Positions 1 to 64,000 of a stretch of 64,000 nt of DNA are shown one piece after another. Made by a program: the position numbers and the translations under genes. Position 1 is the stretch's first letter. Every line of letters starts with the position of its first letter. The notes beneath the pieces were generated by a model. The model was given only the letters and a program-made list of their open reading frames with translations, searched no databases and had not been told where the DNA came from. The stretch comes from Sporomusa sp. KB1 (lineage in GTDB: Bacteria > Bacillota > Negativicutes > Sporomusales > Sporomusaceae), in contig NZ_VLKC01000002.1 of NCBI RefSeq assembly GCF_007830295.1, forward strand, positions 4,896,675-4,960,674, read 5' to 3'.

Positions 1-3000
1 GCCAACAAGACTTTGGCTATTCTCCTTCAGCTTTTCTGCCAGCCCTGCTGCCGCTTCTCCCGGTTCCACCTCAATCAACTGTCCCGTCAGTCTGGGATTT
101 TCCAGCTGCGCTGTTTTCAACAGTCCGGAGAGTCCTGAGAAAAGCCGCTGCTCACCCTGGCTGAAAACGACTATCTGGAGCAACACTTTGTCCTTGGTTT
201 TTTGTTTGAGGATGGTTTGGATTTCTTCAAAGGCTTTTGTGGTATAGGCTTGGAACCGCTTGGCTATGTCTTGCTCCTTTGCTTCTACGGTGAGAAAGCG
301 TACCCCCGTTATTTGCGTTTGGATGCTTTCCCGGATAATATCGCCCGGTTCACAGAGCATAACCAAATGCTGATCATACTCAAGGCCTGCGGCTTGTCCG
401 GCAAGACCTTGTTCTTGCCAGCATGGCCGGAGCATTAACGTCCCGGGAACTGACTGCGATCCTGCCGAACCTAATTCCCCTTCCAGAACCCTTGATGAAA
501 ACCCGGTCATTCGCACACAGATATTTCCTTGCCCGTCACACAGGTCAATATCGAATTTCGGCAGCTTAGCTGTGGCTTTACTAGATTCACTATAGCGAAT
601 CCAAGCCCACATTTTTGCTGTACAATTGCCCAGGATGGCAAGTTCCTGCAGGGCAAAGGGAAGCGGCAGCTTGAGGGAACTTGTATCCTGTATAGTACCA
701 GCACCCAGCAGTAATCCCAGCGACGCCTGCAAGGCCGCATCCAGCAAACTGGGATGCAAAGTGAATTGCTGTTGTGTACCGGCGACTGAAGAAGGCAGGG
801 ACAGCTGCGCCAACACCTGATCTGCGCCCAAATATATTTTCTCAATCCCCTGGTGCCCCGGACCATAGGCGAACCCCATAGCCCGGAAAGTATCATAGCA
901 TTGCAGGGCTGAAAGGGTTGCCTGGCTGCACTGGGCTTGCAACTCTTCAAGGTTTAGGGCTGGAAGCGCTGCCGCCTTGCTCAGCACGGCGCTGCCTTGG
1001 CTGTGTACTACCGGCTCTGCCTGGTTCTCTTCGCTATATATTTCAAAAGATATCAGTCCGTTATCCTCAGGAAAGAGTCCGATATGCACCTGAACCGGCT
1101 GATCCTCCACAGCAATTGGTCGGGCCCAGACTACATTTTTGAGCCGGATTCCGGTCTGTTCCGCTTGCCAATCTCCTGTTGCCTGTTCTACTGCCGCCCG
1201 GGCCATTTCAAGATAGGTCACGGCAGGTAACATCTTCCGGCCCTTCACAATATGATCGGCCAGGAAAAACTCCTGCCCTGTAAAGGTCGAACTAAAGCGT
1301 TGTTCAGAAAAATCCGATGTGTTTTGCTGCAATAACGGATGGCCGGAAGCCAGTGTGCCAAAACCCGTTATTGTACTGGCGGACATTTCAGTGTCGGTGT
1401 CAGATATCCAAAAACGTTCTCTGGCAAACGGATAAGTCGGAAGATTGATTCGATATATTTTCTCATCAGGAAAAATCATCTTCCAATTGAGATTATGTCC
1501 CTTTACATACAATTCAGCCAAAACCCTGAGTTTATTGCCATATTCCTGCTGATCCTGCAAGTCATTTGCTTGCAATTCTTTGATAATCGTCTCACCTAAC
1601 TCTGCAAAGAGAGGTTGTATTTGGTGTTCTTTTTCCATACTACTTTTTGTAAAATATTCTGCCGCTTTTCCTTTTTCCAGAACTTGCTTTAATTCTTCCT
1701 GGAGCTCTTGCACATCCTTTATCACAAAAGCGGACCTTTTCTCAAAATTCTCTCTGCCCAAAAGCAAGGTCGCACTAATATCGATGAGTTTATTTTCTTG
1801 TCTCTTGTCCTCCAGCCAATGCAGCAGGTCTTTTTCTTTCCGCCGCAATGCTGTCTCTGTTTTGGCGGATAAACAAATTAAATAATAAGGAAGTTCAGGA
1901 TTGGGATGCCTGGCAGTAACAGGTGCCTCTTCCAGAACCACATGGGCATTCGTACCGCCAAATCCAAAAGAACTTACGCCTGCTCGCCGGGGAAAATATT
2001 CATTGTTTTTATCTGCTAAGAGAGGCCAATCCGTTAACTGATCTATAAAATAAAACGGGCTGTTTTCACTTACAATGCGGTGATTTAGCCGTTTGAAATT
2101 TTGGAGCCCGGGTAACTGTCGGTATTTCATGGACAATAACACTTTGATTACCCCGGCAATTCCGGCCGCAGCTTCCAAATGACCTATGTTGGTTTTTACA
2201 GACCCCAAACCGCAATAATTTTTCCTTACTGTTTGCCCCTGTTGCGAAGTAAGGCGGGAAAATGCTTGCTGCAATCCTTGAAACTCAATGGGATCTCCTT
2301 TGGGAGTACCAGTTCCGTGAGCCTCAATATAACTGATACTCTCAGGTGAAACCCTTGCTTGTTTATGTGCTGCTGCAATCACATCTGCCTGGGCGTCGGC
2401 ACTAGGATAGGTTAAGGTATGGGTTTTTCCGTTATGATTAACAGCGCTTCCCTTCAAAATGCCATAAATAGAATCCCCATCCGCAATAGCTTGATCTAAA
2501 GGCTTGAGCAAAATCATGCCTGCACCTTCACCGCGTACATAGCCGTCAGCACTTTCATCAAAGGTTTTACACGACCCTGTAGGCGATAACATACCGGTTT
2601 TTGAAAATGAAATATAGCGGGTTGGCGTCAATAATATACTAACTCCCCCTGCCAAGGCCATACTGCACTCTCCTGAGTGCAAAGACTGAACAGCTGTATG
2701 AATGGCGCTAAGAGAACCGGAGCAAGCAGTATCCAGCGCAATACTTGGTCCTTTTAAATTCAAATAATAGGAAATACGATTAGCGATTACTGGCGAGGCA
2801 GTTCCTGTAGAATGATAAGTTTCTATTTTGCGAAATTTTCTTTCTTGCAATTCTTTATAGTCAAAATTAAAAACCCCGATGTAAACACCAACTTTTTCCC
2901 CTGATACCTGAGAAGAGCAAATCCCTGCATCCTCTAAACAATCCCAGGTAAGTTCCAGCATAATCCGTTGCTGGGGATCCATTACTTCGGCTTCCCGGGG

Positions 3001-3312
3001 AGAAAGGTTGAAAAATTCGGCGTCAAAAGCATCCACATCAGCAATAAATCCTCCCCATTTACTAATACTCTTATTTATTTCACTTTGAGGATCTCCCCAA
3101 AAAGCTTTATAATCCCAGCGTTCTTTAGGAATTTCCTGAATACTTGAGCGTCCCTGTTTAAGGTTTTCCCAGAATTGTTCATAATTGTAGGCTCCGGGAA
3201 ACCGGCATGACATACCGATAATGGCTATATCAGTTACCTGTTGTTGATAATACTTGCATTCGTTCCCTTCTTGATACTTTTCATTCTCCGGTTGAAACTT
3301 TTTATCTGACAT
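1..3312 (-). CDS. trans-AT type I polyketide synthase, N-terminal part (KS-DH-start of KR), runs off the left edge
   Basis: This is the first 1104 residues of a modular polyketide synthase. The ATG at 3312 follows a strong GGGAGGAG site, and the stop lies outside the window. After a short leader comes a ketosynthase (about residues 27-450) with Cys197 in DTACSGS, His332 in EAHGTGT and His378 in NIGHLEAAAG, so it should condense. The post-KS linker ends in LPTYPFARERFW. A dehydratase follows, with the HxxxGxxxxP motif (His687) and DxxxQ (Asp858), both intact. The last part looks like the structural half of a ketoreductase. No acyltransferase domain lies between KS and DH, which fits supply in trans by the AT encoded just upstream at 3428-4285. 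The product cannot be predicted from this fragment. Confidence 0.93.
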   Translation of the reverse strand, partial: MSDKKFQPENEKYQEGNECKYYQQQVTDIAIIGMSCRFPGAYNYEQFWENLKQGRSSIQEIPKERWDYKAFWGDPQSEINKSISKWGGFIADVDAFDAEFFNLSPREAEVMDPQQRIMLELTWDCLEDAGICSSQVSGEKVGVYIGVFNFDYKELQERKFRKIETYHSTGTASPVIANRISYYLNLKGPSIALDTACSGSLSAIHTAVQSLHSGECSMALAGGVSILLTPTRYISFSKTGMLSPTGSCKTFDESADGYVRGEGAGMILLKPLDQAIADGDSIYGILKGSAVNHNGKTHTLTYPSADAQADVIAAAHKQARVSPESISYIEAHGTGTPKGDPIEFQGLQQAFSRLTSQQGQTVRKNYCGLGSVKTNIGHLEAAAGIAGVIKVLLSMKYRQLPGLQNFKRLNHRIVSENSPFYFIDQLTDWPLLADKNNEYFPRRAGVSSFGFGGTNAHVVLEEAPVTARHPNPELPYYLICLSAKTETALRRKEKDLLHWLEDKRQENKLIDISATLLLGRENFEKRSAFVIKDVQELQEELKQVLEKGKAAEYFTKSSMEKEHQIQPLFAELGETIIKELQANDLQDQQEYGNKLRVLAELYVKGHNLNWKMIFPDEKIYRINLPTYPFARERFWISDTDTEMSASTITGFGTLASGHPLLQQNTSDFSEQRFSSTFTGQEFFLADHIVKGRKMLPAVTYLEMARAAVEQATGDWQAEQTGIRLKNVVWARPIAVEDQPVQVHIGLFPEDNGLISFEIYSEENQAEPVVHSQGSAVLSKAAALPALNLEELQAQCSQATLSALQCYDTFRAMGFAYGPGHQGIEKIYLGADQVLAQLSLPSSVAGTQQQFTLHPSLLDAALQASLGLLLGAGTIQDTSSLKLPLPFALQELAILGNCTAKMWAWIRYSESSKATAKLPKFDIDLCDGQGNICVRMTGFSSRVLEGELGSAGSQSVPGTLMLRPCWQEQGLAGQAAGLEYDQHLVMLCEPGDIIRESIQTQITGVRFLTVEAKEQDIAKRFQAYTTKAFEEIQTILKQKTKDKVLLQIVVFSQGEQRLFSGLSGLLKTAQLENPRLTGQLIEVEPGEAAAGLAEKLKENSQSLVG

Positions 3313-3427
3313 AACTTTGACTCCTCCCTTAATAAATTAGTAGTTTCTCGGAAACTTGAGATGTTATATGTATCAAGGAAATTAACGTAGGTCTTTTTTT
3401 ATTTCCTGCTGCAAGTCATACGTTTTT

Positions 3428-4285
3428 TTATAAACCAGATTCCCTTTTTATTCGTTGGACTAAACCAGTTAAAACTCTGGCTGGTCCGATTTCCTCAAAT
3501 TCCATTTCCCCAAGGATCAGTAGATTCTTAATGCTTTCATTCCATTTGACTGGACTTGTAAGCTGCTCAATTAAGGTCTGTTTAATAGCTGATTGTTTAT
3601 ATGGCCGGGCGTGAACATTCGAAATTACTGTAATCGCCAATTCGGAAAACTTAAAGTTATCCAGGAAAACGGCAAACTTATTTTTAGCTTCTGTCATATA
3701 CCGGGAATGAAAAGCTCCGCTTGTTTTTAAAGGAATGAACATCTGGACTGCCTTGATTTTCTCAAAAACTACCCTCGCTTGATCGATATCAGTTTTTAAA
3801 CCTGAAATTACGATTTGCGATGGTGAGTTATAATTGGCAATTTCGATATTTTGCAAGTGATTCTGTTGTAAAACAGCTGTTATTTGTTCTTCATCCAGCC
3901 CGATAACTGCGGCCATGCCTCCCCCTGTAGCCTGGCTCATGAGTTCCCCTCTTTTTTTTACCACTCTTAATCCAGTTTCAAAATCAAACGCTCCTGCCGC
4001 AAATAATGCATTGTATTCTCCCAAACTGTGACCTGCTACAAAATCAGGTTTCTTCCCTGTTTCTTTGATTTTTTGCAGATAACTTAGCGCATTGACTATG
4101 TATAAAGCTGGCTGCGTATATTGGGTCTGACTTAATTTTGCTTGTGGGTCTTCCAGACAAAGTTCTTTAATGGAATAGCCTAAAACTGCATCTGCCTGCA
4201 TCGTTAATTGTTTAAACTCTTCAAAAAGTGTCCCACCCATTTCTTTTGTCTGTGAACCCTGACCGGGAAAAATATAGGTAATCAT
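3428..4285 (-). CDS. free-standing malonyl-CoA acyltransferase of a trans-AT polyketide cluster
   Basis: This 285-residue FabD/PksC-type acyltransferase loads malonyl units on acyl carrier proteins. It shows GQGSQ at the N terminus, the nucleophile Ser87 in GHSLGE, Arg112, and His193 in GAFHSR, a malonyl-type motif. There is no fused enoylreductase. The ATG at 4285 has an AGGA site. It is the first gene of the cluster and is followed by the PKS after 115 bp, so it is probably the dedicated trans-AT rather than housekeeping FabD. No fabH, acpP or fabG is adjacent, which supports that reading. Confidence 0.9.
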
Positions 4286-4493
4286 GTCTTCCTATCCCCC
4301 TTTTTATTAATAGTCAGTGTACTAACATACATCGTTATTAAGTTGTTAATTATTAGTTATTTATTTACATTTATATCAAATATTTGATTTTATTTCCATA
4401 AAGTTTGTCTTAAAAGGCACTATGCTTGTTTATAAAGTTGAGCAGACCGAATGAAACAGCAGCGCATTGAATAGCTTAAGCAGTATATTTTAC

Positions 4494-4548
4494 AGACAAA
4501 AAAGGGGCAAGAATGCAAAACATGTCGCAACATGCTGCATTCCTGCCC
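4494..4548 (-). terminator. intrinsic terminator of the LytTR two-component operon
   Basis: The inverted repeat pairs GGGCA(A)GAATGCA with TGCATTC(C)TGCCC. On the minus strand it is followed by CCTTTTTTG. It sits just after the response regulator stop at 4577 and separates that operon from the polyketide genes. Confidence 0.75.
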
Positions 4549-4576
4549 AATTTATGGCCAAGCCTTCTAACTATAC

Positions 4577-5326
4577 TTAAATGCAATATCGATTTTGAAA
4601 CTCTTTCGCACATTCCAAGGTCATTAGTGCGGTTTCTTTCGTGTTGGCCAACTTAACAAGATAGGATTTATTACCCCAGGGAGAAAGTTCTCTCACCATC
4701 TTTGGATTAATGATAAAACTCTTGTGACAACGGAAAAAATGGTATCTTCCCAATTGTTCTGTCAGATCCTGTAAAGATTCATAGGTCTGCAAAACAATAT
4801 CTCCTACTGCATAAATCATTGTTTTACGATTGCTGCGGGTAATTAACACGATATCGGAAATATTTATAAACGTGCTTTTGTCATTGGAGACTATCTTAAG
4901 TTTAATAGGCTCTCCTTTATCTAACGGACTTTCCAGTCTCAGCAAATCGTTTCCGTCTCTAACTGTCTTCAATTCTTTAATTCGTTGTATCGTGTGCTCA
5001 ATGCGTTCCCTATTAAAAGGCTTAAGTAAGTAGTCAAAGGCATATACTTCAAAAGCCTCATGAGTATAGCAATTATATCCGGTAGCAAACACCAGAAAAA
5101 CATTGACGTTAAGTTCAAAAATTTTCCTGGATGCTTCCAGCCCGCTCATTTCCGGCATATCAATGTCCAACAATACCACTTCCGGCTCTAGCTTTTCCAC
5201 CATTTCTACCAGTTGCTGCCCATTCTCCGCTTCGCCGATAATACTGACCCCGGGAATCTCCATCAGGATATGTTTTAAAACCCGTCGCATTATGGAATCA
5301 TCCTCAGCAATGATAACTTTTAACAT
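4577..5326 (-). CDS. LytTR-family response regulator
   Basis: This 249-residue response regulator has an N-terminal receiver domain (residues 1-120) with acidic residues at positions 9-10, phosphoacceptor Asp54 in VLLDIDMP and a Lys in LLKPF. A LytTR DNA-binding domain follows (about 140-245), with the typical HKSFIIN segment. It is the partner of the sensor kinase encoded 58 bp upstream (5385-6563). LytTR regulators bind direct repeats upstream of target genes. The targets here are unknown. The adjacent polyketide operon or the distant lrgAB are candidates by position or family only. Confidence 0.9.
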   Translation of the reverse strand: MLKVIIAEDDSIMRRVLKHILMEIPGVSIIGEAENGQQLVEMVEKLEPEVVLLDIDMPEMSGLEASRKIFELNVNVFLVFATGYNCYTHEAFEVYAFDYLLKPFNRERIEHTIQRIKELKTVRDGNDLLRLESPLDKGEPIKLKIVSNDKSTFINISDIVLITRSNRKTMIYAVGDIVLQTYESLQDLTEQLGRYHFFRCHKSFIINPKMVRELSPWGNKSYLVKLANTKETALMTLECAKEFQNRYCI

Positions 5327-5384
5327 GTAATATATTTACCTTTCCCATTAGTAATACTATAAGAACATCTCTTAACCCTGCCAT

Positions 5385-6563
5385 TCATAACTCGCTTCCT
5401 TTAGGTATTAACCCTTGCAGCTGCTTTCTGCCCTCCGGTATTATCACCTTGAAGCAAACACCATTGCAATCACTGTTCACCCTAATATCACCATTATATT
5501 TATGTACTAACTTTTGCGTGCTGTATAGTCCCATACCCCTCCCCTCCCCTTTGGTAGAAAATCCTGGTGCAAAAATCTTGTCCACAACATTACTCGGAAT
5601 ATTCGGCCCAGGGTTTTTCACTTCCAAAATATAACCTGCCAACTCTTGCCTGATACTGACCGTTACCTTACGTTCTGGCACTGGCTGATCGTTTACTGCG
5701 TCTAGAGCATTGTCAATGAGATTTCCTAAAATAAAGTTAATATCCCGGGTTTGTTGGGAAAACTGCTGAAAACTGGTTTCCACTGTAATCTGCAGGTCAA
5801 TTTTACGGGCTTCGGCCAGACCAGTCTTGGTATAGAGCAGGGCAGTAACCCCTAGATTGCCGGTTTTTATCAATTCGGCCGTAGCTGCCACTTCGCCTAC
5901 ACTTTTTTTTATGTATTCCCTGGCCTCTTGAAACTCCTGTATTTCTAATAAGCCGTAAATTACCTGCAGTTCGTGAGTAAAGTCATGGCGCTGTATGCGC
6001 ATGGTATACAACAATTCTTCTACCTGGCGAAAGGTATCAAGCTGTGCCTTGAGTTCAATTTCCCGGCTCATGAATTCTGTCAGTTCTTTGACTATAATTA
6101 TAGTGATAATGGGTAAAACTGCAGTACCTATATAAAATAACAGTTGAATATCTTCACGTAGATGTTCTTGCATTACCGAATGATATTGATAACCCATGTG
6201 TAAAATTATTACTGTTTGGGTGAATAATAATCCCGTTAATCGAAAAAAAATCATCCGGCTTTCCGGTGGACAGTGCTCTATTATCCATATATTATAGCGG
6301 TAAATCAAAAAAACGAGCAGTATATTAATCGCTAATTGCAAGGGAAATGCCAGCAACTGCACTGCTGTATGCACACCAAACGGCAGTGTAACCATTTTAG
6401 CCACTAGTAAGAAAAAAATGGCAAACAACGTCTGGATACAACCCATCTGCAGGATTTGGCGAAAACTGGGTCTACCTCCGACCATGGACAGACTCAACCA
6501 GGCTACGACCATGGCTTCTGGAAAAGAAAATAAGACAAGCGTTATCGCGTTAAGCTCTGGCAT
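5385..6563 (-). CDS. membrane sensor histidine kinase with SpoOB-type/GHKL core
   Basis: This 392-residue sensor has about five hydrophobic membrane segments in residues 1-160, then a short coiled linker. The phosphoacceptor is His193 in QRHDFTHE, a SpoOB-alpha-like dimerisation helix as in the CitA/AgrC group. The HATPase domain has an N box (NLIDNALDAV) and a G box (GRGMGLYS). There is no recognisable extracellular sensor domain, so the signal is probably membrane-borne or sensed by the helices. The ATG at 6563 has a G-rich ribosome site. It is cotranscribed with the LytTR regulator. Confidence 0.88.
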   Translation of the reverse strand: MPELNAITLVLFSFPEAMVVAWLSLSMVGGRPSFRQILQMGCIQTLFAIFFLLVAKMVTLPFGVHTAVQLLAFPLQLAINILLVFLIYRYNIWIIEHCPPESRMIFFRLTGLLFTQTVIILHMGYQYHSVMQEHLREDIQLLFYIGTAVLPIITIIIVKELTEFMSREIELKAQLDTFRQVEELLYTMRIQRHDFTHELQVIYGLLEIQEFQEAREYIKKSVGEVAATAELIKTGNLGVTALLYTKTGLAEARKIDLQITVETSFQQFSQQTRDINFILGNLIDNALDAVNDQPVPERKVTVSIRQELAGYILEVKNPGPNIPSNVVDKIFAPGFSTKGEGRGMGLYSTQKLVHKYNGDIRVNSDCNGVCFKVIIPEGRKQLQGLIPKGSEL

Positions 6564-6770
6564 TTTATTCTGCCCCCCTCTATACTCTCTGTTCCTCTAT
6601 CAAAAACATTATATATTACATTAATTCTTGTATAATATTACTATATTTACCATAAATTATTAAATTCCTGCCGCATTTACATAATTTAACAGGAATTTTA
6701 AACTGTTTTTACATTACTAGTGATATGGTTTTACACATCCACCTATAATAACGGCTTATTTATCTTAGTC

Positions 6771-6870
6771 CGCGAGTCAAGACTCCCGCCTCTACAGGCG
6801 GCGTTAATTCAGGTGGAGTAGACTCTCCACCTGAATCCCCAATGTTTCGCTATGCTGAAACGAGTTTACT
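6771..6870. repeat. three-hairpin repeat element, copy 1
   Basis: This is a roughly 100-nt element with three consecutive stem-loops: CCGCC...GGCGG, TTCAGGTGGA...TCCACCTGAA, and GTTTC...GAAAC. It matches a second copy at 55723-55824 in the same orientation. Base changes in the second stem are compensatory (A-T pairs here, G-C pairs in the other copy). It lies 3' of a minus-strand gene, beyond that gene's terminator. It could be a structured RNA or a non-autonomous IS200/IS605-like (PATE) remnant. No transposase is nearby. Confidence 0.8.
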
Positions 6871-6891
6871 TTTACTGTCTATATAACAGAC

Positions 6892-6931
6892 AAATGCCTT
6901 ACAGTTCGGAGCTTTGAACTGTAAGGCATTT
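6892..6931. terminator. bidirectional intrinsic terminator
   Basis: A perfect 16-bp inverted repeat (AAATGCCTTACAGTTC and its complement) with an 8-nt loop, A-rich on one side and T-rich on the other. It lies 42 bp past the stop of the small gene 6973-7239 on the minus strand. Confidence 0.85.
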
Positions 6932-6972
6932 ATTTAGTCTAAGTGCTAAATTACAATTATTATTCATCATTG

Positions 6973-7239
6973 TTACCCTAAGATTTTCTTTGCCAATTTA
7001 TTTCTGGCCGGATATTGCTGGTATAGCCTGCTGGATTTAGCAGTAAGCTCCCGTCTACATTCTACTGATTTGTTCAACTCTGCTAAAGCGATATCCAAGG
7101 CCTCACCTTTTTCATAAATCTCCTGTTCGCGCCACTGAGTCATTTGTTTTCGGTTTCTAGCCTCACGATATTCCTTGGCTAATCTAATAACACCCCATAG
7201 ACGCTCAATTTCGTTTTGCATCTTTAATGGATCAGTCAT
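6973..7239 (-). CDS. small helical protein of unknown function
   Basis: This 88-residue protein is highly charged and predicted mostly helical. I chose the ATG at 7239 because AAGGAG lies 8 nt upstream; a longer reading with an earlier start has no such site. The segment around EKGEALDIALAEL faintly resembles the core of Spo0E-like aspartyl-phosphate phosphatases, but the protein is longer and lacks a clear SQxLD motif, so I do not assign it. It is monocistronic, with a terminator behind it. Confidence 0.65.
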   Translation of the reverse strand: MTDPLKMQNEIERLWGVIRLAKEYREARNRKQMTQWREQEIYEKGEALDIALAELNKSVECRRELTAKSSRLYQQYPARNKLAKKILG

Positions 7240-7376
7240 ATCCAATACTCCTTTTGCTCTTCCAGGTACCCACAACCTACACAAGCACCGATGATAAGAT
7301 TATTTGGCAATTAGTCATTCCAGTCACATTAACTCAACTGGCGCCAGTTTAAGCCAATGACCATATAGTACGAGTG

Positions 7377-7415
7377 AAGGGGCCTACTCTTGCAGTAAGC
7401 CCGTCGCGCCCCTTC
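7377..7415 (-). terminator. possible terminator after butanediol dehydrogenase
   Basis: Outer stem GAAGGGGC/GCCCCTTC encloses a smaller imperfect stem. It is placed 13 bp after the stop of the gene at 7428-8483. There is no long T-tract, so the call is tentative. Confidence 0.45.
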
Positions 7416-7427
7416 ATCCTTGTCGAT

Positions 7428-8483
7428 TTAGTACGGTCTTACTATAATCTTGATATTCTCTTCTTTCCGGTTTACCAGTTCCTCAAAACCTTTTTCAATA
7501 ATATCGTCAATACTAATCTTACCGGTAATCATTGGTTCAACGTTTATCCTGCCATCCGACATAAGCTGGATAGCCGGTGCAAATTCGCCATAGTACGCCA
7601 AACAGCCTTTTACATCTCTTTCGGTGAAAGACAACGCATTAAAATTCAGAGAAGTTTCTTTTTCATAAATACCTACAATAACTACCTTACCTGCAGAGCG
7701 TGCGCATTCAATGGCTGTAGGGGTTGCTTTGTCACTACCCACACAGTCTAGCACAACATCGGCGCCGCCATGGGTAAGTTCCTTGATTCTAGCCACTACA
7801 TCAATTTTCGAAGGATCCAAAACTTCATTGGCGCCCACCTGTAGAGCAAGCTCCTTCCGGGCTTTAGCCATTTCAATACAGTAAATTTGGCTGGCACCAG
7901 CGGCCTTTGCGGCCATAATAGCACCCATGCCGATAGTCCCTGCACCGACAACAACTACGGTGTCGCCAATAATCACTGGCGCCCGGCGCACAGCATGAAT
8001 GGATACAGCCAGCGGTTCAACTACAGCGGCCGTTTCATAGGACATTTCATTCGGAATTTTATACATTGTATACGCAGGTACATTTACATACTCGGCAAAA
8101 GCACCATCAGTCATTAACCCGGTAAAAGCCAGTTTCTCGCATAGGCTATACCGATTCTCTTTGCAGCGCGGGCATTCCCAGCATACTTGACAGGCATCAG
8201 GAGCAACCCGGTCACCGACTTTAACATTCGTAACGCCAGGACCTACCTCTACTACTTGCCCGGAAAATTCATGACCAAGAATTATCGGTGCTGTATCTCC
8301 AGTCAGGGCATGCGGTTTATCTACAGGAATGAAAATTGGACCAGCCAAATATTCGTGTAGATCTGAGCCGCAAATCCCACACCACTCTACTTTAACCTTT
8401 ACCCAACCTTCTTTAGGGCTTGGCGGCTCCGGAACATCCATAACCCGAACATCCTTTTTACCATACCATACTGCTGCTTTCAT
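7428..8483 (-). CDS. bdhA: zinc-dependent (R,R)-butanediol dehydrogenase / acetoin reductase
   Basis: This 351-residue medium-chain dehydrogenase interconverts 2,3-butanediol and acetoin with NAD(H). Catalytic zinc residues are visible: Cys35 in CGICGSD, and His71-Glu72 in GHEFSG. The structural zinc lobe has Cys101, 104, 107 and 115. The Rossmann motif is GAGTIG, and an acidic residue follows beta-2 (CIEM), favouring NAD. The CGICGSDLHEY segment is typical of BDH rather than sorbitol or threonine dehydrogenase, though related polyol substrates remain possible. A sigma-54 promoter (8657-8674) and a TGTAG/CTACA cluster (8740-8830) lie upstream, tying it to the acetoin operon. Its job would be to feed acetoin to AcoAB-C or to reverse that step. 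Confidence 0.88.
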   Translation of the reverse strand: MKAAVWYGKKDVRVMDVPEPPSPKEGWVKVKVEWCGICGSDLHEYLAGPIFIPVDKPHALTGDTAPIILGHEFSGQVVEVGPGVTNVKVGDRVAPDACQVCWECPRCKENRYSLCEKLAFTGLMTDGAFAEYVNVPAYTMYKIPNEMSYETAAVVEPLAVSIHAVRRAPVIIGDTVVVVGAGTIGMGAIMAAKAAGASQIYCIEMAKARKELALQVGANEVLDPSKIDVVARIKELTHGGADVVLDCVGSDKATPTAIECARSAGKVVIVGIYEKETSLNFNALSFTERDVKGCLAYYGEFAPAIQLMSDGRINVEPMITGKISIDDIIEKGFEELVNRKEENIKIIVRPY

Positions 8484-8656
8484 CGAAAAGATCCCCCTTT
8501 TATATGTTGGTTTTAAAAATATATCCTAAATGTAAAACACTTTCCTCCTTCCCCTTTTCTGCTTTGGCATCGCCTATATCTTATGAACAATACCCAAAGT
8601 CGCAATATTACAAATTTTATTTTCATGAATAAGCGCTAGCATCACACCCCTATTTA

Positions 8657-8674
8657 TTGCAAAAAACATGCCAA
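8657..8674 (-). promoter_or_regulatory. sigma-54 (-24/-12) promoter of butanediol dehydrogenase
   Basis: Minus-strand TTGGCATGTTTTTTGCAA has GG and GC separated by exactly 10 nt. It lies about 175 bp upstream of the ATG at 8483. It matches the other four promoters of this set in having TGGCAT. Confidence 0.85.
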
Positions 8675-8739
8675 CATTTTGAATTATTGTACAATTTAAA
8701 TAAGTCTGCGGAATGGAAGCATTTTGTTTATATTAGAAA

Positions 8740-8830
8740 GTAGCGCTACAACCCGGCTTGTAGCGAAGTGTTTCGATAATTTGCAAAGTGTATTCTTGCA
8801 ACTACATAACCCATACTACACATTGCAACA
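8740..8830. promoter_or_regulatory. activator binding region (TGTAG/CTACA half-sites) upstream of butanediol dehydrogenase
   Basis: Half-sites TGTAG at 8759 and CTACA at 8746, 8802 and 8816 occur, with degenerate partners TGTTT (8769), TGTAT (8789) and CAACA (8826). TGTAG-N5-TGTTT and CTACA-N5-CAACA repeat the 10-bp phasing seen in the aco and thiC regions. It is the most degenerate of the four clusters. Binding by AcoR is inferred. Confidence 0.65.
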
Positions 8831-8893
8831 TTTCGTCCAAAAACCAACAACAATTGCGCATTAACAGCTTAGCCAGCACTTAAAGCGGAAACG

Positions 8894-8930
8894 AAAAAGG
8901 TCTACCGTCTTACTCACGGTAGACCTTTTT
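8894..8930 (-). terminator. intrinsic terminator of the SLH porin gene
   Basis: AAAAAGGTCTACCG pairs with CGGTAGACCTTTTT around a short loop. It lies 17 bp past the porin stop and could act in both directions. Confidence 0.88.
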
Positions 8931-8946
8931 GTCCAGAGTTCTAGTT

Positions 8947-10329
8947 TTAGTAAATGAAATCCAGGGCACAGTAGAAGACGCTGTTAGTTTTAGCTGCCGC
9001 TGCATTAATCGGCTTAATTCGATCATAGCCGGCCATTACGATGACATTTTTCCAGGGAACCCACTGATAATCGAACCGAACTGCATTAACATTATCAATG
9101 GCATTCATCAAATTACCCTGCGTATCGGTGGCCCACGGCGACCAAGTTGCGTACGCGTTATAGTTATGTCTCCCGGCAACGCCTGCCGGCATATGACGAT
9201 AGGATAATCCCCAAGCCTGCGCACCTGTCTTTGCAGGGTCAACCATGGTAACTAACGCAGGATTCCAATAGGTAAAGCCATAATCAGAATTAAGAGCTAT
9301 CCAATAACCGGATTTGCCTTTAACAGCAGGATTATCGGCCTCATTTCTCGCCCATTCACCCGAAATTGCCAATTTGGAGTTAGGAATCTGGAAAGCAGCA
9401 TTAATTGAATATACTTTAAGCTCCTCTGCTTTAGTATCGTTTACCGGAAAGTTCCAGCCATCCTGCTGGTAATAATACGCACCAATATCAGAAGTCTTGG
9501 ATGGTTTAAAAATAAACTCACCATAGCTGTATGATGATGTGCGGTTTTTCGTTACATCAAATGGCGGGTTGGTGCTACGGCCTGTCCCGGCTCGAAACCA
9601 TAAGCTCTTGTCGGCGTTGTAAACACTGTAGTTAATGCCATCAGCCTTAAAGTCGCGGTTTATAAAACCGCCTTTGCCAGGATAAAGAATATTTCTACCT
9701 AATTCTACTTTACCACCCAGCACATTGCCGGTCACATAAAACAAATCTATCTGGGCATTATCGTCGTAGTTTCCCTGATGGAAATTAAAATTGTCCTGAT
9801 GAATGCGAGCATCCCATTGCCATATCTCATTAACTTGTTGATTAAAATTAATACGGACACGCTCAGAAAACTGGCTCTTTTGGTCAATGTCGGCATTGCC
9901 AACTAAGCCGCCCCCCTCATTATGACCAAGCGAGGTATGGGTAAATTGAAAGCGAGTGTTCATACTAAAGTTCAATTTTTGCTTGGCTTCCACTTTGTCT
10001 ACGCGTGCATCCAGCCTGGCGATCTCGGAATTAAATTCACTTGCCAGTTTCTCAATGAGAGCTTTTTGCTGAGCATTGGCCTTATTCATTTTTGTCAGGG
10101 CATTACCGGCAATAACAGCCATTTCGTAGCGGGTTAGAGTGCGGTCACCACGGAAGTATCTGTCACCATAGCCATCTAAAATACCATCTTTTGCTAGTTG
10201 ATTTATGGCATCATAAGCCCAGTGGTTTGGTGGAACATCTTCAAAGATGGTAGGTTGGGCGGCAATTACCGTGGAAGAAAAAATCATAACAAGTACTAAA
10301 ACCAGGATGGATAGATACCGTTTTTTCAT
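8947..10329 (-). CDS. SLH-domain outer-membrane porin (OmpM-like)
   Basis: This 460-residue protein has a signal peptide (residues 1-24, ending VIAA). One SLH domain follows (about 27-80, with FEDVPPNHWAYDAI and LTRYEMAVI), then a short coiled coil (about 85-115) and a long region of alternating aromatic beta-strands typical of a beta-barrel. In Negativicutes such proteins tether the outer membrane to peptidoglycan through the SLH domain and form diffusion channels. The AGGAGG ribosome site is strong. The upstream sigma-54 promoter (10457-10474) and its operator shared with the divergent gene at 10892 suggest a channel induced for the acetoin or butanediol substrate. Substrate selectivity is not visible in the sequence. 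Confidence 0.9.
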   Translation of the reverse strand: MKKRYLSILVLVLVMIFSSTVIAAQPTIFEDVPPNHWAYDAINQLAKDGILDGYGDRYFRGDRTLTRYEMAVIAGNALTKMNKANAQQKALIEKLASEFNSEIARLDARVDKVEAKQKLNFSMNTRFQFTHTSLGHNEGGGLVGNADIDQKSQFSERVRINFNQQVNEIWQWDARIHQDNFNFHQGNYDDNAQIDLFYVTGNVLGGKVELGRNILYPGKGGFINRDFKADGINYSVYNADKSLWFRAGTGRSTNPPFDVTKNRTSSYSYGEFIFKPSKTSDIGAYYYQQDGWNFPVNDTKAEELKVYSINAAFQIPNSKLAISGEWARNEADNPAVKGKSGYWIALNSDYGFTYWNPALVTMVDPAKTGAQAWGLSYRHMPAGVAGRHNYNAYATWSPWATDTQGNLMNAIDNVNAVRFDYQWVPWKNVIVMAGYDRIKPINAAAAKTNSVFYCALDFIY

Positions 10330-10456
10330 AAGCGCCTCCTAGAGTAATATTTTATTCCCGCATCAGCATTGCTTGGTTTGCTAATTCATTGCTAGGCCTC
10401 CTTCCGCTCCTATTTGGCATTGTCTTCCTAACAAACCATATTGCATCCTTTACTTA

Positions 10457-10474
10457 TCGCAAAAAATATGCCAC
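10457..10474 (-). promoter_or_regulatory. sigma-54 (-24/-12) promoter of the SLH porin
   Basis: The minus strand reads GGTGGCATATTTTTTGCG, with GG and GC 10 nt apart. It lies about 130 bp upstream of the porin ATG. Confidence 0.82.
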
Positions 10475-10550
10475 CATCTGGACAGACGGTGAATTAAGCC
10501 GCTATTTGATCGTTACCACAAAATCTAAAACCGAATCTAAAGCTGTAAAT

Positions 10551-10620
10551 TGTAGCATATTGCCGCAAACATTCGCAAAGTGTAGCTCCCTTAACCATAA
10601 GAACACTACACACCGCTACA
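10551..10620. promoter_or_regulatory. shared activator region between porin and membrane-protein genes
   Basis: TGTAG occurs at 10551 and 10581, and CTACA at 10606 and 10616, the last two phased by 10 bp. It sits between two divergent sigma-54 promoters, 79-148 bp from one and 105-174 bp from the other, so a single cluster could activate both. AcoR binding is inferred. Confidence 0.72.
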
Positions 10621-10722
10621 TTTTCCGGCAAACCGGGACCACAACCTCCTGCCTGCGGTATAGGCCAGAGCATAACCAGCCTCCTACAGGAAAATTCAGC
10701 GGGTTTAGCGGTCTGGTAATTA

Positions 10723-10740
10723 CTGGCATGGTACTTGCAA
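10723..10740 (+). promoter_or_regulatory. sigma-54 (-24/-12) promoter of the WP-repeat membrane protein
   Basis: CTGGCATGGTACTTGCAA has GG at 10725 and GC at 10737, 10 nt apart. It lies about 150 bp upstream of the ATG at 10892. Confidence 0.83.
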
Positions 10741-10891
10741 TTAAAGTCATAGCAAGGGCTTTTGTCTAATAATTCAGACGGCAGGCTAGAGAGAGAAGGA
10801 GGGATATTGTTGATAGCTGCAATTATTATTTGTTAGGTAGAAACCCTGTTGCCGGTGCGAGTATAGTAAAATCCAAAAGGAGGTTAATCGG

Positions 10892-11986
10892 ATGGAGAAA
10901 AAAAACAGTACGTTTGCACTAGGAACTTTTACTTATGGAATAAGCAATACTGTCATAATCCTGGTTTTGAGTTTAGCTGTATGGTTTTTGTGGGGACTTG
11001 ATATCGAAACACTGTTCCCGGGAATGTTCGGCGCCTATTTGTTTTGGGCGGTACTTTGTATCGTATTTTTAGGTTTTTGCGGCGAATCATGGCCGTTCAC
11101 CAAATTGCCGCAGCCACAGGCTGGAATTTTGGCCCTTCTTGTCACGCTGATCTTAGATGTTATTATTGTAAATGCCTTAAGTGCCTATGGCAGTGTAATT
11201 CCGACCTTTAGCACTGCACCAGGCGGTACCGGCTGGACCGCTATAGCGATGATTGTTCTATTTGGCTTTTACGGTTATGGCGTACAGTCTAATAATATGG
11301 ATCACTGGCCGTGGAAGGATATCGGATTAAAGCAACCATATGTTGGCATAATTGAAATTTTTGCCGGTACTTTTATTACCGGAGTACTATATTTTCTGCT
11401 GATGTATCCAAACCTGGCGGCTTATGCAAACAAAATTCAGCCAATCCTCCCTTTACCTACTGTTGTCGGCTGGTTTTACTCGGTTGTAGTATTTTGGCTG
11501 TCTTCCGCTTTAATATGGGAAAACTGGCCATGGTCAATGTTTAGTTCACGGGCTACTAAAGCGATTGCCTCTTTGTTCGGTAACTTTTTGGGCGGTACTG
11601 TTATTTTTTACTTCTTTATGTACCTATTGCAAAATTTTTTAATTCCGGCAGATGCCCAAAAGGCTTTGGGCGATGGTATTACATTGTGGCCGGCACAATT
11701 AGGAGTATGCATAGCGGGAGTAGAGCTTACCATGCTCTTATGCTTCCAAAGCTGGCCGACCGCTGGCAGTTTGTCTGCCAGGCTAATTATCAGAACCATT
11801 ATCGGCTTCGCCGCAGGTATACTGGTTTTTTATATCTACACAAGATGGTTTGGCTTTGTACTGCAAGAAGCACCAGTCACCAAGGACTTTGGCGGAAATC
11901 CGTTACTATTTATGGACTTATTTAACTGTGTTTTGTTAATATACACAGTGTATTTTGCCAGCTGGCCTTTGAAATTACAAAAATAA
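10892..11986 (+). CDS. 10-helix integral membrane protein made of five WP-terminated repeats; unknown transporter-like family
   Basis: I do not recognise this 364-residue protein. It is very hydrophobic, with about ten predicted membrane helices. Trp-Pro pairs stand at residues 67, 139, 212, 288 and 358, spaced 70-76 apart, each after a short polar residue (ESWPF, DHWPW, ENWPW, QSWPT, ASWPL). The chain divides into five units of about 72 residues, each with two helices, covering the whole length. The ATG has a GGAGG site. Its sigma-54 promoter and an operator shared with the divergent SLH porin suggest an inner-membrane partner for uptake or export of acetoin or butanediol. That role is inference from regulation only. 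Confidence 0.85.
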   Translation: MEKKNSTFALGTFTYGISNTVIILVLSLAVWFLWGLDIETLFPGMFGAYLFWAVLCIVFLGFCGESWPFTKLPQPQAGILALLVTLILDVIIVNALSAYGSVIPTFSTAPGGTGWTAIAMIVLFGFYGYGVQSNNMDHWPWKDIGLKQPYVGIIEIFAGTFITGVLYFLLMYPNLAAYANKIQPILPLPTVVGWFYSVVVFWLSSALIWENWPWSMFSSRATKAIASLFGNFLGGTVIFYFFMYLLQNFLIPADAQKALGDGITLWPAQLGVCIAGVELTMLLCFQSWPTAGSLSARLIIRTIIGFAAGILVFYIYTRWFGFVLQEAPVTKDFGGNPLLFMDLFNCVLLIYTVYFASWPLKLQK

Positions 11987-12004
11987 CCTGTATTCCACTG
12001 AATA

Positions 12005-12042
12005 AGGGGCTGTGCTGAAATTATAACTTCAGCACAGCCCCT
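12005..12042. terminator. bidirectional terminator between convergent genes
   Basis: A 15-bp inverted repeat (AGGGGCTGTGCTGAA and its complement) around an 8-nt loop, between the stops of 10892-11986 (+) and 12069-13112 (-). Confidence 0.8.
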
Positions 12043-12068
12043 GCTTGTTATCCACACTGATATTGTAC

Positions 12069-13112
12069 TTATACTTCATTGGCCAAATTGTAGAGCTGCT
12101 CGGTCAAACTGGTTATTTCCTCAATACTGGCAGTTACTTGCTCGATAGCTGCCGCCTGCTGCTCCACTGTTAACGCGGTAGTATTTCCCGTAGCTACTGT
12201 CTTGTTTACTGATTCTTTAATCATATTGGTAAATTCTTTGATTCTGCCAACCGTTTTCTTAGAATCACCGGAGAGATTACGAATTTCCTGAGCTACTACC
12301 CCAAAGCCCAGACCGGCTTCACCAGCTCTTGCCGCTTCTATGGCCGCATTAAGACCAAGCAATCTTGTCTCATCGGCAATTTCTTTAATAAAATCCATTA
12401 CTTCATCAATTTGACCAGACACAATATTTACCTGGTTAATTTCTTCGTTTAAAGAATTTTGATTTTGGTTTATATCACTGGCAGAAGCAGCCAATTCCTG
12501 CATGGTAGCAGATACCTGGATGAGGTTTTCATTGATGATGTTAGCCATATTCTTGAGTTTATACTGATGATACCCAAGTTTTGACAAAGCATTTGCCACC
12601 AAATACAAAACAGTAGCAGCCGCTTCTACGCTTTTTAGTGGCAATTGTTGAATGTTACGCAGTTCTGCTACATAGTCATCAGGATTTACGCCAAGCTCCA
12701 CCGCAATTTGCCGGTATTTTTCTTCAACAGGAGGTTCAATTAATACTTGTCCACCTAAGATGGCGCCTATCTGCCGCCCCTCCAGCATAATTGGTGCGGC
12801 AAAATCGACTAAACCGCCATGACATTGATAAATAGCCGGTTTACCTGTTCGCGCTGATTCTTCGCCACCTTTCCGGTCACACTCCATACAGCGCTTGCTG
12901 CCAATTTCCGTACCACGGGTATATTCCATGCAAAATTTCTTAAAATTACTTGGCTGCGTAATAGCATTCCCGTCAACATCTACCGTCAAACTAGCCACAC
13001 CCAAACATTCAGAAAAATTATCCTGAAATTGTTGTAAAAAGTTCACATCAATAATGTCTTGTAATTTTACTTGTCTCTGGTTAGCTGCTTCTTTTGTCAC
13101 TTTATCACTCAT
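12069..13112 (-). CDS. soluble chemoreceptor-like protein with PocR sensor domain
   Basis: This 347-residue protein has an N-terminal PocR-type ligand domain (about residues 20-165), with its Cys-rich part [12 protein letters not shown] and [14 protein letters not shown] short methyl-accepting chemotaxis signalling region follows (about 200-347), with the hairpin tip motif [14 protein letters not shown]. There are no membrane helices, so it should be cytoplasmic. PocR domains are known or predicted to bind small diols and similar compounds, so sensing of butanediol or acetoin is a reasonable guess. It lies 50 bp after the aco-lip operon on the same strand and may be reached by read-through. 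Confidence 0.85.
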
Positions 13113-13146
13113 ATAGCATCTTCTCCCTTTTAGATTATCGCTAATT

Positions 13147-13176
13147 TAAAAACCCCCTGGCATTACGCTAGGGGTA
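13147..13176 (-). terminator. terminator at the end of the aco-lip operon
   Basis: On the minus strand ACCCCT and AGGGGGT pair around an 11-nt loop, followed by TTTTT. The hairpin overlaps the last codons of the gene at 13163-13726 and marks the end of the 16.3-kb operon. Confidence 0.7.
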
Positions 13177-13726
13177 AAGAAGAGTTATTAATGCCATTTA
13201 ATACTCGCCGCATAAGATCATTTTTTAGCCGGATCTGATTTTCAAAACTACCTTTGTAAGCTTTTTTCTCTGATCCAGCCTCATAGCATGTAGAATTATC
13301 CACATTAACAAGTATTCCTGGCAAGCCAATTCGTTCAAAATCCTGACAATGTTTGGTCCAAAAACGTTCACAACAGGTACCGAAAAAAACTTTGCAGCCG
13401 CTCTTTTTTAACATTTTCAACTTTTCTTCCAACATTTCATAGTTCTGGATCGTAATCGGCTCCATGCCATATTCATCTGCAAGTGTAAATGCCTCACCAA
13501 TATCGCATTGTCCGCAGCGTCCACACCCATCTGTATAACGGTATTTGCAGACCACTTTTTTCGCACAGTAAGGCAGCAAAAGGGGAATGGCTGCTTGCTG
13601 AAAAAGATCTTGTAATGTTGCCCAAACTCCGTCGTTAAAGCAATTCCCTACGACAGTAATATCCTTCATCTCTTCCTGATGAATACCAAGATCCATCAGC
13701 TGCGTCCTAAGCCCATGATCCTGCAT
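13163..13726 (-). CDS. DUF116 family cysteine-rich protein
   Basis: This 187-residue protein is of the DUF116 type, rich in cysteines. A cluster CKYRYTDGCGRCGQC lies near residues 60-75, with further pairs in FGTCCERFW, all compatible with a metal or Fe-S site. No function is established. It is the last gene of the operon, directly after the two LipS-like radical SAM proteins, which suggests a role in lipoyl assembly such as sulfur handling. That is inference from position only. I use the ATG at 13726 (GGAGGAG 9 nt upstream) rather than the GTG one codon earlier. Confidence 0.75.
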   Translation of the reverse strand: MQDHGLRTQLMDLGIHQEEMKDITVVGNCFNDGVWATLQDLFQQAAIPLLLPYCAKKVVCKYRYTDGCGRCGQCDIGEAFTLADEYGMEPITIQNYEMLEEKLKMLKKSGCKVFFGTCCERFWTKHCQDFERIGLPGILVNVDNSTCYEAGSEKKAYKGSFENQIRLKNDLMRRVLNGINNSSLPLA

Positions 13727-13773
13727 CACTAAAATCTCCTCCTGCTACAAGTTCATACCAGTATAGGGCTAAA

Positions 13774-14661
13774 CTAATCCGCTACAATACCGCAGCACGT
13801 TTCCAAATAGTTGATATCATAGCCGAGTGACTGCACGTAATCGACAGTTTCCCGTGCGGGATAGGCAATTGCGTTAAGGCCGGCATCCACTGCCAATCGT
13901 TCTATTGTGCGGGAATACAGGCCTGGCGGGCGTGCACAGCCTAACGCTATTGGGGTGTTAGGTAACAGCCGCCTGGCAGTAGTAAATATCTCAGCTGCTG
14001 CCGCTGCCGGCGGCGGTGCAACCTCGCCCATGGGCGTACTCCGCAAGGGATTTAGGATTACTAGCACCAAACTTGCAGCCCCTTCAGACGCCACCATCTG
14101 TAAAGCTTGATATTCACCGCGAATTTGGCCAAAATGAAGTCCAATGACAATATGGGGCGAGACCTTCAGGCCTGCCTGCCGCGCTATCCGCAAGCTGTTA
14201 TGATAGTCTTTTGGCGTACGCTGCAAATGATAAACATCGCGAATCGTATCACCATCCCCAATTAAATCAAGGGCTACCCGTGTTATGTTTGCTTGTGCTA
14301 ACAATTCAGCTGTTTCCGCCGTCAATAAACCGGGGTGGACTACTACTGAAAGGCCCATACCAGCCATTTCTTTTAGCGCGCCGGCAAATGGCTGTAACGG
14401 CACACTGCCGTCACTGCCCGCACCACCGCTAACTAACACGCCACGGCAGCCGCGGCTGCGCAAATCCGCAGCCAGACGAACAAGTAATTCCGGCTCGGTC
14501 GCTGATAACATATTTTGTAGTAGTCGCCCCTGGCAATGTTCACAATTGCATTGACACTGGGTTCCGGTAATACTAATGTTAACAAATGAATGGGCGCTAT
14601 TTTCGAAAAGACCATTATCATAGTGCCGTGAACCTGGGGCATAAAAAGCGATTTTAGTCAT
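13774..14661 (-). CDS. radical SAM protein, LipS2-like lipoyl synthase partner
   Basis: This 295-residue radical SAM protein has the CxxxCxxC cluster embedded in QCQCNCEHC (about residues 36-43) and a TIM-barrel-like remainder (VLVSGGAGSDG, IVIGLHFGQ). The C terminus carries LETCCGIVAD. Its start overlaps the end of the preceding radical SAM gene by 8 bp. The pair next to two lipoate ligases, a GGR-like flavoprotein and two lipoyl carriers is the gene set of the LipS1/LipS2 pathway, in which two radical SAM enzymes jointly insert the two sulfurs into an octanoyl group. Which of the two is LipS1 and which LipS2 I cannot prove from sequence alone. Confidence 0.72.
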   Translation of the reverse strand: MTKIAFYAPGSRHYDNGLFENSAHSFVNISITGTQCQCNCEHCQGRLLQNMLSATEPELLVRLAADLRSRGCRGVLVSGGAGSDGSVPLQPFAGALKEMAGMGLSVVVHPGLLTAETAELLAQANITRVALDLIGDGDTIRDVYHLQRTPKDYHNSLRIARQAGLKVSPHIVIGLHFGQIRGEYQALQMVASEGAASLVLVILNPLRSTPMGEVAPPPAAAAAEIFTTARRLLPNTPIALGCARPPGLYSRTIERLAVDAGLNAIAYPARETVDYVQSLGYDINYLETCCGIVAD

Positions 14662-15727
14662 GCCATATCTGTCCTTTAACCGTATTCATATCCTGCTTTT
14701 CTGGCAGAAAAGGATAATTACGCAAATTAGGACCAGGACGCTCATTACCGTATGGACGGTTACAGGCTACACAACCGTCCCGGTTAGGACAACCTGATGT
14801 CATAAACGGTTTCCCCTGGGCCAGGTCATCCCCCAGTAACTCCTCCAGCGGCTGCCCAAAGCTCATAATTTTACCTTTGGAATCAAACTTGAATTCACCA
14901 AGCGTTATCTGTTTATTGTTAAATAGGTACGCGGCTAATTGGATACGCCGGTACTGACCATAAGACGGCGGCTCGTGGTTACTGAGCAAACTACCTGGTT
15001 CGGGACAAAAGGAAAATAGATGCACCTGAGCACCAGCAACACTAGCTTGACTGATGGTCTCGACCATAGCCTGCTCGGTTTCTCCCAAGCCGACAATCAA
15101 ATGTACACTGACATGATCTCGCCCAAATACCCTGACAGCTTGCTTTGCTGCTGTCCAGTAGGTTTCCCAGCGATGCGGTCCGCCTACAGCCGGTCCGCGC
15201 ACGGCTGCAAACAGTTCCGGAGTAGCAGCATCAATGGCTACACCAACACAATCTGCGCCTGCCGTCTTTAGCTCCTGAAAAAATGTCCCGGCATCAGGTA
15301 CTACCGTCGGCGATACTAACACACTAATTGGTAAGTTTGTTGCGCTGCTAAGCCTCCTGACAATATTCACGCAGTCGCCCGGCGCTTGGGGATGAGTAAT
15401 CATTGATATACAAATGCGGCCTAACCGTTGCACTTTAGCCGCTATCTCTTGCTGTGGTTTGACTAAAATATCAATAATAGCAGACAAGTTATAAACTGGC
15501 CATTTTACTCTAATAAAGGTATTTTCCTCTGGCTCTGTTTTGCGTTCCCTGGCTAACCCGCAGTAGCTGCAGTTTGCCCGGCACCCATTCTGATAAGTCA
15601 TAAGCAAATTTAAACTTCCCGGATAGGCGTTACGATAAAAACTTCCCGGCTCCAATCCTAACGCCATAGCACCAGCCAAACTTGTCTGTACAAAATCCGG
15701 ACTTTCCTGCTTTTCGATAGTATCCAT
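14654..15727 (-). CDS. radical SAM protein, LipS1-like lipoyl synthase partner
   Basis: This 357-residue radical SAM enzyme has CRANCSYC as the CxxxCxxC motif (about residue 53-60). A C-terminal cysteine group, SGCPNRDGCVACNRPYG, could hold an auxiliary Fe-S cluster, as expected for a sulfur-inserting enzyme. The ATG at 15727 follows GAGGAGG. It is translationally coupled to the next radical SAM gene. Biotin synthase and related enzymes share the general layout, but no biotin genes are nearby. The context of lipoyl carriers and ligases favours lipoyl synthesis. Confidence 0.72.
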   Translation of the reverse strand: MDTIEKQESPDFVQTSLAGAMALGLEPGSFYRNAYPGSLNLLMTYQNGCRANCSYCGLARERKTEPEENTFIRVKWPVYNLSAIIDILVKPQQEIAAKVQRLGRICISMITHPQAPGDCVNIVRRLSSATNLPISVLVSPTVVPDAGTFFQELKTAGADCVGVAIDAATPELFAAVRGPAVGGPHRWETYWTAAKQAVRVFGRDHVSVHLIVGLGETEQAMVETISQASVAGAQVHLFSFCPEPGSLLSNHEPPSYGQYRRIQLAAYLFNNKQITLGEFKFDSKGKIMSFGQPLEELLGDDLAQGKPFMTSGCPNRDGCVACNRPYGNERPGPNLRNYPFLPEKQDMNTVKGQIWHD

Positions 15728-15766
15728 GACCGGCCTCCTCTATAACTCTACGTAGACACTAGCAAC

Positions 15767-16843
15767 CTATTGCATGTAATATTCGGGGAAAGTAATCCAA
15801 CTGCGCCGGATTAGCGTCGCAAATTCTGCGTTATTGCCTGTCCACTCTTGATTACGGCTAGCAAGTCGCTCACCAGCAATGGCAAACTGTCGCCCATATT
15901 CAGCCTGTATTGCCGCTGTATAGCTTTTTGCCAACTGCTCATTACCCTGCGCAATAGCTTGCATAACTGCTGTTGCCGCAAGTTGTCCACTAACCACAGC
16001 ATTCATAATCCCGCCGCCGGTAATCGGATGTGTGCAGCCAGCCGCATCACCAGCTACCAGCATGTGCCTGTTAGCTAAGCATTGCACTAAACCACCTGAC
16101 GGTATTAGTCCTCCGGTTGTCGCTGCCCCAGTTATAGCCTGCACTATCTGTCTTGCGACAAGGGTACGGCAAAAATCTGTCAGCAGTTCTTTTAACCGTC
16201 CGGTATGTGATGTATGGACAGCCAAACCGACATTGGCGGTTGTTCCTTTAGAAAACACCCAGCCATAGCCGCCATACCAAGCCGGATCAAAGTAAATCTC
16301 AGCATAATTCAGCGGTTTAACCAAAGTCAGTTCCCGCTGCAGCGCTATGCAGGTTTCACCTTGTTTATTACCTAACTGCTTGCTAATCAGCGAACGGGGG
16401 CCATCACAGCCAAGGATAAACGTTCCTGTAACCTCCTGCTGTTCGCCGCCGCACAAGAGCGTTACTACTGAGCCGTTGACATGTACAGCACGTACTCCGG
16501 TCATAAGGTTGGCCCCGGCAGCTACCGCTGCATCAGCCAACTCCTTATCCCATCGGCAGCGGTGCAGTACATAGCCAGGAGCTCGCACCACACTGGCTGT
16601 TTCGCCATTAATAAAGGTTTTAATCCCGTTTACTTGCTGCGCCACATCTATGGACCGCAGGCCAGCGTACTTAGTAATCATCCGGGGAACAAATTCCGCA
16701 CATTGCACATGATCACCAACACTTTGCCGCTGCTCTGCTATGAGCACCTGTAACCCAGTCTGGGCCAGCCGCCTGGCTGCTGTGCTACCGGCAGGACCAG
16801 CGCCAATAACTATAGCGTCATAGTGATCGCCTGTTTTTTTCAT
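15767..16843 (-). CDS. geranylgeranyl-reductase-family FAD oxidoreductase, LipT-like
   Basis: This 358-residue flavoprotein has the FAD-binding motif GAGPAGSTAARRL at the N terminus and the second motif GDAAGCTHPITGGG. The fold is that of geranylgeranyl reductases. No isoprenoid genes are around. In sHdr-type clusters a GGR-like protein (LipT) accompanies lipS1/lipS2 and is thought to supply electrons to them. The same neighbourhood here makes that the best reading, though a quinone- or lipid-directed role cannot be excluded. It is tightly packed between the Lpl gene (15-bp gap) and the radical SAM gene (39-bp gap). Confidence 0.75.
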   Translation of the reverse strand: MKKTGDHYDAIVIGAGPAGSTAARRLAQTGLQVLIAEQRQSVGDHVQCAEFVPRMITKYAGLRSIDVAQQVNGIKTFINGETASVVRAPGYVLHRCRWDKELADAAVAAGANLMTGVRAVHVNGSVVTLLCGGEQQEVTGTFILGCDGPRSLISKQLGNKQGETCIALQRELTLVKPLNYAEIYFDPAWYGGYGWVFSKGTTANVGLAVHTSHTGRLKELLTDFCRTLVARQIVQAITGAATTGGLIPSGGLVQCLANRHMLVAGDAAGCTHPITGGGIMNAVVSGQLAATAVMQAIAQGNEQLAKSYTAAIQAEYGRQFAIAGERLASRNQEWTGNNAEFATLIRRSWITFPEYYMQ

Positions 16844-16858
16844 GATTAACCTCTGCTA

Positions 16859-17968
16859 CTAGTTTTTTCCGTGGTCTTTTTCTGTTTTTGCCTGCTCTAT
16901 CGCCAGCATAATAGCCTTGATAAAGTGTTCAGCAGCAATACCAGGAATTTCTACCTTATTGTTAACAAAGAAGTTATTAATTGTGGTAATAATATGCTGT
17001 TCATCAATTGGTGTATTTTTCAAAGTTGTTTCCAGGTCATTAATGGCTCTAGGCGGATAAGCAAAGAAATCACCACTAATAATTAGATATTTGATAACTC
17101 TGATGCCTGCATCCAGCCGCATTTGAATCCGTATGAGACCCCCTGGAGCTTTATAATTGGCAATGCAGTCAATCGTATTGATAAACGTACTATCTTTGCC
17201 GTAAATCCAGTCTTTGCTCTGGAAATACGGCAAGTACTTATTCAGCAGCTCGATCTCTTCGGTTATAAGTTCTCCGGGGCAAAAATCATACCCTAATGCT
17301 TCCCTGAGACCGGTCAAAATTGCTGACTTTATTTTACTATGCTCTGGAACATAGCCAATTTGTTCTGTAATGGAAGTCACCCGTTCCCGCATTGACTTAA
17401 CGGCCTTATCACTTAGTTTTTCCAAGGGAAACTGCAAAACCCGCAGCATTTCATCAACATCAAAATCAACCAATATACTACACTGAAAGACGAAGGAATC
17501 TGCTAGTTCGGTACCGCCAGTACCGGCAATTTTACGTCCAGCTATTTCAATATCGTTTACTGGCCTATAGGCTGCAGGCAGACCGAGGTTCTTTAGCCCC
17601 AGAGTCATTGCCTCACATAACAACTTATACATACTTTCTATTTTCCGGGGAATCCCGGGAGTGTTTTTTGCGGCATAGATCTCCCAACCTAACTCCAGCG
17701 GCCCCCAATATAAACTGCCACCACCTGTAATGCGGCGGTTGATATCAATCCCTTGTTGCTGACAATAAGGGACATTTACTTCCAGGAACGTGTTTTGATG
17801 CAATCCAACCAGTACACAAGGCTTAAACTGCAAAAACCGCACTGTGTTGGGAATCAATCCCTGACTATGGGCGTTCATTATGACTTTATCCAAAGCCATA
17901 TGCTCAGCAGCTGTACGGGGCGCAGAATCAAGCACCCTAAACACAGTGTTATTTTCTGTACTAGGCAT
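16859..17968 (-). CDS. lipoate-protein ligase-like protein, second copy
   Basis: This 369-residue protein has an LplA/LipB-type catalytic fold. It shows RRITGGGSLYWGP and the acyl-binding region VNDIEIAGRKIAGTGGTE, whose Lys is the expected catalytic residue. A C-terminal accessory part (about 240-330) fits an Lpl(AB)-like single chain. It transfers lipoyl or octanoyl groups onto carrier proteins. The start overlaps the end of the GcvH-like gene at 17961-18371 by 8 bp, so carrier and ligase are translationally coupled. That suggests this ligase serves that carrier. Confidence 0.82.
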   Translation of the reverse strand: MPSTENNTVFRVLDSAPRTAAEHMALDKVIMNAHSQGLIPNTVRFLQFKPCVLVGLHQNTFLEVNVPYCQQQGIDINRRITGGGSLYWGPLELGWEIYAAKNTPGIPRKIESMYKLLCEAMTLGLKNLGLPAAYRPVNDIEIAGRKIAGTGGTELADSFVFQCSILVDFDVDEMLRVLQFPLEKLSDKAVKSMRERVTSITEQIGYVPEHSKIKSAILTGLREALGYDFCPGELITEEIELLNKYLPYFQSKDWIYGKDSTFINTIDCIANYKAPGGLIRIQMRLDAGIRVIKYLIISGDFFAYPPRAINDLETTLKNTPIDEQHIITTINNFFVNNKVEIPGIAAEHFIKAIMLAIEQAKTEKDHGKN

Positions 17969-18371
17969 TTTCTTTCATGTCCTCGGCTAGCCATGCCTGC
18001 ACAGCTGCGGCTGACATCAAGCTGTCAAGTTCAGCGGGGCGGGAAAGCTCAATTTCTGCAAACCAGCAGTTATACGGCAACTGACTGATTAACGCCGGAC
18101 TTGCGGTTACCATATCATTGACTTTGGTTACTAGACCACTTACTGGCGCGTAAACACGCCCGACCCATTTTCCTGCTTCCAGTGACCCGCAAGTTCCCCC
18201 CCCCTCAACAGCAGTTCCCACTGTTGGTAAAACCAAATATAAAACATCACCAGTAATATCCAGACCGTAGGGCGTTAATCCAAACAGCACTTTGTTGCCA
18301 ACCCGTTTAATCCACTGGTAATGGGTATCATACAATAATTCTTCAGGAAAACTCCATTTGCTTACGCTCAT
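17961..18371 (-). CDS. GcvH-like lipoyl carrier protein (LbpA-like), second copy
   Basis: This 136-residue protein has the hybrid motif fold of glycine cleavage H protein. The likely lipoylation site is Lys68 in LEAGKWVGR, in place of the usual SVKA. No gcvT or gcvP is present, so a role in glycine cleavage is unlikely. It lies directly between the Fe-S subunit gene (18402-19571) and a lipoate ligase gene. In sulfur oxidisers the related LbpA carries bound intermediates to an Hdr-like complex, and a similar shuttle to the neighbouring flavin/Fe-S enzyme is inferred. Confidence 0.8.
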   Translation of the reverse strand: MSVSKWSFPEELLYDTHYQWIKRVGNKVLFGLTPYGLDITGDVLYLVLPTVGTAVEGGGTCGSLEAGKWVGRVYAPVSGLVTKVNDMVTASPALISQLPYNCWFAEIELSRPAELDSLMSAAAVQAWLAEDMKENA

Positions 18372-18401
18372 TAGCTCCTGCTCCTTTCCCTGCTTGCCAA
18401 C

Positions 18402-19571
18402 TTAGTTGTCTACAGCCATTAATAATAATTCAGCAACATCCATTACCTGCAAGGGCAGTTTTTCGGCCCTGGCTGCCTTTTCCAGCATTTGTTCACACTG
18501 CTGACAGGCAGATACGACGATGCCGGCTCCCGTCTCAGCCGCCTCTTTTATCCGTTTACCAGCAATGGCATCTGCCAAACCGGCATCTGCACCCTGGAGA
18601 TTTCCGCCACCGCCACAGCAGGTTGATTCTTCTCCACTAGTGGCCATTTCTACAAATTTGATTCCTGGAATACTGGTAATGATTTGCCGCGGCGGATTGA
18701 TAATGCCGCTGTTGCGCCCTAAATCACAGGGGTCATGGTAGGTCACTGTTTGGTTTAGTTCATTTGGCACTAACTTACCTGCAGCGATTAGCTCTGCCAG
18801 CATTTCCGTGGCATGGACCAGTCTAAATCCCAGACTCTCACCCAGCACCTCCGGATATACATGGCTCCAGACGTGATAGCAGGAAGCACAGCCAGTCACT
18901 AAGGTTTTGGCCCCCATCTGCCGTACCGTATCGACATTGTGCCGCGCAAATTCCGCTATCTCATCAGCATGCCCGGCTGCCAGCATGGGAAAACCACAGC
19001 ACCACTCTTCAGAACCCATTGTGGTATAGTTTACTCCTGCTTTTTGCAATAACTGTACCATGGCGACTGGAACCTGGGCTGCGCGGGGAAAAAAGGAAGA
19101 TACACAACCGACAAAATATACGACTTCCGCCTCTGGTTCCTGATCCAAATTCTCTGGTATTTCATCCAGCTCTTCCGCCCAGTCAAGTCTGGTTACATTG
19201 GCAAAGTTGGAAATATTCTTCTTGTCCTTCAGGTTATCTATCATTGCCGTATAAGCTGCAGGCGCCTGGCCGCCAGCTACCAGTTTAGCCCGTAAATCCT
19301 TCCATAATGACTGGAGATCAATCCTCGCAGCGCAAGCGCGCGTGCAAGCCCCGCACATTGTACACTGGGTAATTCTTTTAGCATATTCAGGACTAATAGT
19401 GGTCTCACTATTTCGGGCAAATAATTCCCGGGCTAGCGAAATCTTTCCGCGGGGAGCGGCTGACTCCCAGCCAATCTCCTTATATACCGGGCAGTCATTG
19501 CGGCAATTACCACATCTCCCGCAAATTAAGGATTCATCAATCAAATTTTTATAAAAGCTGCCCGTACTCAT
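18402..19571 (-). CDS. GlcF/HdrD-like Fe-S oxidoreductase subunit with two CCG domains
   Basis: This 389-residue protein has two ferredoxin-type clusters near the N terminus (CGRCGNCRNDCP and CTMCGACTRACA). Two complete cysteine-rich CCG domains follow: CCGFPM with GCASCYH, and CCGGGG with ACQQCEQM. This is the architecture of glycolate oxidase GlcF and of HdrD, which can handle disulfides through a non-cubane cluster. The start overlaps the end of the FAD subunit gene by 4 bp. A lipoyl carrier gene lies on each side of the pair, so dihydrolipoyl/lipoyl disulfide chemistry at the CCG sites is an attractive inference. Confidence 0.85.
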   Translation of the reverse strand: MSTGSFYKNLIDESLICGRCGNCRNDCPVYKEIGWESAAPRGKISLARELFARNSETTISPEYAKRITQCTMCGACTRACAARIDLQSLWKDLRAKLVAGGQAPAAYTAMIDNLKDKKNISNFANVTRLDWAEELDEIPENLDQEPEAEVVYFVGCVSSFFPRAAQVPVAMVQLLQKAGVNYTTMGSEEWCCGFPMLAAGHADEIAEFARHNVDTVRQMGAKTLVTGCASCYHVWSHVYPEVLGESLGFRLVHATEMLAELIAAGKLVPNELNQTVTYHDPCDLGRNSGIINPPRQIITSIPGIKFVEMATSGEESTCCGGGGNLQGADAGLADAIAGKRIKEAAETGAGIVVSACQQCEQMLEKAARAEKLPLQVMDVAELLLMAVDN

Positions 19572-21028
19572 ACCTGTTCCCCTCCTATTTTGCCCCTGTA
19601 CACCAGTGTGGTAGCTGCCAAGAAGTCCATGCTCAAACTAAACAACGCTGGATTCAAGAGCAAGGGAGCTTGATACACTTTACCAGGATTCATAATATTG
19701 TTAGGATCAAGTAGTTTTTTCCGATGTTTAAGCTCAGCCATCTCTGCTGCCGTGTGGCACCTGCTTACATAAGGTGTATTCCACAAACCGACACCGTAGG
19801 GGCACCCACCATGTTTGGCCCCAATATCATGCAATTTTTTTACTAAGGCCAATCCCTGCAGATAGCCTATGGTATCACGCTCATCCGCATTAAACATTGT
19901 CATAACCATAGCATGCTGAGCTGTTACAACATGCCCGTAGCTTTTTAGGCCGAGATTTTTTTTGTTTTCAAATAGTTCTATATCATGAAGATAGGCAGCC
20001 AGGCTGCTAATCGGCAACCAAATCTCGGCTCCAAGCAAGGAGGGGCCTTCTCTTTTTAAGACTAGAGAAAAAAAGCGGTGCTGCCACTCATGCTCGCCTT
20101 CTTCGCCTAAATCACCGGCATTTGCCATTTGCAAACATTTGGTATAATTCTTTTTCGCGGCTGCTGTTTCTGCTTGTGAACCATCCGCATCAAAAGCTAC
20201 CGTATAGGCTTTAGCAGTCCGCTTACTGGCCATCCCCAGCCTGTAACGTAACGCGTTACAGCCGGGATCGCTAAAGTGCAAATTAAAGGGGATTGCCGCA
20301 GATAGTACTGCACCTTCGATAAATCGCTGCATTTGCCTGGCATCTTGCAATTCGGCTAAGCCATGCCACTCGGTTTCTGGCTGTGGGCGAACCCTTAATT
20401 CTATTTCAGTCACTACTCCTAAGGTTCCCTCAGAACCAGCCAACCAGGAAACCGGCGGCTTACTCATGGCGTTTAATTCTTGCACACTGCCATCAGGCAT
20501 AACGGTCTGAGCCGAAATTACCTGGTCCACTACCGGACCGTACTTTAAGCTGCCAAGCCCGTATCCCATCATGACTAACCAACCGCCAACCGTTGCCGCC
20601 TGCGCACTGCTCGGGTATGAACAGGTAGCTAAGCCAAGGCGGTTGAGGGCGCGTTCCAGCTGCCACCAGGTCATACCTGCCCCGACCCGTACAATGTTGT
20701 TCTCTTTCTCAACTGCCACTATCTGATCCAAACCGTTTAGATCAACCAGTATCCCTTTGCGCGTACATACCGTATTAAAGTAGACAGTAGAGCCCCCCGC
20801 CCGTGCGGTCAGGGGGATTCGCTTCTCAGCTGCCAGCTTGGCAATGCCAGCTACTTCTGCGGTATTTTGGGGCCTGATCACAATATCCGGCAGAGTATCG
20901 GCAATAGGGTTAACCAAAAAATCCGGCACAGGTGCCAAATCACGTTGATAAAAGCCGCGCTCGAACAGATCTGTAGTTGCACGGTCACCAAAGGCAGTCT
21001 TCAAATTTTCCAATATTTGAGCGTCCAT
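19568..21028 (-). CDS. GlcD-like FAD-binding oxidoreductase
   Basis: This 486-residue protein is of the FAD_binding_4 / FAD-oxidase C family, as in glycolate and D-lactate dehydrogenases. The FAD segment includes IVIRPQNTAEVAGIAKLA and PLTARAGGSTVYF. The C-terminal part holds HGGCPYGVGLWNTPYVSR and a final LDPNNIMNPGK. It pairs with the GlcF-like subunit. No EtfAB genes are adjacent, unlike the lactate dehydrogenase/Etf complexes of acetogens. The electron acceptor is therefore open, and the flanking lipoyl proteins are the most obvious partners. The substrate is unknown. Confidence 0.85.
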   Translation of the reverse strand: MDAQILENLKTAFGDRATTDLFERGFYQRDLAPVPDFLVNPIADTLPDIVIRPQNTAEVAGIAKLAAEKRIPLTARAGGSTVYFNTVCTRKGILVDLNGLDQIVAVEKENNIVRVGAGMTWWQLERALNRLGLATCSYPSSAQAATVGGWLVMMGYGLGSLKYGPVVDQVISAQTVMPDGSVQELNAMSKPPVSWLAGSEGTLGVVTEIELRVRPQPETEWHGLAELQDARQMQRFIEGAVLSAAIPFNLHFSDPGCNALRYRLGMASKRTAKAYTVAFDADGSQAETAAAKKNYTKCLQMANAGDLGEEGEHEWQHRFFSLVLKREGPSLLGAEIWLPISSLAAYLHDIELFENKKNLGLKSYGHVVTAQHAMVMTMFNADERDTIGYLQGLALVKKLHDIGAKHGGCPYGVGLWNTPYVSRCHTAAEMAELKHRKKLLDPNNIMNPGKVYQAPLLLNPALFSLSMDFLAATTLVYRGKIGGEQV

Positions 21029-21073
21029 ATCTTACTCCTTCCCTAAGCGATATTGGGCATGCCTACCCAATAA

Positions 21074-21493
21074 TTATTCAGGCTTAGAATATTTGGCATG
21101 TTCCTCAGTAAAAAATTTATCTGCATCGTCACCATGGATTAGGTTTTGCAGCCCGGCAGCTAAATCATCAGGCTCCATTACACAAATCCACCCCGCGTCA
21201 TAGCTGTCACTATTGAGCAGTTTAGGATTTGTCGGCAATTCACCATTGGCCTCAAGTACTTTACCCGACATTGGCACTTGAATTTTGCCGGCCCACTTGC
21301 CTGACTGGATTGAAGAAAGCGTAGCCCCGGCTGCAAGTGCTTTCCCGACTCGCGGAATCCTGATAAAGGTAATCTCGCCAGCTAATTTTTGTAAAAAATC
21401 AGTAACCCCGATGCGAATTGTGTTGCCTTCAACTTTCACCCATGCATGATCATGAGTGTAATATAAACCTTGCGGAATATTATATTGCTCCAT
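21074..21493 (-). CDS. GcvH-like lipoyl carrier protein (LbpA-like), first copy
   Basis: This 139-residue GcvH-fold protein has THDHAWVKVEG at the N terminus and likely lipoyl-Lys66 in SIQSGKWAGK. It is clearly paralogous to the carrier at 17961-18371, sharing the unusual GKW(A/V)G site, but has a longer acidic C-terminal tail. It lies between a lipoate ligase gene and the FAD subunit gene. The two carrier genes thus bracket the GlcD/GlcF pair. No glycine cleavage genes are present. Confidence 0.82.
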   Translation of the reverse strand: MEQYNIPQGLYYTHDHAWVKVEGNTIRIGVTDFLQKLAGEITFIRIPRVGKALAAGATLSSIQSGKWAGKIQVPMSGKVLEANGELPTNPKLLNSDSYDAGWICVMEPDDLAAGLQNLIHGDDADKFFTEEHAKYSKPE

Positions 21494-21514
21494 TGGTTAA
21501 TCACTCCTATTTAC

Positions 21515-22603
21515 TTATCTGGCTAATAGCCAACGCAGCAGCAGATCTTCACTACTAGTAGCCATATTGCTTGCCGAGCTCTGCTGCCATTTGATGATGG
21601 CTGATCTGATATCAGAATCACACCACTTGGTACCTAGCAAATAATCCTTCAGGGAATTAATATGGGAATTCGCCCAACAAAGAAATCCGTTACTTTCAAA
21701 TTCTATTATTTTTCCGCCCTGAATAATAAGAATTGCATACCCTGGACAGACTTGCTGGTTAACGCATTCCCTGTTACCAGTGACATTAGGTGTAAAGCAC
21801 TCCGGTAAACGGTGGAGACGGATATAGGTTCCTTCGTTAATTTTCACTTGTCGTACTTTGGTTTGCTTGCCTGGCAGGTTAAGAAAGTCAGAACTTGTTA
21901 GGTTATCGGCCATGGCCTTACTAGCTGCCTTTAGTTTTTCAGAATACGGAGCAGGCTGCAAACCATCTGTCCAGGCGGAAAAATTGGCAATTAACTGTTC
22001 TTCAATAGCAGTAAAGTCAGGTGTATAACCTAATTCCTCCTCCATGGTCGTTAAATACCGTTCCATGGATAACCTGGTCAGTTCGCGAAACCGCGGGCTG
22101 GGAAGGTTTAAGACATTGGCCATAGTAGTCCTGTCAAAGGCTACTAAGATATTACCTGTATACACGGCAAAACCATTAATGTCGCCTGCGCCATTTCCCG
22201 AAATCTTTTTGCCGTTGACAACAATGTCCGCCGGAGGTTTAAGGGCAGCGCTAATATTGAAACTCGCCAAAGTTCTTACAGCAGGTTCCAAAAACTTGGC
22301 AAAAAACTCCTCACGCCGGCCTGCTAACAAGGGATTGCCAGCACGCAAGACCAGTTGGAAAAAAATTTGTTCTTTAGCCAGTAAAACCATCCCACCGCCA
22401 ATGTCGCGGCGGATAAGCGGGATATTATGGTCCTGACAGTATTTTACATTTACTTCTTGCTCTAGGTCATCATGTAAGCCGAGACAAACGCAGGGTGCAG
22501 AAGGGCGGCAGATGACTAGCCCTTCTTGCCTTGTTTGCGCCAATACATGATAGATTGCTTGGGTCTCAGCCCACGGCATGAGTCCTAGCCGGTATAAGTT
22601 CAT
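21515..22603 (-). CDS. lipoate-protein ligase-like protein, first copy
   Basis: This 362-residue LplA-family protein has RRDIGGGMVLL, and PADIVVNGKKISGNGAG with the expected catalytic Lys. Its C-terminal third has CVNQQVCPGY, reminiscent of a small accessory domain. The start lies inside lipB (38-bp overlap) after GGAGGACTG, so the two acyl-transfer genes are translationally coupled. The operon carries two such ligases beside LipB, presumably dividing E2 and the two GcvH-like carriers between them. Confidence 0.8.
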   Translation of the reverse strand: MNLYRLGLMPWAETQAIYHVLAQTRQEGLVICRPSAPCVCLGLHDDLEQEVNVKYCQDHNIPLIRRDIGGGMVLLAKEQIFFQLVLRAGNPLLAGRREEFFAKFLEPAVRTLASFNISAALKPPADIVVNGKKISGNGAGDINGFAVYTGNILVAFDRTTMANVLNLPSPRFRELTRLSMERYLTTMEEELGYTPDFTAIEEQLIANFSAWTDGLQPAPYSEKLKAASKAMADNLTSSDFLNLPGKQTKVRQVKINEGTYIRLHRLPECFTPNVTGNRECVNQQVCPGYAILIIQGGKIIEFESNGFLCWANSHINSLKDYLLGTKWCDSDIRSAIIKWQQSSASNMATSSEDLLLRWLLAR

Positions 22604-23279
22604 CTATACAGTCCTCCTGCACCGGCAATAGCTGGACGTTAAACACAGCAGAAAATTGTTGCTCTAACTTACCCCTGACCTCATCAAGACTGGTATCGAT
22701 ACCGAAATCCCGCATAGTTGCCACTGGGCGGTTGGTGATGCCACAGGGGTTGATTAAACTGAAATACCACATATCAGGATTGACGTTTAAAGAGAATCCG
22801 TGTATGGATACCCAGTTGCGGACACCAATGCCAATCGCGGCGATCTTCCCCTTCTCGGTCCAAACGCCAGTCAAACCAGTTTCCCGGAAACTACTAATGC
22901 CATACTCAGCCAGTGTCCTGATAATTACTTCTTCCAGCATCCAGGAATAGCGGTGTAAATCCTGTCCATGCCCCTTTAGGTCAAGCACCGGATAGCCTAC
23001 CAATTGACCGGGGCCATGGTAGGTTACATCACCGCCCCGATCTACTTCAATAACCTCAAGTCCGGCTGCTAACAAGGTTTCCGGTGATGCTTTAACATTA
23101 TCCTGGCTGCCAGAACGTCCCATGGTATACACAGGATCATGCTCTAGTAATATCAGGGTATCGTCACCACGGCCGCTGCGGCGAACAGACGAAATTTCCT
23201 GCTGTAATTTCCACGCAGCCACATACGGAGTTCGTCCTAATAGTAACAGCTTACAGATCTTAGAACAGCTCGTCGCCAC
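22566..23279 (-). CDS. lipB: octanoyl-[acyl carrier protein]:protein octanoyltransferase LipB
   Basis: LipB moves octanoyl groups from ACP onto lipoyl domains. Seen are VTYHGPGQLVGYPVLDL, the catalytic Cys in LINPCGI and the conserved Lys in GKIAAIGIGV. I prefer a GTG start at 23279 with GGAAGG 5 nt upstream; it overlaps the end of the DUF6506 gene by 20 bp. A TTG further upstream would add residues that are only antisense-like to that gene. It works with LipA encoded two genes upstream. Confidence 0.9.
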   Translation of the reverse strand: MATSCSKICKLLLLGRTPYVAAWKLQQEISSVRRSGRGDDTLILLEHDPVYTMGRSGSQDNVKASPETLLAAGLEVIEVDRGGDVTYHGPGQLVGYPVLDLKGHGQDLHRYSWMLEEVIIRTLAEYGISSFRETGLTGVWTEKGKIAAIGIGVRNWVSIHGFSLNVNPDMWYFSLINPCGITNRPVATMRDFGIDTSLDEVRGKLEQQFSAVFNVQLLPVQEDCIDELIPARTHAVG

Positions 23280-23559
23280 TTTTGCCTTCCAGCCCGGGGT
23301 GAATATCAAAGCGGACCACACCGACAACAGCTCTGTTGTTAACGGCTTTTTTCACCGCTGCGACCCCTTCATGCCCGAAACCAGCGCAGAGTTCAATTGC
23401 GCCAATTCCCTGTTCAACCAGTTCTTCAACTACTTTCACGGCTGACTTATAGTCGCCTACTCCCACGACTGTCAATTCCACAGCAGGCGTGGCGATGATT
23501 GACCTGTGCTGTTTACTATTGGCCTCTGGTGCAATAAAAACAAATGCTGCTTTAAGCAT
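23260..23559 (-). CDS. DUF6506 family small protein
   Basis: This 99-residue protein has a compact alpha/beta pattern (AAFVFIAPEA, VELTVVGVG, GIGAIELCAGFGHEG). It resembles the DUF6506 family, which has no known function. It lies between lipA and lipB and overlaps lipB, so it may be tied to lipoylation, but nothing in the sequence shows this. The ATG at 23559 has a GGGG-type ribosome site. Confidence 0.72.
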   Translation of the reverse strand: MLKAAFVFIAPEANSKQHRSIIATPAVELTVVGVGDYKSAVKVVEELVEQGIGAIELCAGFGHEGVAAVKKAVNNRAVVGVVRFDIHPGLEGKSGDELF

Positions 23560-23592
23560 TTATACCCCTCCCCTAATTTTAGTATTTGATTA

Positions 23593-24462
23593 CTAAATAG
23601 ACAGGTGACCAAGTTTCTCAAAAGAAGATTCAGCATGATACGAACTGCGAACCATGGGTCCGGAACTTACTTGGGAGAAACCAATTTTAAAAGCTTCTTC
23701 CTGGAGCCATTGAAAAGTATCAGGGTGAATATATTCGACGACAGGTAAATGCTCTGCTGACGGGCTAAGATACTGACCCAAAGTGAGCATTTGGCAGCCA
23801 GCCGCAAATAAATCTTTCATTACGACAAGGACTTCCTCCGTTTTTTCACCTAAACCCAGCATTAAACCGGATTTTGCCAGTGCCCCCCCGCCGCTTTGGC
23901 GTACCCGCTTAATTAATTCTAAGGACCTGGCGTATATGGCCTGAGGTCTTACAGTAGAGTACAATCGTGGTACGGTTTCAATATTATGGTTAAGAATATC
24001 GGGCTTAGCATTCAATACTGTCTGTAACGCTTCCTTACTCCCCTTAAAGTCGGGAATAAGAACTTCGATTGCTGCCTGCGGCAATTGTTCTCTGATCGCC
24101 CGGATGGTGGAGGCAAAATGTCCTGCCCCCCCATCACTGAGATCATCCCGGGTAACAGATGTGACAACAACATGCTTTAAACCTAAATGCTTGGCCGTAC
24201 TGGCTACCATCCCGGGTTCATTAGCATCAACAATATCAGGAATACCATGACTTACAGCACAAAACCGGCAGTTACGGGTGCAGCTATTTCCCAGAATCAT
24301 AAACGTGCATGTTTGATTTTTAAAACACTCACCAATATTCGGACAGTCTGCGCTTTCGCATACAGTATGCAAATGTCCTTGTTCCAACAGTGTTTTCATC
24401 TGATCAAGCGCTGACCCCTCAGGCAAAGGTAAAGTCAACCAGGCTGGTCTATCTGTATTCAT
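23593..24462 (-). CDS. lipA: lipoyl synthase LipA
   Basis: LipA inserts two sulfurs into octanoyl-lysine on lipoyl domains. The auxiliary cluster motif (CESADCPNIGEC), the radical SAM CTRNCRFC motif and the C-terminal RSSYHAE with the cluster-ligating serine are all present. The length of 289 residues is typical. It follows acoC and the AhpD-like gene and is clearly meant to lipoylate AcoC. The same operon carries a second, LipS-like pathway downstream. Confidence 0.95.
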   Translation of the reverse strand: MNTDRPAWLTLPLPEGSALDQMKTLLEQGHLHTVCESADCPNIGECFKNQTCTFMILGNSCTRNCRFCAVSHGIPDIVDANEPGMVASTAKHLGLKHVVVTSVTRDDLSDGGAGHFASTIRAIREQLPQAAIEVLIPDFKGSKEALQTVLNAKPDILNHNIETVPRLYSTVRPQAIYARSLELIKRVRQSGGGALAKSGLMLGLGEKTEEVLVVMKDLFAAGCQMLTLGQYLSPSAEHLPVVEYIHPDTFQWLQEEAFKIGFSQVSSGPMVRSSYHAESSFEKLGHLSI

Positions 24463-24471
24463 GTAATCCCA

Positions 24472-24813
24472 CTATTCGAAAGCTTCGAGAGCTTTAAGCA
24501 CAGTTGTGGCCACATAGGCCATAGCCGGTGATCCACCAAAAGCTACCGCGACTGCCGCTGCTTCCAATATTTCCTCTCTGGATGCACCCTCTGATAAAGC
24601 ATTTTTTACATGGATATTGATGCAATACTCACAGCGCACGGCTACAGCAATACCGATGCCAATAAGTTCTTTATACTTGCGCTCTAACTCACCTTCCACA
24701 TAGGCTGCCTGATCCATTTGTACAAAGGCAGCAACCAACTCAGGGCTCTCACTTTGCAGATTACCAATCCCCGCCTGCAGATCATTTACTAAATCAACAC
24801 TATCTCCTGACAT
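24472..24813 (-). CDS. AhpD-like (carboxymuconolactone decarboxylase family) thiol redox protein
   Basis: This 113-residue protein contains the full AhpD signature E-x11-C-x2-C-x3-H (from KELIG to CEYCINIH). AhpD of Mycobacterium uses this dithiol to take electrons from a lipoylated E2. Its position between acoC (E2) and lipA, in an operon with no E3, suggests that it reoxidises dihydrolipoyl groups. That is inference. I use the ATG at 24813 (GGTAGGG upstream); an earlier ATG has no ribosome site. Confidence 0.85.
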   Translation of the reverse strand: MSGDSVDLVNDLQAGIGNLQSESPELVAAFVQMDQAAYVEGELERKYKELIGIGIAVAVRCEYCINIHVKNALSEGASREEILEAAAVAVAFGGSPAMAYVATTVLKALEAFE

Positions 24814-24875
24814 ATATATATCCCTACCTTTTCTAAAAAATATATTTTTCATCGAATTAATGATTATTTCCTAAT

Positions 24876-26072
24876 TTAAATGAAAATTTTGTGAGGCTGC
24901 TCTATCAACTTCATTACCAAAGCCAGGAATTCTGCTGCCGGAGCCCCGTCAATCACCCGGTGGTCAAAGGCCAATGACAGTCCCATAATTGGCCGGATTA
25001 CGATCTGGTCGCCAACTACAACCGGAGTCTTCACTGTCCGGCCAACTCCTAATATCGCTGATTCCGGCTGATTGATAATGGGGGTAAAGTAATCAACAGA
25101 ACCATAGCCGCCAAGATTAGTAACCGTAAAACTACCGCCAGTCATCTCTTCGGGATCCAGTTTATTTTTCCGGGCACGTTTCGCAAAGTCCTTAATTTCC
25201 TTACTGATGTCAGCTAAACTTTTTTTGTTGGCATTTCTCACTACCGGTACCACTAGACCATCAGGAATTGCGATAGCTACGCCAACATTGACATCTTGCA
25301 ATACTTTTATTTCCTCACCACTTAGCGTACTGTTAATTCGCGGATAGAGTTCCAATGCTTTAGCGATAGCTTTGACCAGCATATCGGTTACTGAAATCTT
25401 ATCGGCATCCTTAACGTCGCTATTGATAGTAGAACGTAAGGCTAGCAACGCTGACAAATCCACACCGACGTGCTGCGTAACTTTCGGGGCAATCGTCCAG
25501 CTATTGGCCATATTCTCGCCAATCGCCTGACGCATTCCTTCATAAGGAATAACTTCAAGAGTAGGCCGCTCATCAGCTCCCATACTCATTTCTTCTATGG
25601 CTTTTTCCACATCTTCTTTGACTATCCGGCCTTCAGGGCCTGTGCCAACTATCAGCGTGTAATCTACACCATTTTCTTGGGCCAAAGCACGGGCAGACGG
25701 AGAAATTTTTACCTTCGCGCCATTTGCGGCGTTAACTGTTTTTTGCACTCCTGGCTGACTAGCAGCAGCTTTTGCTGCCGGGGCTGCGCTGACACTACTA
25801 GCAGCTGTTGATAATACGGCGCTGATATCTTCGCCTGCATCCCCCATAACTCCCAGCAAACCGCCTACTGGCAGCTTAGCTTTCTTGTCAGCAACAATTT
25901 TGAGCAAAATCCCATCAGTCGGGGCATCAATTTTATTCGCGATTTTATCTGTCATAACTTCCAGGAGAGCTTCCCCTTTTTTGATGGTGTCTCCCTCTTT
26001 TTTTAACCACTTACCTACAGTACCTTCCTTCATGGACAATCCTAGTTTTGGCATATTAATTTGTGTTGCCAT
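24876..26072 (-). CDS. acoC: acetoin dehydrogenase E2, dihydrolipoyl acetyltransferase
   Basis: This 398-residue E2 has a lipoyl domain (residues 1-76) with Lys43 in VMTDKIAN. An Ala/Pro-rich linker and a peripheral-subunit-binding domain follow (about 122-160, SPSARALAQENGVD), then a catalytic core ending with DHRVIDG. It passes the acetyl group from AcoAB to CoA. The PSBD normally docks E1 and E3, yet no E3 gene is present in the operon. AAGGAGGAG precedes the ATG. Confidence 0.93.
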   Translation of the reverse strand: MATQINMPKLGLSMKEGTVGKWLKKEGDTIKKGEALLEVMTDKIANKIDAPTDGILLKIVADKKAKLPVGGLLGVMGDAGEDISAVLSTAASSVSAAPAAKAAASQPGVQKTVNAANGAKVKISPSARALAQENGVDYTLIVGTGPEGRIVKEDVEKAIEEMSMGADERPTLEVIPYEGMRQAIGENMANSWTIAPKVTQHVGVDLSALLALRSTINSDVKDADKISVTDMLVKAIAKALELYPRINSTLSGEEIKVLQDVNVGVAIAIPDGLVVPVVRNANKKSLADISKEIKDFAKRARKNKLDPEEMTGGSFTVTNLGGYGSVDYFTPIINQPESAILGVGRTVKTPVVVGDQIVIRPIMGLSLAFDHRVIDGAPAAEFLALVMKLIEQPHKIFI

Positions 26073-26100
26073 TGCTGCTCCTCCTTTGCCAACCTATCAA

Positions 26101-27096
26101 TCATATATTTCGATAACTATACCCTTTAGCAACTGCGGCCCGTAGTACTTCCTCCGCCTTTATCACTTTGGGGCCTTCAAACGTAAGTTTTATCTGGACA
26201 TCATCACCTGGCCGAACTTCCACTTCCCGTTCGCCATCTAGGGCGATTACACAAGGTGCCGCCACTTCAATTACTTCATCCACATTAATATAATGATAAT
26301 TCCGGACTGGTACCTTCTCATTGAGGCCTGGTGCAATTGGTGCACGTACCTCGAGATTTCCCGGGCCAATCTCAATCACCAGGCCCAAATCATCATAAGG
26401 TGTTACTGGTGCCAGGTTACCGGCAATGGACGCTATGCCAATGTTATGCGGCTCACCTCTGGTAACGACAATCTTGCTTATGCGTTCGGCATTCCAAACT
26501 GCGCGTGAGCCAATAAAGCTGTCATTAAGTACTACAGCATCTACAAGGGCAATATCTACCGGCTCACCATTTTTATAAATAATCAGCTTTTTACTAGGGT
26601 TAATAGCTGGAGCCCCAGTTACTAATCCCTGCGCCACAACTCCGGCCGCCAGGCCGGCAATCGTGCTCTCAATCATGGTTGGAAAAACATTGTTAGTGCC
26701 AGTGGAAATGGGAAGAAGAGGAACATCCCGACATCCTTTTGCTACCATCCGGTTTGTTCCATCACCGCCCAAGGTAACTATACAGGCAACGCCGCTTCTA
26801 GCCATAACCTCTGCTGCATAAAAACTATCAATTTGCGTACCACTTAGGCATATATCTGCCTGGACAATTTCGATATCCGGACGATCACGGCTGCAAATAC
26901 TATCAGCCGCACCGGGGACAATCCCGTAATATTCCGGCATATAGACAATCTTTTTAATACCGCTTGCAGCCAAGCTCAAAATCAGCCGGCGCACAATATT
27001 GACTTTCTCCTGATTATCAAAGATCGTGCCATACGCTACCAGACGGCGAATATCTTTACCTGATGCCGGATTAGCAATGATACCAACCTGCCTCAT
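26101..27096 (-). CDS. acoX: AcoX, ATP-NAD kinase family protein of acetoin operons
   Basis: This 331-residue protein belongs to the NAD kinase superfamily, with the GGDGTNR motif near residue 105. AcoX is found in many acetoin operons, and its substrate is still not clear. I place the start at the ATG at 27096 (AGGG 4 nt upstream). Two GTG codons a few residues earlier lack a site. It sits between acoB and acoC. Confidence 0.88.
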   Translation of the reverse strand: MRQVGIIANPASGKDIRRLVAYGTIFDNQEKVNIVRRLILSLAASGIKKIVYMPEYYGIVPGAADSICSRDRPDIEIVQADICLSGTQIDSFYAAEVMARSGVACIVTLGGDGTNRMVAKGCRDVPLLPISTGTNNVFPTMIESTIAGLAAGVVAQGLVTGAPAINPSKKLIIYKNGEPVDIALVDAVVLNDSFIGSRAVWNAERISKIVVTRGEPHNIGIASIAGNLAPVTPYDDLGLVIEIGPGNLEVRAPIAPGLNEKVPVRNYHYINVDEVIEVAAPCVIALDGEREVEVRPGDDVQIKLTFEGPKVIKAEEVLRAAVAKGYSYRNI

Positions 27097-27123
27097 ACTT
27101 CCCTTCACCACCTATGCCATTAG

Positions 27124-28095
27124 TTAAAACAAACTCTTAACTGCGGCAATAATCTTTTCTTCACTTGGGATTACGCAGCTTTCCAGCGCCGGACTAAACG
27201 GAATTGGAGTGAAAGGCATTGCAACCCGTTTAATCGGAGCATCCAGAAGATCAAGTCCTTCTTCTGCAACCATGGCCGCAATTTCTCCGCCATAGCCGCC
27301 AATTTTAACTGCTTCATGCGCGATAACGAGTTTACCGGTTTTGCCCACAGACTTCAGGATACTTTCCGTATCGAGCGGTACAAGTGTACGAGGGTCTAAT
27401 ACTTCAGCATTAATTCCTTCCTGAGCCAGAGCTTCAGCTGCAGCCAAGGCCTTATGAACCATCCAGGACCAGGCTACAATGGTAACATCAGAACCTTCTT
27501 TCTTTATGTCAGCCTTGCCCAACGGGATAACGAAATCCTCTTCAGGCACATCACCTTTAATACCTAACAATTGCTTGTGCTCAATGTACATTACCGGATT
27601 ATTATCACGAACCGCTGCAGCCATTAACCCTTTGGCATCCGCAGGAGTCGAAGGCATTACCGTTTTTACGCCGGGGATATGGGTAAACCAGGCTTCCATG
27701 GATTGTGAATGTTGGGCTGCAGCACCCATGCCGCCGCCGCAGGGCGTCCTGAGAACCATCGGGATTTTGGCTTTGCCACCAAACATGTAGTGCATTTTTG
27801 CGGCCTGATTGAATAATTCATCCAAGCAAACGCCCATAAAATCAACAAACATAATTTCGGCAATCGGCCGCAAGCCGGCTGCTGCTGCACCTACCGCTGC
27901 ACCAACAATTGCGGTCTCACTGATAGGGGTATCAATTACCTGTCCAGGGAATTCCTCAAATAGACCAGCTGTTACACCAAAACAACCACCAAACTTACCA
28001 ACATCTTCACCCCAAATATATACGTTGGGGTCGCGCTTCATTTCCAGCCGCATTCCATCTCTAATGGCCTCAGCATATGTCATTTCTTTCATCAT
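27124..28095 (-). CDS. acoB: acetoin dehydrogenase E1 beta subunit
   Basis: This 323-residue transketolase-like subunit has MTYAEAIRDGM at the N terminus, the GEDVGKFGG segment and GGYGGEIAAM in the C-terminal domain. It forms the thiamine-diphosphate enzyme with AcoA. The start at 28095 is preceded by GGAGGGTG; an upstream in-frame ATG would extend over that site. Pyruvate dehydrogenase E1 beta is a close relative, but acoX and AcoR in the neighbourhood favour acetoin. Confidence 0.9.
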   Translation of the reverse strand: MMKEMTYAEAIRDGMRLEMKRDPNVYIWGEDVGKFGGCFGVTAGLFEEFPGQVIDTPISETAIVGAAVGAAAAGLRPIAEIMFVDFMGVCLDELFNQAAKMHYMFGGKAKIPMVLRTPCGGGMGAAAQHSQSMEAWFTHIPGVKTVMPSTPADAKGLMAAAVRDNNPVMYIEHKQLLGIKGDVPEEDFVIPLGKADIKKEGSDVTIVAWSWMVHKALAAAEALAQEGINAEVLDPRTLVPLDTESILKSVGKTGKLVIAHEAVKIGGYGGEIAAMVAEEGLDLLDAPIKRVAMPFTPIPFSPALESCVIPSEEKIIAAVKSLF

Positions 28096-28117
28096 GGTTT
28101 CACCCTCCAAAATTAGA

Positions 28118-29080
28118 TTATTCTGCGTAAACATCTGTTAACGCGTCTTCGGGGTTCGGATAAGGACTGTTTTGCGAGAAGAGGATTGCCGCGTCAATTT
28201 GTTTTTCGACTTTTGCCTTAATTTCCTCTAATTCTGATTTGGTGGCATATTTAAGTTCCACAAGTTTCTGCTCGAAGCGGGGTATCGGGTCTTTTTTCAG
28301 CCAGGCTGCTTGTTCTTCGGGATCTTTGTAGGCGCCAGGATCACCTTCAAAATGGCCGCGCCATCTCCAGGTTTTGCATTCCACTAAGCTGGGGCCGTCG
28401 CCTCTGCGGGCGCGTTCAATAGCCTCAGCGGCAGCTTCGTAAACAGCGATAACATCATTACCATCGACTACTACGCCTGGAATTCCATAGGCAGACGCGC
28501 GATCGGCAACATCAGTAACTTTCATATGGTCACGCTGGCAATTGGAGATACCGTACAGGTTATTTTCGCAGATAAATACTAAGGGAAGATTCCAGATAGT
28601 AGCCATATTTAAGGCTTCATGGAAGGTACCACGATTGGAGGCAGCATCCCCGAAAAAGCATACCGCTACCGAGTCGGTTTTCTTATATTTACAGGCAAAC
28701 GCCGCGCCTGCGGAAATTGGCTGCCCAGCACCAACAATGCCGTTTGCTCCCAAAATGCCTAATTCAACATCGGCAATATGCATTGAACCGCCTTTACCTT
28801 TGCAATAGCCAGTCGCTTTGCCGAATAATTCTGCCATCATCAAATCAACCTTGCCGCCTTTGGCAATTAAGTGTCCGTGTCCACGATGCGTACTGGTGAT
28901 ATAATCATTGTTTGTTAAACTAGCACAAACACCGGTAGCAACCGCTTCCTCCCCTAGGTATAGATGCACAAAACCAGGTAGTTGATTATCGGCAAATAAT
29001 TCTACAGCTTTACTTTCAAAGGCTCTTATGGTCATCATGGTTTCGTAAAAACCAAGCAGTTTCTCTTTCTTTAGTTCCAT
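28118..29080 (-). CDS. acoA: acetoin dehydrogenase E1 alpha subunit (TPP-dependent)
   Basis: This 320-residue E1 alpha carries the thiamine-diphosphate motif, seen as GDAASNRGTFHEALNMA followed by the ICENN segment. It cleaves acetoin to acetaldehyde and an acetyl group passed to AcoC. Translation most likely starts at 29080, where GGGGGGAG precedes the ATG. The thiC gene, needed to make its cofactor, shares the promoter type found upstream of this operon. Confidence 0.92.
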   Translation of the reverse strand: MELKKEKLLGFYETMMTIRAFESKAVELFADNQLPGFVHLYLGEEAVATGVCASLTNNDYITSTHRGHGHLIAKGGKVDLMMAELFGKATGYCKGKGGSMHIADVELGILGANGIVGAGQPISAGAAFACKYKKTDSVAVCFFGDAASNRGTFHEALNMATIWNLPLVFICENNLYGISNCQRDHMKVTDVADRASAYGIPGVVVDGNDVIAVYEAAAEAIERARRGDGPSLVECKTWRWRGHFEGDPGAYKDPEEQAAWLKKDPIPRFEQKLVELKYATKSELEEIKAKVEKQIDAAILFSQNSPYPNPEDALTDVYAE

Positions 29081-29126
29081 AATTCTCCCCCCACTTATTT
29101 TTTTACAGTAAATTCTGGCCAATCGA

Positions 29127-29492
29127 TCATGGTATGTCAATATATACCGTTAGTGCGGCTACAGCTACAACTATGGTGTCACCTTCCCCCAGCGCAGACA
29201 GATGTAAGCCCTGTACATGTAATCCCCCTGCCACAATTTCGGTGGTAACAGTGCCAAAGGGAACTGTTGCTTGTACTTCGGCTATATTGACTTTATCTGG
29301 CTCTGAACACCCGACCCGAATTTCAACAACCATTTGATTGGGGTCACTAATCCCGACAATGTCAAACAAACCACACAAACAGCTTCGTGACATGGCATCT
29401 TTGACTGCTCTTTGGGCTGCTTTGGTAAAATTGCCGCCATGCAAATCAGTGCCAATGCCTATCTCGACAATATATCGCCCACGTTTCATCAT
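29127..29492 (-). CDS. Lin0512 family protein, first gene of the aco-lip operon
   Basis: This 121-residue protein resembles the Lin0512 family (GIGTDLHGGNFTKAAQRAV, VEIRVGCSEPDKVN), which has no established role. Two ATG codons (29492, 29489) follow GGAGG and either may start. It is the first gene after the sigma-54 promoter at 29560-29577. It has been seen by family beside other small-molecule catabolic genes, but I cannot give a reaction. Confidence 0.78.
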   Translation of the reverse strand: MMKRGRYIVEIGIGTDLHGGNFTKAAQRAVKDAMSRSCLCGLFDIVGISDPNQMVVEIRVGCSEPDKVNIAEVQATVPFGTVTTEIVAGGLHVQGLHLSALGEGDTIVVAVAALTVYIDIP

Positions 29493-29559
29493 TTCACCTC
29501 CGTCCTTATCTCAAGGTTTTTAGCTGTAGTCATTGGTAATGACCATACGCCTAATAATA

Positions 29560-29577
29560 TTGCAAGATGTATGCCAA
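29560..29577 (-). promoter_or_regulatory. sigma-54 (-24/-12) promoter of the aco-lip operon
   Basis: On the minus strand the core is TTGGCATACATCTTGCAA, with GG and GC 10 nt apart, about 70 bp before the first ATG. It differs at only two positions from the thiC promoter at 33452-33469. Confidence 0.9.
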
Positions 29578-29622
29578 GAATAAAAGGAATCACATAACTC
29601 CTAATCAGAATTACGTGATTCC
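29578..29622 (-). terminator. terminator of acoR, lying between operator and promoter of the aco operon
   Basis: On the minus strand GGAATCACGTAA pairs with TTATGTGATTCC (one G-U pair) around a 13-nt loop, followed by TTTTATT. It shares its descending arm with the terminator at 33470-33515. Confidence 0.82.
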
Positions 29623-29699
29623 TCTTATTTTTCGCTTTACCAGAATATTTCGCACTATTGTTCAGACATTCTGCTATATAGTGCAGCAACTATTATTTA

Positions 29700-29750
29700 T
29701 GTAGTCACTTGTAGTAGTGTGTAGCGCTGTACTTACTACACATCGCTACA
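29700..29750. promoter_or_regulatory. AcoR-type upstream activating sequence of the aco-lip operon
   Basis: TGTAG stands at 29700, 29710 and 29720 and CTACA at 29736 and 29746. The half-sites are exactly 10 bp apart within each block, and the last TGTAG and first CTACA start 16 bp apart. The block begins 125 bp upstream of the -24 element. The same geometry recurs upstream of thiC. Confidence 0.83.
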
Positions 29751-29764
29751 GTACTTCAATATGG

Positions 29765-31771
29765 TTATTCAATAGCATATTTCTTGAGTTTCCGATACAA
29801 CGTACTGCGGGCAATACCCAGCGTAGCAGCTACCTTACTGAGATTCCCCCGTTCCTTTGCCAATAACATCTTAATCTCTTCACACTCTTTATCTGATATC
29901 TCACTCTTTATTTCCTGATAATGACACACTCCGGCATTTTCATGTTGCCTTGCTTTCAGTGAAAATTCTCGCCCTGGTGCGCAACAAAGCTCAGGCGGTA
30001 AACATGCGATTGAGATACTATGATTTTCAGTGAGATTACAAGCTCGTTCAACAACATTATGAACTTGCCTGACATTGCCCGGCCAGTCATACGAATTAAT
30101 ACAGTCTAAGACATCAGCCGCTATAGTATACTCACAGCCCTGCTCACTACCAATCTGCTCGACAAAATAACGGAACAGCATTTCAATGTCATCGCGACGA
30201 TCGCGCAAGGGTGGTATCTCAATCGTAAACACATTTAACCGGTAATATAAATCCTGACGGAAAGTCCCATTTGCCACCAACTGGTTTAAGTCTTTATTAG
30301 TAGCACAGATGATACGTACGTCAATCGGAATGACTTTGTTCCCACCAAGACGGGCCACTTTCTTTTCTTGAAGTACTCTGAGTAAAGCCACCTGTTGTTC
30401 TAAAGGCATATCCCCTATTTCATCAAGAAACAATGTTCCACCGGAAGCTAATTCAAAATTACCAGGTCTGCCACCTCGCTTAGCTCCGGTAAAGGCCCCC
30501 TCTTCATAGCCAAATAATTCGCTGCCGATAAGTTCACGTGGTATAGCCCCACAGTTCACGGCAATAAAGGGGCCATTGCGCCGTGAACTCCGGCAGTGAA
30601 TTGCCTGGGCAAACATCTCTTTACCTGTACCACTTTCACCCCGCAGAATAACATTGGAGGAAGTCGCAGCTGCGAGCGAGGCCTGGCGTATTGCCTCTGA
30701 AATTTGCTCACTTTTGCCAATAATGTCACTAAATTTAAATGTTGTATAATTACCACTAAACCGGTTAACCAGATTGTGAACTTTTTCCATTGGCCGCAAA
30801 ATAATAACGCCACCATTTATACAGCCCTGTTTATCGAATATCGTTTCACCAGATATAACACAACGACTTGGCCCCATTTCCGTGTCGGTAAAAAACTCGA
30901 CATCAGCATAAGCTGCTTTACCGTTCAATAATGTCTGAATTAACTGATTTTTTCCCTTAAAAATAGTCTGCACCGAAGCTCCATTAAGAATATTACCACT
31001 TTTCCCCAGAATTTTTTGGGCTATCGGATTAAACTCCCTCACCTTACCCCAGCGATCAAAGAAAATTACGCCATCTGACATGGTGTTAAATATACTGGAC
31101 AAGCGTTTATTCATCAGTGATAACTCATAATTTTTTTGCTGAATACCGATTTGCATAGTGATCGCATTAGCAGCAGCGGCTACCATTGCTAAGGTATGAG
31201 AGTAAGCGGACTGAGCTGGTCCAGATATATCAAGTAAGGCAACAATCCGGCCGTCATAACCATAAATAGGTGCAGCCGAACACGTCCACCAGTGATGTTT
31301 GCGGCAGTAATGCTCTGCTCCGGAAACCTGTACTGGCGCTCCGGTCTTTAGGCCAATGGCGATTGCGTTGGTCCCTACATGTTCCTCCCGCCAACTCGCG
31401 CCCTGAACAAAGTGAATATGCTTAGCACTTGTCAACACATCAGGATCCCCAAATCTTTCCATTATATATCCATTCTCGTCAGTCAACACAACAATAAAGC
31501 CAGAATTACGGAAGAACTCGTAAATATTGGCCATGAAGGGTTTAGCAATATCTACAATGTCCTGGTTCTTTTCCAGCATCATCTGAATGTCTTGTTTTTC
31601 CAGAATGTTCAGACATTTACCATCATTAGGATTTAGATCAATTTGCGAACATCTGACCCATGAGTCAGTAATTTGTGGTAAAATGATCCGGTTTTCCAGT
31701 TCACCTTTACTAATAAATTTTTTCCAAATCAAATCCTTACTGATTATACTTATAGGGTTGTCGCTTGCCAT
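29765..31771 (-). CDS. acoR: sigma-54-dependent activator AcoR
   Basis: This 668-residue enhancer-binding protein has a GAF-like sensor region (about residues 60-190), a PAS segment (about 215-330) and an AAA+ domain. The AAA+ domain carries GESGTGKE, the sigma-54 contact GAFTGA and the Walker B motif [10 protein letters not shown] Fis-type helix-turn-helix ends the protein ([19 protein letters not shown]). Acetoin is the known inducer in this family. The start is the ATG at 31771 (AGGTGG 8 nt upstream). It lies immediately upstream of the operator at 29700-29750. Confidence 0.92.
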
Positions 31772-31915
31772 TTTCCACACCACCTACCGATAATCTAGGC
31801 ATTCGCATTATACAATAATACTATTATCGTTAGTAACTTTCTAAAGTAATCAGCAATTACCCTTCTTTACATTTCATTTTATTGAACTTGTCTGCAGCAA
31901 AAACTCTTTGAAATA

Positions 31916-31924
31916 ATTATAGCA
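31916..31924 (-). promoter_or_regulatory. possible extended -10 promoter of acoR
   Basis: TGCTATAAT on the minus strand is an extended -10 element, with no clear -35. It lies 145 bp before the acoR ATG and overlaps the T-rich tail of the thiC terminator. Confidence 0.45.
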
Positions 31925-31968
31925 AATAAATGAAGCATAAAATGTCACGAATGATAAATTATGCTTCA
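31925..31968 (-). terminator. terminator of thiC
   Basis: TGAAGCATAA and TTATGCTTCA form a 10-bp stem with an 18-nt loop, followed on the minus strand by TTTATTTGC. It lies 26 bp past the thiC stop. Confidence 0.65.
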
Positions 31969-31993
31969 GGTTACCTAATTGTTGCCCATTACA

Positions 31994-33295
31994 TTATTTA
32001 ATGCAAATGTCTTCGCCATTAAGAATCTTTTTCATATTCTTCATCGCACACATTTTACCACACATCGTGCAGGTATCTTCACTTTCGGGTGCAGATTCTT
32101 CCCGATAGGCTCTGGCCTTATCCGGATCAATAGCTAGCTCAATCATTTTGGGGAAGTCAATCTCTGCTCTGGCGGCACTCATTTTATTATCCCACTCCCG
32201 GGCACCGGGCAAGCCTTTAGCGATATCCGCGGCATGAGCTGCTATTCTTGCCGCAATTATACCTTCTTTCATATCACACAAATCAGGTAGTTTTAGATGC
32301 TCAGCCGGAGTTACATAACAGAGGAAATTAGCACCATTAGCTGCTGCTATGGCCCCACCAATGGCACTGGTAATGTGATCATATCCAGGAGCGATGTCAG
32401 TAACCAGTGGCCCCAGCACATAAAAAGGCGCTCCGTGGCAGAGTCTTTTTTCCAGCATCATATTTCCGGCAATTTCATTAAGGGCCATATGTCCCGGGCC
32501 TTCAATCATTACCTGCACGTCTTTAGCCCAGGCGCGTTTGGTAAGCTCTCCCAGTACAATGAGCTCTTCAATTTGTGCAGCATCTGTTGAGTCATTAATC
32601 GAACCGGGACGGCAGGCATCGCCAAGACTTATGGTCACGTCGTATTTGGCGCAGATATCCAGTAGGCGGTCATAATGCTCGTAGAAAGGATTCTCTTGCC
32701 CGTTAAGTTCCATCCAGGCAAATAGCAGCGAGCCACCCCGGGATACCAGATTAGTGAGACGCTTATTGTGCTTAACTTTTTCGGCCGTGGCCCGGTTTAA
32801 GCCGCAGTGTATCGTCATAAAATCGACACCATCTGCCGCATGCGTTTCTATTACCTGGAAGAATTCATCGACAGTAATATCCTTTAATTCTTTATCCAAT
32901 GCCCCTACCGCATCATACATGGGTACTGTCCCAATCATTACCGGACAAGTATCAATTAGCAGACGTCGAAACTCCTGGGTCTTGCCATAGCAGCTCAAAT
33001 CCATAATTGCTTCTGCTTTTAATGCTACTGCGCTTTTGGCTTTTTCCAATTCCAGCGCTAAATCGCAGCAGTCTTTGGAAACACCCAGATTCACGTTTAT
33101 TTTTGTCCTGAGGCCGTCTCCAACTCCCTCTGGACTAAGTGTCGTGTGATTTTTGTTAGCCGGAATGACAATCTTGCCTTCGGCCACAAGTTCACGGAGA
33201 CGAGTAACCTCCATTTTTTCTTTGGCAGCAACAATTTGCATTTCTTTAGTAATCAGCCCTTGTTTCGCAGCATTCATTTGTGTAGTAAAGTTCAT
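31994..33295 (-). CDS. thiC: phosphomethylpyrimidine synthase ThiC
   Basis: ThiC converts aminoimidazole ribotide to hydroxymethylpyrimidine phosphate for thiamine. The 433-residue protein has the C-terminal Fe-S motif [11 protein letters not shown] and the conserved [12 protein letters not shown] segment. AAGGAGGGG precedes the ATG. It is not grouped with other thi genes. Instead it stands directly upstream of acoR behind its own sigma-54 promoter, which suggests cofactor supply for AcoAB. Confidence 0.95.
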
Positions 33296-33325
33296 ACTAA
33301 TCCCCTCCTTTTACTATGTACGACA

Positions 33326-33360
33326 AAAATAACGAGACATGGCCTGGAAAAGCCTGTCTC
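33326..33360 (-). promoter_or_regulatory. terminator-like hairpin in the thiC leader
   Basis: On the minus strand GAGACAGGC and GCCATGTCTC pair around a short loop, then GTTATTTTTG follows, 30 bp before the thiC ATG. The leader of about 145 nt holds no recognisable TPP riboswitch core (CTGAGA is missing). It could attenuate transcription by an unknown means. Confidence 0.5.
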
Positions 33361-33451
33361 ATAACAATCGCAGATAGCTTCCCTTCTACTGGCACTGCCT
33401 GCAACATGTCCTAAGGGTCAGAAAAATTACTGTATTATATATTAAATATGT

Positions 33452-33469
33452 TTGCAAGATTTATGCCAA
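33452..33469 (-). promoter_or_regulatory. sigma-54 (-24/-12) promoter of thiC
   Basis: The minus-strand core is TTGGCATAAATCTTGCAA with a 10-nt GG-GC spacing, nearly identical to the aco promoter. Confidence 0.9.
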
Positions 33470-33515
33470 CAAACAAAGGACCACATAACTCCTCCTCATG
33501 GGGGTTATGTGGTCC
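33470..33515 (-). terminator. terminator of the pyr operon, between operator and promoter of thiC
   Basis: GGACCACATAAC and GTTATGTGGTCC pair over 12 bp, and TTTGTTTG follows on the minus strand. It insulates the thiC promoter from pyrE read-through. Confidence 0.8.
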
Positions 33516-33590
33516 CTTTCCTCTCGACCTTTTCACAATATTATATTATTTCTAAGCATTGCGTTATCACCATCAAGTTACTGCTGTTTT

Positions 33591-33641
33591 TGTAGCACTG
33601 TGTAGCAAAGTGTAGCGCGTAATATACTACGCTTTGCTACA
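33591..33641. promoter_or_regulatory. AcoR-type upstream activating sequence of thiC
   Basis: TGTAG lies at 33591, 33601 and 33611, with CTACG at 33627 and CTACA at 33637. The phasing (10 bp), the block spacing (16 bp) and the distance to the -24 element (124 bp) are those of the aco-lip operator. Confidence 0.82.
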
Positions 33642-33718
33642 CAGTTAACTAGTCTAACAGTCTGCGGATGAAAAGTCCGAAGAAATGGTACAGCCTTGAC
33701 TATCTGGAGGCATGTGAC

Positions 33719-34291
33719 TTACAGCTTGCGACTGCCGCGTTTGGTTATCGCAATGCCGTCTTTGCATAGCGGGCAATCCTGACTCTGGTAGGTAAGAACA
33801 GTTAAGTGTAATAGTGCCTGGGCCGGTATGCCAAAATCAGCCTTGCCGCCACTACGGTCAACCAGCATACCAACGGCTACCGGAACACCACCATGTTCGC
33901 GCACTACATCAACTACCTCTTTTACTGATCCGCCGGTTGTTACAATATCTTCAACAATTAGGACCCGCTGTCCTTTCTCAATAACAAAACCACGTCTGAG
34001 CGTCATCTTACCGTTTTCGCGCTCAGTGAAGATAGCGCGGGTACCGAGATGTTTTCCCACTTCATGGGCCAGAATAATACCGCCAGTTACCGGGCCAATG
34101 ACAAGCTCAATATTGTCGTTGGCGAAGCGCTCCGCCATGGCTGCACAGAGCTTTTCGGTATGTTTAGGGTACTGTAGCACCTGAAATTTTTCAACATATA
34201 ACGGACTATGCAAACCGGAGGTTAGTAAAAAATGACCTTCTAAGATAGCCCCTGTTTCCACAAAAATTTGTCGAACTTCTGCTTCGTTCAT
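33719..34291 (-). CDS. pyrE: orotate phosphoribosyltransferase
   Basis: This 190-residue enzyme makes orotidine monophosphate from orotate and PRPP. The PRPP loop is seen in VLIVEDIVTTGGSVKE. The ATG overlaps the pyrF stop (TAATG). It is the last gene of the pyrimidine operon. Confidence 0.94.
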   Translation of the reverse strand: MNEAEVRQIFVETGAILEGHFLLTSGLHSPLYVEKFQVLQYPKHTEKLCAAMAERFANDNIELVIGPVTGGIILAHEVGKHLGTRAIFTERENGKMTLRRGFVIEKGQRVLIVEDIVTTGGSVKEVVDVVREHGGVPVAVGMLVDRSGGKADFGIPAQALLHLTVLTYQSQDCPLCKDGIAITKRGSRKL

Positions 34292-35010
34292 TATGCGTTC
34301 CTCATTTCTGCTAAAATTGAGAGCGCGGCCGCACGCGGATTTTCAGCTTTGGTAATCGGCCGGCCTACTACTAGATAATGAGCGCCTGCCTTCAGCGCAT
34401 CAGCTGGGGTAGCTACCCGGCTTTGGTCATTTAAGGCTGCGCCTTGGGGACGAACACCAGGTGTAATAATGGCAAAATCTGTACCACAGGCCTCTCTGAT
34501 CCGCTCGGCTTCCTGCGGTGATGCTACCACCCCGTCCAAGCCCGCTTCCTGGGCCAGCTTGGCCAGATGCACAACTTGTTCCGGAATACTGGTAGCCGAA
34601 CGCAGGGCAGCCCATTCGGTGTCATTCATACTTGTCAGCACTGTGACGGCAATCAACTTAGGCCGAGGTATGTTGAGACTAGCCGCGGTTTCAGCTACCT
34701 GCCCGGCAGCCGCCCGCATCATGGCTGGCCCGCCTGATGCCTGAACATTAATCATAGCCACACCTAATCGAGTCAGCGAAGCCGCACCCTGGGCCACTGT
34801 ATTCGGGATATCGTGCATTTTTAAATCCAGAAAAACATCTTTGCCTTGCTCGCGCAAATAAGTCAGACATTCCATGCCAACAGCATAGAAAAGCTGCATG
34901 CCTACTTTATAGTAGCTTACGGCATCGCCTAAGCTTTCGACAAGCTCCCTGACTTCGGCCATTGAGGCAAAATCAAGGGCTACAATTAATCGATTACGTA
35001 CTTGTTCCAC
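34291..35010 (-). CDS. pyrF: orotidine 5'-phosphate decarboxylase
   Basis: This 239-residue enzyme forms UMP from OMP. The catalytic Lys/Asp segment DLKMHDIPNTV and the phosphate loop VVGRPITKAENP are present. The start is a GTG at 35010 with GGAGG 12 nt upstream. Confidence 0.94.
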   Translation of the reverse strand: MEQVRNRLIVALDFASMAEVRELVESLGDAVSYYKVGMQLFYAVGMECLTYLREQGKDVFLDLKMHDIPNTVAQGAASLTRLGVAMINVQASGGPAMMRAAAGQVAETAASLNIPRPKLIAVTVLTSMNDTEWAALRSATSIPEQVVHLAKLAQEAGLDGVVASPQEAERIREACGTDFAIITPGVRPQGAALNDQSRVATPADALKAGAHYLVVGRPITKAENPRAAALSILAEMRNA

Positions 35011-35034
35011 TCTGTATCCTCCATCTTAGGCGAT

Positions 35035-35961
35035 TTAGCCGCAGTTCACCTTGCCGACAAGGTCACCAATCTGAGTTAAACCACGTTTAGTAAGATATTC
35101 TTTAATTCCTTCAGCCACTTCCACAGATACATAAGGATTAACAAAATTGGCTGTACCAACAGCCACAGCACTGGCCCCGGCCAAGATAAATTCAATGGCA
35201 TCTTCGGCAGTCATAATGCCGCCCATACCAATAATCGGTACTTTGACGGCTTGTGCTACCTGCCATACCATCCTCACCGCAACCGGCTTTATTGCCGGAC
35301 CGGATAAGCCGCCCACTGTGTTGCCCAGAATAGGCTGCCAGGTCTTGATATCAATCGCCATCCCCAGCAAGGTATTAATGAGTGAAATAGCATCTGCGCC
35401 GGCGTCTTCTACCGCTCTTGCCATGAGCACAACATCAGTGACATTAGGCGATAGCTTGACAATTACTGGCAAGCTTGTTTTTTTCTTTACTTCCCGTACT
35501 ACTTCAGACGCACTTTCCGGGCAAGTTCCAAAGGCAATCCCGCCTTGTTTTACATTAGGGCAGGAAATATTAACTTCTAATCCGGCAATCCCTGACTGAT
35601 CCAGCCTGGCTGCCAACTCGCCATAGTCTTCTACCGTATTACCGGAAATATTGACAATAACCGGTACTTGGTAGGCAGCTAATTGGGGCATGGTCTTCGT
35701 AATAAATTCGTCAACACCAGGGTTTTCCAGTCCAATACAGTTCATCATCCCAGCCGGTGTTTCCGCTATGCGCCGCCCGTTATTGCCCGCCTTAGGCGCC
35801 AGCGTTGTGCCCTTAACGACAATGGCGCCGACTTTGTTCAAATCAACAAAGTCGCTGTATTCCAGACCAAAGCCAAACGTGCCTGACGCGGTCATAACCG
35901 GCGTCTTCATTTTTATTCCGGCAATATTGACCGCCAGCATTGCTTCCGCTGTATTCACCAT
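35035..35961 (-). CDS. pyrD: dihydroorotate dehydrogenase B, catalytic subunit
   Basis: This 308-residue FMN enzyme is of class 1B. The catalytic Cys is in [13 protein letters not shown], and [11 protein letters not shown] binds FMN phosphate. It works with the PyrK subunit encoded just upstream (7-bp overlap) and so uses NAD rather than quinone, as usual in anaerobes. Confidence 0.94.
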
Positions 35962-36740
35962 ACCACCTCCTGAGCCCAGAACACCGGACCGTCAGTGCAA
36001 ACCTTGTGCCGTTTACCGCTGGTATTCTCACAAGTGCAGGACAGACAGGCCCCCACGCCGCAAGCCATGTAATCTTCCAGGGATACCTGACAAGGAACAT
36101 CATACTGGGCCGCAGCCGCAGCCACGCCCGCAAGCATAACATGCGGCCCACAGGCGTAGATAGTATCAAACTTGTCCTGTTTCAGTAGTTCAGGCAGTAG
36201 ATCCACGGTAAAACCATGGTGACCAATACTGCCATCATCTGATGTAATATGGATATTTTGACATACACTGGCATATAGGTTTGGCCAAAATAACTCCTGT
36301 TCATTACGCCCCCCCATCAAGATGGTGGCTGGGCGAGAACAAAAAGCTCTGGCCAATAGCAGCAGCGGTGCCAGTCCCATACCGCCCCCCACAAGCAGGG
36401 GGCGCTTAGCAGTTACAGCAAAGCCATTGCCAAGCGGCCCCATGCAATTGATGGTGTCACCTGGCTGAAGCTTAGTCATGAGCGCCGTACCCCGACCAAC
36501 AACACGATAAATAAAAGTCAATGTCCCTTTCACCGTGTCACAGTCTGCTATGCTGAACGGCCGCCGGAGCAGCGGGTCAATGGTGTCGTTCAGCCGAATA
36601 TGGACAAACTGGCCTGGTTTGGTAATACTGGCAATCCCGGCAGCAGCTACTACCAATTCCCATACATCTCCGGCAAGGACAGTATGTTTCATCACCTGAG
36701 CAGTCACACAGGTTTTAGTCACAGTTTCTTTCGCCTCCAC
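35955..36740 (-). CDS. pyrK: dihydroorotate dehydrogenase B, electron transfer subunit
   Basis: This protein of about 261 residues has an FAD domain (RRPFSIAD), an NAD-binding segment ([11 protein letters not shown]) and a C-terminal [2Fe-2S] motif [11 protein letters not shown] with a further Cys. It passes electrons from PyrD to NAD. The start is uncertain. GTG at 36740 has no ribosome site, while GTG at 36722 follows GGAGG. The gene overlaps the end of carB. Confidence 0.92.
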
Positions 36741-39700
36741 TTACATAATCCTGCAGTGCCAGTACATAGAGAAACTTTCTTTGGCGTATGATGCTAAGTA
36801 CATCAAGAACAGCTTTGGCTGTATCCATCGAAGTCAGGCACAATAGGGAATGCTCGACAGCGGCTCTTCTGATTTTGAAGCCATCACTATCAAAATCCCG
36901 TCCTTTAGTCAGGGTATTAATAACCATATTAATTTTTCCCGCTTTAATCATCTCAATAATATGAGGCTGCTGTTCATGAAGTTTGGGTACCATACCAACA
37001 GTCAAGCCTAAGGAACTGAGGTAACTGGCCGTGCCGCTGGTGGCGATTAGTTCATAGCCCATTTTGGCAAATTCTTTGGCAATCTCGCCTGCTTCTGCTT
37101 TGTCTTTATCGGCGACTGTCACAAGAATAGTTCCGGTTTGCGGCACATTCATCCCGGCGCCGATAATTCCCTTATACAGTGCCCGGGAATAGTTGTAGTC
37201 AATACCTAATACTTCACCTGTGGACTTCATCTCCGGTCCAAGGGAAATATCTACCTGCTGCATTTTAGCAAAAGAGAATACCGGCACTTTTACGGCAACA
37301 TATTCTTTCGCCGGCAGAAGTCCTGTTGTATATCCCATTTCCTGCAAGCTTTCACCAAGAGCTACGCGGGTAGCAACATCCACCATCGGCACATCGGTAA
37401 TCTTGCTAAGGTAAGGGATGGTCCGACTGGAACGAGGGTTTACCTCGATTACATATACTTCTTCATCCATGACTACATATTGAATGTTGATAAGACCTTT
37501 TACCGTAAGTCCCCTTGCCAGCAGTCCCGTGTATTCAACAATGGTGTCAATAACCTTTTGGGAGAGTGTTTGCGGCGGATAGACGGCGATACTGTCGCCA
37601 GAATGTACACCGGCCCGTTCGATATGTTCCATAATGCCAGGGATGACAAAATCCTTACCATCTGATATGGCATCAACCTCAACCTCAGTACCTTGCATAT
37701 AGCGGTCAACTAAAACCGGATGTTCTGGTGAGGCTTTAACGGCCCGCACCATATAATCCTTTAACTCGGTTTCGTTGTAAACAATCTCCATGGCCCGCCC
37801 GCCAAGTACATAGGAAGGCCGGACAACAACAGGGTAGCCAATACGGGCGGCAGCCTGCGGAGCCAAAGAAGCATCGGTGATGGTTTCGCCTTTAGGACGC
37901 GGGATTTTCAACTGACCGAGTAATTCATCAAATTTTTCCCGGTCTTCAGCCCGGTCAATATCTTCCACACTTGTGCCAAAAATCTTGACCCCCGCCCGCG
38001 ACAACGGTCCAGCCAAATTGATGGCTGTCTGGCCACCGAACTGGACAATAACACCCTCAGGTTTTTCTTTATCAATAATATTAAGTACATCTTCCGGGGT
38101 AAGCGGTTCAAAGTACAGGCGATCAGATGTGTCAAAGTCGGTAGAAACAGTTTCCGGGTTGTTATTGACAATGACGGATTCAATTCCCAGCTCTCTGAGT
38201 GCCCAGACTGAATGCACTGAGCAATAATCGAACTCTATGCCCTGACCGATCCGAATAGGGCCTGATCCCAGTACCATGACTTTGCGTTTATCGCTTGTTA
38301 CGACTTCATCTTCTTGCGCATAAGTGGAGTAGTAGTAAGGAGTAACAGCCTCAAACTCGGCGGCGCAAGTGTCAACCATTTTGTAACAAGGCACAATATT
38401 GGCCTGCTTGCGCAGTTCCCGGATTTCATATACTGTTTTACCTGCAAGTTCGCCGATACTCTTATCAGCAAAGCCCATTTTTTTGGCAGCCAAGAGTACG
38501 TCAGTGGTCAGGTCTTGGCTGATTTGCCGTTCCATCGCCACGATATTCTCAATCTTATCTAAGAAAAATGTATCAATTGCGGTTATGGCATGAATTTCGT
38601 TTACTGCAACCCCACGCCGTAGGGCTTCGGCAATCATAAACGACCGTTCATCATTGGCAAGTTTAAGTTTTTCGATTACTTCCTTATCACTCAACGCGGC
38701 GAACTCTGGGATATACAGACGATTTAAGCTAATCTCCAACGACCGCACAGCTTTGAGGAGCGCGCCCTCAAAGTTGCGATCAATGGACATAACCTCGCCG
38801 GTAGCCTTCATCTGGGTACCAAGAATCCGATCAGCAAAACTGAACTTGTCAAACGGCCAACGCGGGAATTTAACGACTACATAGTCAAGCGCCGGTTCAA
38901 AGCAAGCCTTGGTCTTACCTGTTACAGCATTCGTAATCTCGTCTAAGTTATAGCCGATAGCAATCTTAGTAGCTACTTTGGCAATCGGGTAGCCAGTAGC
39001 TTTTGAGGCCAGAGCACTGGAACGGCTGACCCGGGGATTTACTTCAATAACAATGTAGTTACTGCTTTTCGGGTCAAGCGCGTACTGGACGTTACAGCCG
39101 CCTTCAATCCCCAGAGCGCGAATGATTTTTAGCGATGCACTTCTCAGCATCTGGTATTCGTAGTCTGTCAACGTCTGCGACGGAGCTACAACAATACTGT
39201 CACCGGTATGAATGCCTACAGGGTCAAAGTTTTCCATATTACACACTGTAATGCAATTGTCAGCGGCGTCACGAATGACCTCATACTCGATTTCTTTCCA
39301 GCCGGCGACACTGCGTTCAATCAGTGCCTGACCAATAAAACTGTATTTTAGGCCTCTGTTAACTGTGTCAATAAGTTCCTCATCATTGTGGGCAATGCCA
39401 CCGCCAGTTCCGCCCATCGTATATGCTGGACGCACAATGAGCGGATAACCGATTTCCTCAGCAAATTTGAGTGCACTGTCAATATCTTCGACAATGGTAC
39501 TGGCCGGAATAGGCTGACCAAGTTCTTCCATAGTGGCCTTAAACAGTTCTCTGTCTTCCGCCTTTTTGATGGCTTCCAGCGGTGTACCCAAGAGTTCTAC
39601 CTGATACTTTTCCAGTACGCCTTTATCAGCAAGTTTAACGGCTAAATTGAGGCCTGCCTGACCGCCTAACGTGGCTAACAGGCCGTCAGGACGTTCTTTG

Positions 39701-39936
39701 GCAATAATTTCTTCCAAATATTCCGGAGTCAGCGGTTCGATATATACCCAGTCGGCAACATGGGTATCAGTCATAATGGTAGCCGGATTACTATTAACCA
39801 GCACAACCTCAAAGCCTTCTTCTTTAAGCGCCCGGCACGCCTGCGTGCCGGCATAATCGAATTCAGCGGCTTGGCCGATGACTATCGGGCCTGAACCAAT
39901 GACCATAATCTTTTTTAAATGTTCTTTTTTGGGCAC
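36715..39936 (-). CDS. carB: carbamoyl-phosphate synthase large subunit
   Basis: This 1073-residue synthetase has duplicated ATP-grasp halves ([28 protein letters not shown]) and a C-terminal MGS-like allosteric domain from about residue 935. It starts with GTG at 39936 after AGGGGG. It is one member of the pyr operon, so it is probably the pyrimidine-directed copy, controlled by PyrR. Confidence 0.96.
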
Positions 39937-39938
39937 CG

Positions 39939-41015
39939 TTAGTTCCCCCTCGCCTTACTCTGCGTTTTGTCGAGTAAATTCATAAATTCTTCGAACATAT
40001 AGGTACTGTCATCTGGACCGGGGGCTGCTTCCGGGTGATATTGGACCGAAAATACCGGCAGGCCGTTATGTCGCAAACCTTCGATTGTATTATCATTGAC
40101 TGCGCGGTGAGTTATTGTCACATCAAGTCCGGCCAATGATTGTTCTTCGATCGCATATCCATGATTTTGCGAAGTAATATATACACGGCCGGTAGTCAAA
40201 TCCTTAACCGGGTGATTCGATCCGCGATGACCAAACTTCATTTTATACGTATCGCCGCCTAATGCCAGCGCTAAGAGCTGATGGCCCAGGCAGATACCAA
40301 ATATCGGCTTTTTACCGATCAGTTGGCGCACCGTCTCCACCGGCGCATCTTTCGGATCGCCAGGTCCATTGGACAGGAAGATACCGTCGGGATTGAGGGC
40401 TAGTACTTCCTCTGCCGGTGTATTGGCAGGTAATACGGTTATATTGCAGCCAGCTTTGGCCATAGAGTTTAAAATGTTGCGTTTAATTCCAAAATCCATA
40501 ACTGCAACATGCGCTCCCTGGCCTGGTATTCTATATGCTTTAGGAGTTGTAACCTCTTCCACTACCTCAATAAATGGTGGCGTGGCAAACAATTCGGCAA
40601 TCTCGATCTCTTTGGCACTTGCTGGTACGATAACGCCTTTCATTGTGCCATGCGCGCGTATCCGTCTGGTAATTGCCCTGGTATCAACACCATATATACA
40701 GGGAATATTCCTTGCCTTAAGATAGGAAACCAAGGAGTCTTCCGCTTGCCAGCTGCTGGGTCGGCCACATAATTCACTGATTACAAAGCCGCGCACGAAG
40801 GATTGCCGGCCTTGTTCAAAAAGTTCAGCTACACCGTAATTCCCGATGAGCGGATAAGTCATTGTTACAATTTGTCCACAGTAGGACGGATCTGTTAATA
40901 CTTCCTGGTAACCGGTCATACCGGTGTTGAATACTACTTCCCCGACTGTGTTAGTACCGGAAGCAAGCATCCCTTGGAAAACGCTGCCGTCTTCCAATAT
41001 CAGTTTGCCATTCAT
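39939..41015 (-). CDS. carA: carbamoyl-phosphate synthase small (glutaminase) subunit
   Basis: This 358-residue subunit has the class I amidotransferase triad: Cys in [16 protein letters not shown], and His/Glu in [10 protein letters not shown]. It delivers ammonia to CarB. GAGGTG precedes the ATG. Confidence 0.95.
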
Positions 41016-42301
41016 TTAAGCACCTCGCCATTTTGCATAATTATACTGCCGTTCACTATAGTAATTAGCGACTTACCCTTTAAATTCCTGCCTTCAAATG
41101 GAGAATGTTTACCACGAGTATAAAATTTTATGCAGTCTACACTCCATTTATATTCAGTGTCAATAATCGCAATATCGGCTGGAGCGCCTACTTTTAGGGC
41201 CCCGCTTGCTACTCCAAGAATTTTGGCTGGTGCAAATGACATCTTTTCAATTACTTCCATTAGTGAAAGTTTGCCTGTATGATAAAGTCCTGTAAGGATA
41301 ACACCAAGTGCTGTTTCCAGACCGGCAAAACCACTGGGAGCATAACGAAATTCCACATCTTTTTCTTCAAAGGCATGAGGAGCATGGTCGGTAGCGATGG
41401 CATCAATTGTCCCATCTTTCAGGCCGGCAATCAGCGCCTCAACATGATCAGCCGAGCGGAGCGGCGGATTTACCTTAAAGGCAGTGTTAAAGCTTCTTAG
41501 TTCTTCATCTGTCAGTGTCAGGTGATGAGGCGTGGCTTCTGCTGTTACTTTTACGCCACGCTCTTTAGCCTTGCGGATAAGCTCAACCGCTCCCTTACTG
41601 CTGACATGGGCGATGTGGAGCGGAGCGCCCGTATATTCGGCCAGCATAATATCTCTGGCTACCGCAATATCTTCGGCAACCGACGGGCGGCCTTTGATTC
41701 CCAATATGGCCGATACCGCACCTTCATGCATAAAACCTTCACCGGCAAGCTCCTCATCTTCAGAGTGGGTGATGACCGGGCGTTCAAACATCCCTGTATA
41801 TTCAAGCCCGGTTTTCAGTAAGCGGGTGCTGTCCAGATGCCCGCCGTCGTCTGAAATCGCTACTGCTCCCGCCTGGATCATATCACCGATTTCAGCCAGT
41901 TCCTTGCCTTCTAACCCTTTACTGAGAGCACCGATCACCTTGACATTGACAACACCTTCGGTTTGTCCGCGGTGCATGATCCCTGATACGATAATCGAAC
42001 TATCCACAACAGGCTTGGTGTTTGGCATACAGGCAATGGTAGTAAACCCGCCTGCCGCTGCAGCCCGTGTACCTGAAGCAATATCTTCTTTAGCCTCAAG
42101 CCCCGGTTCCCGCAAGTGGACATGCATATCAACAAGACCTGGCGCGACAACTAACCCCGCCGCATCAATTACCTGGGCTTCGCCTGCATCCAGGTTCTGA
42201 CCGATGGCGGCAATTTTGCCAGCTTCTATTAAGATATCACCGATAGTGTCCATGTTTTCAGCCGGATTTATGATTCGTCCACCTTTAATTAGCAGTTTCA
42301 A
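41012..42301 (-). CDS. pyrC: dihydroorotase
   Basis: This 429-residue class I dihydroorotase has zinc ligands in [10 protein letters not shown], a Lys/Glu region at [11 protein letters not shown], and ATDHAPH. The start overlaps pyrB by 17 bp and the end overlaps carA by 4 bp. Confidence 0.94.
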
Positions 42302-43241
42302 TGCGAGTCCCTCCCATCAGAACTAAAAATAACAGCGCCATTCTGACTGCCAGGCCATTTTTTACCTGTTCCTGTATTGCCGATTGTTCGCCATAGGCAA
42401 TGTCTGGTGCAATTTCCAAACCGCGGTTCATCGGGCCGGGATGCATCAGGAGCGCATCAGGTTTAGCTAAGGCTAACCGGTCGGCATTAACACCAAACAG
42501 GCGAGCATACTCCCGGGCCGAAGGAAACAACCCTTTTTTCTGCCGTTCGCGCTGAATACGCAGTACATTAACGACATCCGCCTGATCAAGAGCATCTTCG
42601 ACTCGGTTGTGTACCTTGACACCAACTTTTTCTATATCACGTGGCAGTAGTGTCTGCGGCCCGGCAAGATGAACCTCGGCTCCCATTTTCTGCAGACCCC
42701 AGATATTGGAGCGCGCCACCCGGCTATGCAAGATATCGCCGACAATCGCCACTTTAAGTCCAGCAATTTTTCCTTTGTATTGTTTAATCGAAAACATATC
42801 CAGCAACCCCTGTGTCGGGTGTTCATGCGCCCCGTCACCGGCATTGATGATAACTGGTTTTACAGCATTGGCAGCATATTGCGATGAGCCTTCCGCCTCA
42901 TGGCGCATAACGATAATGTCTACGCCCATAGCTTCCACGGTAAGAAGAGTGTCGCGCAAGCTCTCACCTTTAGTTACACTGCTTGAGCTTGTCGAAATGT
43001 TAATTACATCAGCTCCAAGATATTTACCGGCCAATTCAAACGAGGTACGTGTCCGGGTGCTATTCTCAAAGAATAGATTCACAATCGCTTTACCGCGTAA
43101 GGTTGGTGCTTTCTTAATATCCCTGTCAATAATATTCTTCATTTCTTTCGCCGTATCCAAAATCAAATCCATTTCATCGGCGGACATCGTTTCAAGACCC
43201 AGGATATCTTTGTTTCTGAGCGATACTTGAGCTTTACTCAT
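42285..43241 (-). CDS. pyrB: aspartate carbamoyltransferase catalytic subunit
   Basis: This 318-residue ATCase carries the carbamoyl-phosphate motif [15 protein letters not shown] and the HPTQGLLD motif. No pyrI follows. The ATG at 43241 has GGGGGAG 8 nt upstream; longer in-frame readings run into the attenuator hairpin. It is the first gene of the operon. Confidence 0.95.
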
Positions 43242-43259
43242 TACACACTCCCCCTTCGT

Positions 43260-43376
43260 ATTATAAAAAACAAACTCCTTGCCAGAATAGCGCAAGGAGT
43301 TATTTTATAGCCATGCCAATAAGCACAAACAGCTACCAACATCCTTGCCGACCTCTCAGGATCATTTTAAAGGATA
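43260..43376 (-). promoter_or_regulatory. PyrR attenuator 2 (binding loop plus terminator) before pyrB
   Basis: The PyrR-type binding hairpin (ATCCTGAGAGGTCGGC, 43341-43362) is followed by a terminator stem AACTCCTTGC/GCAAGGAGTT (43273-43301) and TTTGTTTTTT. PyrR with UMP stabilises such a hairpin and lets termination occur. Confidence 0.82.
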
Positions 43377-43395
43377 GTATTTGCTTTTGTTAGAT

Positions 43396-43490
43396 ATAAT
43401 AAAAGCCTTCTTGCCGTGAAAAGCGCACAAGAAGGCGTAAATAATCCTTACCGTCCCCTTGCCAGCCTCACAGGACCAGCTTAAAGGCCA
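43396..43490 (-). promoter_or_regulatory. PyrR attenuator 1 (binding loop plus terminator)
   Basis: The binding loop GTCCTGTGAGGCTGGC (43453-43476) is followed by a terminator stem GCCTTCTTG/CAAGAAGGC (43405-43436) and TTTTATT. It has the same layout as attenuator 2, so the operon leader carries two in tandem. Confidence 0.82.
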
Positions 43491-43681
43491 TATTCTTATT
43501 AGCAATAATAATAACAGATTTCGCCAAGGCTTGTCAAGAGGGTATCATCCACTTCGTTTATCCTTCATTCACAACCTCCAGCATACCACTAACATGAATA
43601 AATGAATGTAAATTTTCAACAGTCGCTCCTTCATCCGAAAAAGGCCCGTTATTTACTGCATTATTCTCTTGGCTTTCCAGC

Positions 43682-44104
43682 CTACAAAAGGTTTATGCTT
43701 TTTGCTATAAATTCTACTGAATAAGAAACAGCACGCTTGGTTATATCTTCGCAAAGATGCGGGGGATTGCTTGAACTAAATCCTTGTGGTCTTAATTCTC
43801 TACATAATAAACTGCCAAAGTTTTGCTGAAAGCCTTTAGAAAAATTATTACATAAATCTATTATTTTTTCTTTTTGAATACCCTTATGAATACCGTAGAT
43901 ACCAATAAACATTAACACCCCTTCAACCAAGCCACATTGAGAACCAAATCTCCCCGCACCATTCATTCCGGTAGAAGCGTCCATGACTTGGGCGTTAATC
44001 TCAATAGGATACAATTCTGATAGAATTTTTATAGTCGTTACCGCACAATTAAGGTTCTGGTTCCAGTAATATTCATGTACTCTATTATTTATTAAGTTTT
44101 TCAT
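43682..44104 (-). CDS. C_GCAxxG_C_C family protein
   Basis: This protein of about 140 residues has the spaced cysteine/glycine pattern of the C_GCAxxG_C_C family: LNCAVTT, SQCGLVEG and a later CRELRP and HLCEDI. The family has no settled role and may bind a redox cofactor. The ATG at 44104 is chosen, with GGAG about 12 nt upstream; a TTG six codons earlier is possible. It is monocistronic. Confidence 0.75.
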   Translation of the reverse strand: MKNLINNRVHEYYWNQNLNCAVTTIKILSELYPIEINAQVMDASTGMNGAGRFGSQCGLVEGVLMFIGIYGIHKGIQKEKIIDLCNNFSKGFQQNFGSLLCRELRPQGFSSSNPPHLCEDITKRAVSYSVEFIAKSINLL

Positions 44105-44197
44105 TCTAAGCACGCTCTCCAAATTATTTCCTAATAGTAATAAGCTACTATATTTGTTATAAAGCTACTATTTGAACTCAATGTTTAATGGGTTTGT

Positions 44198-44232
44198 TAA
44201 ACCACAAAAGACACAAAGAGCGCAAAGGGTAC
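44198..44232 (+). repeat. ACCACAAA(A)GACACAAAG-type low-complexity repeat
   Basis: The stretch TAAACCACAAAAGACACAAA followed by GAGCGCAAAGGG is an imperfect CACAAAG tandem. It lies just before the ribosome site of the glycosyltransferase at 44265. Similar strings turn up in many unrelated genomes; its role is unknown. Confidence 0.5.
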
Positions 44233-44264
44233 GAAGTGTAGATTGTTACAGATTAGGGGAACAT

Positions 44265-45149
44265 ATGGATAAAGTTGCAATTATAGTATTAAATTACCTA
44301 AACTATCAAGATACCATTGAGTGCATCAAGAGTATCGCTATCGATCAGTACCCGCTAAAAGAAATAATTATTGTGGATAATGGGTCGACCAATGATTCTA
44401 AAGCAAAGCTGGAAGAAAAGTTCAGGAATAATGCTGGAATCCATTTATTAGTGAATAATAAAAACGCAGGTTTTGCCAGAGGCAATAATTTAGGCATCCG
44501 CTATGCCAGAGATATTCTGGGGTGTAGCTTCGTATTGCTTGTGAATAATGACACCATCTTCAATGATCCCAACATGATAACTACTCTAATGGGAGCCTAT
44601 GAGCCGGGAGTAGGTGTATTGGGTCCACGGATCTTAGCCGCTGACGGACATGAACAAAACCCGGCAAGGGTAATGGTCAGAGGTAACCTACAACAGCATT
44701 TGTATTATTGGCGTATAAGGCTTAAGCAAAGTAGTTTGTATCAAAGCCTAAAAAGACTACGGCTAAAGATCTTTAGGGAAAAAAAGAAAAAAAACGGTAA
44801 AATTGCGCGCAATAATTTGGCCTTTAAAAGTATCACCTCGGCAAATTTAGTATTACATGGATCCTGTTTTCTCCTTACCACAGATTACTTTAAGTATTAC
44901 CCTTGGCTTTTTCCGGGTACCTTTCTCTTCTATGAAGAGGCTATTCTTACCATACTGACTGGTAAAGTGAGTCTAGTAAAAAAATTTGTTCATACCACCT
45001 ACATCTTTCACAAAGAACATCAGGCTACTGAAATGAGTTTTGAGCACAAGAGCAAAAAAACCGAATACTTTCTTGATAGCCTTAACATGGCTAATGAAAT
45101 CTATTCATTAAACTATAAAACCTTGATAGATATGTATTTTAAACCATAG
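44265..45149 (+). CDS. family 2 glycosyltransferase
   Basis: This 294-residue GT-A protein resembles rhamnosyltransferases. It has IIIVDNGSTND, NAGFARGNNLG and LLVNNDTIF as the metal/nucleotide motifs. I place the start at the ATG at 44265, after AGGGGA; the upstream in-frame extension covers a low-complexity repeat. It stands alone, with a second glycosyltransferase convergent at 45355-46278. Together they suggest a small surface-polysaccharide island. The acceptor is unknown. Confidence 0.85.
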   Translation: MDKVAIIVLNYLNYQDTIECIKSIAIDQYPLKEIIIVDNGSTNDSKAKLEEKFRNNAGIHLLVNNKNAGFARGNNLGIRYARDILGCSFVLLVNNDTIFNDPNMITTLMGAYEPGVGVLGPRILAADGHEQNPARVMVRGNLQQHLYYWRIRLKQSSLYQSLKRLRLKIFREKKKKNGKIARNNLAFKSITSANLVLHGSCFLLTTDYFKYYPWLFPGTFLFYEEAILTILTGKVSLVKKFVHTTYIFHKEHQATEMSFEHKSKKTEYFLDSLNMANEIYSLNYKTLIDMYFKP

Positions 45150-45354
45150 CAACACTAGTCTTCCATTACATTTGGCATAAAAAAATCCAGAAAATCAACA
45201 TTAAACAATCGTAATGATCATGTCTTAGCCGTGTTATCCGGCTTCTCTCCGAACACAACTTCCTTCGTAGGCACTTTTTAGTCACTTACTTTACTATTTA
45301 TTTCTTCTTGTTGAGACTTTATAAGTGGCGTACAAGTTTAAAGCATTATCTCCT
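45150..45354. other. convergent intergenic gap without clear features
   Basis: About 200 AT-rich bases lie between the two convergent glycosyltransferase genes. I see no strong hairpin, repeat or short gene in it. Confidence 0.4.
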
Positions 45355-46278
45355 TTATATATTTAAAGAGTCTTTTAATGCGGTAAGTGGCGCGCTATAT
45401 TTTAAATATCGTGGCATTTCCTTATAGATTGCTATCCATCTGTCTAATTTATTTGACGGAAGGTTAGAACGGGTTTCTATGTGTTGAATATAATCATTCA
45501 ATAATAAATAGGGAGTTTGGTCCGGCAGCATTTTCAAACGTTTCTGAGATTCATAAAATAGTTTTAACTGCCAAGAAAAGTACCGAATATGTTCTCCAAA
45601 AATTTTATTTCTTAAATGAACAAAACTTCTTTTCTTTTTATAACGAAATGACTGCTGATTTTCATGAGCACGATAATAATTTAATTTTTTATTGAGAGGT
45701 TTAGCGCGCCCCATTAAGGATAAAACCGTTGCTAGCCATGTATCGTGACCAATAAACGAAGGAAATGAACCCGTATATTCTAAAGCACTTTTTCTAATTG
45801 CCATTGCACAGCCATGTACCGCCAAAATGGAAGTTAAATAAGTATTTGCATTAAATTTTTTATAATCAAAATGTTTATAATTCCACAGCGAATCCCATAA
45901 AATATTTAGGTTTTTATCAGTAATATATGAATCTGAAAATATCATATAAGCATTAGGGTCGGCATTAAATGCTGCAACCATTTCCTCAATTTTATTAGGT
46001 AGCCAAACATCATCTTGATCAGAAAAAAAGATGATGTCGCCGTTACACATATTGACGGCCTGTGTGAAATTTTGTATATAACCGAGGTTAACCGGATTTT
46101 GATGCAGTTTTATTATCGAACTGTTACTATTCTTAATAATATTTAGTGTATTATCGGTTGATTTATCATCACAAATGATTATTTCATCTGCTGGAACGGT
46201 TTGAGATAAAATACTGTTAATTTGTTCGCTTACATATTTTTCTCCATTATAAGTACACATCGCTACAGAGATTCTCAC
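45355..46278 (-). CDS. family 2 glycosyltransferase
   Basis: This 307-residue GT-A protein has MCTYNGEKYVSEQI, IIICDDKSTDNT and FSDQDDVWLPNKI, typical of rhamnosyl- or galactosyltransferases acting on lipopolysaccharide or capsule. The start is GTG at 46278 with GAGGTGAT upstream. It is AT-richer than the neighbouring pyr operon, which may indicate transfer. Confidence 0.85.
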   Translation of the reverse strand: MRISVAMCTYNGEKYVSEQINSILSQTVPADEIIICDDKSTDNTLNIIKNSNSSIIKLHQNPVNLGYIQNFTQAVNMCNGDIIFFSDQDDVWLPNKIEEMVAAFNADPNAYMIFSDSYITDKNLNILWDSLWNYKHFDYKKFNANTYLTSILAVHGCAMAIRKSALEYTGSFPSFIGHDTWLATVLSLMGRAKPLNKKLNYYRAHENQQSFRYKKKRSFVHLRNKIFGEHIRYFSWQLKLFYESQKRLKMLPDQTPYLLLNDYIQHIETRSNLPSNKLDRWIAIYKEMPRYLKYSAPLTALKDSLNI

Positions 46279-46313
46279 ATTATCACCTCAATATTATCGA
46301 TAGAACGGGACAA

Positions 46314-46334
46314 GGGGACAGGTTCGCTGTCCCC
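46314..46334. repeat. GGGGACAG/CTGTCCCC hairpin
   Basis: An 8-bp perfect inverted repeat with a 5-nt loop, upstream of the glycosyltransferase. A second hairpin of the same kind lies at 46419-46437. These are small dispersed repeats of unknown role. Confidence 0.6.
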
Positions 46335-46418
46335 TATATATTATTAATCTACTTTTCGATACTACATTCTTACTAATTGCCGTATTGCAATGCCTTTGTA
46401 TAGACTGTATCTTTATTC

Positions 46419-46437
46419 GGGACAGATAACCTGTCCC
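46419..46437. repeat. GGGACAG/CTGTCCC hairpin
   Basis: A 7-bp inverted repeat with loop ATAAC, related to the hairpin at 46314-46334. The region 46300-46800 holds no gene I can support; it also contains a short TATAT-rich tract near 46585-46640. Confidence 0.6.
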
Positions 46438-46799
46438 TTCACCGAATCCCAGTTCCGATACATCCTTTTAAACCTTGAAACTCGACCATCCACTGCCTTC
46501 ATCTTCGATTAGCGGACGTACCGAGTATGGGTATTCAGTTTTAAATACTCTTCTAATGTTTATGCAAGGTGAATTCACCTTCCTATTATATATTATATAT
46601 TATATATGTGTTTTTAAATTATATAATATATGTGTTTATTAAATGTTTTTTAGTGTGTGTTTAGTGGGCAGAAGGGATGACTCGCCTTCTACTAATCGAT
46701 TGCCTGCTTAACGTAAGTACCTTTTAATGGCTTCTGCCTTGGAACTGTTAAGCGGCGTGGATCGGCTACAATTAACTAGACAGAAAAACGGCCTAAAAG

Positions 46800-46856
46800 A
46801 AATAAGTAAACCACGTTGCCGCCCAGTTTTTGACGTGTAGCGTGGTTTACTTATTT
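46800..46856. terminator. long hairpin upstream of lrgAB
   Basis: A 16-bp perfect stem (AAATAAGTAAACCACG and its complement) with a 25-nt loop. It could be a terminator or a regulatory structure; no gene ends close by. It abuts the lrgAB promoter. Confidence 0.5.
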
Positions 46857-46859
46857 GAA

Positions 46860-46887
46860 TTGACAGAGTAGCCTATTTTCGTATACG
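46860..46887 (+). promoter_or_regulatory. sigma-A type promoter of lrgAB
   Basis: TTGACA (46860), a 16-nt spacer and TATACG (46882), 33 bp before the lrgA ATG. AGGTAGGGAG serves as the ribosome site. Confidence 0.6.
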
Positions 46888-46920
46888 CTGAGTAATATAA
46901 ATCAGGTAGGGAGCGCACAA

Positions 46921-47289
46921 ATGATGGTATTAAAAAAGCTACTCAAGATGAGCGGACAAGTTTTGCTTCTATGGATTATCTACTGGCTGGGCAACCAAAT
47001 TACTGCCGTAATCGGTTTGCCTGTCCCAGGTACGGTATTTGGCATGATCCTGCTGTTTGGGCTTTTGTTGTGTGGCATTCTTAAACTTAGCTATATTCAG
47101 GAGGCTGCCGATTTTTTACTTAAGCATATGTTGTTTTTCTTTATCCCGGTTGCTGTCGGTCTAATGGATTGGGGCGCCGTGTTTTATGAACATGGTGTGG
47201 TATTGGCGGCTGCTTTGCTAGCCGGAGCTGTTTTACCGTTCTTTACGGTAGGTATAATTACACGGGTGCTACACAAGGAGGGGCAATGA
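46921..47289 (+). CDS. lrgA: CidA/LrgA family membrane protein
   Basis: This 122-residue protein has four membrane helices and the conserved GLPVPGTVFGMILLF segment. The family is described as holin-like or as part of a metabolite (pyruvate or glycolate) exporter with LrgB. It overlaps lrgB by 4 bp. LytTR regulators control lrgAB in other Firmicutes; the pair at 4577-6563 is a distant candidate only. Confidence 0.9.
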   Translation: MMVLKKLLKMSGQVLLLWIIYWLGNQITAVIGLPVPGTVFGMILLFGLLLCGILKLSYIQEAADFLLKHMLFFFIPVAVGLMDWGAVFYEHGVVLAAALLAGAVLPFFTVGIITRVLHKEGQ

Positions 47290-47978
47290 TGGACACGGCT
47301 CTAACGCTTGCTTTTGTGATCATGACGGTTGCCGTTTATCTGTTGAGCCGGTACCTGTATTTTAGATACAATAATCCGCTCATTAATATCGTCCTGCTGA
47401 GTGCAGCGGTTATTATCGCTGTTTTGGTTATCTGCAAAATGCCTTATCAAGCCTACGTTCCGGCAAAAGACGTGATGACGTTTTTACTTGGACCGGCTAC
47501 GGTTGCTCTTGCCGTGCCGCTGTACCGGAACCGGCATTTATTGAAACAATACGGTTCGGCAATTTTTATGGGGGTTGGTATCGGCACGCTGGTATCCATG
47601 GCAACTGTACTGTTTATTACCAGGGCCGGTGGCTTATCAAGAGAAATCATTGTATCAATTATCCCGAAATCTTCAACCATTCCGTTTGCCGTCGAAGTGG
47701 CGCAACTGGCAGGCGGCAATTCTGCGTTGGCGGTAGCTTTCGTTGTGGCTACCGGAACGTTTGGCTCGGTAATCGGGTTAACCCTGCTTTCCTGGTTTAA
47801 GATCTATGATCCTGTAGCCCGCGGGCTGGCCATGGGGACAGTATCGCACGGCCAAGGGACCGCAATGGCTCTCCTAGAAGGCGAGCAGCAGGGGTCTATG
47901 GCCGGAGTGGCCATGGCGCTGGCTGGGGTGTTTACTTCGATGCTGGCGCCTGTACTTATTGCCTGGCTTGTACAGTGA
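47286..47978 (+). CDS. lrgB: LrgB family membrane protein
   Basis: This 230-residue protein has about six membrane helices and the family motifs PKSSTIPFAVEVAQLAGG and GTVSHGQGTAMALLEGEQQG. It is translationally coupled to lrgA and forms its usual partner. Confidence 0.92.
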   Translation: MMDTALTLAFVIMTVAVYLLSRYLYFRYNNPLINIVLLSAAVIIAVLVICKMPYQAYVPAKDVMTFLLGPATVALAVPLYRNRHLLKQYGSAIFMGVGIGTLVSMATVLFITRAGGLSREIIVSIIPKSSTIPFAVEVAQLAGGNSALAVAFVVATGTFGSVIGLTLLSWFKIYDPVARGLAMGTVSHGQGTAMALLEGEQQGSMAGVAMALAGVFTSMLAPVLIAWLVQ

Positions 47979-48036
47979 TCAGACTATGGATAAGACCAAT
48001 TCGACGCGCCCGCAGGAAAGGTCAAGAGAATCAGAT

Positions 48037-48074
48037 GGACGTTCTTGTGCGCCAAGAAGCGCACAGAAACGTCC
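48037..48074. terminator. GGACGTT...AACGTCC hairpin after lrgB
   Basis: Stem GGACGTT/AACGTCC with an inner GTGCGC/GCGCAC stem, 59 bp past lrgB. It is probably a terminator-like or dispersed repeat; there is no T-tract. Confidence 0.55.
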
Positions 48075-48075
48075 C

Positions 48076-48132
48076 TTATTGCGTAAGCAGAATACCACAT
48101 GCTATGCATGTGGTATTCTGCTTACGCAATAA
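48076..48132. repeat. perfect 27-bp inverted repeat with 3-nt loop
   Basis: TTATTGCGTAAGCAGAATAC and the next 7 bases pair without mismatch with the following 27 bases, around loop TAT. It lies directly after the hairpin at 48037-48074. It may be a terminator, a cruciform or a miniature mobile element remnant. The 48133-48352 stretch up to the next gene shows nothing else clear. Confidence 0.7.
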
Positions 48133-48352
48133 AAGCGACAGGAATGCTCTGTCGCCTAGTATCTCTTTAATGTCATGCTCTCCGATGTTTCTCAGGTAAA
48201 TTATATCCGATTTGACGTATCGGAACGCATTTGTATTCATTTCCTTTACTGTCGCTAATCGTTCGAATATTTGCAAGGGAAAATAGGTTCTCCGACCACA
48301 CGCTGTATATAATATCTAAACTTTCGATATTGCCTGTTCAGCCATACCTATT

Positions 48353-49222
48353 TTAAAGCAATTTCAAACTCTTCATTTTTTTATTTGCAAGCAACCTATT
48401 GCGGTTGTGAATACAGATATTGCCTACTAGTTTGATCTTTCCTCGTAACTCCAAACATACTTTTGCGTACGTCATCTCCTCTGGAAGATCAAACTCATCC
48501 CATTGTGCAAAACCAAGTGATACAAGCTGTGATGTTGTCTTTGGACATAGATGCATCACACATCTTCCGTCAATGAGCTTCAATGCAGCCTGAACAAACG
48601 GATAAGAAAAGTTCCTCCCCTGTTGCTCAAAATATTTTGGTCCAAGGATATTGAACCCGCCGACAGGATCTTCAAATGCTATAAAATCCACACCAGCATC
48701 AAGTGCTTTTTCTATATACTTCAATAGTTCTAATCTCATCTTTTCCATGGTTACAGTGATTATTTCCGGTTCTTTTCTCCAAATTTTAAACAGCTTAGCT
48801 ATATCAATCAAGTTATTAAGTGTTGTGATAGGGCCGCAAATTTCAACACCCACTGACTCACCTTTGGCTTTCAAAATAGAAATGGACTTAATGACCTCCC
48901 CTAGCCTTCCCTTCCCAAAATCCAACTCAGGTAATCTAAGGAGATCTTCTGCCGAGGAATAGATAGGCATATTACATCTAGGTCCAATCCTTGCATTTCC
49001 AAGCTCAATATCTCCACCATAATTTTCTGCCTCCACAGTATGGCAGAATGGAATCATACAAACTGCACCATGCTCCTGTTCGCGAACAACCGCTGCAATT
49101 TTAGCAATCCCTTCTGCATAGGTATAAGCTTGGGGAAATTCCAACCCCACTTGTTCAACAACCTTTTCGTCAAATCCACAAATATCAGATCCCAACGGAC
49201 ATTTTACATCAACAAACTCCAT
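48353..49222 (-). CDS. UroD-superfamily methyltransferase-like protein, short form
   Basis: This 289-residue protein of the uroporphyrinogen decarboxylase / MtaA superfamily has an HxC zinc-type motif in MHLCPKTT and a last Cys in GNICIHNR. It is shorter than the usual 340-370 residues, missing part of the N-terminal arm. It ends an operon with a corrinoid protein and a full-length UroD-type enzyme, and is likely one of two methyltransferases acting on that corrinoid. The substrate is unknown. Confidence 0.78.
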   Translation of the reverse strand: MEFVDVKCPLGSDICGFDEKVVEQVGLEFPQAYTYAEGIAKIAAVVREQEHGAVCMIPFCHTVEAENYGGDIELGNARIGPRCNMPIYSSAEDLLRLPELDFGKGRLGEVIKSISILKAKGESVGVEICGPITTLNNLIDIAKLFKIWRKEPEIITVTMEKMRLELLKYIEKALDAGVDFIAFEDPVGGFNILGPKYFEQQGRNFSYPFVQAALKLIDGRCVMHLCPKTTSQLVSLGFAQWDEFDLPEEMTYAKVCLELRGKIKLVGNICIHNRNRLLANKKMKSLKLL

Positions 49223-49326
49223 CCATCTAACCCCCCTTCAGATTGAAATGGCAAACTTCATCACACTGCCCAGAAAGAACAGAGTCAAGAAATGATATAT
49301 GGTAAGAAATAGGCAGCTTATAACGA

Positions 49327-49974
49327 CTATACGCCAATTAAACGATTAACCAATTTAACAGCTTCCACTGCACTTGCCGCATATCCATCAGCACCTATCT
49401 TCTTGGCAAAAGCAGCTGAAATAGGTCCTCCGCCTACAACAACCTTTACATTTTCACGCAGACCTTCTCTATTCAGTAAATCAATAACCTCTTTCATATT
49501 TTCGGTACTAGTGGACATTAAAGTTGCAAGCGCAACTACACCTGCTCCAGTGTTTTTGACAGAATCAATAAAAGCTACAGCAGGAACATTGCGTCCCAAG
49601 TCGATAAGTTCATATCCCGCTGTTTCCAGCATGATTTTCACCAGATTCTTCCCAATATCATGGGTATCACCTTCTACAACGCCGATGACCACCTTAGTCT
49701 TTTGCTTATAATCAGATTTTCCCAAATGTGGGCGTAACACATCCAGGCCATTATACATGGCATCAGAACAAATCAAGAGTTCAGGTATAAAATATTCTTC
49801 ATTTTCATACAAGTCGGCAGCCTTATTCATTCCGTCTACCAATCCATACAGAAGACCCTCAATAGCGGGATATCCGGATTGTATATATTCTTCTGCTGTG
49901 GAAATGATTTTGTCATCTTCCATTTCCACAACGCACTCTGATAATGATTTTAGTAATTCTTCCTTGTTCTCCAT
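49327..49974 (-). CDS. corrinoid methyl-carrier protein
   Basis: This 215-residue protein has a helical cap (residues 1-85) and a B12-binding Rossmann domain with the cobalt-ligand motif DTHDIGKNL. The further GGGPIS segment contacts the nucleotide tail. It carries a methyl group between two methyltransferases. Both flanking genes encode UroD-type enzymes. A reductive activase (RamA-like) is not in the window. Confidence 0.92.
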   Translation of the reverse strand: MENKEELLKSLSECVVEMEDDKIISTAEEYIQSGYPAIEGLLYGLVDGMNKAADLYENEEYFIPELLICSDAMYNGLDVLRPHLGKSDYKQKTKVVIGVVEGDTHDIGKNLVKIMLETAGYELIDLGRNVPAVAFIDSVKNTGAGVVALATLMSTSTENMKEVIDLLNREGLRENVKVVVGGGPISAAFAKKIGADGYAASAVEAVKLVNRLIGV

Positions 49975-50013
49975 CTCAATCTATTCCCTTCTTAATTTGA
50001 TCTGCACAACAGC

Positions 50014-51090
50014 TTACTTACCACTTTGAATCATTTCTCTAACACGTTCAGGACAAACAGGATAACCAACCTCACGTACAGTATCCATCATCGTTTGAAT
50101 ATTTTCAAAAGGCGTTTCTACAGGTAAGCTGCACCCAGACATAATCACATAGCCTTTAGGAGAATCATAAGCATCCAAAATTCCCTCCAAGGTTTTAGTA
50201 CGAACATCTTGTGGAGTTCCTGAATACATGATTCCACCGGGATCTACGTTACCCATAATTTTGGTTTGCGAACCAACAGCCAGCTTACATTCCTTTAAGC
50301 TGGCTACATTATCAATGCTGATACCGCCAATCCCCAGCTCAACAACGTCCCTCCATATTTTGTCAGTTTGGCCGCAAATATGCACAACTGGGTTAGACCC
50401 ATAGCTTTTTATAAAGTCTACAAGCTCTTTAAGATAAGGTAAAGAAAATTCACGAAAAACCTTGGGGCTGACTACAGTACAGGATGACATTGGTTCTGAT
50501 ATAGTGGGATTTAAGCCAATATCCAGTGCCGCTTTAGCATAAGCTTTACAGGTTTCGAGGGAAACCCGACAAAGCTTATGTACTGCTTCAGGGTTTTTGT
50601 GAATAAGCTTTAGCGTTTTGCTTGTATTGAATAAAAAAAATGCATTAGTAAATGCTCCTACAATACCTGCAGAACATGTTATTTCATCCTTTGCAAGATC
50701 CTTTAGATATTTCATTGCTTCCAGTTGCACCGGCAGCCGTCCATCCTTATAGGGATTAGCTGGGTGAAGTTTATCAATGTCCTCCACACTGGAAATTGCA
50801 GGTTTTAGCAAATCAGCCGTATCATCATCTGGATAAGCAACTGTGGCACCCATTGCTTCTGCCCATGGGAATAAATCAGTAAAAATGCGCAAACCATCGC
50901 AGCCAAACTTACGATACGCAGCCATTTGTGCCTCGGCAATAGCTTTAGGATTGTGATTAAACTCGGAAATTTTGCAGCCATAGACTCTGGCAACTCCATT
51001 TGCGATATTGGGGTTACATGGCAATCTATCTACCTCTGAGCCATTAGCAATAGCAGCAGCTCTTTGAGCTGGCGTCATTTGATCTTGCAT
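50014..51090 (-). CDS. UroD-superfamily methylcobamide methyltransferase (MtaA/CmuA-like)
   Basis: This 358-residue enzyme has the zinc site of methylcobamide methyltransferases, HxC in VVHICGQTD and a distant Cys in MSGCSLPVE. It transfers a methyl group to or from the corrinoid protein encoded next. No MtaB- or MttB-type first methyltransferase is nearby. This protein and the short homologue may fill both roles. Confidence 0.85.
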   Translation of the reverse strand: MQDQMTPAQRAAAIANGSEVDRLPCNPNIANGVARVYGCKISEFNHNPKAIAEAQMAAYRKFGCDGLRIFTDLFPWAEAMGATVAYPDDDTADLLKPAISSVEDIDKLHPANPYKDGRLPVQLEAMKYLKDLAKDEITCSAGIVGAFTNAFFLFNTSKTLKLIHKNPEAVHKLCRVSLETCKAYAKAALDIGLNPTISEPMSSCTVVSPKVFREFSLPYLKELVDFIKSYGSNPVVHICGQTDKIWRDVVELGIGGISIDNVASLKECKLAVGSQTKIMGNVDPGGIMYSGTPQDVRTKTLEGILDAYDSPKGYVIMSGCSLPVETPFENIQTMMDTVREVGYPVCPERVREMIQSGK

Positions 51091-51122
51091 ATCAATTCAG
51101 TCCCCTCTTTAGTATTGAATTC

Positions 51123-51160
51123 AGGTAAAGGACGGTGTATTGTCATCACTAACACCGTCC
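51123..51160 (-). terminator. hairpin between permease and methyltransferase genes
   Basis: GGACGGTGT pairs with ACACCGTCC over a 13-nt loop, with TTTACC following on the minus strand. It may attenuate transcription from the ABC genes into the methyltransferase genes. Confidence 0.5.
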
Positions 51161-51190
51161 CATTTTCTGTAACATTATGAAATTCAATAA

Positions 51191-51949
51191 TTAGTTATTT
51201 ATTGTCCAATGCAAAATCCGGTGTTTGATTGTATCAAAGATATACATAATCAAGACTAAAACCGCAGCTGTAAATAAGAAGCCCAGCATTACCACATCAA
51301 ACTTTGCAAAGTCAGAATAGTATTGAACAAAATAGGCCATACCAGAGCTTGCGCCGAACATTTCAGCAACAGCCAACATCATAAATGATAAGGTTAAGGC
51401 TATGGAACAACCAACCAAAATGCTAGGAGATGCCGCCGGCAAAATAATATGGAAAAGCATTTCTATTTTCGGCATTTCCAAGGTTGACGCAGTTTCCAAA
51501 TAACGTTTGTCAATACTCATAACGGCACCGATGGTTGTCCCCAAAATCACCCAGAATGCAGCCAGCCAAATCAAAAAGATAGAAGCTGTCTGGAAAGTTG
51601 GAAACAAGTTGATCGCATAGGGTGTAAGAAGTGGCACCGGAATAGCACTGAAAGCATAGATATAAGGTGTCACGTTTCTGCGCAAACCGCTTTTTAAACC
51701 AATCAGAGTGCCAAGTGTAATTGCACTGATAACAGCCAAAACATAAGCAGTACCCAACAAATACAACGAACTTTTTAAACCGTTCAACAGCTGGCCAATA
51801 TATTGAGGAAACAGTTTGATAACTTTAAAGATGCTTGGAAAAAGAAAGGTGGATAAAACTCCAAACACATCAGTCAGCAAGATATAGCCAAGCAAAATGC
51901 AAATACCTATAGTGATAATGCCACTATAATTTTTGGCAATTTTCCCCAT
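51191..51949 (-). CDS. ABC transporter permease, SsuC/TauC-like
   Basis: This 252-residue permease has about six helices and an EAA-type loop (ETASTLEMPKIEMLFHIILP). It belongs to the nitrate/sulfonate/taurine family. The ATG at 51949 follows AGAGG; two TTG codons precede it. It forms an importer with the ATPase and binding protein encoded upstream. Confidence 0.88.
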   Translation of the reverse strand: MGKIAKNYSGIITIGICILLGYILLTDVFGVLSTFLFPSIFKVIKLFPQYIGQLLNGLKSSLYLLGTAYVLAVISAITLGTLIGLKSGLRRNVTPYIYAFSAIPVPLLTPYAINLFPTFQTASIFLIWLAAFWVILGTTIGAVMSIDKRYLETASTLEMPKIEMLFHIILPAASPSILVGCSIALTLSFMMLAVAEMFGASSGMAYFVQYYSDFAKFDVVMLGFLFTAAVLVLIMYIFDTIKHRILHWTINN

Positions 51950-52019
51950 CAACAAATACCTCTTTTCAAACTTGACAGAAAATTGTCAAATTAAATTTTC
52001 CCTTAACAACAAAACAATT

Positions 52020-53093
52020 TCACTCTGCGTTGTTTTTGTTGAATTGAACAAGTTTATCTTTAAAGAATTGGCTATCAGGATAATCGCTAATCAAAGAATC
52101 CAAAGCCTTTTTATAAATTTTAGTATTGATATGATCTTCGATTTTGATTTTGTTATCTTTTATATAACCGAATTTACCCATTTTGTTCCACATCTTGACT
52201 ACACTGTCTTTGTATGGGTCAGAATCGTATTTCATATGCTCGCTCTTAACAAAGCTTGCTACAGTAGCTTTGTCAAGGTCAAGTTTTTTTACAACCAAAT
52301 CAACAACTTCGTCCTTGTTGCCCTGCATTGCTTCTTCAGCTCTCAAATATGCACGGAGCAACCGATACAGCGCTTCTTGATTTTTTTCGTCTTTCATCCA
52401 TGTGCCTGTAGCAAGCATACGACAGCAGGAATGGTTTGGCCAGTACTCATCAGGCCACATTTTGACTTTCAAGCCTAGATCGGCTGCTTGCAATTCATAA
52501 CCGGTTGCGGTTGCCCCAAAGTCAACTTCGCCGCTGGCTATAGCTTGTAAAACCTCTTGGTTTTTCTTATATTCAACAAAGGTTACATCATTAAGTAGAC
52601 CTGCATCATATAATATACCTTTCAAGACGATATCAGGTGTGCCACCACGAGTAATACCAATTTTTTTGCCACGAAAGCTTTCCAGGCCTGTCCATTCGGT
52701 TTCAGGTTTAGCAAAGCAAGGTGTTTCACCAATAATCATATAGCCGCCGAAAACGGTAAAATCTTGGCCATTAGCAATTTGAATGAGTGGACCACCAGTA
52801 CCGTAGGTAGAGATTACATCAACCTTGCCACCGGCAAGAGCTGTGAAAGCATCTGTACCATTGTTGATATATACCATATTGACATCAACGCCTTCTTCTT
52901 TTAAGAACCCGCGAGCTTCAGCTATATATTGGAAAACTTGTCCGGAGTTGTTTTGAGCAGCAACGGAAATTTTCAAAACATCGGTTTTGGTATTGGCGGT
53001 ACCTTTAGTATTTGTACTAGTACTAGAAGCACAGCCTACAAGTGCAAGCGACGCAACTAAACAAAAAATAATTACGAATAATAGTTTTTTCAT
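52020..53093 (-). CDS. ABC transporter substrate-binding lipoprotein, SsuA/NMT1-like
   Basis: This 357-residue protein has a lipoprotein signal peptide with lipobox ALVGC (Cys21) and the two-lobed SsuA/ThiY fold. Binding-protein hallmarks include GKKIGITRGGTPD. Relatives bind sulfonates, nitrate, pyrimidine precursors or aromatic acids. Linkage to methyltransferases suggests a methylated small molecule. It is spaced 3 bp after the ATPase gene. Confidence 0.88.
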   Translation of the reverse strand: MKKLLFVIIFCLVASLALVGCASSTSTNTKGTANTKTDVLKISVAAQNNSGQVFQYIAEARGFLKEEGVDVNMVYINNGTDAFTALAGGKVDVISTYGTGGPLIQIANGQDFTVFGGYMIIGETPCFAKPETEWTGLESFRGKKIGITRGGTPDIVLKGILYDAGLLNDVTFVEYKKNQEVLQAIASGEVDFGATATGYELQAADLGLKVKMWPDEYWPNHSCCRMLATGTWMKDEKNQEALYRLLRAYLRAEEAMQGNKDEVVDLVVKKLDLDKATVASFVKSEHMKYDSDPYKDSVVKMWNKMGKFGYIKDNKIKIEDHINTKIYKKALDSLISDYPDSQFFKDKLVQFNKNNAE

Positions 53094-53096
53094 TAA

Positions 53097-53960
53097 TTAG
53101 TTAGCCTTCTTTCTTTTGAAAAATGATACTTTTTCCGGATGGTTGCCAACAACGGCCTTCGCTTTTTCTTGCTTCAGGCGATGTGCTTTTTCGTGAACTT
53201 CATCATTGATGATTTTCATCAAGAGGTTGCGTAAATCCAACACCGCTGGATCCGTAAACAAGGTTTCCCGTCTTGGCTTTGTTTCTTCGGTAAATGAATG
53301 AGTATAAATGATTTTGCTTGGAGCTTGTCCCAAAACCAAAATATCTGTTGCCAGCAGCAATGCCTCGTCAACACTGTGGGTTACAAAAAAGATAGTCTTG
53401 CGGTTTTCCTTTCCATTTTGCCACAACTCCAAAACGGTATCTTGCAACAATGCTTTGGTAACAGCATCCAAAGCCCCAAAAGGCTCATCCATCAAGAGCA
53501 ATGGAGCATCCATTGCAAAAGCACGAGCGGTTGCAAAACGTTGCTTTTGCCCCCCAGAAAGGTTCATTGGGAATTTGTCAAAAAGGTCTTCGTCCAAGCC
53601 CAAATTGCGCACCCATTCCAAAGCTACCTCTTTTCTTTTGTGTTTATCCCACTCCTTATACCTTTGCTTTAATGCAATGCAGATGTTATCACCAGCTGTC
53701 ATCCATGGGAATAAGCCATAATCCTGAAATACCATAGCTCTATCTAGGCTTGGCCCGGTAACAGGCTTACCAGCAACTCGCAGCTGCTCAGAATTTGACT
53801 TTTCTAAACCAGCAAGCAATCGTAAAAGCGTACTTTTTCCACAACCAGATTGTCCCAAAAGACAAACAAAATCACCGGCTTTGGCTTTATAATCTACGCC
53901 ACTTAAAACCAACTCCCCGTCATAACCAAATTGCAAATTATTCATTGATACATCTAGCAT
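53097..53960 (-). CDS. ABC transporter ATP-binding protein, SsuB/TauB-like
   Basis: This 287-residue ATPase has Walker A GQSGCGKST, signature LSGGQKQR, Walker B LLLMDEPFGALD and the switch His in FFVTHSVDEA. The ATG at 53960 has GGAGG at the right distance; a GTG/ATG slightly upstream lies inside that site. First gene of the ABC-corrinoid operon. Confidence 0.92.
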   Translation of the reverse strand: MLDVSMNNLQFGYDGELVLSGVDYKAKAGDFVCLLGQSGCGKSTLLRLLAGLEKSNSEQLRVAGKPVTGPSLDRAMVFQDYGLFPWMTAGDNICIALKQRYKEWDKHKRKEVALEWVRNLGLDEDLFDKFPMNLSGGQKQRFATARAFAMDAPLLLMDEPFGALDAVTKALLQDTVLELWQNGKENRKTIFFVTHSVDEALLLATDILVLGQAPSKIIYTHSFTEETKPRRETLFTDPAVLDLRNLLMKIINDEVHEKAHRLKQEKAKAVVGNHPEKVSFFKRKKAN

Positions 53961-54229
53961 ATAAACCTCCATAATTCCTGCGATTTTATTCGTTGTAGGT
54001 CATTAGGGCTTCCATTCCTCATCTAAATAATAATCATGATTACTTCTAATATGGTCATCCCCTTTTATTAAACACTTTCTCCTGCTAAAACAGCAACAAT
54101 ATAAACATTTTGTTAAAAATACATCTTTATGCTTCAAAAGTTGAATAACCACAGTAATATATAGTAAATGTATAATAGATATACAGTAAATATACAATAT
54201 TAACCCATATTCCGCAAGTCGTCATATAA

Positions 54230-54445
54230 ATGGAAAGCGAAAATAATTCAAAAAACAGCTTTACAGAAAGCCGTTTAGCAAAAATTCAAGAGACTATTAA
54301 TCATATGGTACATTGGCGAGAAGCTAATTCTAAAATTTTACCAGGATTGTTGATTGAAACATTGATTATGAGGTGTATTATAGGTTTATCCGTAGGATAT
54401 CAAAATAGCTTAACTGGTACCCAACATAAAATGGTCACCAGTTAA
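54230..54445 (+). CDS. short open reading frame of doubtful status
   Basis: This 71-residue reading frame (MESENNSKNSF start) has no good ribosome site, and its last 17 codons run into the hairpin at 54399-54456. I do not recognise it. It lies in a stretch of gene debris between two intact operons and may be the remnant of a larger gene. Confidence 0.3.
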   Translation: MESENNSKNSFTESRLAKIQETINHMVHWREANSKILPGLLIETLIMRCIIGLSVGYQNSLTGTQHKMVTS

Positions 54446-54456
54446 GCTATTTTGAT
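54399..54456. terminator. 20-bp inverted repeat
   Basis: ATCAAAATAGCTTAACTGGT pairs perfectly with its complement across an 18-nt loop. It is probably a terminator for an extinct gene or a small repeat. Confidence 0.6.
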
Positions 54457-54693
54457 TTACACTGAATTACTGCGAAGCTATACTCCAAGAGACTATGGGA
54501 ACCGCTAAATGCATAGTTGTCGGTAACCCGGTCTCCGGTAAAGTTCTATTTATCACAGCCAATATTAGCTTCTAGATTTTTCATGGTTTCACGTAATTTT
54601 TTTTGATAAGCTGCCGTTAGGGCAAGCATTCGGTAGTCAGTGAGAAAACTAATTTTCTCATCCTTTATTTTGCTGCTATCATTTTGACAACTT

Positions 54694-55095
54694 GTGTTTA
54701 CTGATCATTCTCAAGTAAGGCACCTTGTAGTAAACGGTAAAATTAAAGTGTTGTCAGTTGCGACAGAGCAACATCTGGCTGATCCTCTATTCAAGGCTGT
54801 GCCGACTTTTAAGGAACAAGGTCTAGCTGTAGTATTTAGTCTTTGGCTTGGAGTTGGAGCTCCGAAAGGACTATCGAGAGATGTGAAAGAAAAACTAGTC
54901 AAAGGGATTAAGCTAATTATTCATGATGAGGCTATAAAAAAAGATTTGGAGAACTTTGGGATAACCATTGAATACCTCGGACCACAAGAGTTTAGCGAAA
55001 AGTGGAATAGTGAAACTGAACACCTTACAAAAGTGGTAAAAGAAACTGGAATCGCCGAGCTTATAGCGGCGAAAAAACTAACTGATAACTTCTAA
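54694..55095 (+). pseudogene. 3' fragment of a TctC/Bug-family solute-binding protein
   Basis: The 133-residue frame matches only the C-terminal half of a tripartite tricarboxylate transporter binding protein (PTFKEQGLAVVFSLW, GVGAPKGLSRDVKEKL). There is no signal peptide, N-terminal lobe or ribosome site, and no tctA/tctB nearby. It is best read as a truncated pseudogene with its native terminator still in place at 55190-55228. Confidence 0.8.
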
Positions 55096-55189
55096 TTCAG
55101 AGCATCAGGAAAGCGGTTTCTGTTCCTTGGGTTTATTTATTTCCGATTGAATAATATTATTTTTGTAGAAAACTAATATATCAGCCAAG

Positions 55190-55228
55190 AAAAAATGCAT
55201 CTTCAATGTTTTGAGGATGCATTTTTTT
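55190..55228 (+). terminator. intrinsic terminator
   Basis: AAAAAATGCATC pairs with GATGCATTTTTTT, 94 bp past the TctC remnant. It could also serve the minus strand. Confidence 0.85.
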
Positions 55229-55273
55229 GATAAAACAAAAAACTTTTGAGAAATCATCTCAAAAGCTTCATTT

Positions 55274-55359
55274 TGGTGCGGTAGAATGGATTTGAACCAT
55301 CACGAGGTTGCCCCCGCCAGCCCCTCAAGCTGGTGCGTCTGCCGTTCCGCCACTACCGC
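55274..55359 (-). tRNA. tRNA-Leu (anticodon GAG)
   Basis: An 86-nt class II tRNA. The acceptor stem pairs GCGGTAG with CTACCGC, and the 3' CCA is encoded. The anticodon loop TTGAGGG reads GAG. A long variable arm (GGGGGCAACCTC region) and GGTTCAAATCC in the T arm are present. Confidence 0.95.
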
Positions 55360-55429
55360 ATATTTGATTTTCAATCTTCGACTTACGATTTTCGTAAGAA
55401 TATTGAATGTCGTATATCGAACGTCTAGT

Positions 55430-55515
55430 TGGTGCGGCCGAGTGGATTTGAACCACCACGAGGTTGCCCCCACTAGCTCCTGAGGCTAGCGCGTCTGCCG
55501 TTCCGCCACGGCCGC
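55430..55515 (-). tRNA. tRNA-Leu (anticodon CAG)
   Basis: An 86-nt class II tRNA with acceptor GCGGCCG/CGGCCGC, encoded CCA and anticodon loop CTCAGGA, reading CAG. It shares most of its D, variable and T arms with the neighbouring tRNA-Leu (GAG), so the pair arose by duplication. Confidence 0.95.
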
Positions 55516-55668
55516 ATGATCAATTATCAACAATCGATATTATATGACAAAATAGCTGTTTCGTCAAGCACAAATATTATGGAGTCTTACTTTGAAACTA
55601 TTCTAAGCTTTTATCACCCTTTGCACAACCTGCTATATCTTATCATACCGTAAATTACCGTCAATAAC

Positions 55669-55704
55669 TAAACATCAGATGAGGTTACCCCCATCTGATG
55701 TTTA
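55669..55704. terminator. intrinsic terminator downstream of the peptide-binding protein gene
   Basis: TAAACATCAGATG pairs with its complement over a 10-nt loop. On the minus strand it follows the three-hairpin element 55723-55824. Confidence 0.7.
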
Positions 55705-55722
55705 GTCTCACTTTATCTTTTG

Positions 55723-55824
55723 CGGCGAGTTAAGACTCCCGCCTCTGCAGGCGGCGTTTGTTCAGGTGGGGTAGACTCCCCACCTGAACCCGCCGATGTT
55801 TCAGCTATGCTGAAACAAGTTCAC
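55723..55824. repeat. three-hairpin repeat element, copy 2
   Basis: Same order of stems as copy 1 at 6771-6870: CCGCC/GGCGG, TTCAGGTGGG/CCCACCTGAA and GTTTCAGC/GCTGAAAC. It begins next to the stop codon of the minus-strand gene at 55825. The central stem has G-C pairs where copy 1 has A-T pairs. Confidence 0.8.
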
Positions 55825-57453
55825 TCATTTGGCAGCACTAAACCCCCACTGCCAGGCATTCCATAGATTACCAGCCGGATTTGGATTGGTCTGGTAGTTA
55901 GCCACTGTTTCTTTTACAGCAGCAATATTCCCTCTAAAGTACAGCGGCACAACAGGACAATCTTCTCTGATTATATCCTGAATGCGAAAATAAATATCTT
56001 TTCTGGCAGTAACATCTACTGTTTTCGTCCCCAGTTCAGTCAATTTATCGATCTCCGGATTACGCCAACCAGAATAATTCTGGCCGTCATTGCCACGACC
56101 TGGGATTTTTCGCGAATGCCAAAGATTGAGATTATCTGGATCAACGCCGGCAACCCAGGCATAAATAGCCGCCTCAAATCGACGGTTCTTTAAAATATCA
56201 CTAAAAAACAGCTGTGTATCAACAGGCCGTACTTCAACAGTAATACCAACTTCTTTAAGCTGTTCAACAATCTTTTGCGCCGTTTGTTCCCGTTGTCTAT
56301 TACCGTTGGGGATAGCCAGCGCAAATGCCAGTTTCTTGTTTTCCTTGGTCATTATCCCGTCCGGTCCGGGAGTCCAGCCAGCTTGCGTCAATAATTCACG
56401 GGCAATGTTAACATCTCTGGTGGGCGGCTGCTGCATTGGATTGTAGGCCCAGGATAAAGGCGACTGATCACCATAAGCTGGAACAGCAACCCCTTTAAGT
56501 ACATTCGCAACAATGGCTTGACGGTCAATAGCAGCGGCAATGGCTTGACGCACCCGCAGGTCTTGAAACAATACATTATCAAGGTTAAAATCCATATGCT
56601 CCCAAACCATAGTTGGTTCAATAACTGTTCGTATCCCGTCTATGGTCTTGACCTGTTCAAAATTAGAAAAGGCAATATTACCGACAACATCCAATTCTCC
56701 TGTTTTTAGCTGCGTGAGCAAAAGGTTTTGTTCAGGAACAATTTTATAAACAATACTGTCTAAAACTGGTTTACCACGATAATAGCCGGGGTTGGCATCA
56801 AAAATAAGAGCCTCCGCCACCTGCCATTCCCTAAATTTAAATGGACCAGTACCGATTGGCGCTCGGTTAAAAGGATCTTTATTGAGATCGCCGACATTTT
56901 CCAACTTATGTTTTGGCAATATTGTGCCAAACAACGTTAAATATGGCGCATAGTATTCGCGAAACTTGACAACAACAGTATATTTATCCGGGGTCTCAAT
57001 AGAACTAATCTGATCATAGCCAGTTCTTGACACAACATTTACTTTCGGATTCATAATATACTGCCAGGTAAACTTAACATCTGCGGCAGTAAAAGGTGTG
57101 CCGTCATGCCATGTTACTCCCTGACGCAAACGGTATGTTACTGTACGCCCGTCGGCAGCAACACCTCCATTAGCAGTTGTTGGCACACCAACTGCTAAAT
57201 CTGGAACCCATTCCCCTTTATCCCCGGTAACTACCAAGCCGCTAAACACTAGTTTACCTACTTCAGCGGTCGCCAATAGATTAGAAATCAGTGGATTGAG
57301 CGTGTTAGGCTCATTCAAACTGCCATACTTAAGTTGACCACCCTGCTGAACATTCACTTTTTTCTCTTCTGGAGTCAAAGTATCTGCCTTATGACTACAA
57401 CCGGTAATGACAACAATGAATAGTACCAATAATAGAATCATTAGCTTACGCAT
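55825..57453 (-). CDS. ABC transporter peptide/solute-binding lipoprotein (SBP family 5)
   Basis: This 542-residue DppA/OppA-type binding protein has a lipobox (VITGC, Cys19). The family segment LRQGVTWHDGTPFTAADVKF and the GTGPFKF motif are present. It binds oligopeptides or, in some members, nickel or heme. No permease or ATPase genes lie beside it, so it must use components encoded elsewhere. GAGGAG lies about 13 nt before the ATG. Confidence 0.9.
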   Translation of the reverse strand: MRKLMILLLVLFIVVITGCSHKADTLTPEEKKVNVQQGGQLKYGSLNEPNTLNPLISNLLATAEVGKLVFSGLVVTGDKGEWVPDLAVGVPTTANGGVAADGRTVTYRLRQGVTWHDGTPFTAADVKFTWQYIMNPKVNVVSRTGYDQISSIETPDKYTVVVKFREYYAPYLTLFGTILPKHKLENVGDLNKDPFNRAPIGTGPFKFREWQVAEALIFDANPGYYRGKPVLDSIVYKIVPEQNLLLTQLKTGELDVVGNIAFSNFEQVKTIDGIRTVIEPTMVWEHMDFNLDNVLFQDLRVRQAIAAAIDRQAIVANVLKGVAVPAYGDQSPLSWAYNPMQQPPTRDVNIARELLTQAGWTPGPDGIMTKENKKLAFALAIPNGNRQREQTAQKIVEQLKEVGITVEVRPVDTQLFFSDILKNRRFEAAIYAWVAGVDPDNLNLWHSRKIPGRGNDGQNYSGWRNPEIDKLTELGTKTVDVTARKDIYFRIQDIIREDCPVVPLYFRGNIAAVKETVANYQTNPNPAGNLWNAWQWGFSAAK

Positions 57454-57490
57454 TTATGATGCATTCTCCTCATTTCCCTTGTTCTAAAAC

Positions 57491-58069
57491 TTATCTACCA
57501 TATAATTCTATATACCGTTTCTTACTGAACATTACTTTTTCTACATACTCTCTGGTCTCTTTAAAAGGGATTTGCTGAATATCGTCAAAATCTTTGGACC
57601 AACCATACCGTTCAATCCATTGCTTCACATTGCCGCGACCGCCATTATAAGCGGCAAGAATTAATACCTCATTGCCGCCAAACTCTTTTTTCAAGGAGGC
57701 CAAATACCAGCTGCCAAACCGAATGTTCAGGTCCGGATCTATCAAATCGGCGGTCATGTATTCTGTTTCTCCAAGCTGTTCGGCTATCCATCGACCGGTT
57801 TCAGGCATAATTTGCATTAATCCTAATGCCCCTTTGGGTGACCGGGCTTCACTAATAAATTTACTTTCTGTTCGAATAACACCGGTGACTAAAAATGGGT
57901 CGAGTTCTCGTTCCAGTGCATAGGTATATACGGCTTCCTGATATAAAAATGGATACATATACTTCTTCTGAAACCAATCACTGGCGAATACAGCATATAC
58001 TCCTATGGCAGCTAATAACAGACCAATTATCAGGACTTTCAGCCAAGTCCAGATACGCAATAAAATCAC
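57491..58069 (-). CDS. lytic transglycosylase (SLT family) with N-terminal membrane anchor
   Basis: This 192-residue protein has one N-terminal membrane helix (residues 5-28) and a Slt70-type catalytic domain with catalytic Glu in RTESKF, GALGLMQIMPET and AAYNGGRGNV. It cleaves peptidoglycan glycan strands. The start is GTG at 58069 or TTG three codons later, the latter with better spacing to GGAG. Confidence 0.9.
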   Translation of the reverse strand: MILLRIWTWLKVLIIGLLLAAIGVYAVFASDWFQKKYMYPFLYQEAVYTYALERELDPFLVTGVIRTESKFISEARSPKGALGLMQIMPETGRWIAEQLGETEYMTADLIDPDLNIRFGSWYLASLKKEFGGNEVLILAAYNGGRGNVKQWIERYGWSKDFDDIQQIPFKETREYVEKVMFSKKRYIELYGR

Positions 58070-58181
58070 TCCGTAATAAGAAAATCACTGTAGAAAATTA
58101 TGTGTACACTCGCTAAAAAATACCACTAATTTTAACTGCTCTTCAATATATACAACATGTTACAGCCTGGATCTGCACATT

Positions 58182-58781
58182 TTAATGCGGAATATCTATC
58201 TCTTTCCAAGCTTTTTGGACATTTTTTTTGGTAATTTCGATAGCGTCACCGTTATTAATAACAACATCGGCATATTTCAGCTTTTCCGTAAGTGAAAGCT
58301 GGGCATTGATTCTGGCTTGTGCAGCCTCCCTGCCACTATTGTCACGCGCCATTAGCCGCTTGAGCTGCGTCTGTTCATTGACATAGACTACCCATACGGC
58401 ATCAACCCTGGTATGCCACCCCACTTCAATTAAGAGCGGGGCATCAAGTACAACCACAGCAAAACCGCCTGCCGAGGCAGCAGCCATAGCCGCTTTTGCT
58501 GCTGCTTCAATATGTGGATGGGTAATCTCTTCTAGTTCAGAGCGAGCCTGCTTGTTGGCAAATACCAATTGGCCCAGATGTTTGCGGTCAATTTCGCCAT
58601 TATCCTGAACAATATCCTGACCAAATTTTTCAATAATTTCTTGCCAGGCTGGTTTTCCCGGTTGCGTAACCTCTCGGGAAAGCTTGTCAGCATCAACAAT
58701 AAATGCACCTAATTCACTAAGCATCCGGCTTACTGTGCTTTTACCGCTCGCAATTCCTCCGGTTAATCCAATTAAATACAT
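58182..58781 (-). CDS. coaE: dephospho-CoA kinase
   Basis: This 199-residue kinase performs the last step of CoA synthesis. The P-loop is GLTGGIASGKST, and DADKLSREV follows. It lies 15 bp after mutM, an order (polA-mutM-coaE) common in Firmicutes. Confidence 0.95.
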   Translation of the reverse strand: MYLIGLTGGIASGKSTVSRMLSELGAFIVDADKLSREVTQPGKPAWQEIIEKFGQDIVQDNGEIDRKHLGQLVFANKQARSELEEITHPHIEAAAKAAMAAASAGGFAVVVLDAPLLIEVGWHTRVDAVWVVYVNEQTQLKRLMARDNSGREAAQARINAQLSLTEKLKYADVVINNGDAIEITKKNVQKAWKEIDIPH

Positions 58782-58796
58782 GCTTTATCCTCCCGG

Positions 58797-59621
58797 CTAC
58801 TTCTGGCAGTTAGGACAATAATGCGTACCACGGCCAGCCACTTCCTTGCGGGCAATGATACCGCCGCAGCGCTGACAAGGCTCGTTGGTTCGTCCATAAA
58901 CCTGCAGATACCGCTGGTGACTGCCACTCTGGCCGGCGCCGTCGCGATAATCACGAAAGGTAGTGCCGCCATGCGCTATGCCGTCAGCAATAACCTGATT
59001 AATCGCCTGATGGAGGTAGTTTGCCTCTTGTGCAGTAAGGCTGCTTGCTATACGTTCCGGATCAATGCAGGCAACGGCTAAGGCTTCATCAACATAAATA
59101 TTACCAAGACCGCCAATCAACTTCTGATTAAGCAGCACCGTCTTTATCTTAGCCCGGCGTTTACTTAGCATGTCAGCAAAATATTCTAATGTAAATTCTG
59201 CTGACAATGGCTCCGGTCCCATAGAGGCCAGGCCGGCAATACGCCACAGTTCCTCCTCTGGCATCAGATAAAGTGTTCCCAGCGTACGCGTATCAGCATA
59301 TAACAAAATGTCATCATTATCAAGTTTAAATAAAATATGAGTAAACTTATCAAGCTCACTGCCTGGCGTTTTATAATACAAACGTCCGGTCATCCGTAAA
59401 TGAATAATGAGTACAAAATTGTTATCAAGATAAAAAAGCAGATATTTGCCGCGGCGCACCAATTTCGTAATCGTTCTATCTGTAAGGACAGCCTGGAATT
59501 CAGCTGCTGTCGGCCATTTTACAAGGCGGGGCAAACCAATATCCACTCGAATAATCTTGCGCCCCTCTACCCTGTCTGCAAGTGTCCGACGAATTGTTTC
59601 GACTTCCGGCATTTCCGGCAT
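58797..59621 (-). CDS. mutM: formamidopyrimidine-DNA glycosylase
   Basis: This 274-residue Fpg/MutM removes oxidised purines. Catalytic Pro2-Glu3 are in MPEMPEVETIRR, which also fixes the start at 59621. The H2TH region is LLNQKLIGGLGNIYVDE. The zinc finger is CQRCGGII...CPNC at the end. Confidence 0.95.
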   Translation of the reverse strand: MPEMPEVETIRRTLADRVEGRKIIRVDIGLPRLVKWPTAAEFQAVLTDRTITKLVRRGKYLLFYLDNNFVLIIHLRMTGRLYYKTPGSELDKFTHILFKLDNDDILLYADTRTLGTLYLMPEEELWRIAGLASMGPEPLSAEFTLEYFADMLSKRRAKIKTVLLNQKLIGGLGNIYVDEALAVACIDPERIASSLTAQEANYLHQAINQVIADGIAHGGTTFRDYRDGAGQSGSHQRYLQVYGRTNEPCQRCGGIIARKEVAGRGTHYCPNCQK

Positions 59622-59635
59622 AATGCATCCCCTTC

Positions 59636-62278
59636 TTACTTAGCTTTGGCCCAATTGGGGCCTGCTTTAACATCGGCCACTAACGGTACGGTAAGTTCCA
59701 CCGCTTGCTCCATAGCTTGTTTTACAAGTGAGGTTACCTGATTAAGTTCCTCTGCTGTTACTTCCAGCAATAATTCGTCATGTACCTGTAATAACAGCCG
59801 GCTCTTAAGTCCTTTGGTCTTAAGGGCAGCGTAAACCTTATTCATAGCAATTTTAATGATATCAGCTGCAGCACCCTGAATAGGAGTGTTCATCGCCGTA
59901 CGTTCCGCAAAGGAACGTTGATTAAAGTTGCGGCTATTAATATCAGGCAGCTGACGTCGACGCCCAAACAGAGTAGTTACATAGCCATCCCGATGGGCAC
60001 TGGCAACACTCTCGTCAATATAGCGTTTTACCCCCTGGTATTTGGCAAAATAGCTGGCAATATAATGAGCGGCTTCTTTCCGGCTAACGCCGATATCCCG
60101 TGACAAACCATAATCACTGATACCATACACGATACCAAAATTGACGGCTTTGGCTCTAGAGCGCAGTTCTGGCGTAACCTCTGACATGGTTACACCAAAA
60201 ACCTCAGCTGCCGTCCGGGTATGTATATCCTGATTATGCCTAAATGCCTCCAGCAAACTAGTATCTCCAGCCATATGGGCCAGGATGCGCAGTTCAATCT
60301 GCGAATAGTCGGCAGACATAATATATTGATAGCCCTCACCGGGAACAAATAACTCCCTGATTTTCCGGCCCATATCAGAACGAACAGGAATATTCTGCAG
60401 GTTAGGCTCAGAACTGCTTAGTCTGCCGGTAGCCGTAACCATTTGGTTAAAGCTGGTATGGATTCTGCCAGTTTCTGGCTGGATTAACACTTCCAAGCCA
60501 TCAAGATAGGTTGATTTGAGTTTTGTCATCATCCTGTACTCTAACAGCTTGTCAATAAGTGGATGCTGACCTGCTAGTTTTTCCAATACTTCCGCGTCAG
60601 TAGAGTAACCGGTTTTCGTCTTTTTAATAATCGGAAGCTGCAACTTTTCAAACAGAATGACACCCAATTGCTTCGTAGAATTTATATTAAAATTTTCACC
60701 GGCAAGCAGATAGATTTCACTAACAAGCTGGTCAATTTTAGCGGCAATACTTACTGCCATCTCCTTAAGGTATTCTTGATCAACGCGAATGCCAGCGACC
60801 TCCATGGCTGCTAAAGTCTCGACAAGTGGTAATTCAACTTGTTCGAACAAGTTGTCCAGTCCGTCCTCAGCCAGTGCTGCGGCAAGACTGGCTTGCAATT
60901 GCCCCACAACCTTGCTGGCCCAGCAGGCAAACTCCGGTCGTTGCATCATCTGCTTGTCCCCGGCCGGCAAAGAGGCAGCCTGCCCCAAATATTTTTCTGC
61001 CAAAACATCAAGCGGGTAGGAAGCTGCCGTAGGTTCAAGCAAATAGGCGGCAATCAGCACATCAAATAGCTGTGCTTGTAATGCAGAGCCTCTTAGCTGG
61101 CAGATATGATACAGTTTCTTCGAGTCGTAGGTATCTACTATTATACCGGTATCAGCCAAAAGATCAAAAACAACCTCCCAGCCTTCACAGTCAGCAGGAA
61201 TAAAAACGGTTTTATCTGCGCAAGTAATACCCAGACCGAGCAGTCCGGCTAACGGCGAATGCCCTGCCGGCAGCGGATAACAGCTGATTCGCTTCAGATC
61301 TTTTGCTTCCGTATAAAGTGCGATTGCCGCCGAGCGGCTGGTGACCGTAACCAACGGCAAAAACTCCACCTCGTTCGCAGGTTCCTCAGCGGCACCTGGC
61401 GCACAGTTTCCCGGAAACAGCGTATCGACCTTGTTTATCAGGCTTTTAAATTCAAATTTTATAAACAATTCTTTGACAGCTTGTTTTGCCGGAGTAATGC
61501 CCAAAGTTTCAGGAATAAAATCGATGTTCATATCACGAATAATGGTTGCCAATTGCTTAGATAATACTGCTTGGTCTGTATATTGCCGGAGATTTTCCTG
61601 CAGTTTTTTCCCGGCAACTTTATCAATATTATTCAGGACATTTTCCATGGAACTAAATTCGGCCAATAGCTTGAGCGCCGTTTTTTCGCCAATGCCTGGA
61701 ACGCCTGGTATATTATCAGAAGTATCTCCCATTAACCCTTTCATATCAATCATCTGACTTGGAGTTAGCCCATATTTTTCTTTAAGTGCCGGAACATCAA
61801 TGGTTTCCGTTTCTGTTATACCCTTTCTAGTAAGCAATACCTTGACTGCTGGTCCTATCAATTGCAACGCATCACGGTCACCGGTAACAATAAGAACTTC
61901 AAACCCCAGCTTAGCTGCCTTTTCAGATAATGTCCCAATAATATCGTCAGCCTCATAGCCTTGTTCCTCCAGGGTAGTTATACCAAGTGCCTGGAGTAAC
62001 TCACGCACCAGCGGAAATTGTTCAGATAACTCACTGGGAGTAGCCTGCCTCTGCCCCTTATACTGCTGATAGACCTCTGTTCGAAAGGTAACCCGGCTTT
62101 TATCAAACGCCACAGCAACTAAATCCGGGCTGTACTCTGTTAACAGTTTGACAAGCATAGTAGTAAACCCATATACCGCATTAGTATATAGCCCATCTGC
62201 CGTACGCAGCATGGGTAATGCATGGAATGCGCGATGCACTAAACTACTACCGTCAATTATAATAAATTTTTGGGACAT
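59636..62278 (-). CDS. polA: DNA polymerase I
   Basis: This 880-residue protein has a 5' nuclease domain (1-290) and a polymerase domain with SADYSQIELRILAH, the O helix RSRAKAVNFGIVYG and QVHDELLLE. The middle proofreading-like domain lacks the DxE motif, so 3'-5' exonuclease activity is probably absent, as in Bacillus. Confidence 0.96.
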   Translation of the reverse strand: MSQKFIIIDGSSLVHRAFHALPMLRTADGLYTNAVYGFTTMLVKLLTEYSPDLVAVAFDKSRVTFRTEVYQQYKGQRQATPSELSEQFPLVRELLQALGITTLEEQGYEADDIIGTLSEKAAKLGFEVLIVTGDRDALQLIGPAVKVLLTRKGITETETIDVPALKEKYGLTPSQMIDMKGLMGDTSDNIPGVPGIGEKTALKLLAEFSSMENVLNNIDKVAGKKLQENLRQYTDQAVLSKQLATIIRDMNIDFIPETLGITPAKQAVKELFIKFEFKSLINKVDTLFPGNCAPGAAEEPANEVEFLPLVTVTSRSAAIALYTEAKDLKRISCYPLPAGHSPLAGLLGLGITCADKTVFIPADCEGWEVVFDLLADTGIIVDTYDSKKLYHICQLRGSALQAQLFDVLIAAYLLEPTAASYPLDVLAEKYLGQAASLPAGDKQMMQRPEFACWASKVVGQLQASLAAALAEDGLDNLFEQVELPLVETLAAMEVAGIRVDQEYLKEMAVSIAAKIDQLVSEIYLLAGENFNINSTKQLGVILFEKLQLPIIKKTKTGYSTDAEVLEKLAGQHPLIDKLLEYRMMTKLKSTYLDGLEVLIQPETGRIHTSFNQMVTATGRLSSSEPNLQNIPVRSDMGRKIRELFVPGEGYQYIMSADYSQIELRILAHMAGDTSLLEAFRHNQDIHTRTAAEVFGVTMSEVTPELRSRAKAVNFGIVYGISDYGLSRDIGVSRKEAAHYIASYFAKYQGVKRYIDESVASAHRDGYVTTLFGRRRQLPDINSRNFNQRSFAERTAMNTPIQGAAADIIKIAMNKVYAALKTKGLKSRLLLQVHDELLLEVTAEELNQVTSLVKQAMEQAVELTVPLVADVKAGPNWAKAK

Positions 62279-62390
62279 ATGCCCACCACCTTATGCTCCA
62301 ATATTGTATCCAGTCTATCTGTATTGGCTATTAGTACTTTAAATCCCTTCTCTATTTTTCTAAATATACTCCAACCTTATGTATTAAGAA

Positions 62391-62431
62391 AAAACGAGAT
62401 TGCTTTCGCATACGACGAAGCAATCTCGTTT
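62391..62431 (-). terminator. intrinsic terminator of the L,D-transpeptidase gene
   Basis: AAAACGAGATTGCTT pairs with AAGCAATCTCGTTT; TTTTTCTTAATAC-like T-rich sequence follows on the minus strand. Confidence 0.8.
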
Positions 62432-62448
62432 CAAAATAGTCCTTGCCT

Positions 62449-63660
62449 TTACGGATAAATAAATTCTATCGTTTTAGCTTCTTTATTCCAATATACATAG
62501 GCATTAAAATATTGATTGATATTTGTGATTTTGATGAACGGAACACTATCTACCATAACAATAGGTATGGTAACAATTTCCCCCTTAACTGCCATAGTTA
62601 ATAATTGTTTCTCCTGATTCCAGTTAACTTTATACCCGAGAGCCTCTGCCAATGGCAGTGCCGGTACTGCTGCTATTCCCTGCAGCTCATGTACCTCAAG
62701 ATTGACTGGCTTATCATTCAGGAAAACTCCCTGGTATTCCAAAAATAACGTATTTTCTTCGTTTTTCCAGCTTGGCTGGCTGGCAAATAATGCTGTCAGC
62801 TTGTCTGTAGCTACATATACCACATTGTCAACTACAATACCCGGTACGGTGGTTGCTCCATATTGAACGACCTTGGTTTTCTCATCCCACTTTATTTGCC
62901 GCTTGAGCGTCCCGGCAACCGCATAGATGGGAACATAGCGCACATCCTGAACAATTAGCCCTTGTTCACTTATTTGCTTACCGTTAACCTGAATCGCAAA
63001 CCGATTTGCAATAACGACCTGCTCATCACTTGGATCATTAATCATTTCGCGCAATAACTCGTCAGGTACCAGCGTATTTAGGCGGTACGTATTCAGTTTG
63101 TTTCTAACATCCTGGACAGTAATACTGCTATAACCATAAATATCAGGATAAACAGCCAGTAACACCTGCCCCCGGGCATTGGTTCGAACCTTTACCCGGT
63201 CATAGGTTATTTTTACTGGTGTTCCGCAATTAACCAACTCAAAAAGTTCTTCTACATCAACTTCCTGCATGCGAATACAGCCATTTGACACAGCGTCACC
63301 AATTGACTCAGGTGCATTGGTACCATGGATTCCGTAATTATTCCAGATACCCAGCCAACGGTAGCCTAATGGGTTGTCTGGTCCGGATGGTACTACTTTC
63401 CCCGGCTGATCTGGCGGATACCAGGCAGGATTTATATCCTTACTGATAATAGCAAACGTACCAATTGGGGTAGGAGTAGATGCTTTTCCAATAGCTATGG
63501 GGAATTCTTTTATTACTTTATTGTCTGCAAACAGTTCAATCGTTCGACTAGGCAAATTCACCGTAATACTGGGTCCAGCCAGCGCAATTGTTGTGGAGTA
63601 GCAACTAACAATAATTAATAAAAAAAGTGTAGTAAACCAAAACCTAAACCGGAGTAACAC
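62449..63660 (-). CDS. L,D-transpeptidase (YkuD) with copper-amine-oxidase-like C-terminal domains
   Basis: This secreted protein of about 403 residues has an N-terminal hydrophobic signal, and a YkuD domain (about residues 30-160) with His in IHGTNAPES and Cys in SNGCIRM. It forms 3-3 peptidoglycan cross-links. The C-terminal half has two stalk-like repeats of the copper-amine-oxidase N-domain type (VQVNGKQISE, VFLNDKPVNL). I prefer a GTG start at 63660, with GAAGGG 6 nt upstream; the ATG at 63666 directly abuts that site. Confidence 0.9.
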   Translation of the reverse strand: MLLRFRFWFTTLFLLIIVSCYSTTIALAGPSITVNLPSRTIELFADNKVIKEFPIAIGKASTPTPIGTFAIISKDINPAWYPPDQPGKVVPSGPDNPLGYRWLGIWNNYGIHGTNAPESIGDAVSNGCIRMQEVDVEELFELVNCGTPVKITYDRVKVRTNARGQVLLAVYPDIYGYSSITVQDVRNKLNTYRLNTLVPDELLREMINDPSDEQVVIANRFAIQVNGKQISEQGLIVQDVRYVPIYAVAGTLKRQIKWDEKTKVVQYGATTVPGIVVDNVVYVATDKLTALFASQPSWKNEENTLFLEYQGVFLNDKPVNLEVHELQGIAAVPALPLAEALGYKVNWNQEKQLLTMAVKGEIVTIPIVMVDSVPFIKITNINQYFNAYVYWNKEAKTIEFIYP

Positions 63661-63768
63661 TTGCATCCCTTCTTCACATTAATTTTTGTAACAATAACAT
63701 AATATGAAGAATACCAGGCAATATTACCCCTACTTGCAATAATATTTGTAGTGATTTTCATTATCTCC

Positions 63769-64000
63769 TTACTGTAGGTTAAGTATCTGCTGATCTATTA
63801 TCCGTAAATGCCGGTGGCGGTCATCAATTATAGGAAGATAGATATGGATACAAGCACCTGTGTTTATCTGGTTAGCTGGGCTGATATTGATAAAGCCACC
63901 ATGCTCGCCAATAATCCGATGAGCAACAGGCAGGCCAAGTCCCATATGCTCAAGTTTCGTTGTATAAAATGGTTCAAATATCCGGGGCAGAATTTCAGGA
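63769..64000 (-). CDS. C-terminal end of a sensor histidine kinase, truncated by the window edge
   Basis: The last 77 codons of a kinase ATPase domain are seen, with the F/G boxes IFEPFYTTK and MGLGLPVAHRII and an end at LNLQ. The rest, including sensor and phosphoacceptor His, lies beyond the right edge. Confidence 0.85.
   Translation of the reverse strand, partial: PEILPRIFEPFYTTKLEHMGLGLPVAHRIIGEHGGFINISPANQINTGACIHIYLPIIDDRHRHLRIIDQQILNLQ

Follow-up and report, generated by a model that had tools for sequence, protein, structure and literature searches.

Organization of the operon

Within the window, a stretch of 64,000 nucleotides from the genome of Sporomusa sp. KB1, nineteen minus-strand ORFs extend from position 29492 to 13163, the first encoding a lin0512 family protein and the last a DUF116 protein (Table 1). 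Gene order and family assignments are those of a preliminary description of this DNA, and intergenic distances of -68 to +45 bp agree with its account of overlaps and gaps under 50 bp. Several hallmarks of an acetoin dehydrogenase complex are present, namely the E1 alpha and beta subunits, an E2 with a lipoyl domain, acoX and an AcoR-type regulator, and the combination of acoX with an AcoR-like regulator suggests that the substrate is acetoin. In the case of acoA, the real start probably lies 20 codons downstream of the ORF start, as in relatives.

Table 1. Features of the acetoin dehydrogenase operon and its flanks (window coordinates)
Feature	Position	Strand	Basis or remark
AcoR/DhaR-type sigma-54-dependent regulator	29765..31783	-	best NCBIfam DhaR, 419 bits, below cut-off of 551
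Sigma-54 (-24/-12) promoter-like site, TGGCAT-N5-TTGCA	29561..29576	-	motif match, conservation
lin0512 family protein	29127..29492	-	profile match to Lin0512
acoA, E1 alpha	28118..29140	-	family match
acoB, E1 beta	27124..28134	-	family match
acoX, NAD_kinase-type	26101..27111	-	family match
acoC, E2	24876..26072	-	lipoyl, E3_binding and acyltransferase domains
ahpD, AhpD/CMD protein with CEYC...H	24472..24852	-	CMD/AhpD family match
lipA, canonical lipoyl synthase	23593..24462	-	family match
DUF6506 gene	23260..23559	-	family match
lipB, octanoyltransferase	22566..23327	-	family match
lplX, Lpl with lipoate-ligase catalytic domain alone	21515..22603	-	family match
gcvH1, GcvH-like lipoyl carrier, QSGKW motif	21074..21493	-	GcvH family, motif
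glcD, FAD_binding_4 FAD subunit without EHG and HxGDGNxH	19568..21028	-	family, motifs
glcF, Fer4 and two CCG: two [4Fe-4S] motifs, two full HdrB-type CCG motifs	18402..19571	-	
gcvH2, GcvH-like lipoyl carrier, EAGKW motif	17961..18371	-	GcvH family, motif
lpl(AB), lipoate ligase with LplB-type C-terminal domain	16859..17968	-	family match
lipT-like GG-reductase-family flavoprotein (GGR)	15767..16843	-	LipT from position and family only
lipS2-like radical SAM	14654..15727	-	best-scoring family
lipS1-like radical SAM	13774..14661	-	best-scoring family
DUF116 gene	13163..13729	-	family match
Terminator-like hairpin	13151..13174	-	spans DUF116 stop, then five U

The preliminary description had left the last block, a GGR and two radical SAM genes, without a role; their products resemble LipT, LipS2 and LipS1. 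The LipS2-like protein scores 229.4 bits (cut-off 270) and the LipS1-like protein 226.5 bits (cut-off 230), by far the best family in each case. In four loci (L043, L044, L045 and L098), DUF116 is fused to a lipoate ligase.

The sigma-54 promoter that had been placed in front of the operon was found, as a site that is unremarkable alone, being one of 15 in the window with at least 10 of 11 matches, and that recurs ahead of lin0512 in all seven Sporomusa loci, one from the window and six from relatives. An orthologue of the regulator occupies the same place in five of the six Sporomusa relatives examined. Of the terminator proposed for the far end, what stands is a modest hairpin (-11.6 kcal/mol, z -1.6, 14 of 200 shuffles equally good), which a terminator scan of the window did not list. 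A PocR-MCP gene starts 50 bp past the DUF116 stop and may share the transcript of the operon.

Absence of E3 from the operon and the genome

The operon had been described as lacking E3 (Lpd), and BLAST with two Lpd proteins indeed finds none in the window; one 34-bit match covers 7% of the query and falls in the flavoprotein resembling LipT. A search of the whole genome (6.06 Mb, two contigs) for another lpd or acoL gene was likewise negative. The top score against TIGR01350, the Lpd model, is 135 bits, set against a cut-off of 408.8, and PF02852 occurs in only two proteins, both carrying rhodanese domains and one of them TusA and DsrE domains as well. AcoC, the sole E2 match in the genome, retains an E3_binding domain, though no Lpd was found; this domain of E2 can also be used by E1.

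Lpd scores above the cut-off in all seven near-complete congeners. It does so too, elsewhere in the genome, in 16 of 21 genomes carrying the same gene block, and in all six other Sporomusa with the block, so that a shared Lpd is possible there. The site of the S. ovata gcv-lpd cluster is uninterrupted in Sporomusa sp. KB1, with flanks 91-95% identical. Since the S. silvacetica gcv-lpd cluster sits at a different site, the empty S. ovata-type site shows that the cluster is missing at that position rather than that it was deleted.

AhpD and Lpd alternate beside E2 genes

In the search for relatives the best 80 of 169 were kept, and any that do not fit the two exact peptide patterns used will be missing. 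Locus counts and trees exclude four loci (L077-L080) that duplicate L040, L041, L045 and L043, the loci of S. ovata, S. silvacetica, S. acidovorans and S. malonica, and loci on short contigs were left uncounted where the contig ended. None of the 20 loci holding acoC in this block contains Lpd; ahpD is a separate gene in 15, is fused to acoC in four (L089, L092, L094 and L098), and is cut by a run of N in one. The CxxC and downstream His of the CMD/AhpD core are kept in 18/18 stand-alone rows and in 4/4 AcoC-fused domains.

The same alternation is seen in a survey of thirty E2 loci, taken from 30 of 34 genomes of the host's class with an E2. With ~1.5 kb flanks, 18 loci have Lpd, seven AhpD, five neither and none both. 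After longer flanks were taken for the five 'neither' loci, and with the 18 Lpd loci covered for ~1.5 kb on each side, the counts become 19 Lpd, ten AhpD, one neither and none both; of the ten with AhpD, six are from Sporomusa, the window's own included. L210 carries the minimal operon lin0512-acoA-acoB-acoX-acoC-ahpD-glcD-glcF, in contrast to L214, which reads acoA-B-X-C-lipB-lipA-lpd, while the aco operon of L211 has neither AhpD nor Lpd nearby. On an E2 tree of 46 rows, from which twelve of the thirty survey loci were left out as duplicates of rows from longer loci, the AhpD and Lpd labels require three changes, at least two of them forced, with no order of states implied; this tree and the LipS1 tree below are quick searches with SH-aLRT support only.

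The glcD-glcF pair is also found in other settings. In L096 and L097 the arrangement is gcvH1-glcD-glcF, with acoC absent from the 10 kb upstream. GlcF-type proteins with an adjacent Lpd occur in L139, L155 and L154 (Dehalococcoidia and Desulfocicer), fused to GlcD in the first two, and a GlcDF-like protein alone is thus not exclusive with E3.

The alternation of AhpD and Lpd, the AcoC-AhpD fusions, the minimal operon and the repeated changes on the E2 tree support the earlier suggestion of a different route for reoxidation of dihydrolipoyl-AcoC. It is likely, judging from gene content and neighborhoods, that this is an acetoin dehydrogenase operon in which a module of three proteins, AhpD, GlcF and GlcD, has taken the place of E3. 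The idea that redox and lipoylation genes together fill the place of E3 would hold for ahpD-glcD-glcF, the apparent recurring substitute, and not for the other added genes, which look like an additional pathway for lipoylation, along with its carriers.

The first alternative is that a flavoenzyme of the thioredoxin-reductase type, encoded elsewhere, serves AcoC as an atypical E3 while AhpD and GlcDF do something else. The genome encodes three thioredoxin-reductase-like proteins with CATC, and a small protein of this kind reportedly acts as E3 in the glycine decarboxylase of an anaerobe. None of the three genes is near the aco genes, however: one lies beside a thioredoxin gene in a neighborhood that reads like selenium/glycine-reductase, and the others adjoin rubredoxin-like and aldo-keto-reductase-like genes (by eye). 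Such an enzyme would also leave the AcoC-AhpD fusions and the alternation with Lpd unexplained, and we regard this explanation as unlikely.

Lipoyl carriers and lipoylation genes

The gcvH1 and gcvH2 products belong to the GcvH family (PF01597) and keep the lipoyl Lys in 24/24 and 25/25 rows, respectively. They appear to be lipoyl carriers similar to LbpA, the carrier of sHdr sulfur oxidation, which is described as having two strictly conserved cysteines, near the N- and C-terminus (PMC6067878). An assignment to LbpA proper was rejected on this rule: eight-row alignments of GcvH1 and GcvH2 show no conserved N-terminal Cys, and across all rows the Cys counts vary, 0-3 and 0-4. None of the 19 operon genes encodes an sHdr-named protein. 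A role in glycine cleavage was rejected as well, because the glycine cleavage P-protein was not found in the genome and both proteins fall in clades separate from the H proteins of GCS operons. On the GcvH tree, which is built from few columns and has some long branches, GcvH1 clusters with GcvH-like proteins whose genes lie with CCG genes and, at some loci, with cytochrome genes too. A third, weak GCV_H match in the genome (L009) resembles a biotin-carrier protein by eye. On the LipS1 tree, the operon LipS1 stands apart from 26 GCS-linked rows, which make up one side of a branch, and two changes are needed for the aco-linked rows.

Lipoylation genes make up much of the added set, and GcvH has been described as a lipoyl donor to E2 (PMC10332631). 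Both points would fit a second alternative, in which GcvH1, GcvH2 and the ligases form a relay for lipoyl assembly only, as GcvH does for E2 in B. subtilis, GlcDF feeds electrons to LipA or LipS1/S2, and AcoC uses another E3. Against it, L210 has ahpD-glcD-glcF with no lip or gcvH gene in the 19 kb covered, and GcvH1 groups with the CCG-linked proteins rather than with glycine-cleavage H proteins. We consider a pure assembly relay improbable.

GlcD and GlcF

The 18 cluster cysteines of GlcF are kept in 29/29 rows, as are two complete CCG cysteine motifs of the HdrB type, and PF02754 matches two stretches. Profile matches among solved chains include an iron-sulfur-binding reductase (9ojn) and HdrB, and the best NCBIfam name is TfrB, below cut-off. 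The two CCG domains, ordinary clusters and FAD_binding_4 partner recall HdrB, TfrB and FAD-CCG oxidoreductases of the GlcF/LctD type, the comparison for the FAD_binding_4 partner including LctD and D-lactate dehydrogenase. The operon differs from these in that GlcD lacks the hydroxyacid-dehydrogenase motifs and the linkage is to lipoyl proteins, not to CoM/CoB, glycolate or lactate.

For the FAD subunit the best NCBIfam name is GlcD, at 134 bits against a cut-off of 567.9, and by that name GlcDF could be a separate 2-hydroxyacid dehydrogenase (e.g. for lactate or glycolate) that co-metabolizes products, with AhpD serving in peroxide defense. EHG and HxGDGNxH are active-site motifs of D-2-hydroxyacid dehydrogenases. 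Neither is present in any of the 26 rows of the operon GlcD, where P-Y replaces E-H throughout, and both occur in 24/27 GlcD-like proteins of more distant loci. A lactate or glycolate dehydrogenase was rejected on this loss; the AcoC-AhpD fusions also speak against the proposal, no gene of the 19 has a peroxidase name apart from AhpD itself, and the whole is highly improbable.

Selection on the operon

Purifying selection acts on the operon: each of the 19 frames is open, and dN/dS relative to S. ovata and S. silvacetica is 0.02-0.24 in 18 of the 19 genes, the value for DUF116 being 0.38-0.58. The operon is about as distant from S. malonica as are the operons of two sisters in which Lpd is retained. 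For acoA the distance is 0.078, versus 0.057 and 0.060, when the 20-codon start extension is included, and without the extension there are 29/320 differences, versus 30 and 32. On these three counts decay of the operon was rejected, and it is scarcely credible that the operon is a relic in which loss of Lpd, present in all the near-complete congeners, left the acetoin dehydrogenase without turnover.

A proposed route for dihydrolipoyl-AcoC

Dihydrolipoyl-AcoC is most likely reoxidized via AhpD and GlcF/GlcD. From their families, AcoAB would split acetoin, freeing acetaldehyde and acetylating the lipoyl arm of AcoC, and AcoC would then form acetyl-CoA. The AcoC-AhpD fusions, and E2-AhpD chemistry known elsewhere, point to reduction of the AhpD CxxC disulfide by dihydrolipoyl-AcoC. 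Two electrons would pass from AhpD to a CCG non-cubane cluster of GlcF, directly or via GcvH1/GcvH2, this cluster oxidizing the dithiol much as members of the HdrB/TfrB family handle thiols and disulfides. From there, the ordinary clusters of GlcF could pass electrons to the FAD of GlcD and, speculatively, to an acceptor, for which ETF, menaquinone and a ferredoxin-type carrier are candidates; no gene for an electron acceptor is found in the operon. LipB and LipA probably lipoylate AcoC. For GcvH1 and GcvH2 the probable lipoylation system is Lpl(AB)-LipS1/S2-LipT, to which LplX and DUF116 perhaps contribute.

A broader reading of these patterns is cautiously favored. AhpD-GlcD-GlcF would represent an undescribed, widespread, non-orthologous replacement of Lpd, a dihydrolipoyl-protein oxidase with non-cubane Fe-S clusters that has displaced E3 on several anaerobe E2 lineages and allows complexes of the 2-oxoacid-dehydrogenase type to run without NAD+ and without the NADH sensitivity of E3. 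In this reading LbpA-like proteins would serve, outside sulfur oxidation, as soluble carriers of electrons. E3 is usually regarded as obligatory for lipoyl-dependent complexes. The two-contig genome studied here has a single E2 and no E3, while its acetoin operon is intact and under selection, which makes it in effect a natural knock-out of E3. The recurrent alternation of AhpD and Lpd singles out a specific substitute open to testing in vitro. If the proposal is correct, anaerobes could run lipoyl complexes independently of the NAD+/NADH couple, one family of GcvH-like proteins and one branch of the LipS1/S2 enzymes would gain a function, and a genome without Lpd need not mean a dead dehydrogenase complex.

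Relation to known systems

The closest acetoin system compared is the acoABC(S)L cluster of Pelobacter carbinolicus, where E1 alpha/beta, E2, acoX, lipoyl synthase and lipB are likewise clustered with an AcoR-type regulator, and which includes acoL, the E3 gene (PMC3543383); in Sporomusa sp. KB1, by contrast, neither the operon nor the genome yielded an E3, and ahpD-glcD-glcF is present instead. The sHdr-LbpA system of sulfur oxidation shares GcvH-like carriers beside CCG-type proteins and a dedicated Lpl-LipS1/S2 set, but the present operon has no sHdr or TusA gene, its carriers lack the LbpA cysteines and the partner is an acetoin E2; E3 has been proposed there as the reoxidant of LbpA (PMC6067878).

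The gene set lpl(AB)-lipT-lipS2-lipS1 resembles the sLpl(AB)-LipS1/S2-LipT assembly pathway, and linkage of canonical lipoate genes to lipS1/S2 in several Sporomusa species has already been noted (PMC10332631). The terms acetoin, glycolate and DUF116 do not occur in the main text of that paper, and no treatment of E3 loss, AhpD or GlcDF was encountered in its available portions. In the Lpd/SucB-AhpD antioxidant chain, too, a CxxC protein of the AhpD type trades electrons with a lipoylated E2, but there Lpd and NADH push electrons to AhpD and a peroxidase (PMC10460364), whereas here there is no Lpd and no peroxidase in the operon. For acetoin cleavage in Thermacetogenium, NAD+ was assumed as the acceptor (PMC3551663), and lower transcript levels of acetoin genes are mentioned for an adapted strain of S. 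ovata (PMC4632017).

Operon structure and maintenance

The 19 genes of the aco operon lie on the minus strand in the order set out in the preliminary description, with intergenic gaps of -68 to +45 bp that bear out the tight spacing it claimed, and Pfam and NCBIfam agree with its gene families. The gene directly after acoC encodes an AhpD/CMD protein carrying a CEYC...H site. The stretch lpl-GGR-radical SAM-radical SAM, which that description left without a pathway name, corresponds to the lipoate pathway Lpl(AB)-LipT-LipS2-LipS1; the LipS2 and LipS1 models score 229.4 bits (cut-off 270) and 226.5 bits (cut-off 230), and no other family comes close for either protein. A gene for an AcoR/DhaR-type regulator is found upstream. 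The sigma-54-type site in front of the operon would carry no weight alone, as 15 sites of the same quality occur in the 64-kb window; the proposed promoter is supported in that all seven Sporomusa loci (the window's own and those of six relatives) have such a site before lin0512, matching at 10 or 11 of 11 positions, in an intergenic stretch with a mean column identity of 59% (six of the seven). The terminator also claimed corresponds to a modest hairpin and U run overlapping the DUF116 stop. The PocR-MCP sensor gene begins 50 bp past DUF116, and is beside the operon in S. ovata too, with just a short frame of it in S. silvacetica.

In all three pairings of the window, S. ovata and S. silvacetica, dN/dS is at most 0.24 for 18 of the 19 genes (DUF116, 0.38-0.58). 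Distances of operon genes to S. malonica are near those of two Lpd-keeping sisters; for acoA, dN is 0.078 versus 0.057 and 0.060 with the called start, and without a 20-codon start extension there are 29/320 differences versus 30 and 32 in the sisters. The operon is kept intact.

Coordinates of features in the window, in loci fetched from relatives (L) and in relatives' genomes (G)
Sequence	Coordinates	Strand	Feature
Window	29492-13163	minus	19-gene aco operon
Window	29576-29561	minus	Sigma-54-type site TGGCAT-N5-TTGCA
Window	12069-13112		PocR-MCP sensor gene
Window	31994-33295		thiC (thiamine synthesis, E1 cofactor), immediately upstream of regulator gene
L098	4795-6393		DUF116-lipoate ligase fusion
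L045	1-1695		DUF116-lipoate ligase fusion
L044	1-1438		DUF116-lipoate ligase fusion
L043	1-1473		DUF116-lipoate ligase fusion
L089	6461-8002		LipB/LplA-type and lipoyl-synthase radical SAM domains fused, 513 residues
L092	6461-8002		LipB/LplA-type and lipoyl-synthase radical SAM domains fused, 513 residues
L094			Protein of same length as the L089/L092 fusion (513 residues)
L139	8480-11119		GlcD-GlcF fusion (Dehalococcoidia)
L155	8420-11137		GlcD-GlcF fusion (Dehalococcoidia)
G053:C1	601216-602577		Lpd frame given with one internal TAA stop
G036:C3	15085-16443		Lpd frame given with one internal TAA stop

Search for E3 in the genome

An E3 was found neither in the operon nor in the rest of the genome: the PF02852 and TIGR01350 matches and the Pyr_redox_2 frames read include no lpd or acoL gene. 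The genome has 6,057,612 bases and 2 contigs, with completeness put at 100 and contamination estimated at 9.49. PF02852 (Pyr_redox_dim) has only two matches genome-wide, both with a rhodanese domain and without CxxxxC or CxxC, which are read as probable CoA-disulfide-reductase-type proteins. The best TIGR01350 (Lpd) match reaches 135 bits against a cut-off of 408.8, versus more than 500 bits in seven of seven near-complete congeners; an eighth, 58% complete, has a fragment of 174 bits. Frames of 20 of the 36 Pyr_redox_2 matches were inspected by eye, revealing no CxxxxC placed as in Lpd and three thioredoxin-reductase-like proteins with CATC, none near aco genes.

A search of the genome for glycine cleavage P-protein (GDC-P) found none, AcoC is the sole E2 match, and GcvH is matched only by the operon's own pair and, weakly, by a stretch that reads as a likely biotin carrier. 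Where S. ovata has gcvH-gcvPA-gcvPB-lipS1-lipS2-lpl-lpd, this genome is continuous, with the same neighbours and flanking DNA 91-95% identical, and thus no assembly gap hides a gcv-lpd cluster at that site. Lpd in the genus goes mostly with glycine cleavage. For instance, genome G002 has GDC-P and Lpd with no E2 match; an exception is G003, with a lipoyl-fused Lpd and no GDC-P. The glycine cleavage operons of S. ovata (L158/L178) and of L010-L034 carry another LipS1/LipS2 type, distinct from the aco-linked one, and the S. ovata cluster with LipS1/LipS2 also includes Lpd.

AhpD and Lpd beside E2 genes

None of the 20 fetched loci with acoC in this gene block has Lpd; three give 38-40-bit matches over 7-8% of the Lpd query, in LipT, compared with 295-732 bits for Lpd control loci. 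All 20 have AhpD, as a separate protein in 15, broken by a stretch of N in one, and in four (three Desulfosporosinus and one Thermoanaerobacteraceae) fused to the AcoC C-terminus with CEYC...H in each. As a control, 30 E2 loci were taken, one per genome, from the 34 E2-bearing genomes among 120 of the class. With flanks of ~1.5 kb, 18 had Lpd, seven AhpD, five neither and none both; longer flanks gave the five AhpD (three), Lpd (one) and neither (one). The final tally is 19 Lpd, 10 AhpD, one neither and none with both, where 18 Lpd loci were read to ~1.5 kb only and Sporomusa supplies six of the ten AhpD loci, the window's own included. AhpD was not found in three Lpd-bearing loci, L139, L154 (Desulfocicer) and L155.

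A minimal operon, L210, reads lin0512-acoA-acoB-acoX-acoC-ahpD-glcD-glcF and lacks lip and gcvH genes in the 19 kb read, in contrast to acoA-acoB-acoX-acoC-lipB-lipA-lpd in L214. An E2 tree of 46 rows (AhpD in 23, Lpd in 22, neither in one) needs three changes of label, at least two forced by starred branches, and gives no order as to which state is older. AhpD-linked E2s comprise the Sporomusa/Syntrophomonas-type AcoC, the AhpD-fused Desulfosporosinus type, and a third in Pelosinus, G053 and G085. The alternation beside E2, the fusions, the L210 operon and the E2 tree together mark ahpD-glcD-glcF as a predicted recurring substitute for E3. The earlier proposal that redox and lipoylation genes fill the place of E3 is narrowed to its redox part; the operon often, yet not always, includes lipoyl carriers and lip genes.

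Distribution of the block

The comparison proposed earlier for other Sporomusaceae shows a gene order shared by six other Sporomusa species, with differing ends. No acoR precedes the operon in L044, and L042-L045 showed no DUF116 gene standing alone, DUF116 being fused to a lipoate ligase in L043, L044 and L045. Such ligase fusions suggest a role for DUF116 in lipoylation.

When GTDB genomes were scanned with a GlcF alignment, retaining the best 80 of 169 loci, GlcF identity was at least 49% in 25 of those 80; with four duplicate loci removed and seven fetched ones included, the total came to 28 besides the window. acoC occurs in 19 of the 21 loci whose contig extends 5 kb upstream of glcF (absent from L096 and L097), and lipS1 with lipS2 in 19 of the 20 extending 6 kb downstream. 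Hosts include Sporomusa, Pelosinus, Desulfosporosinus, Syntrophomonadaceae, Peptococcaceae, Syntrophaceae/Smithella, Desulfoluna and a spirochaete. On the GlcF tree, a single branch separates the block rows from the rest (29/84 rows, SH-aLRT 98).

GlcF, GlcD and the lipoyl carriers

GlcF retains eight ordinary-cluster cysteines and ten of the HdrB-type CCG domains in 29/29 rows. Among solved chains its profile picks out HdrB and 9ojn, an iron-sulfur-binding reductase, and its best NCBIfam name, TfrB, is below cut-off. GlcD has an FAD domain, with P-Y replacing E-H in 26/26 rows. Work on D-lactate dehydrogenase assigns the EHG and HxGDGNxH residues to catalysis; neither motif is found in any of the 26 rows, and both are present in 24 of 27 other GlcD-like proteins from more distant loci of the GlcF scan, so that GlcD has lost its hydroxyacid motifs. 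The GlcD-GlcF fusions support a probable common function of the two proteins; the regions around them also hold lipB, lipA, E1, E2 and Lpd genes.

On a GcvH tree with few columns and long branches, GcvH1 (24 rows, 100/99) and GcvH2 (25 rows, 96/86) are each set off by a branch of their own and kept separate from glycine-cleavage H (10 rows, 100/99). The lipoyl lysine is retained in 24/24 and 25/25 rows, set in (E/Q)(S/A/T)GKW instead of ESVKAVSD. GcvH1 is placed among GcvH-like proteins near CCG proteins, some with multihaem cytochromes. Sets of this kind, with multihaem cytochromes c, occur in L104, L118 and L154 (Chloroflexota, Desulfocicer), L104 additionally having an iron-sulfur flavoprotein of 1538 residues and a protein of the cytochrome b561 type, and possibly represent a wider class of lipoyl-carrier electron-transfer complexes.

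A proposed route for reoxidation of AcoC

The suggestion of a different reoxidation route for dihydrolipoyl-AcoC is backed by genomics, through the missing E3 and the AhpD/Lpd alternation. The most likely route, put forward with reasonable though not high confidence, would run from dihydrolipoyl-AcoC through AhpD, GlcF and GlcD to an acceptor. Here, the AhpD disulfide would oxidise dihydrolipoyl-AcoC and be oxidised, with or without the lipoyl carriers, at the GlcF CCG cluster, electrons then passing to the FAD of GlcD and an acceptor outside the operon's named genes. Menaquinone and ETF have potentials downhill of lipoamide, and either could accept the electrons. The potential of lipoamide is put near -0.29 V (PMC6067878).

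Against this route, Lpd is over cut-off in 16 of 21 block-carrying genomes of one set and in all six other Sporomusa with the block, and since Lpd is retained there, AcoC could borrow it in those genomes. Besides this genome, only two metagenome-derived ones, G063 and G068, have neither Lpd nor GDC-P over cut-off, and G066, G071 and G074 have no Lpd over cut-off and at least part of GDC-P, all being of a type that may be incomplete. Also against it, L154, L155 and L139 combine a related GlcF with a nearby Lpd, AcoC retains its E3_binding domain, and the acoABXC-DUF6506 operon of L211 (G033:C38) has neither Lpd nor AhpD beside it.

Relation to known systems

Neither an acetoin dehydrogenase lacking E3 nor a module of AhpD, GlcD and GlcF was found described in the portions seen of the open PMC literature, outside which most subscription papers lie, and the putative E3 substitute is possibly new in itself. 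The Lpl-LipS1/S2-LipT pathway is published, and its authors pointed out that several Sporomusa species show linkage between lipS1/S2 and canonical lipoate genes; the words acetoin and glycolate are absent from the main text (PMC10332631). In Pelobacter, the acetoin cluster has acoL, unlike the operon of Sporomusa sp. KB1 with no acoL-type E3, and LarG, a lipoyl carrier accompanied by Lpd near the act operon, is a proposed part of an electron-transfer pathway (PMC3543383). Electron exchange between AhpD proteins and lipoylated E2, as proposed here, is known from other systems. In Corynebacterium, Lpd/SucB is the preferred source of electrons for an AhpD-like protein (PMC10460364).
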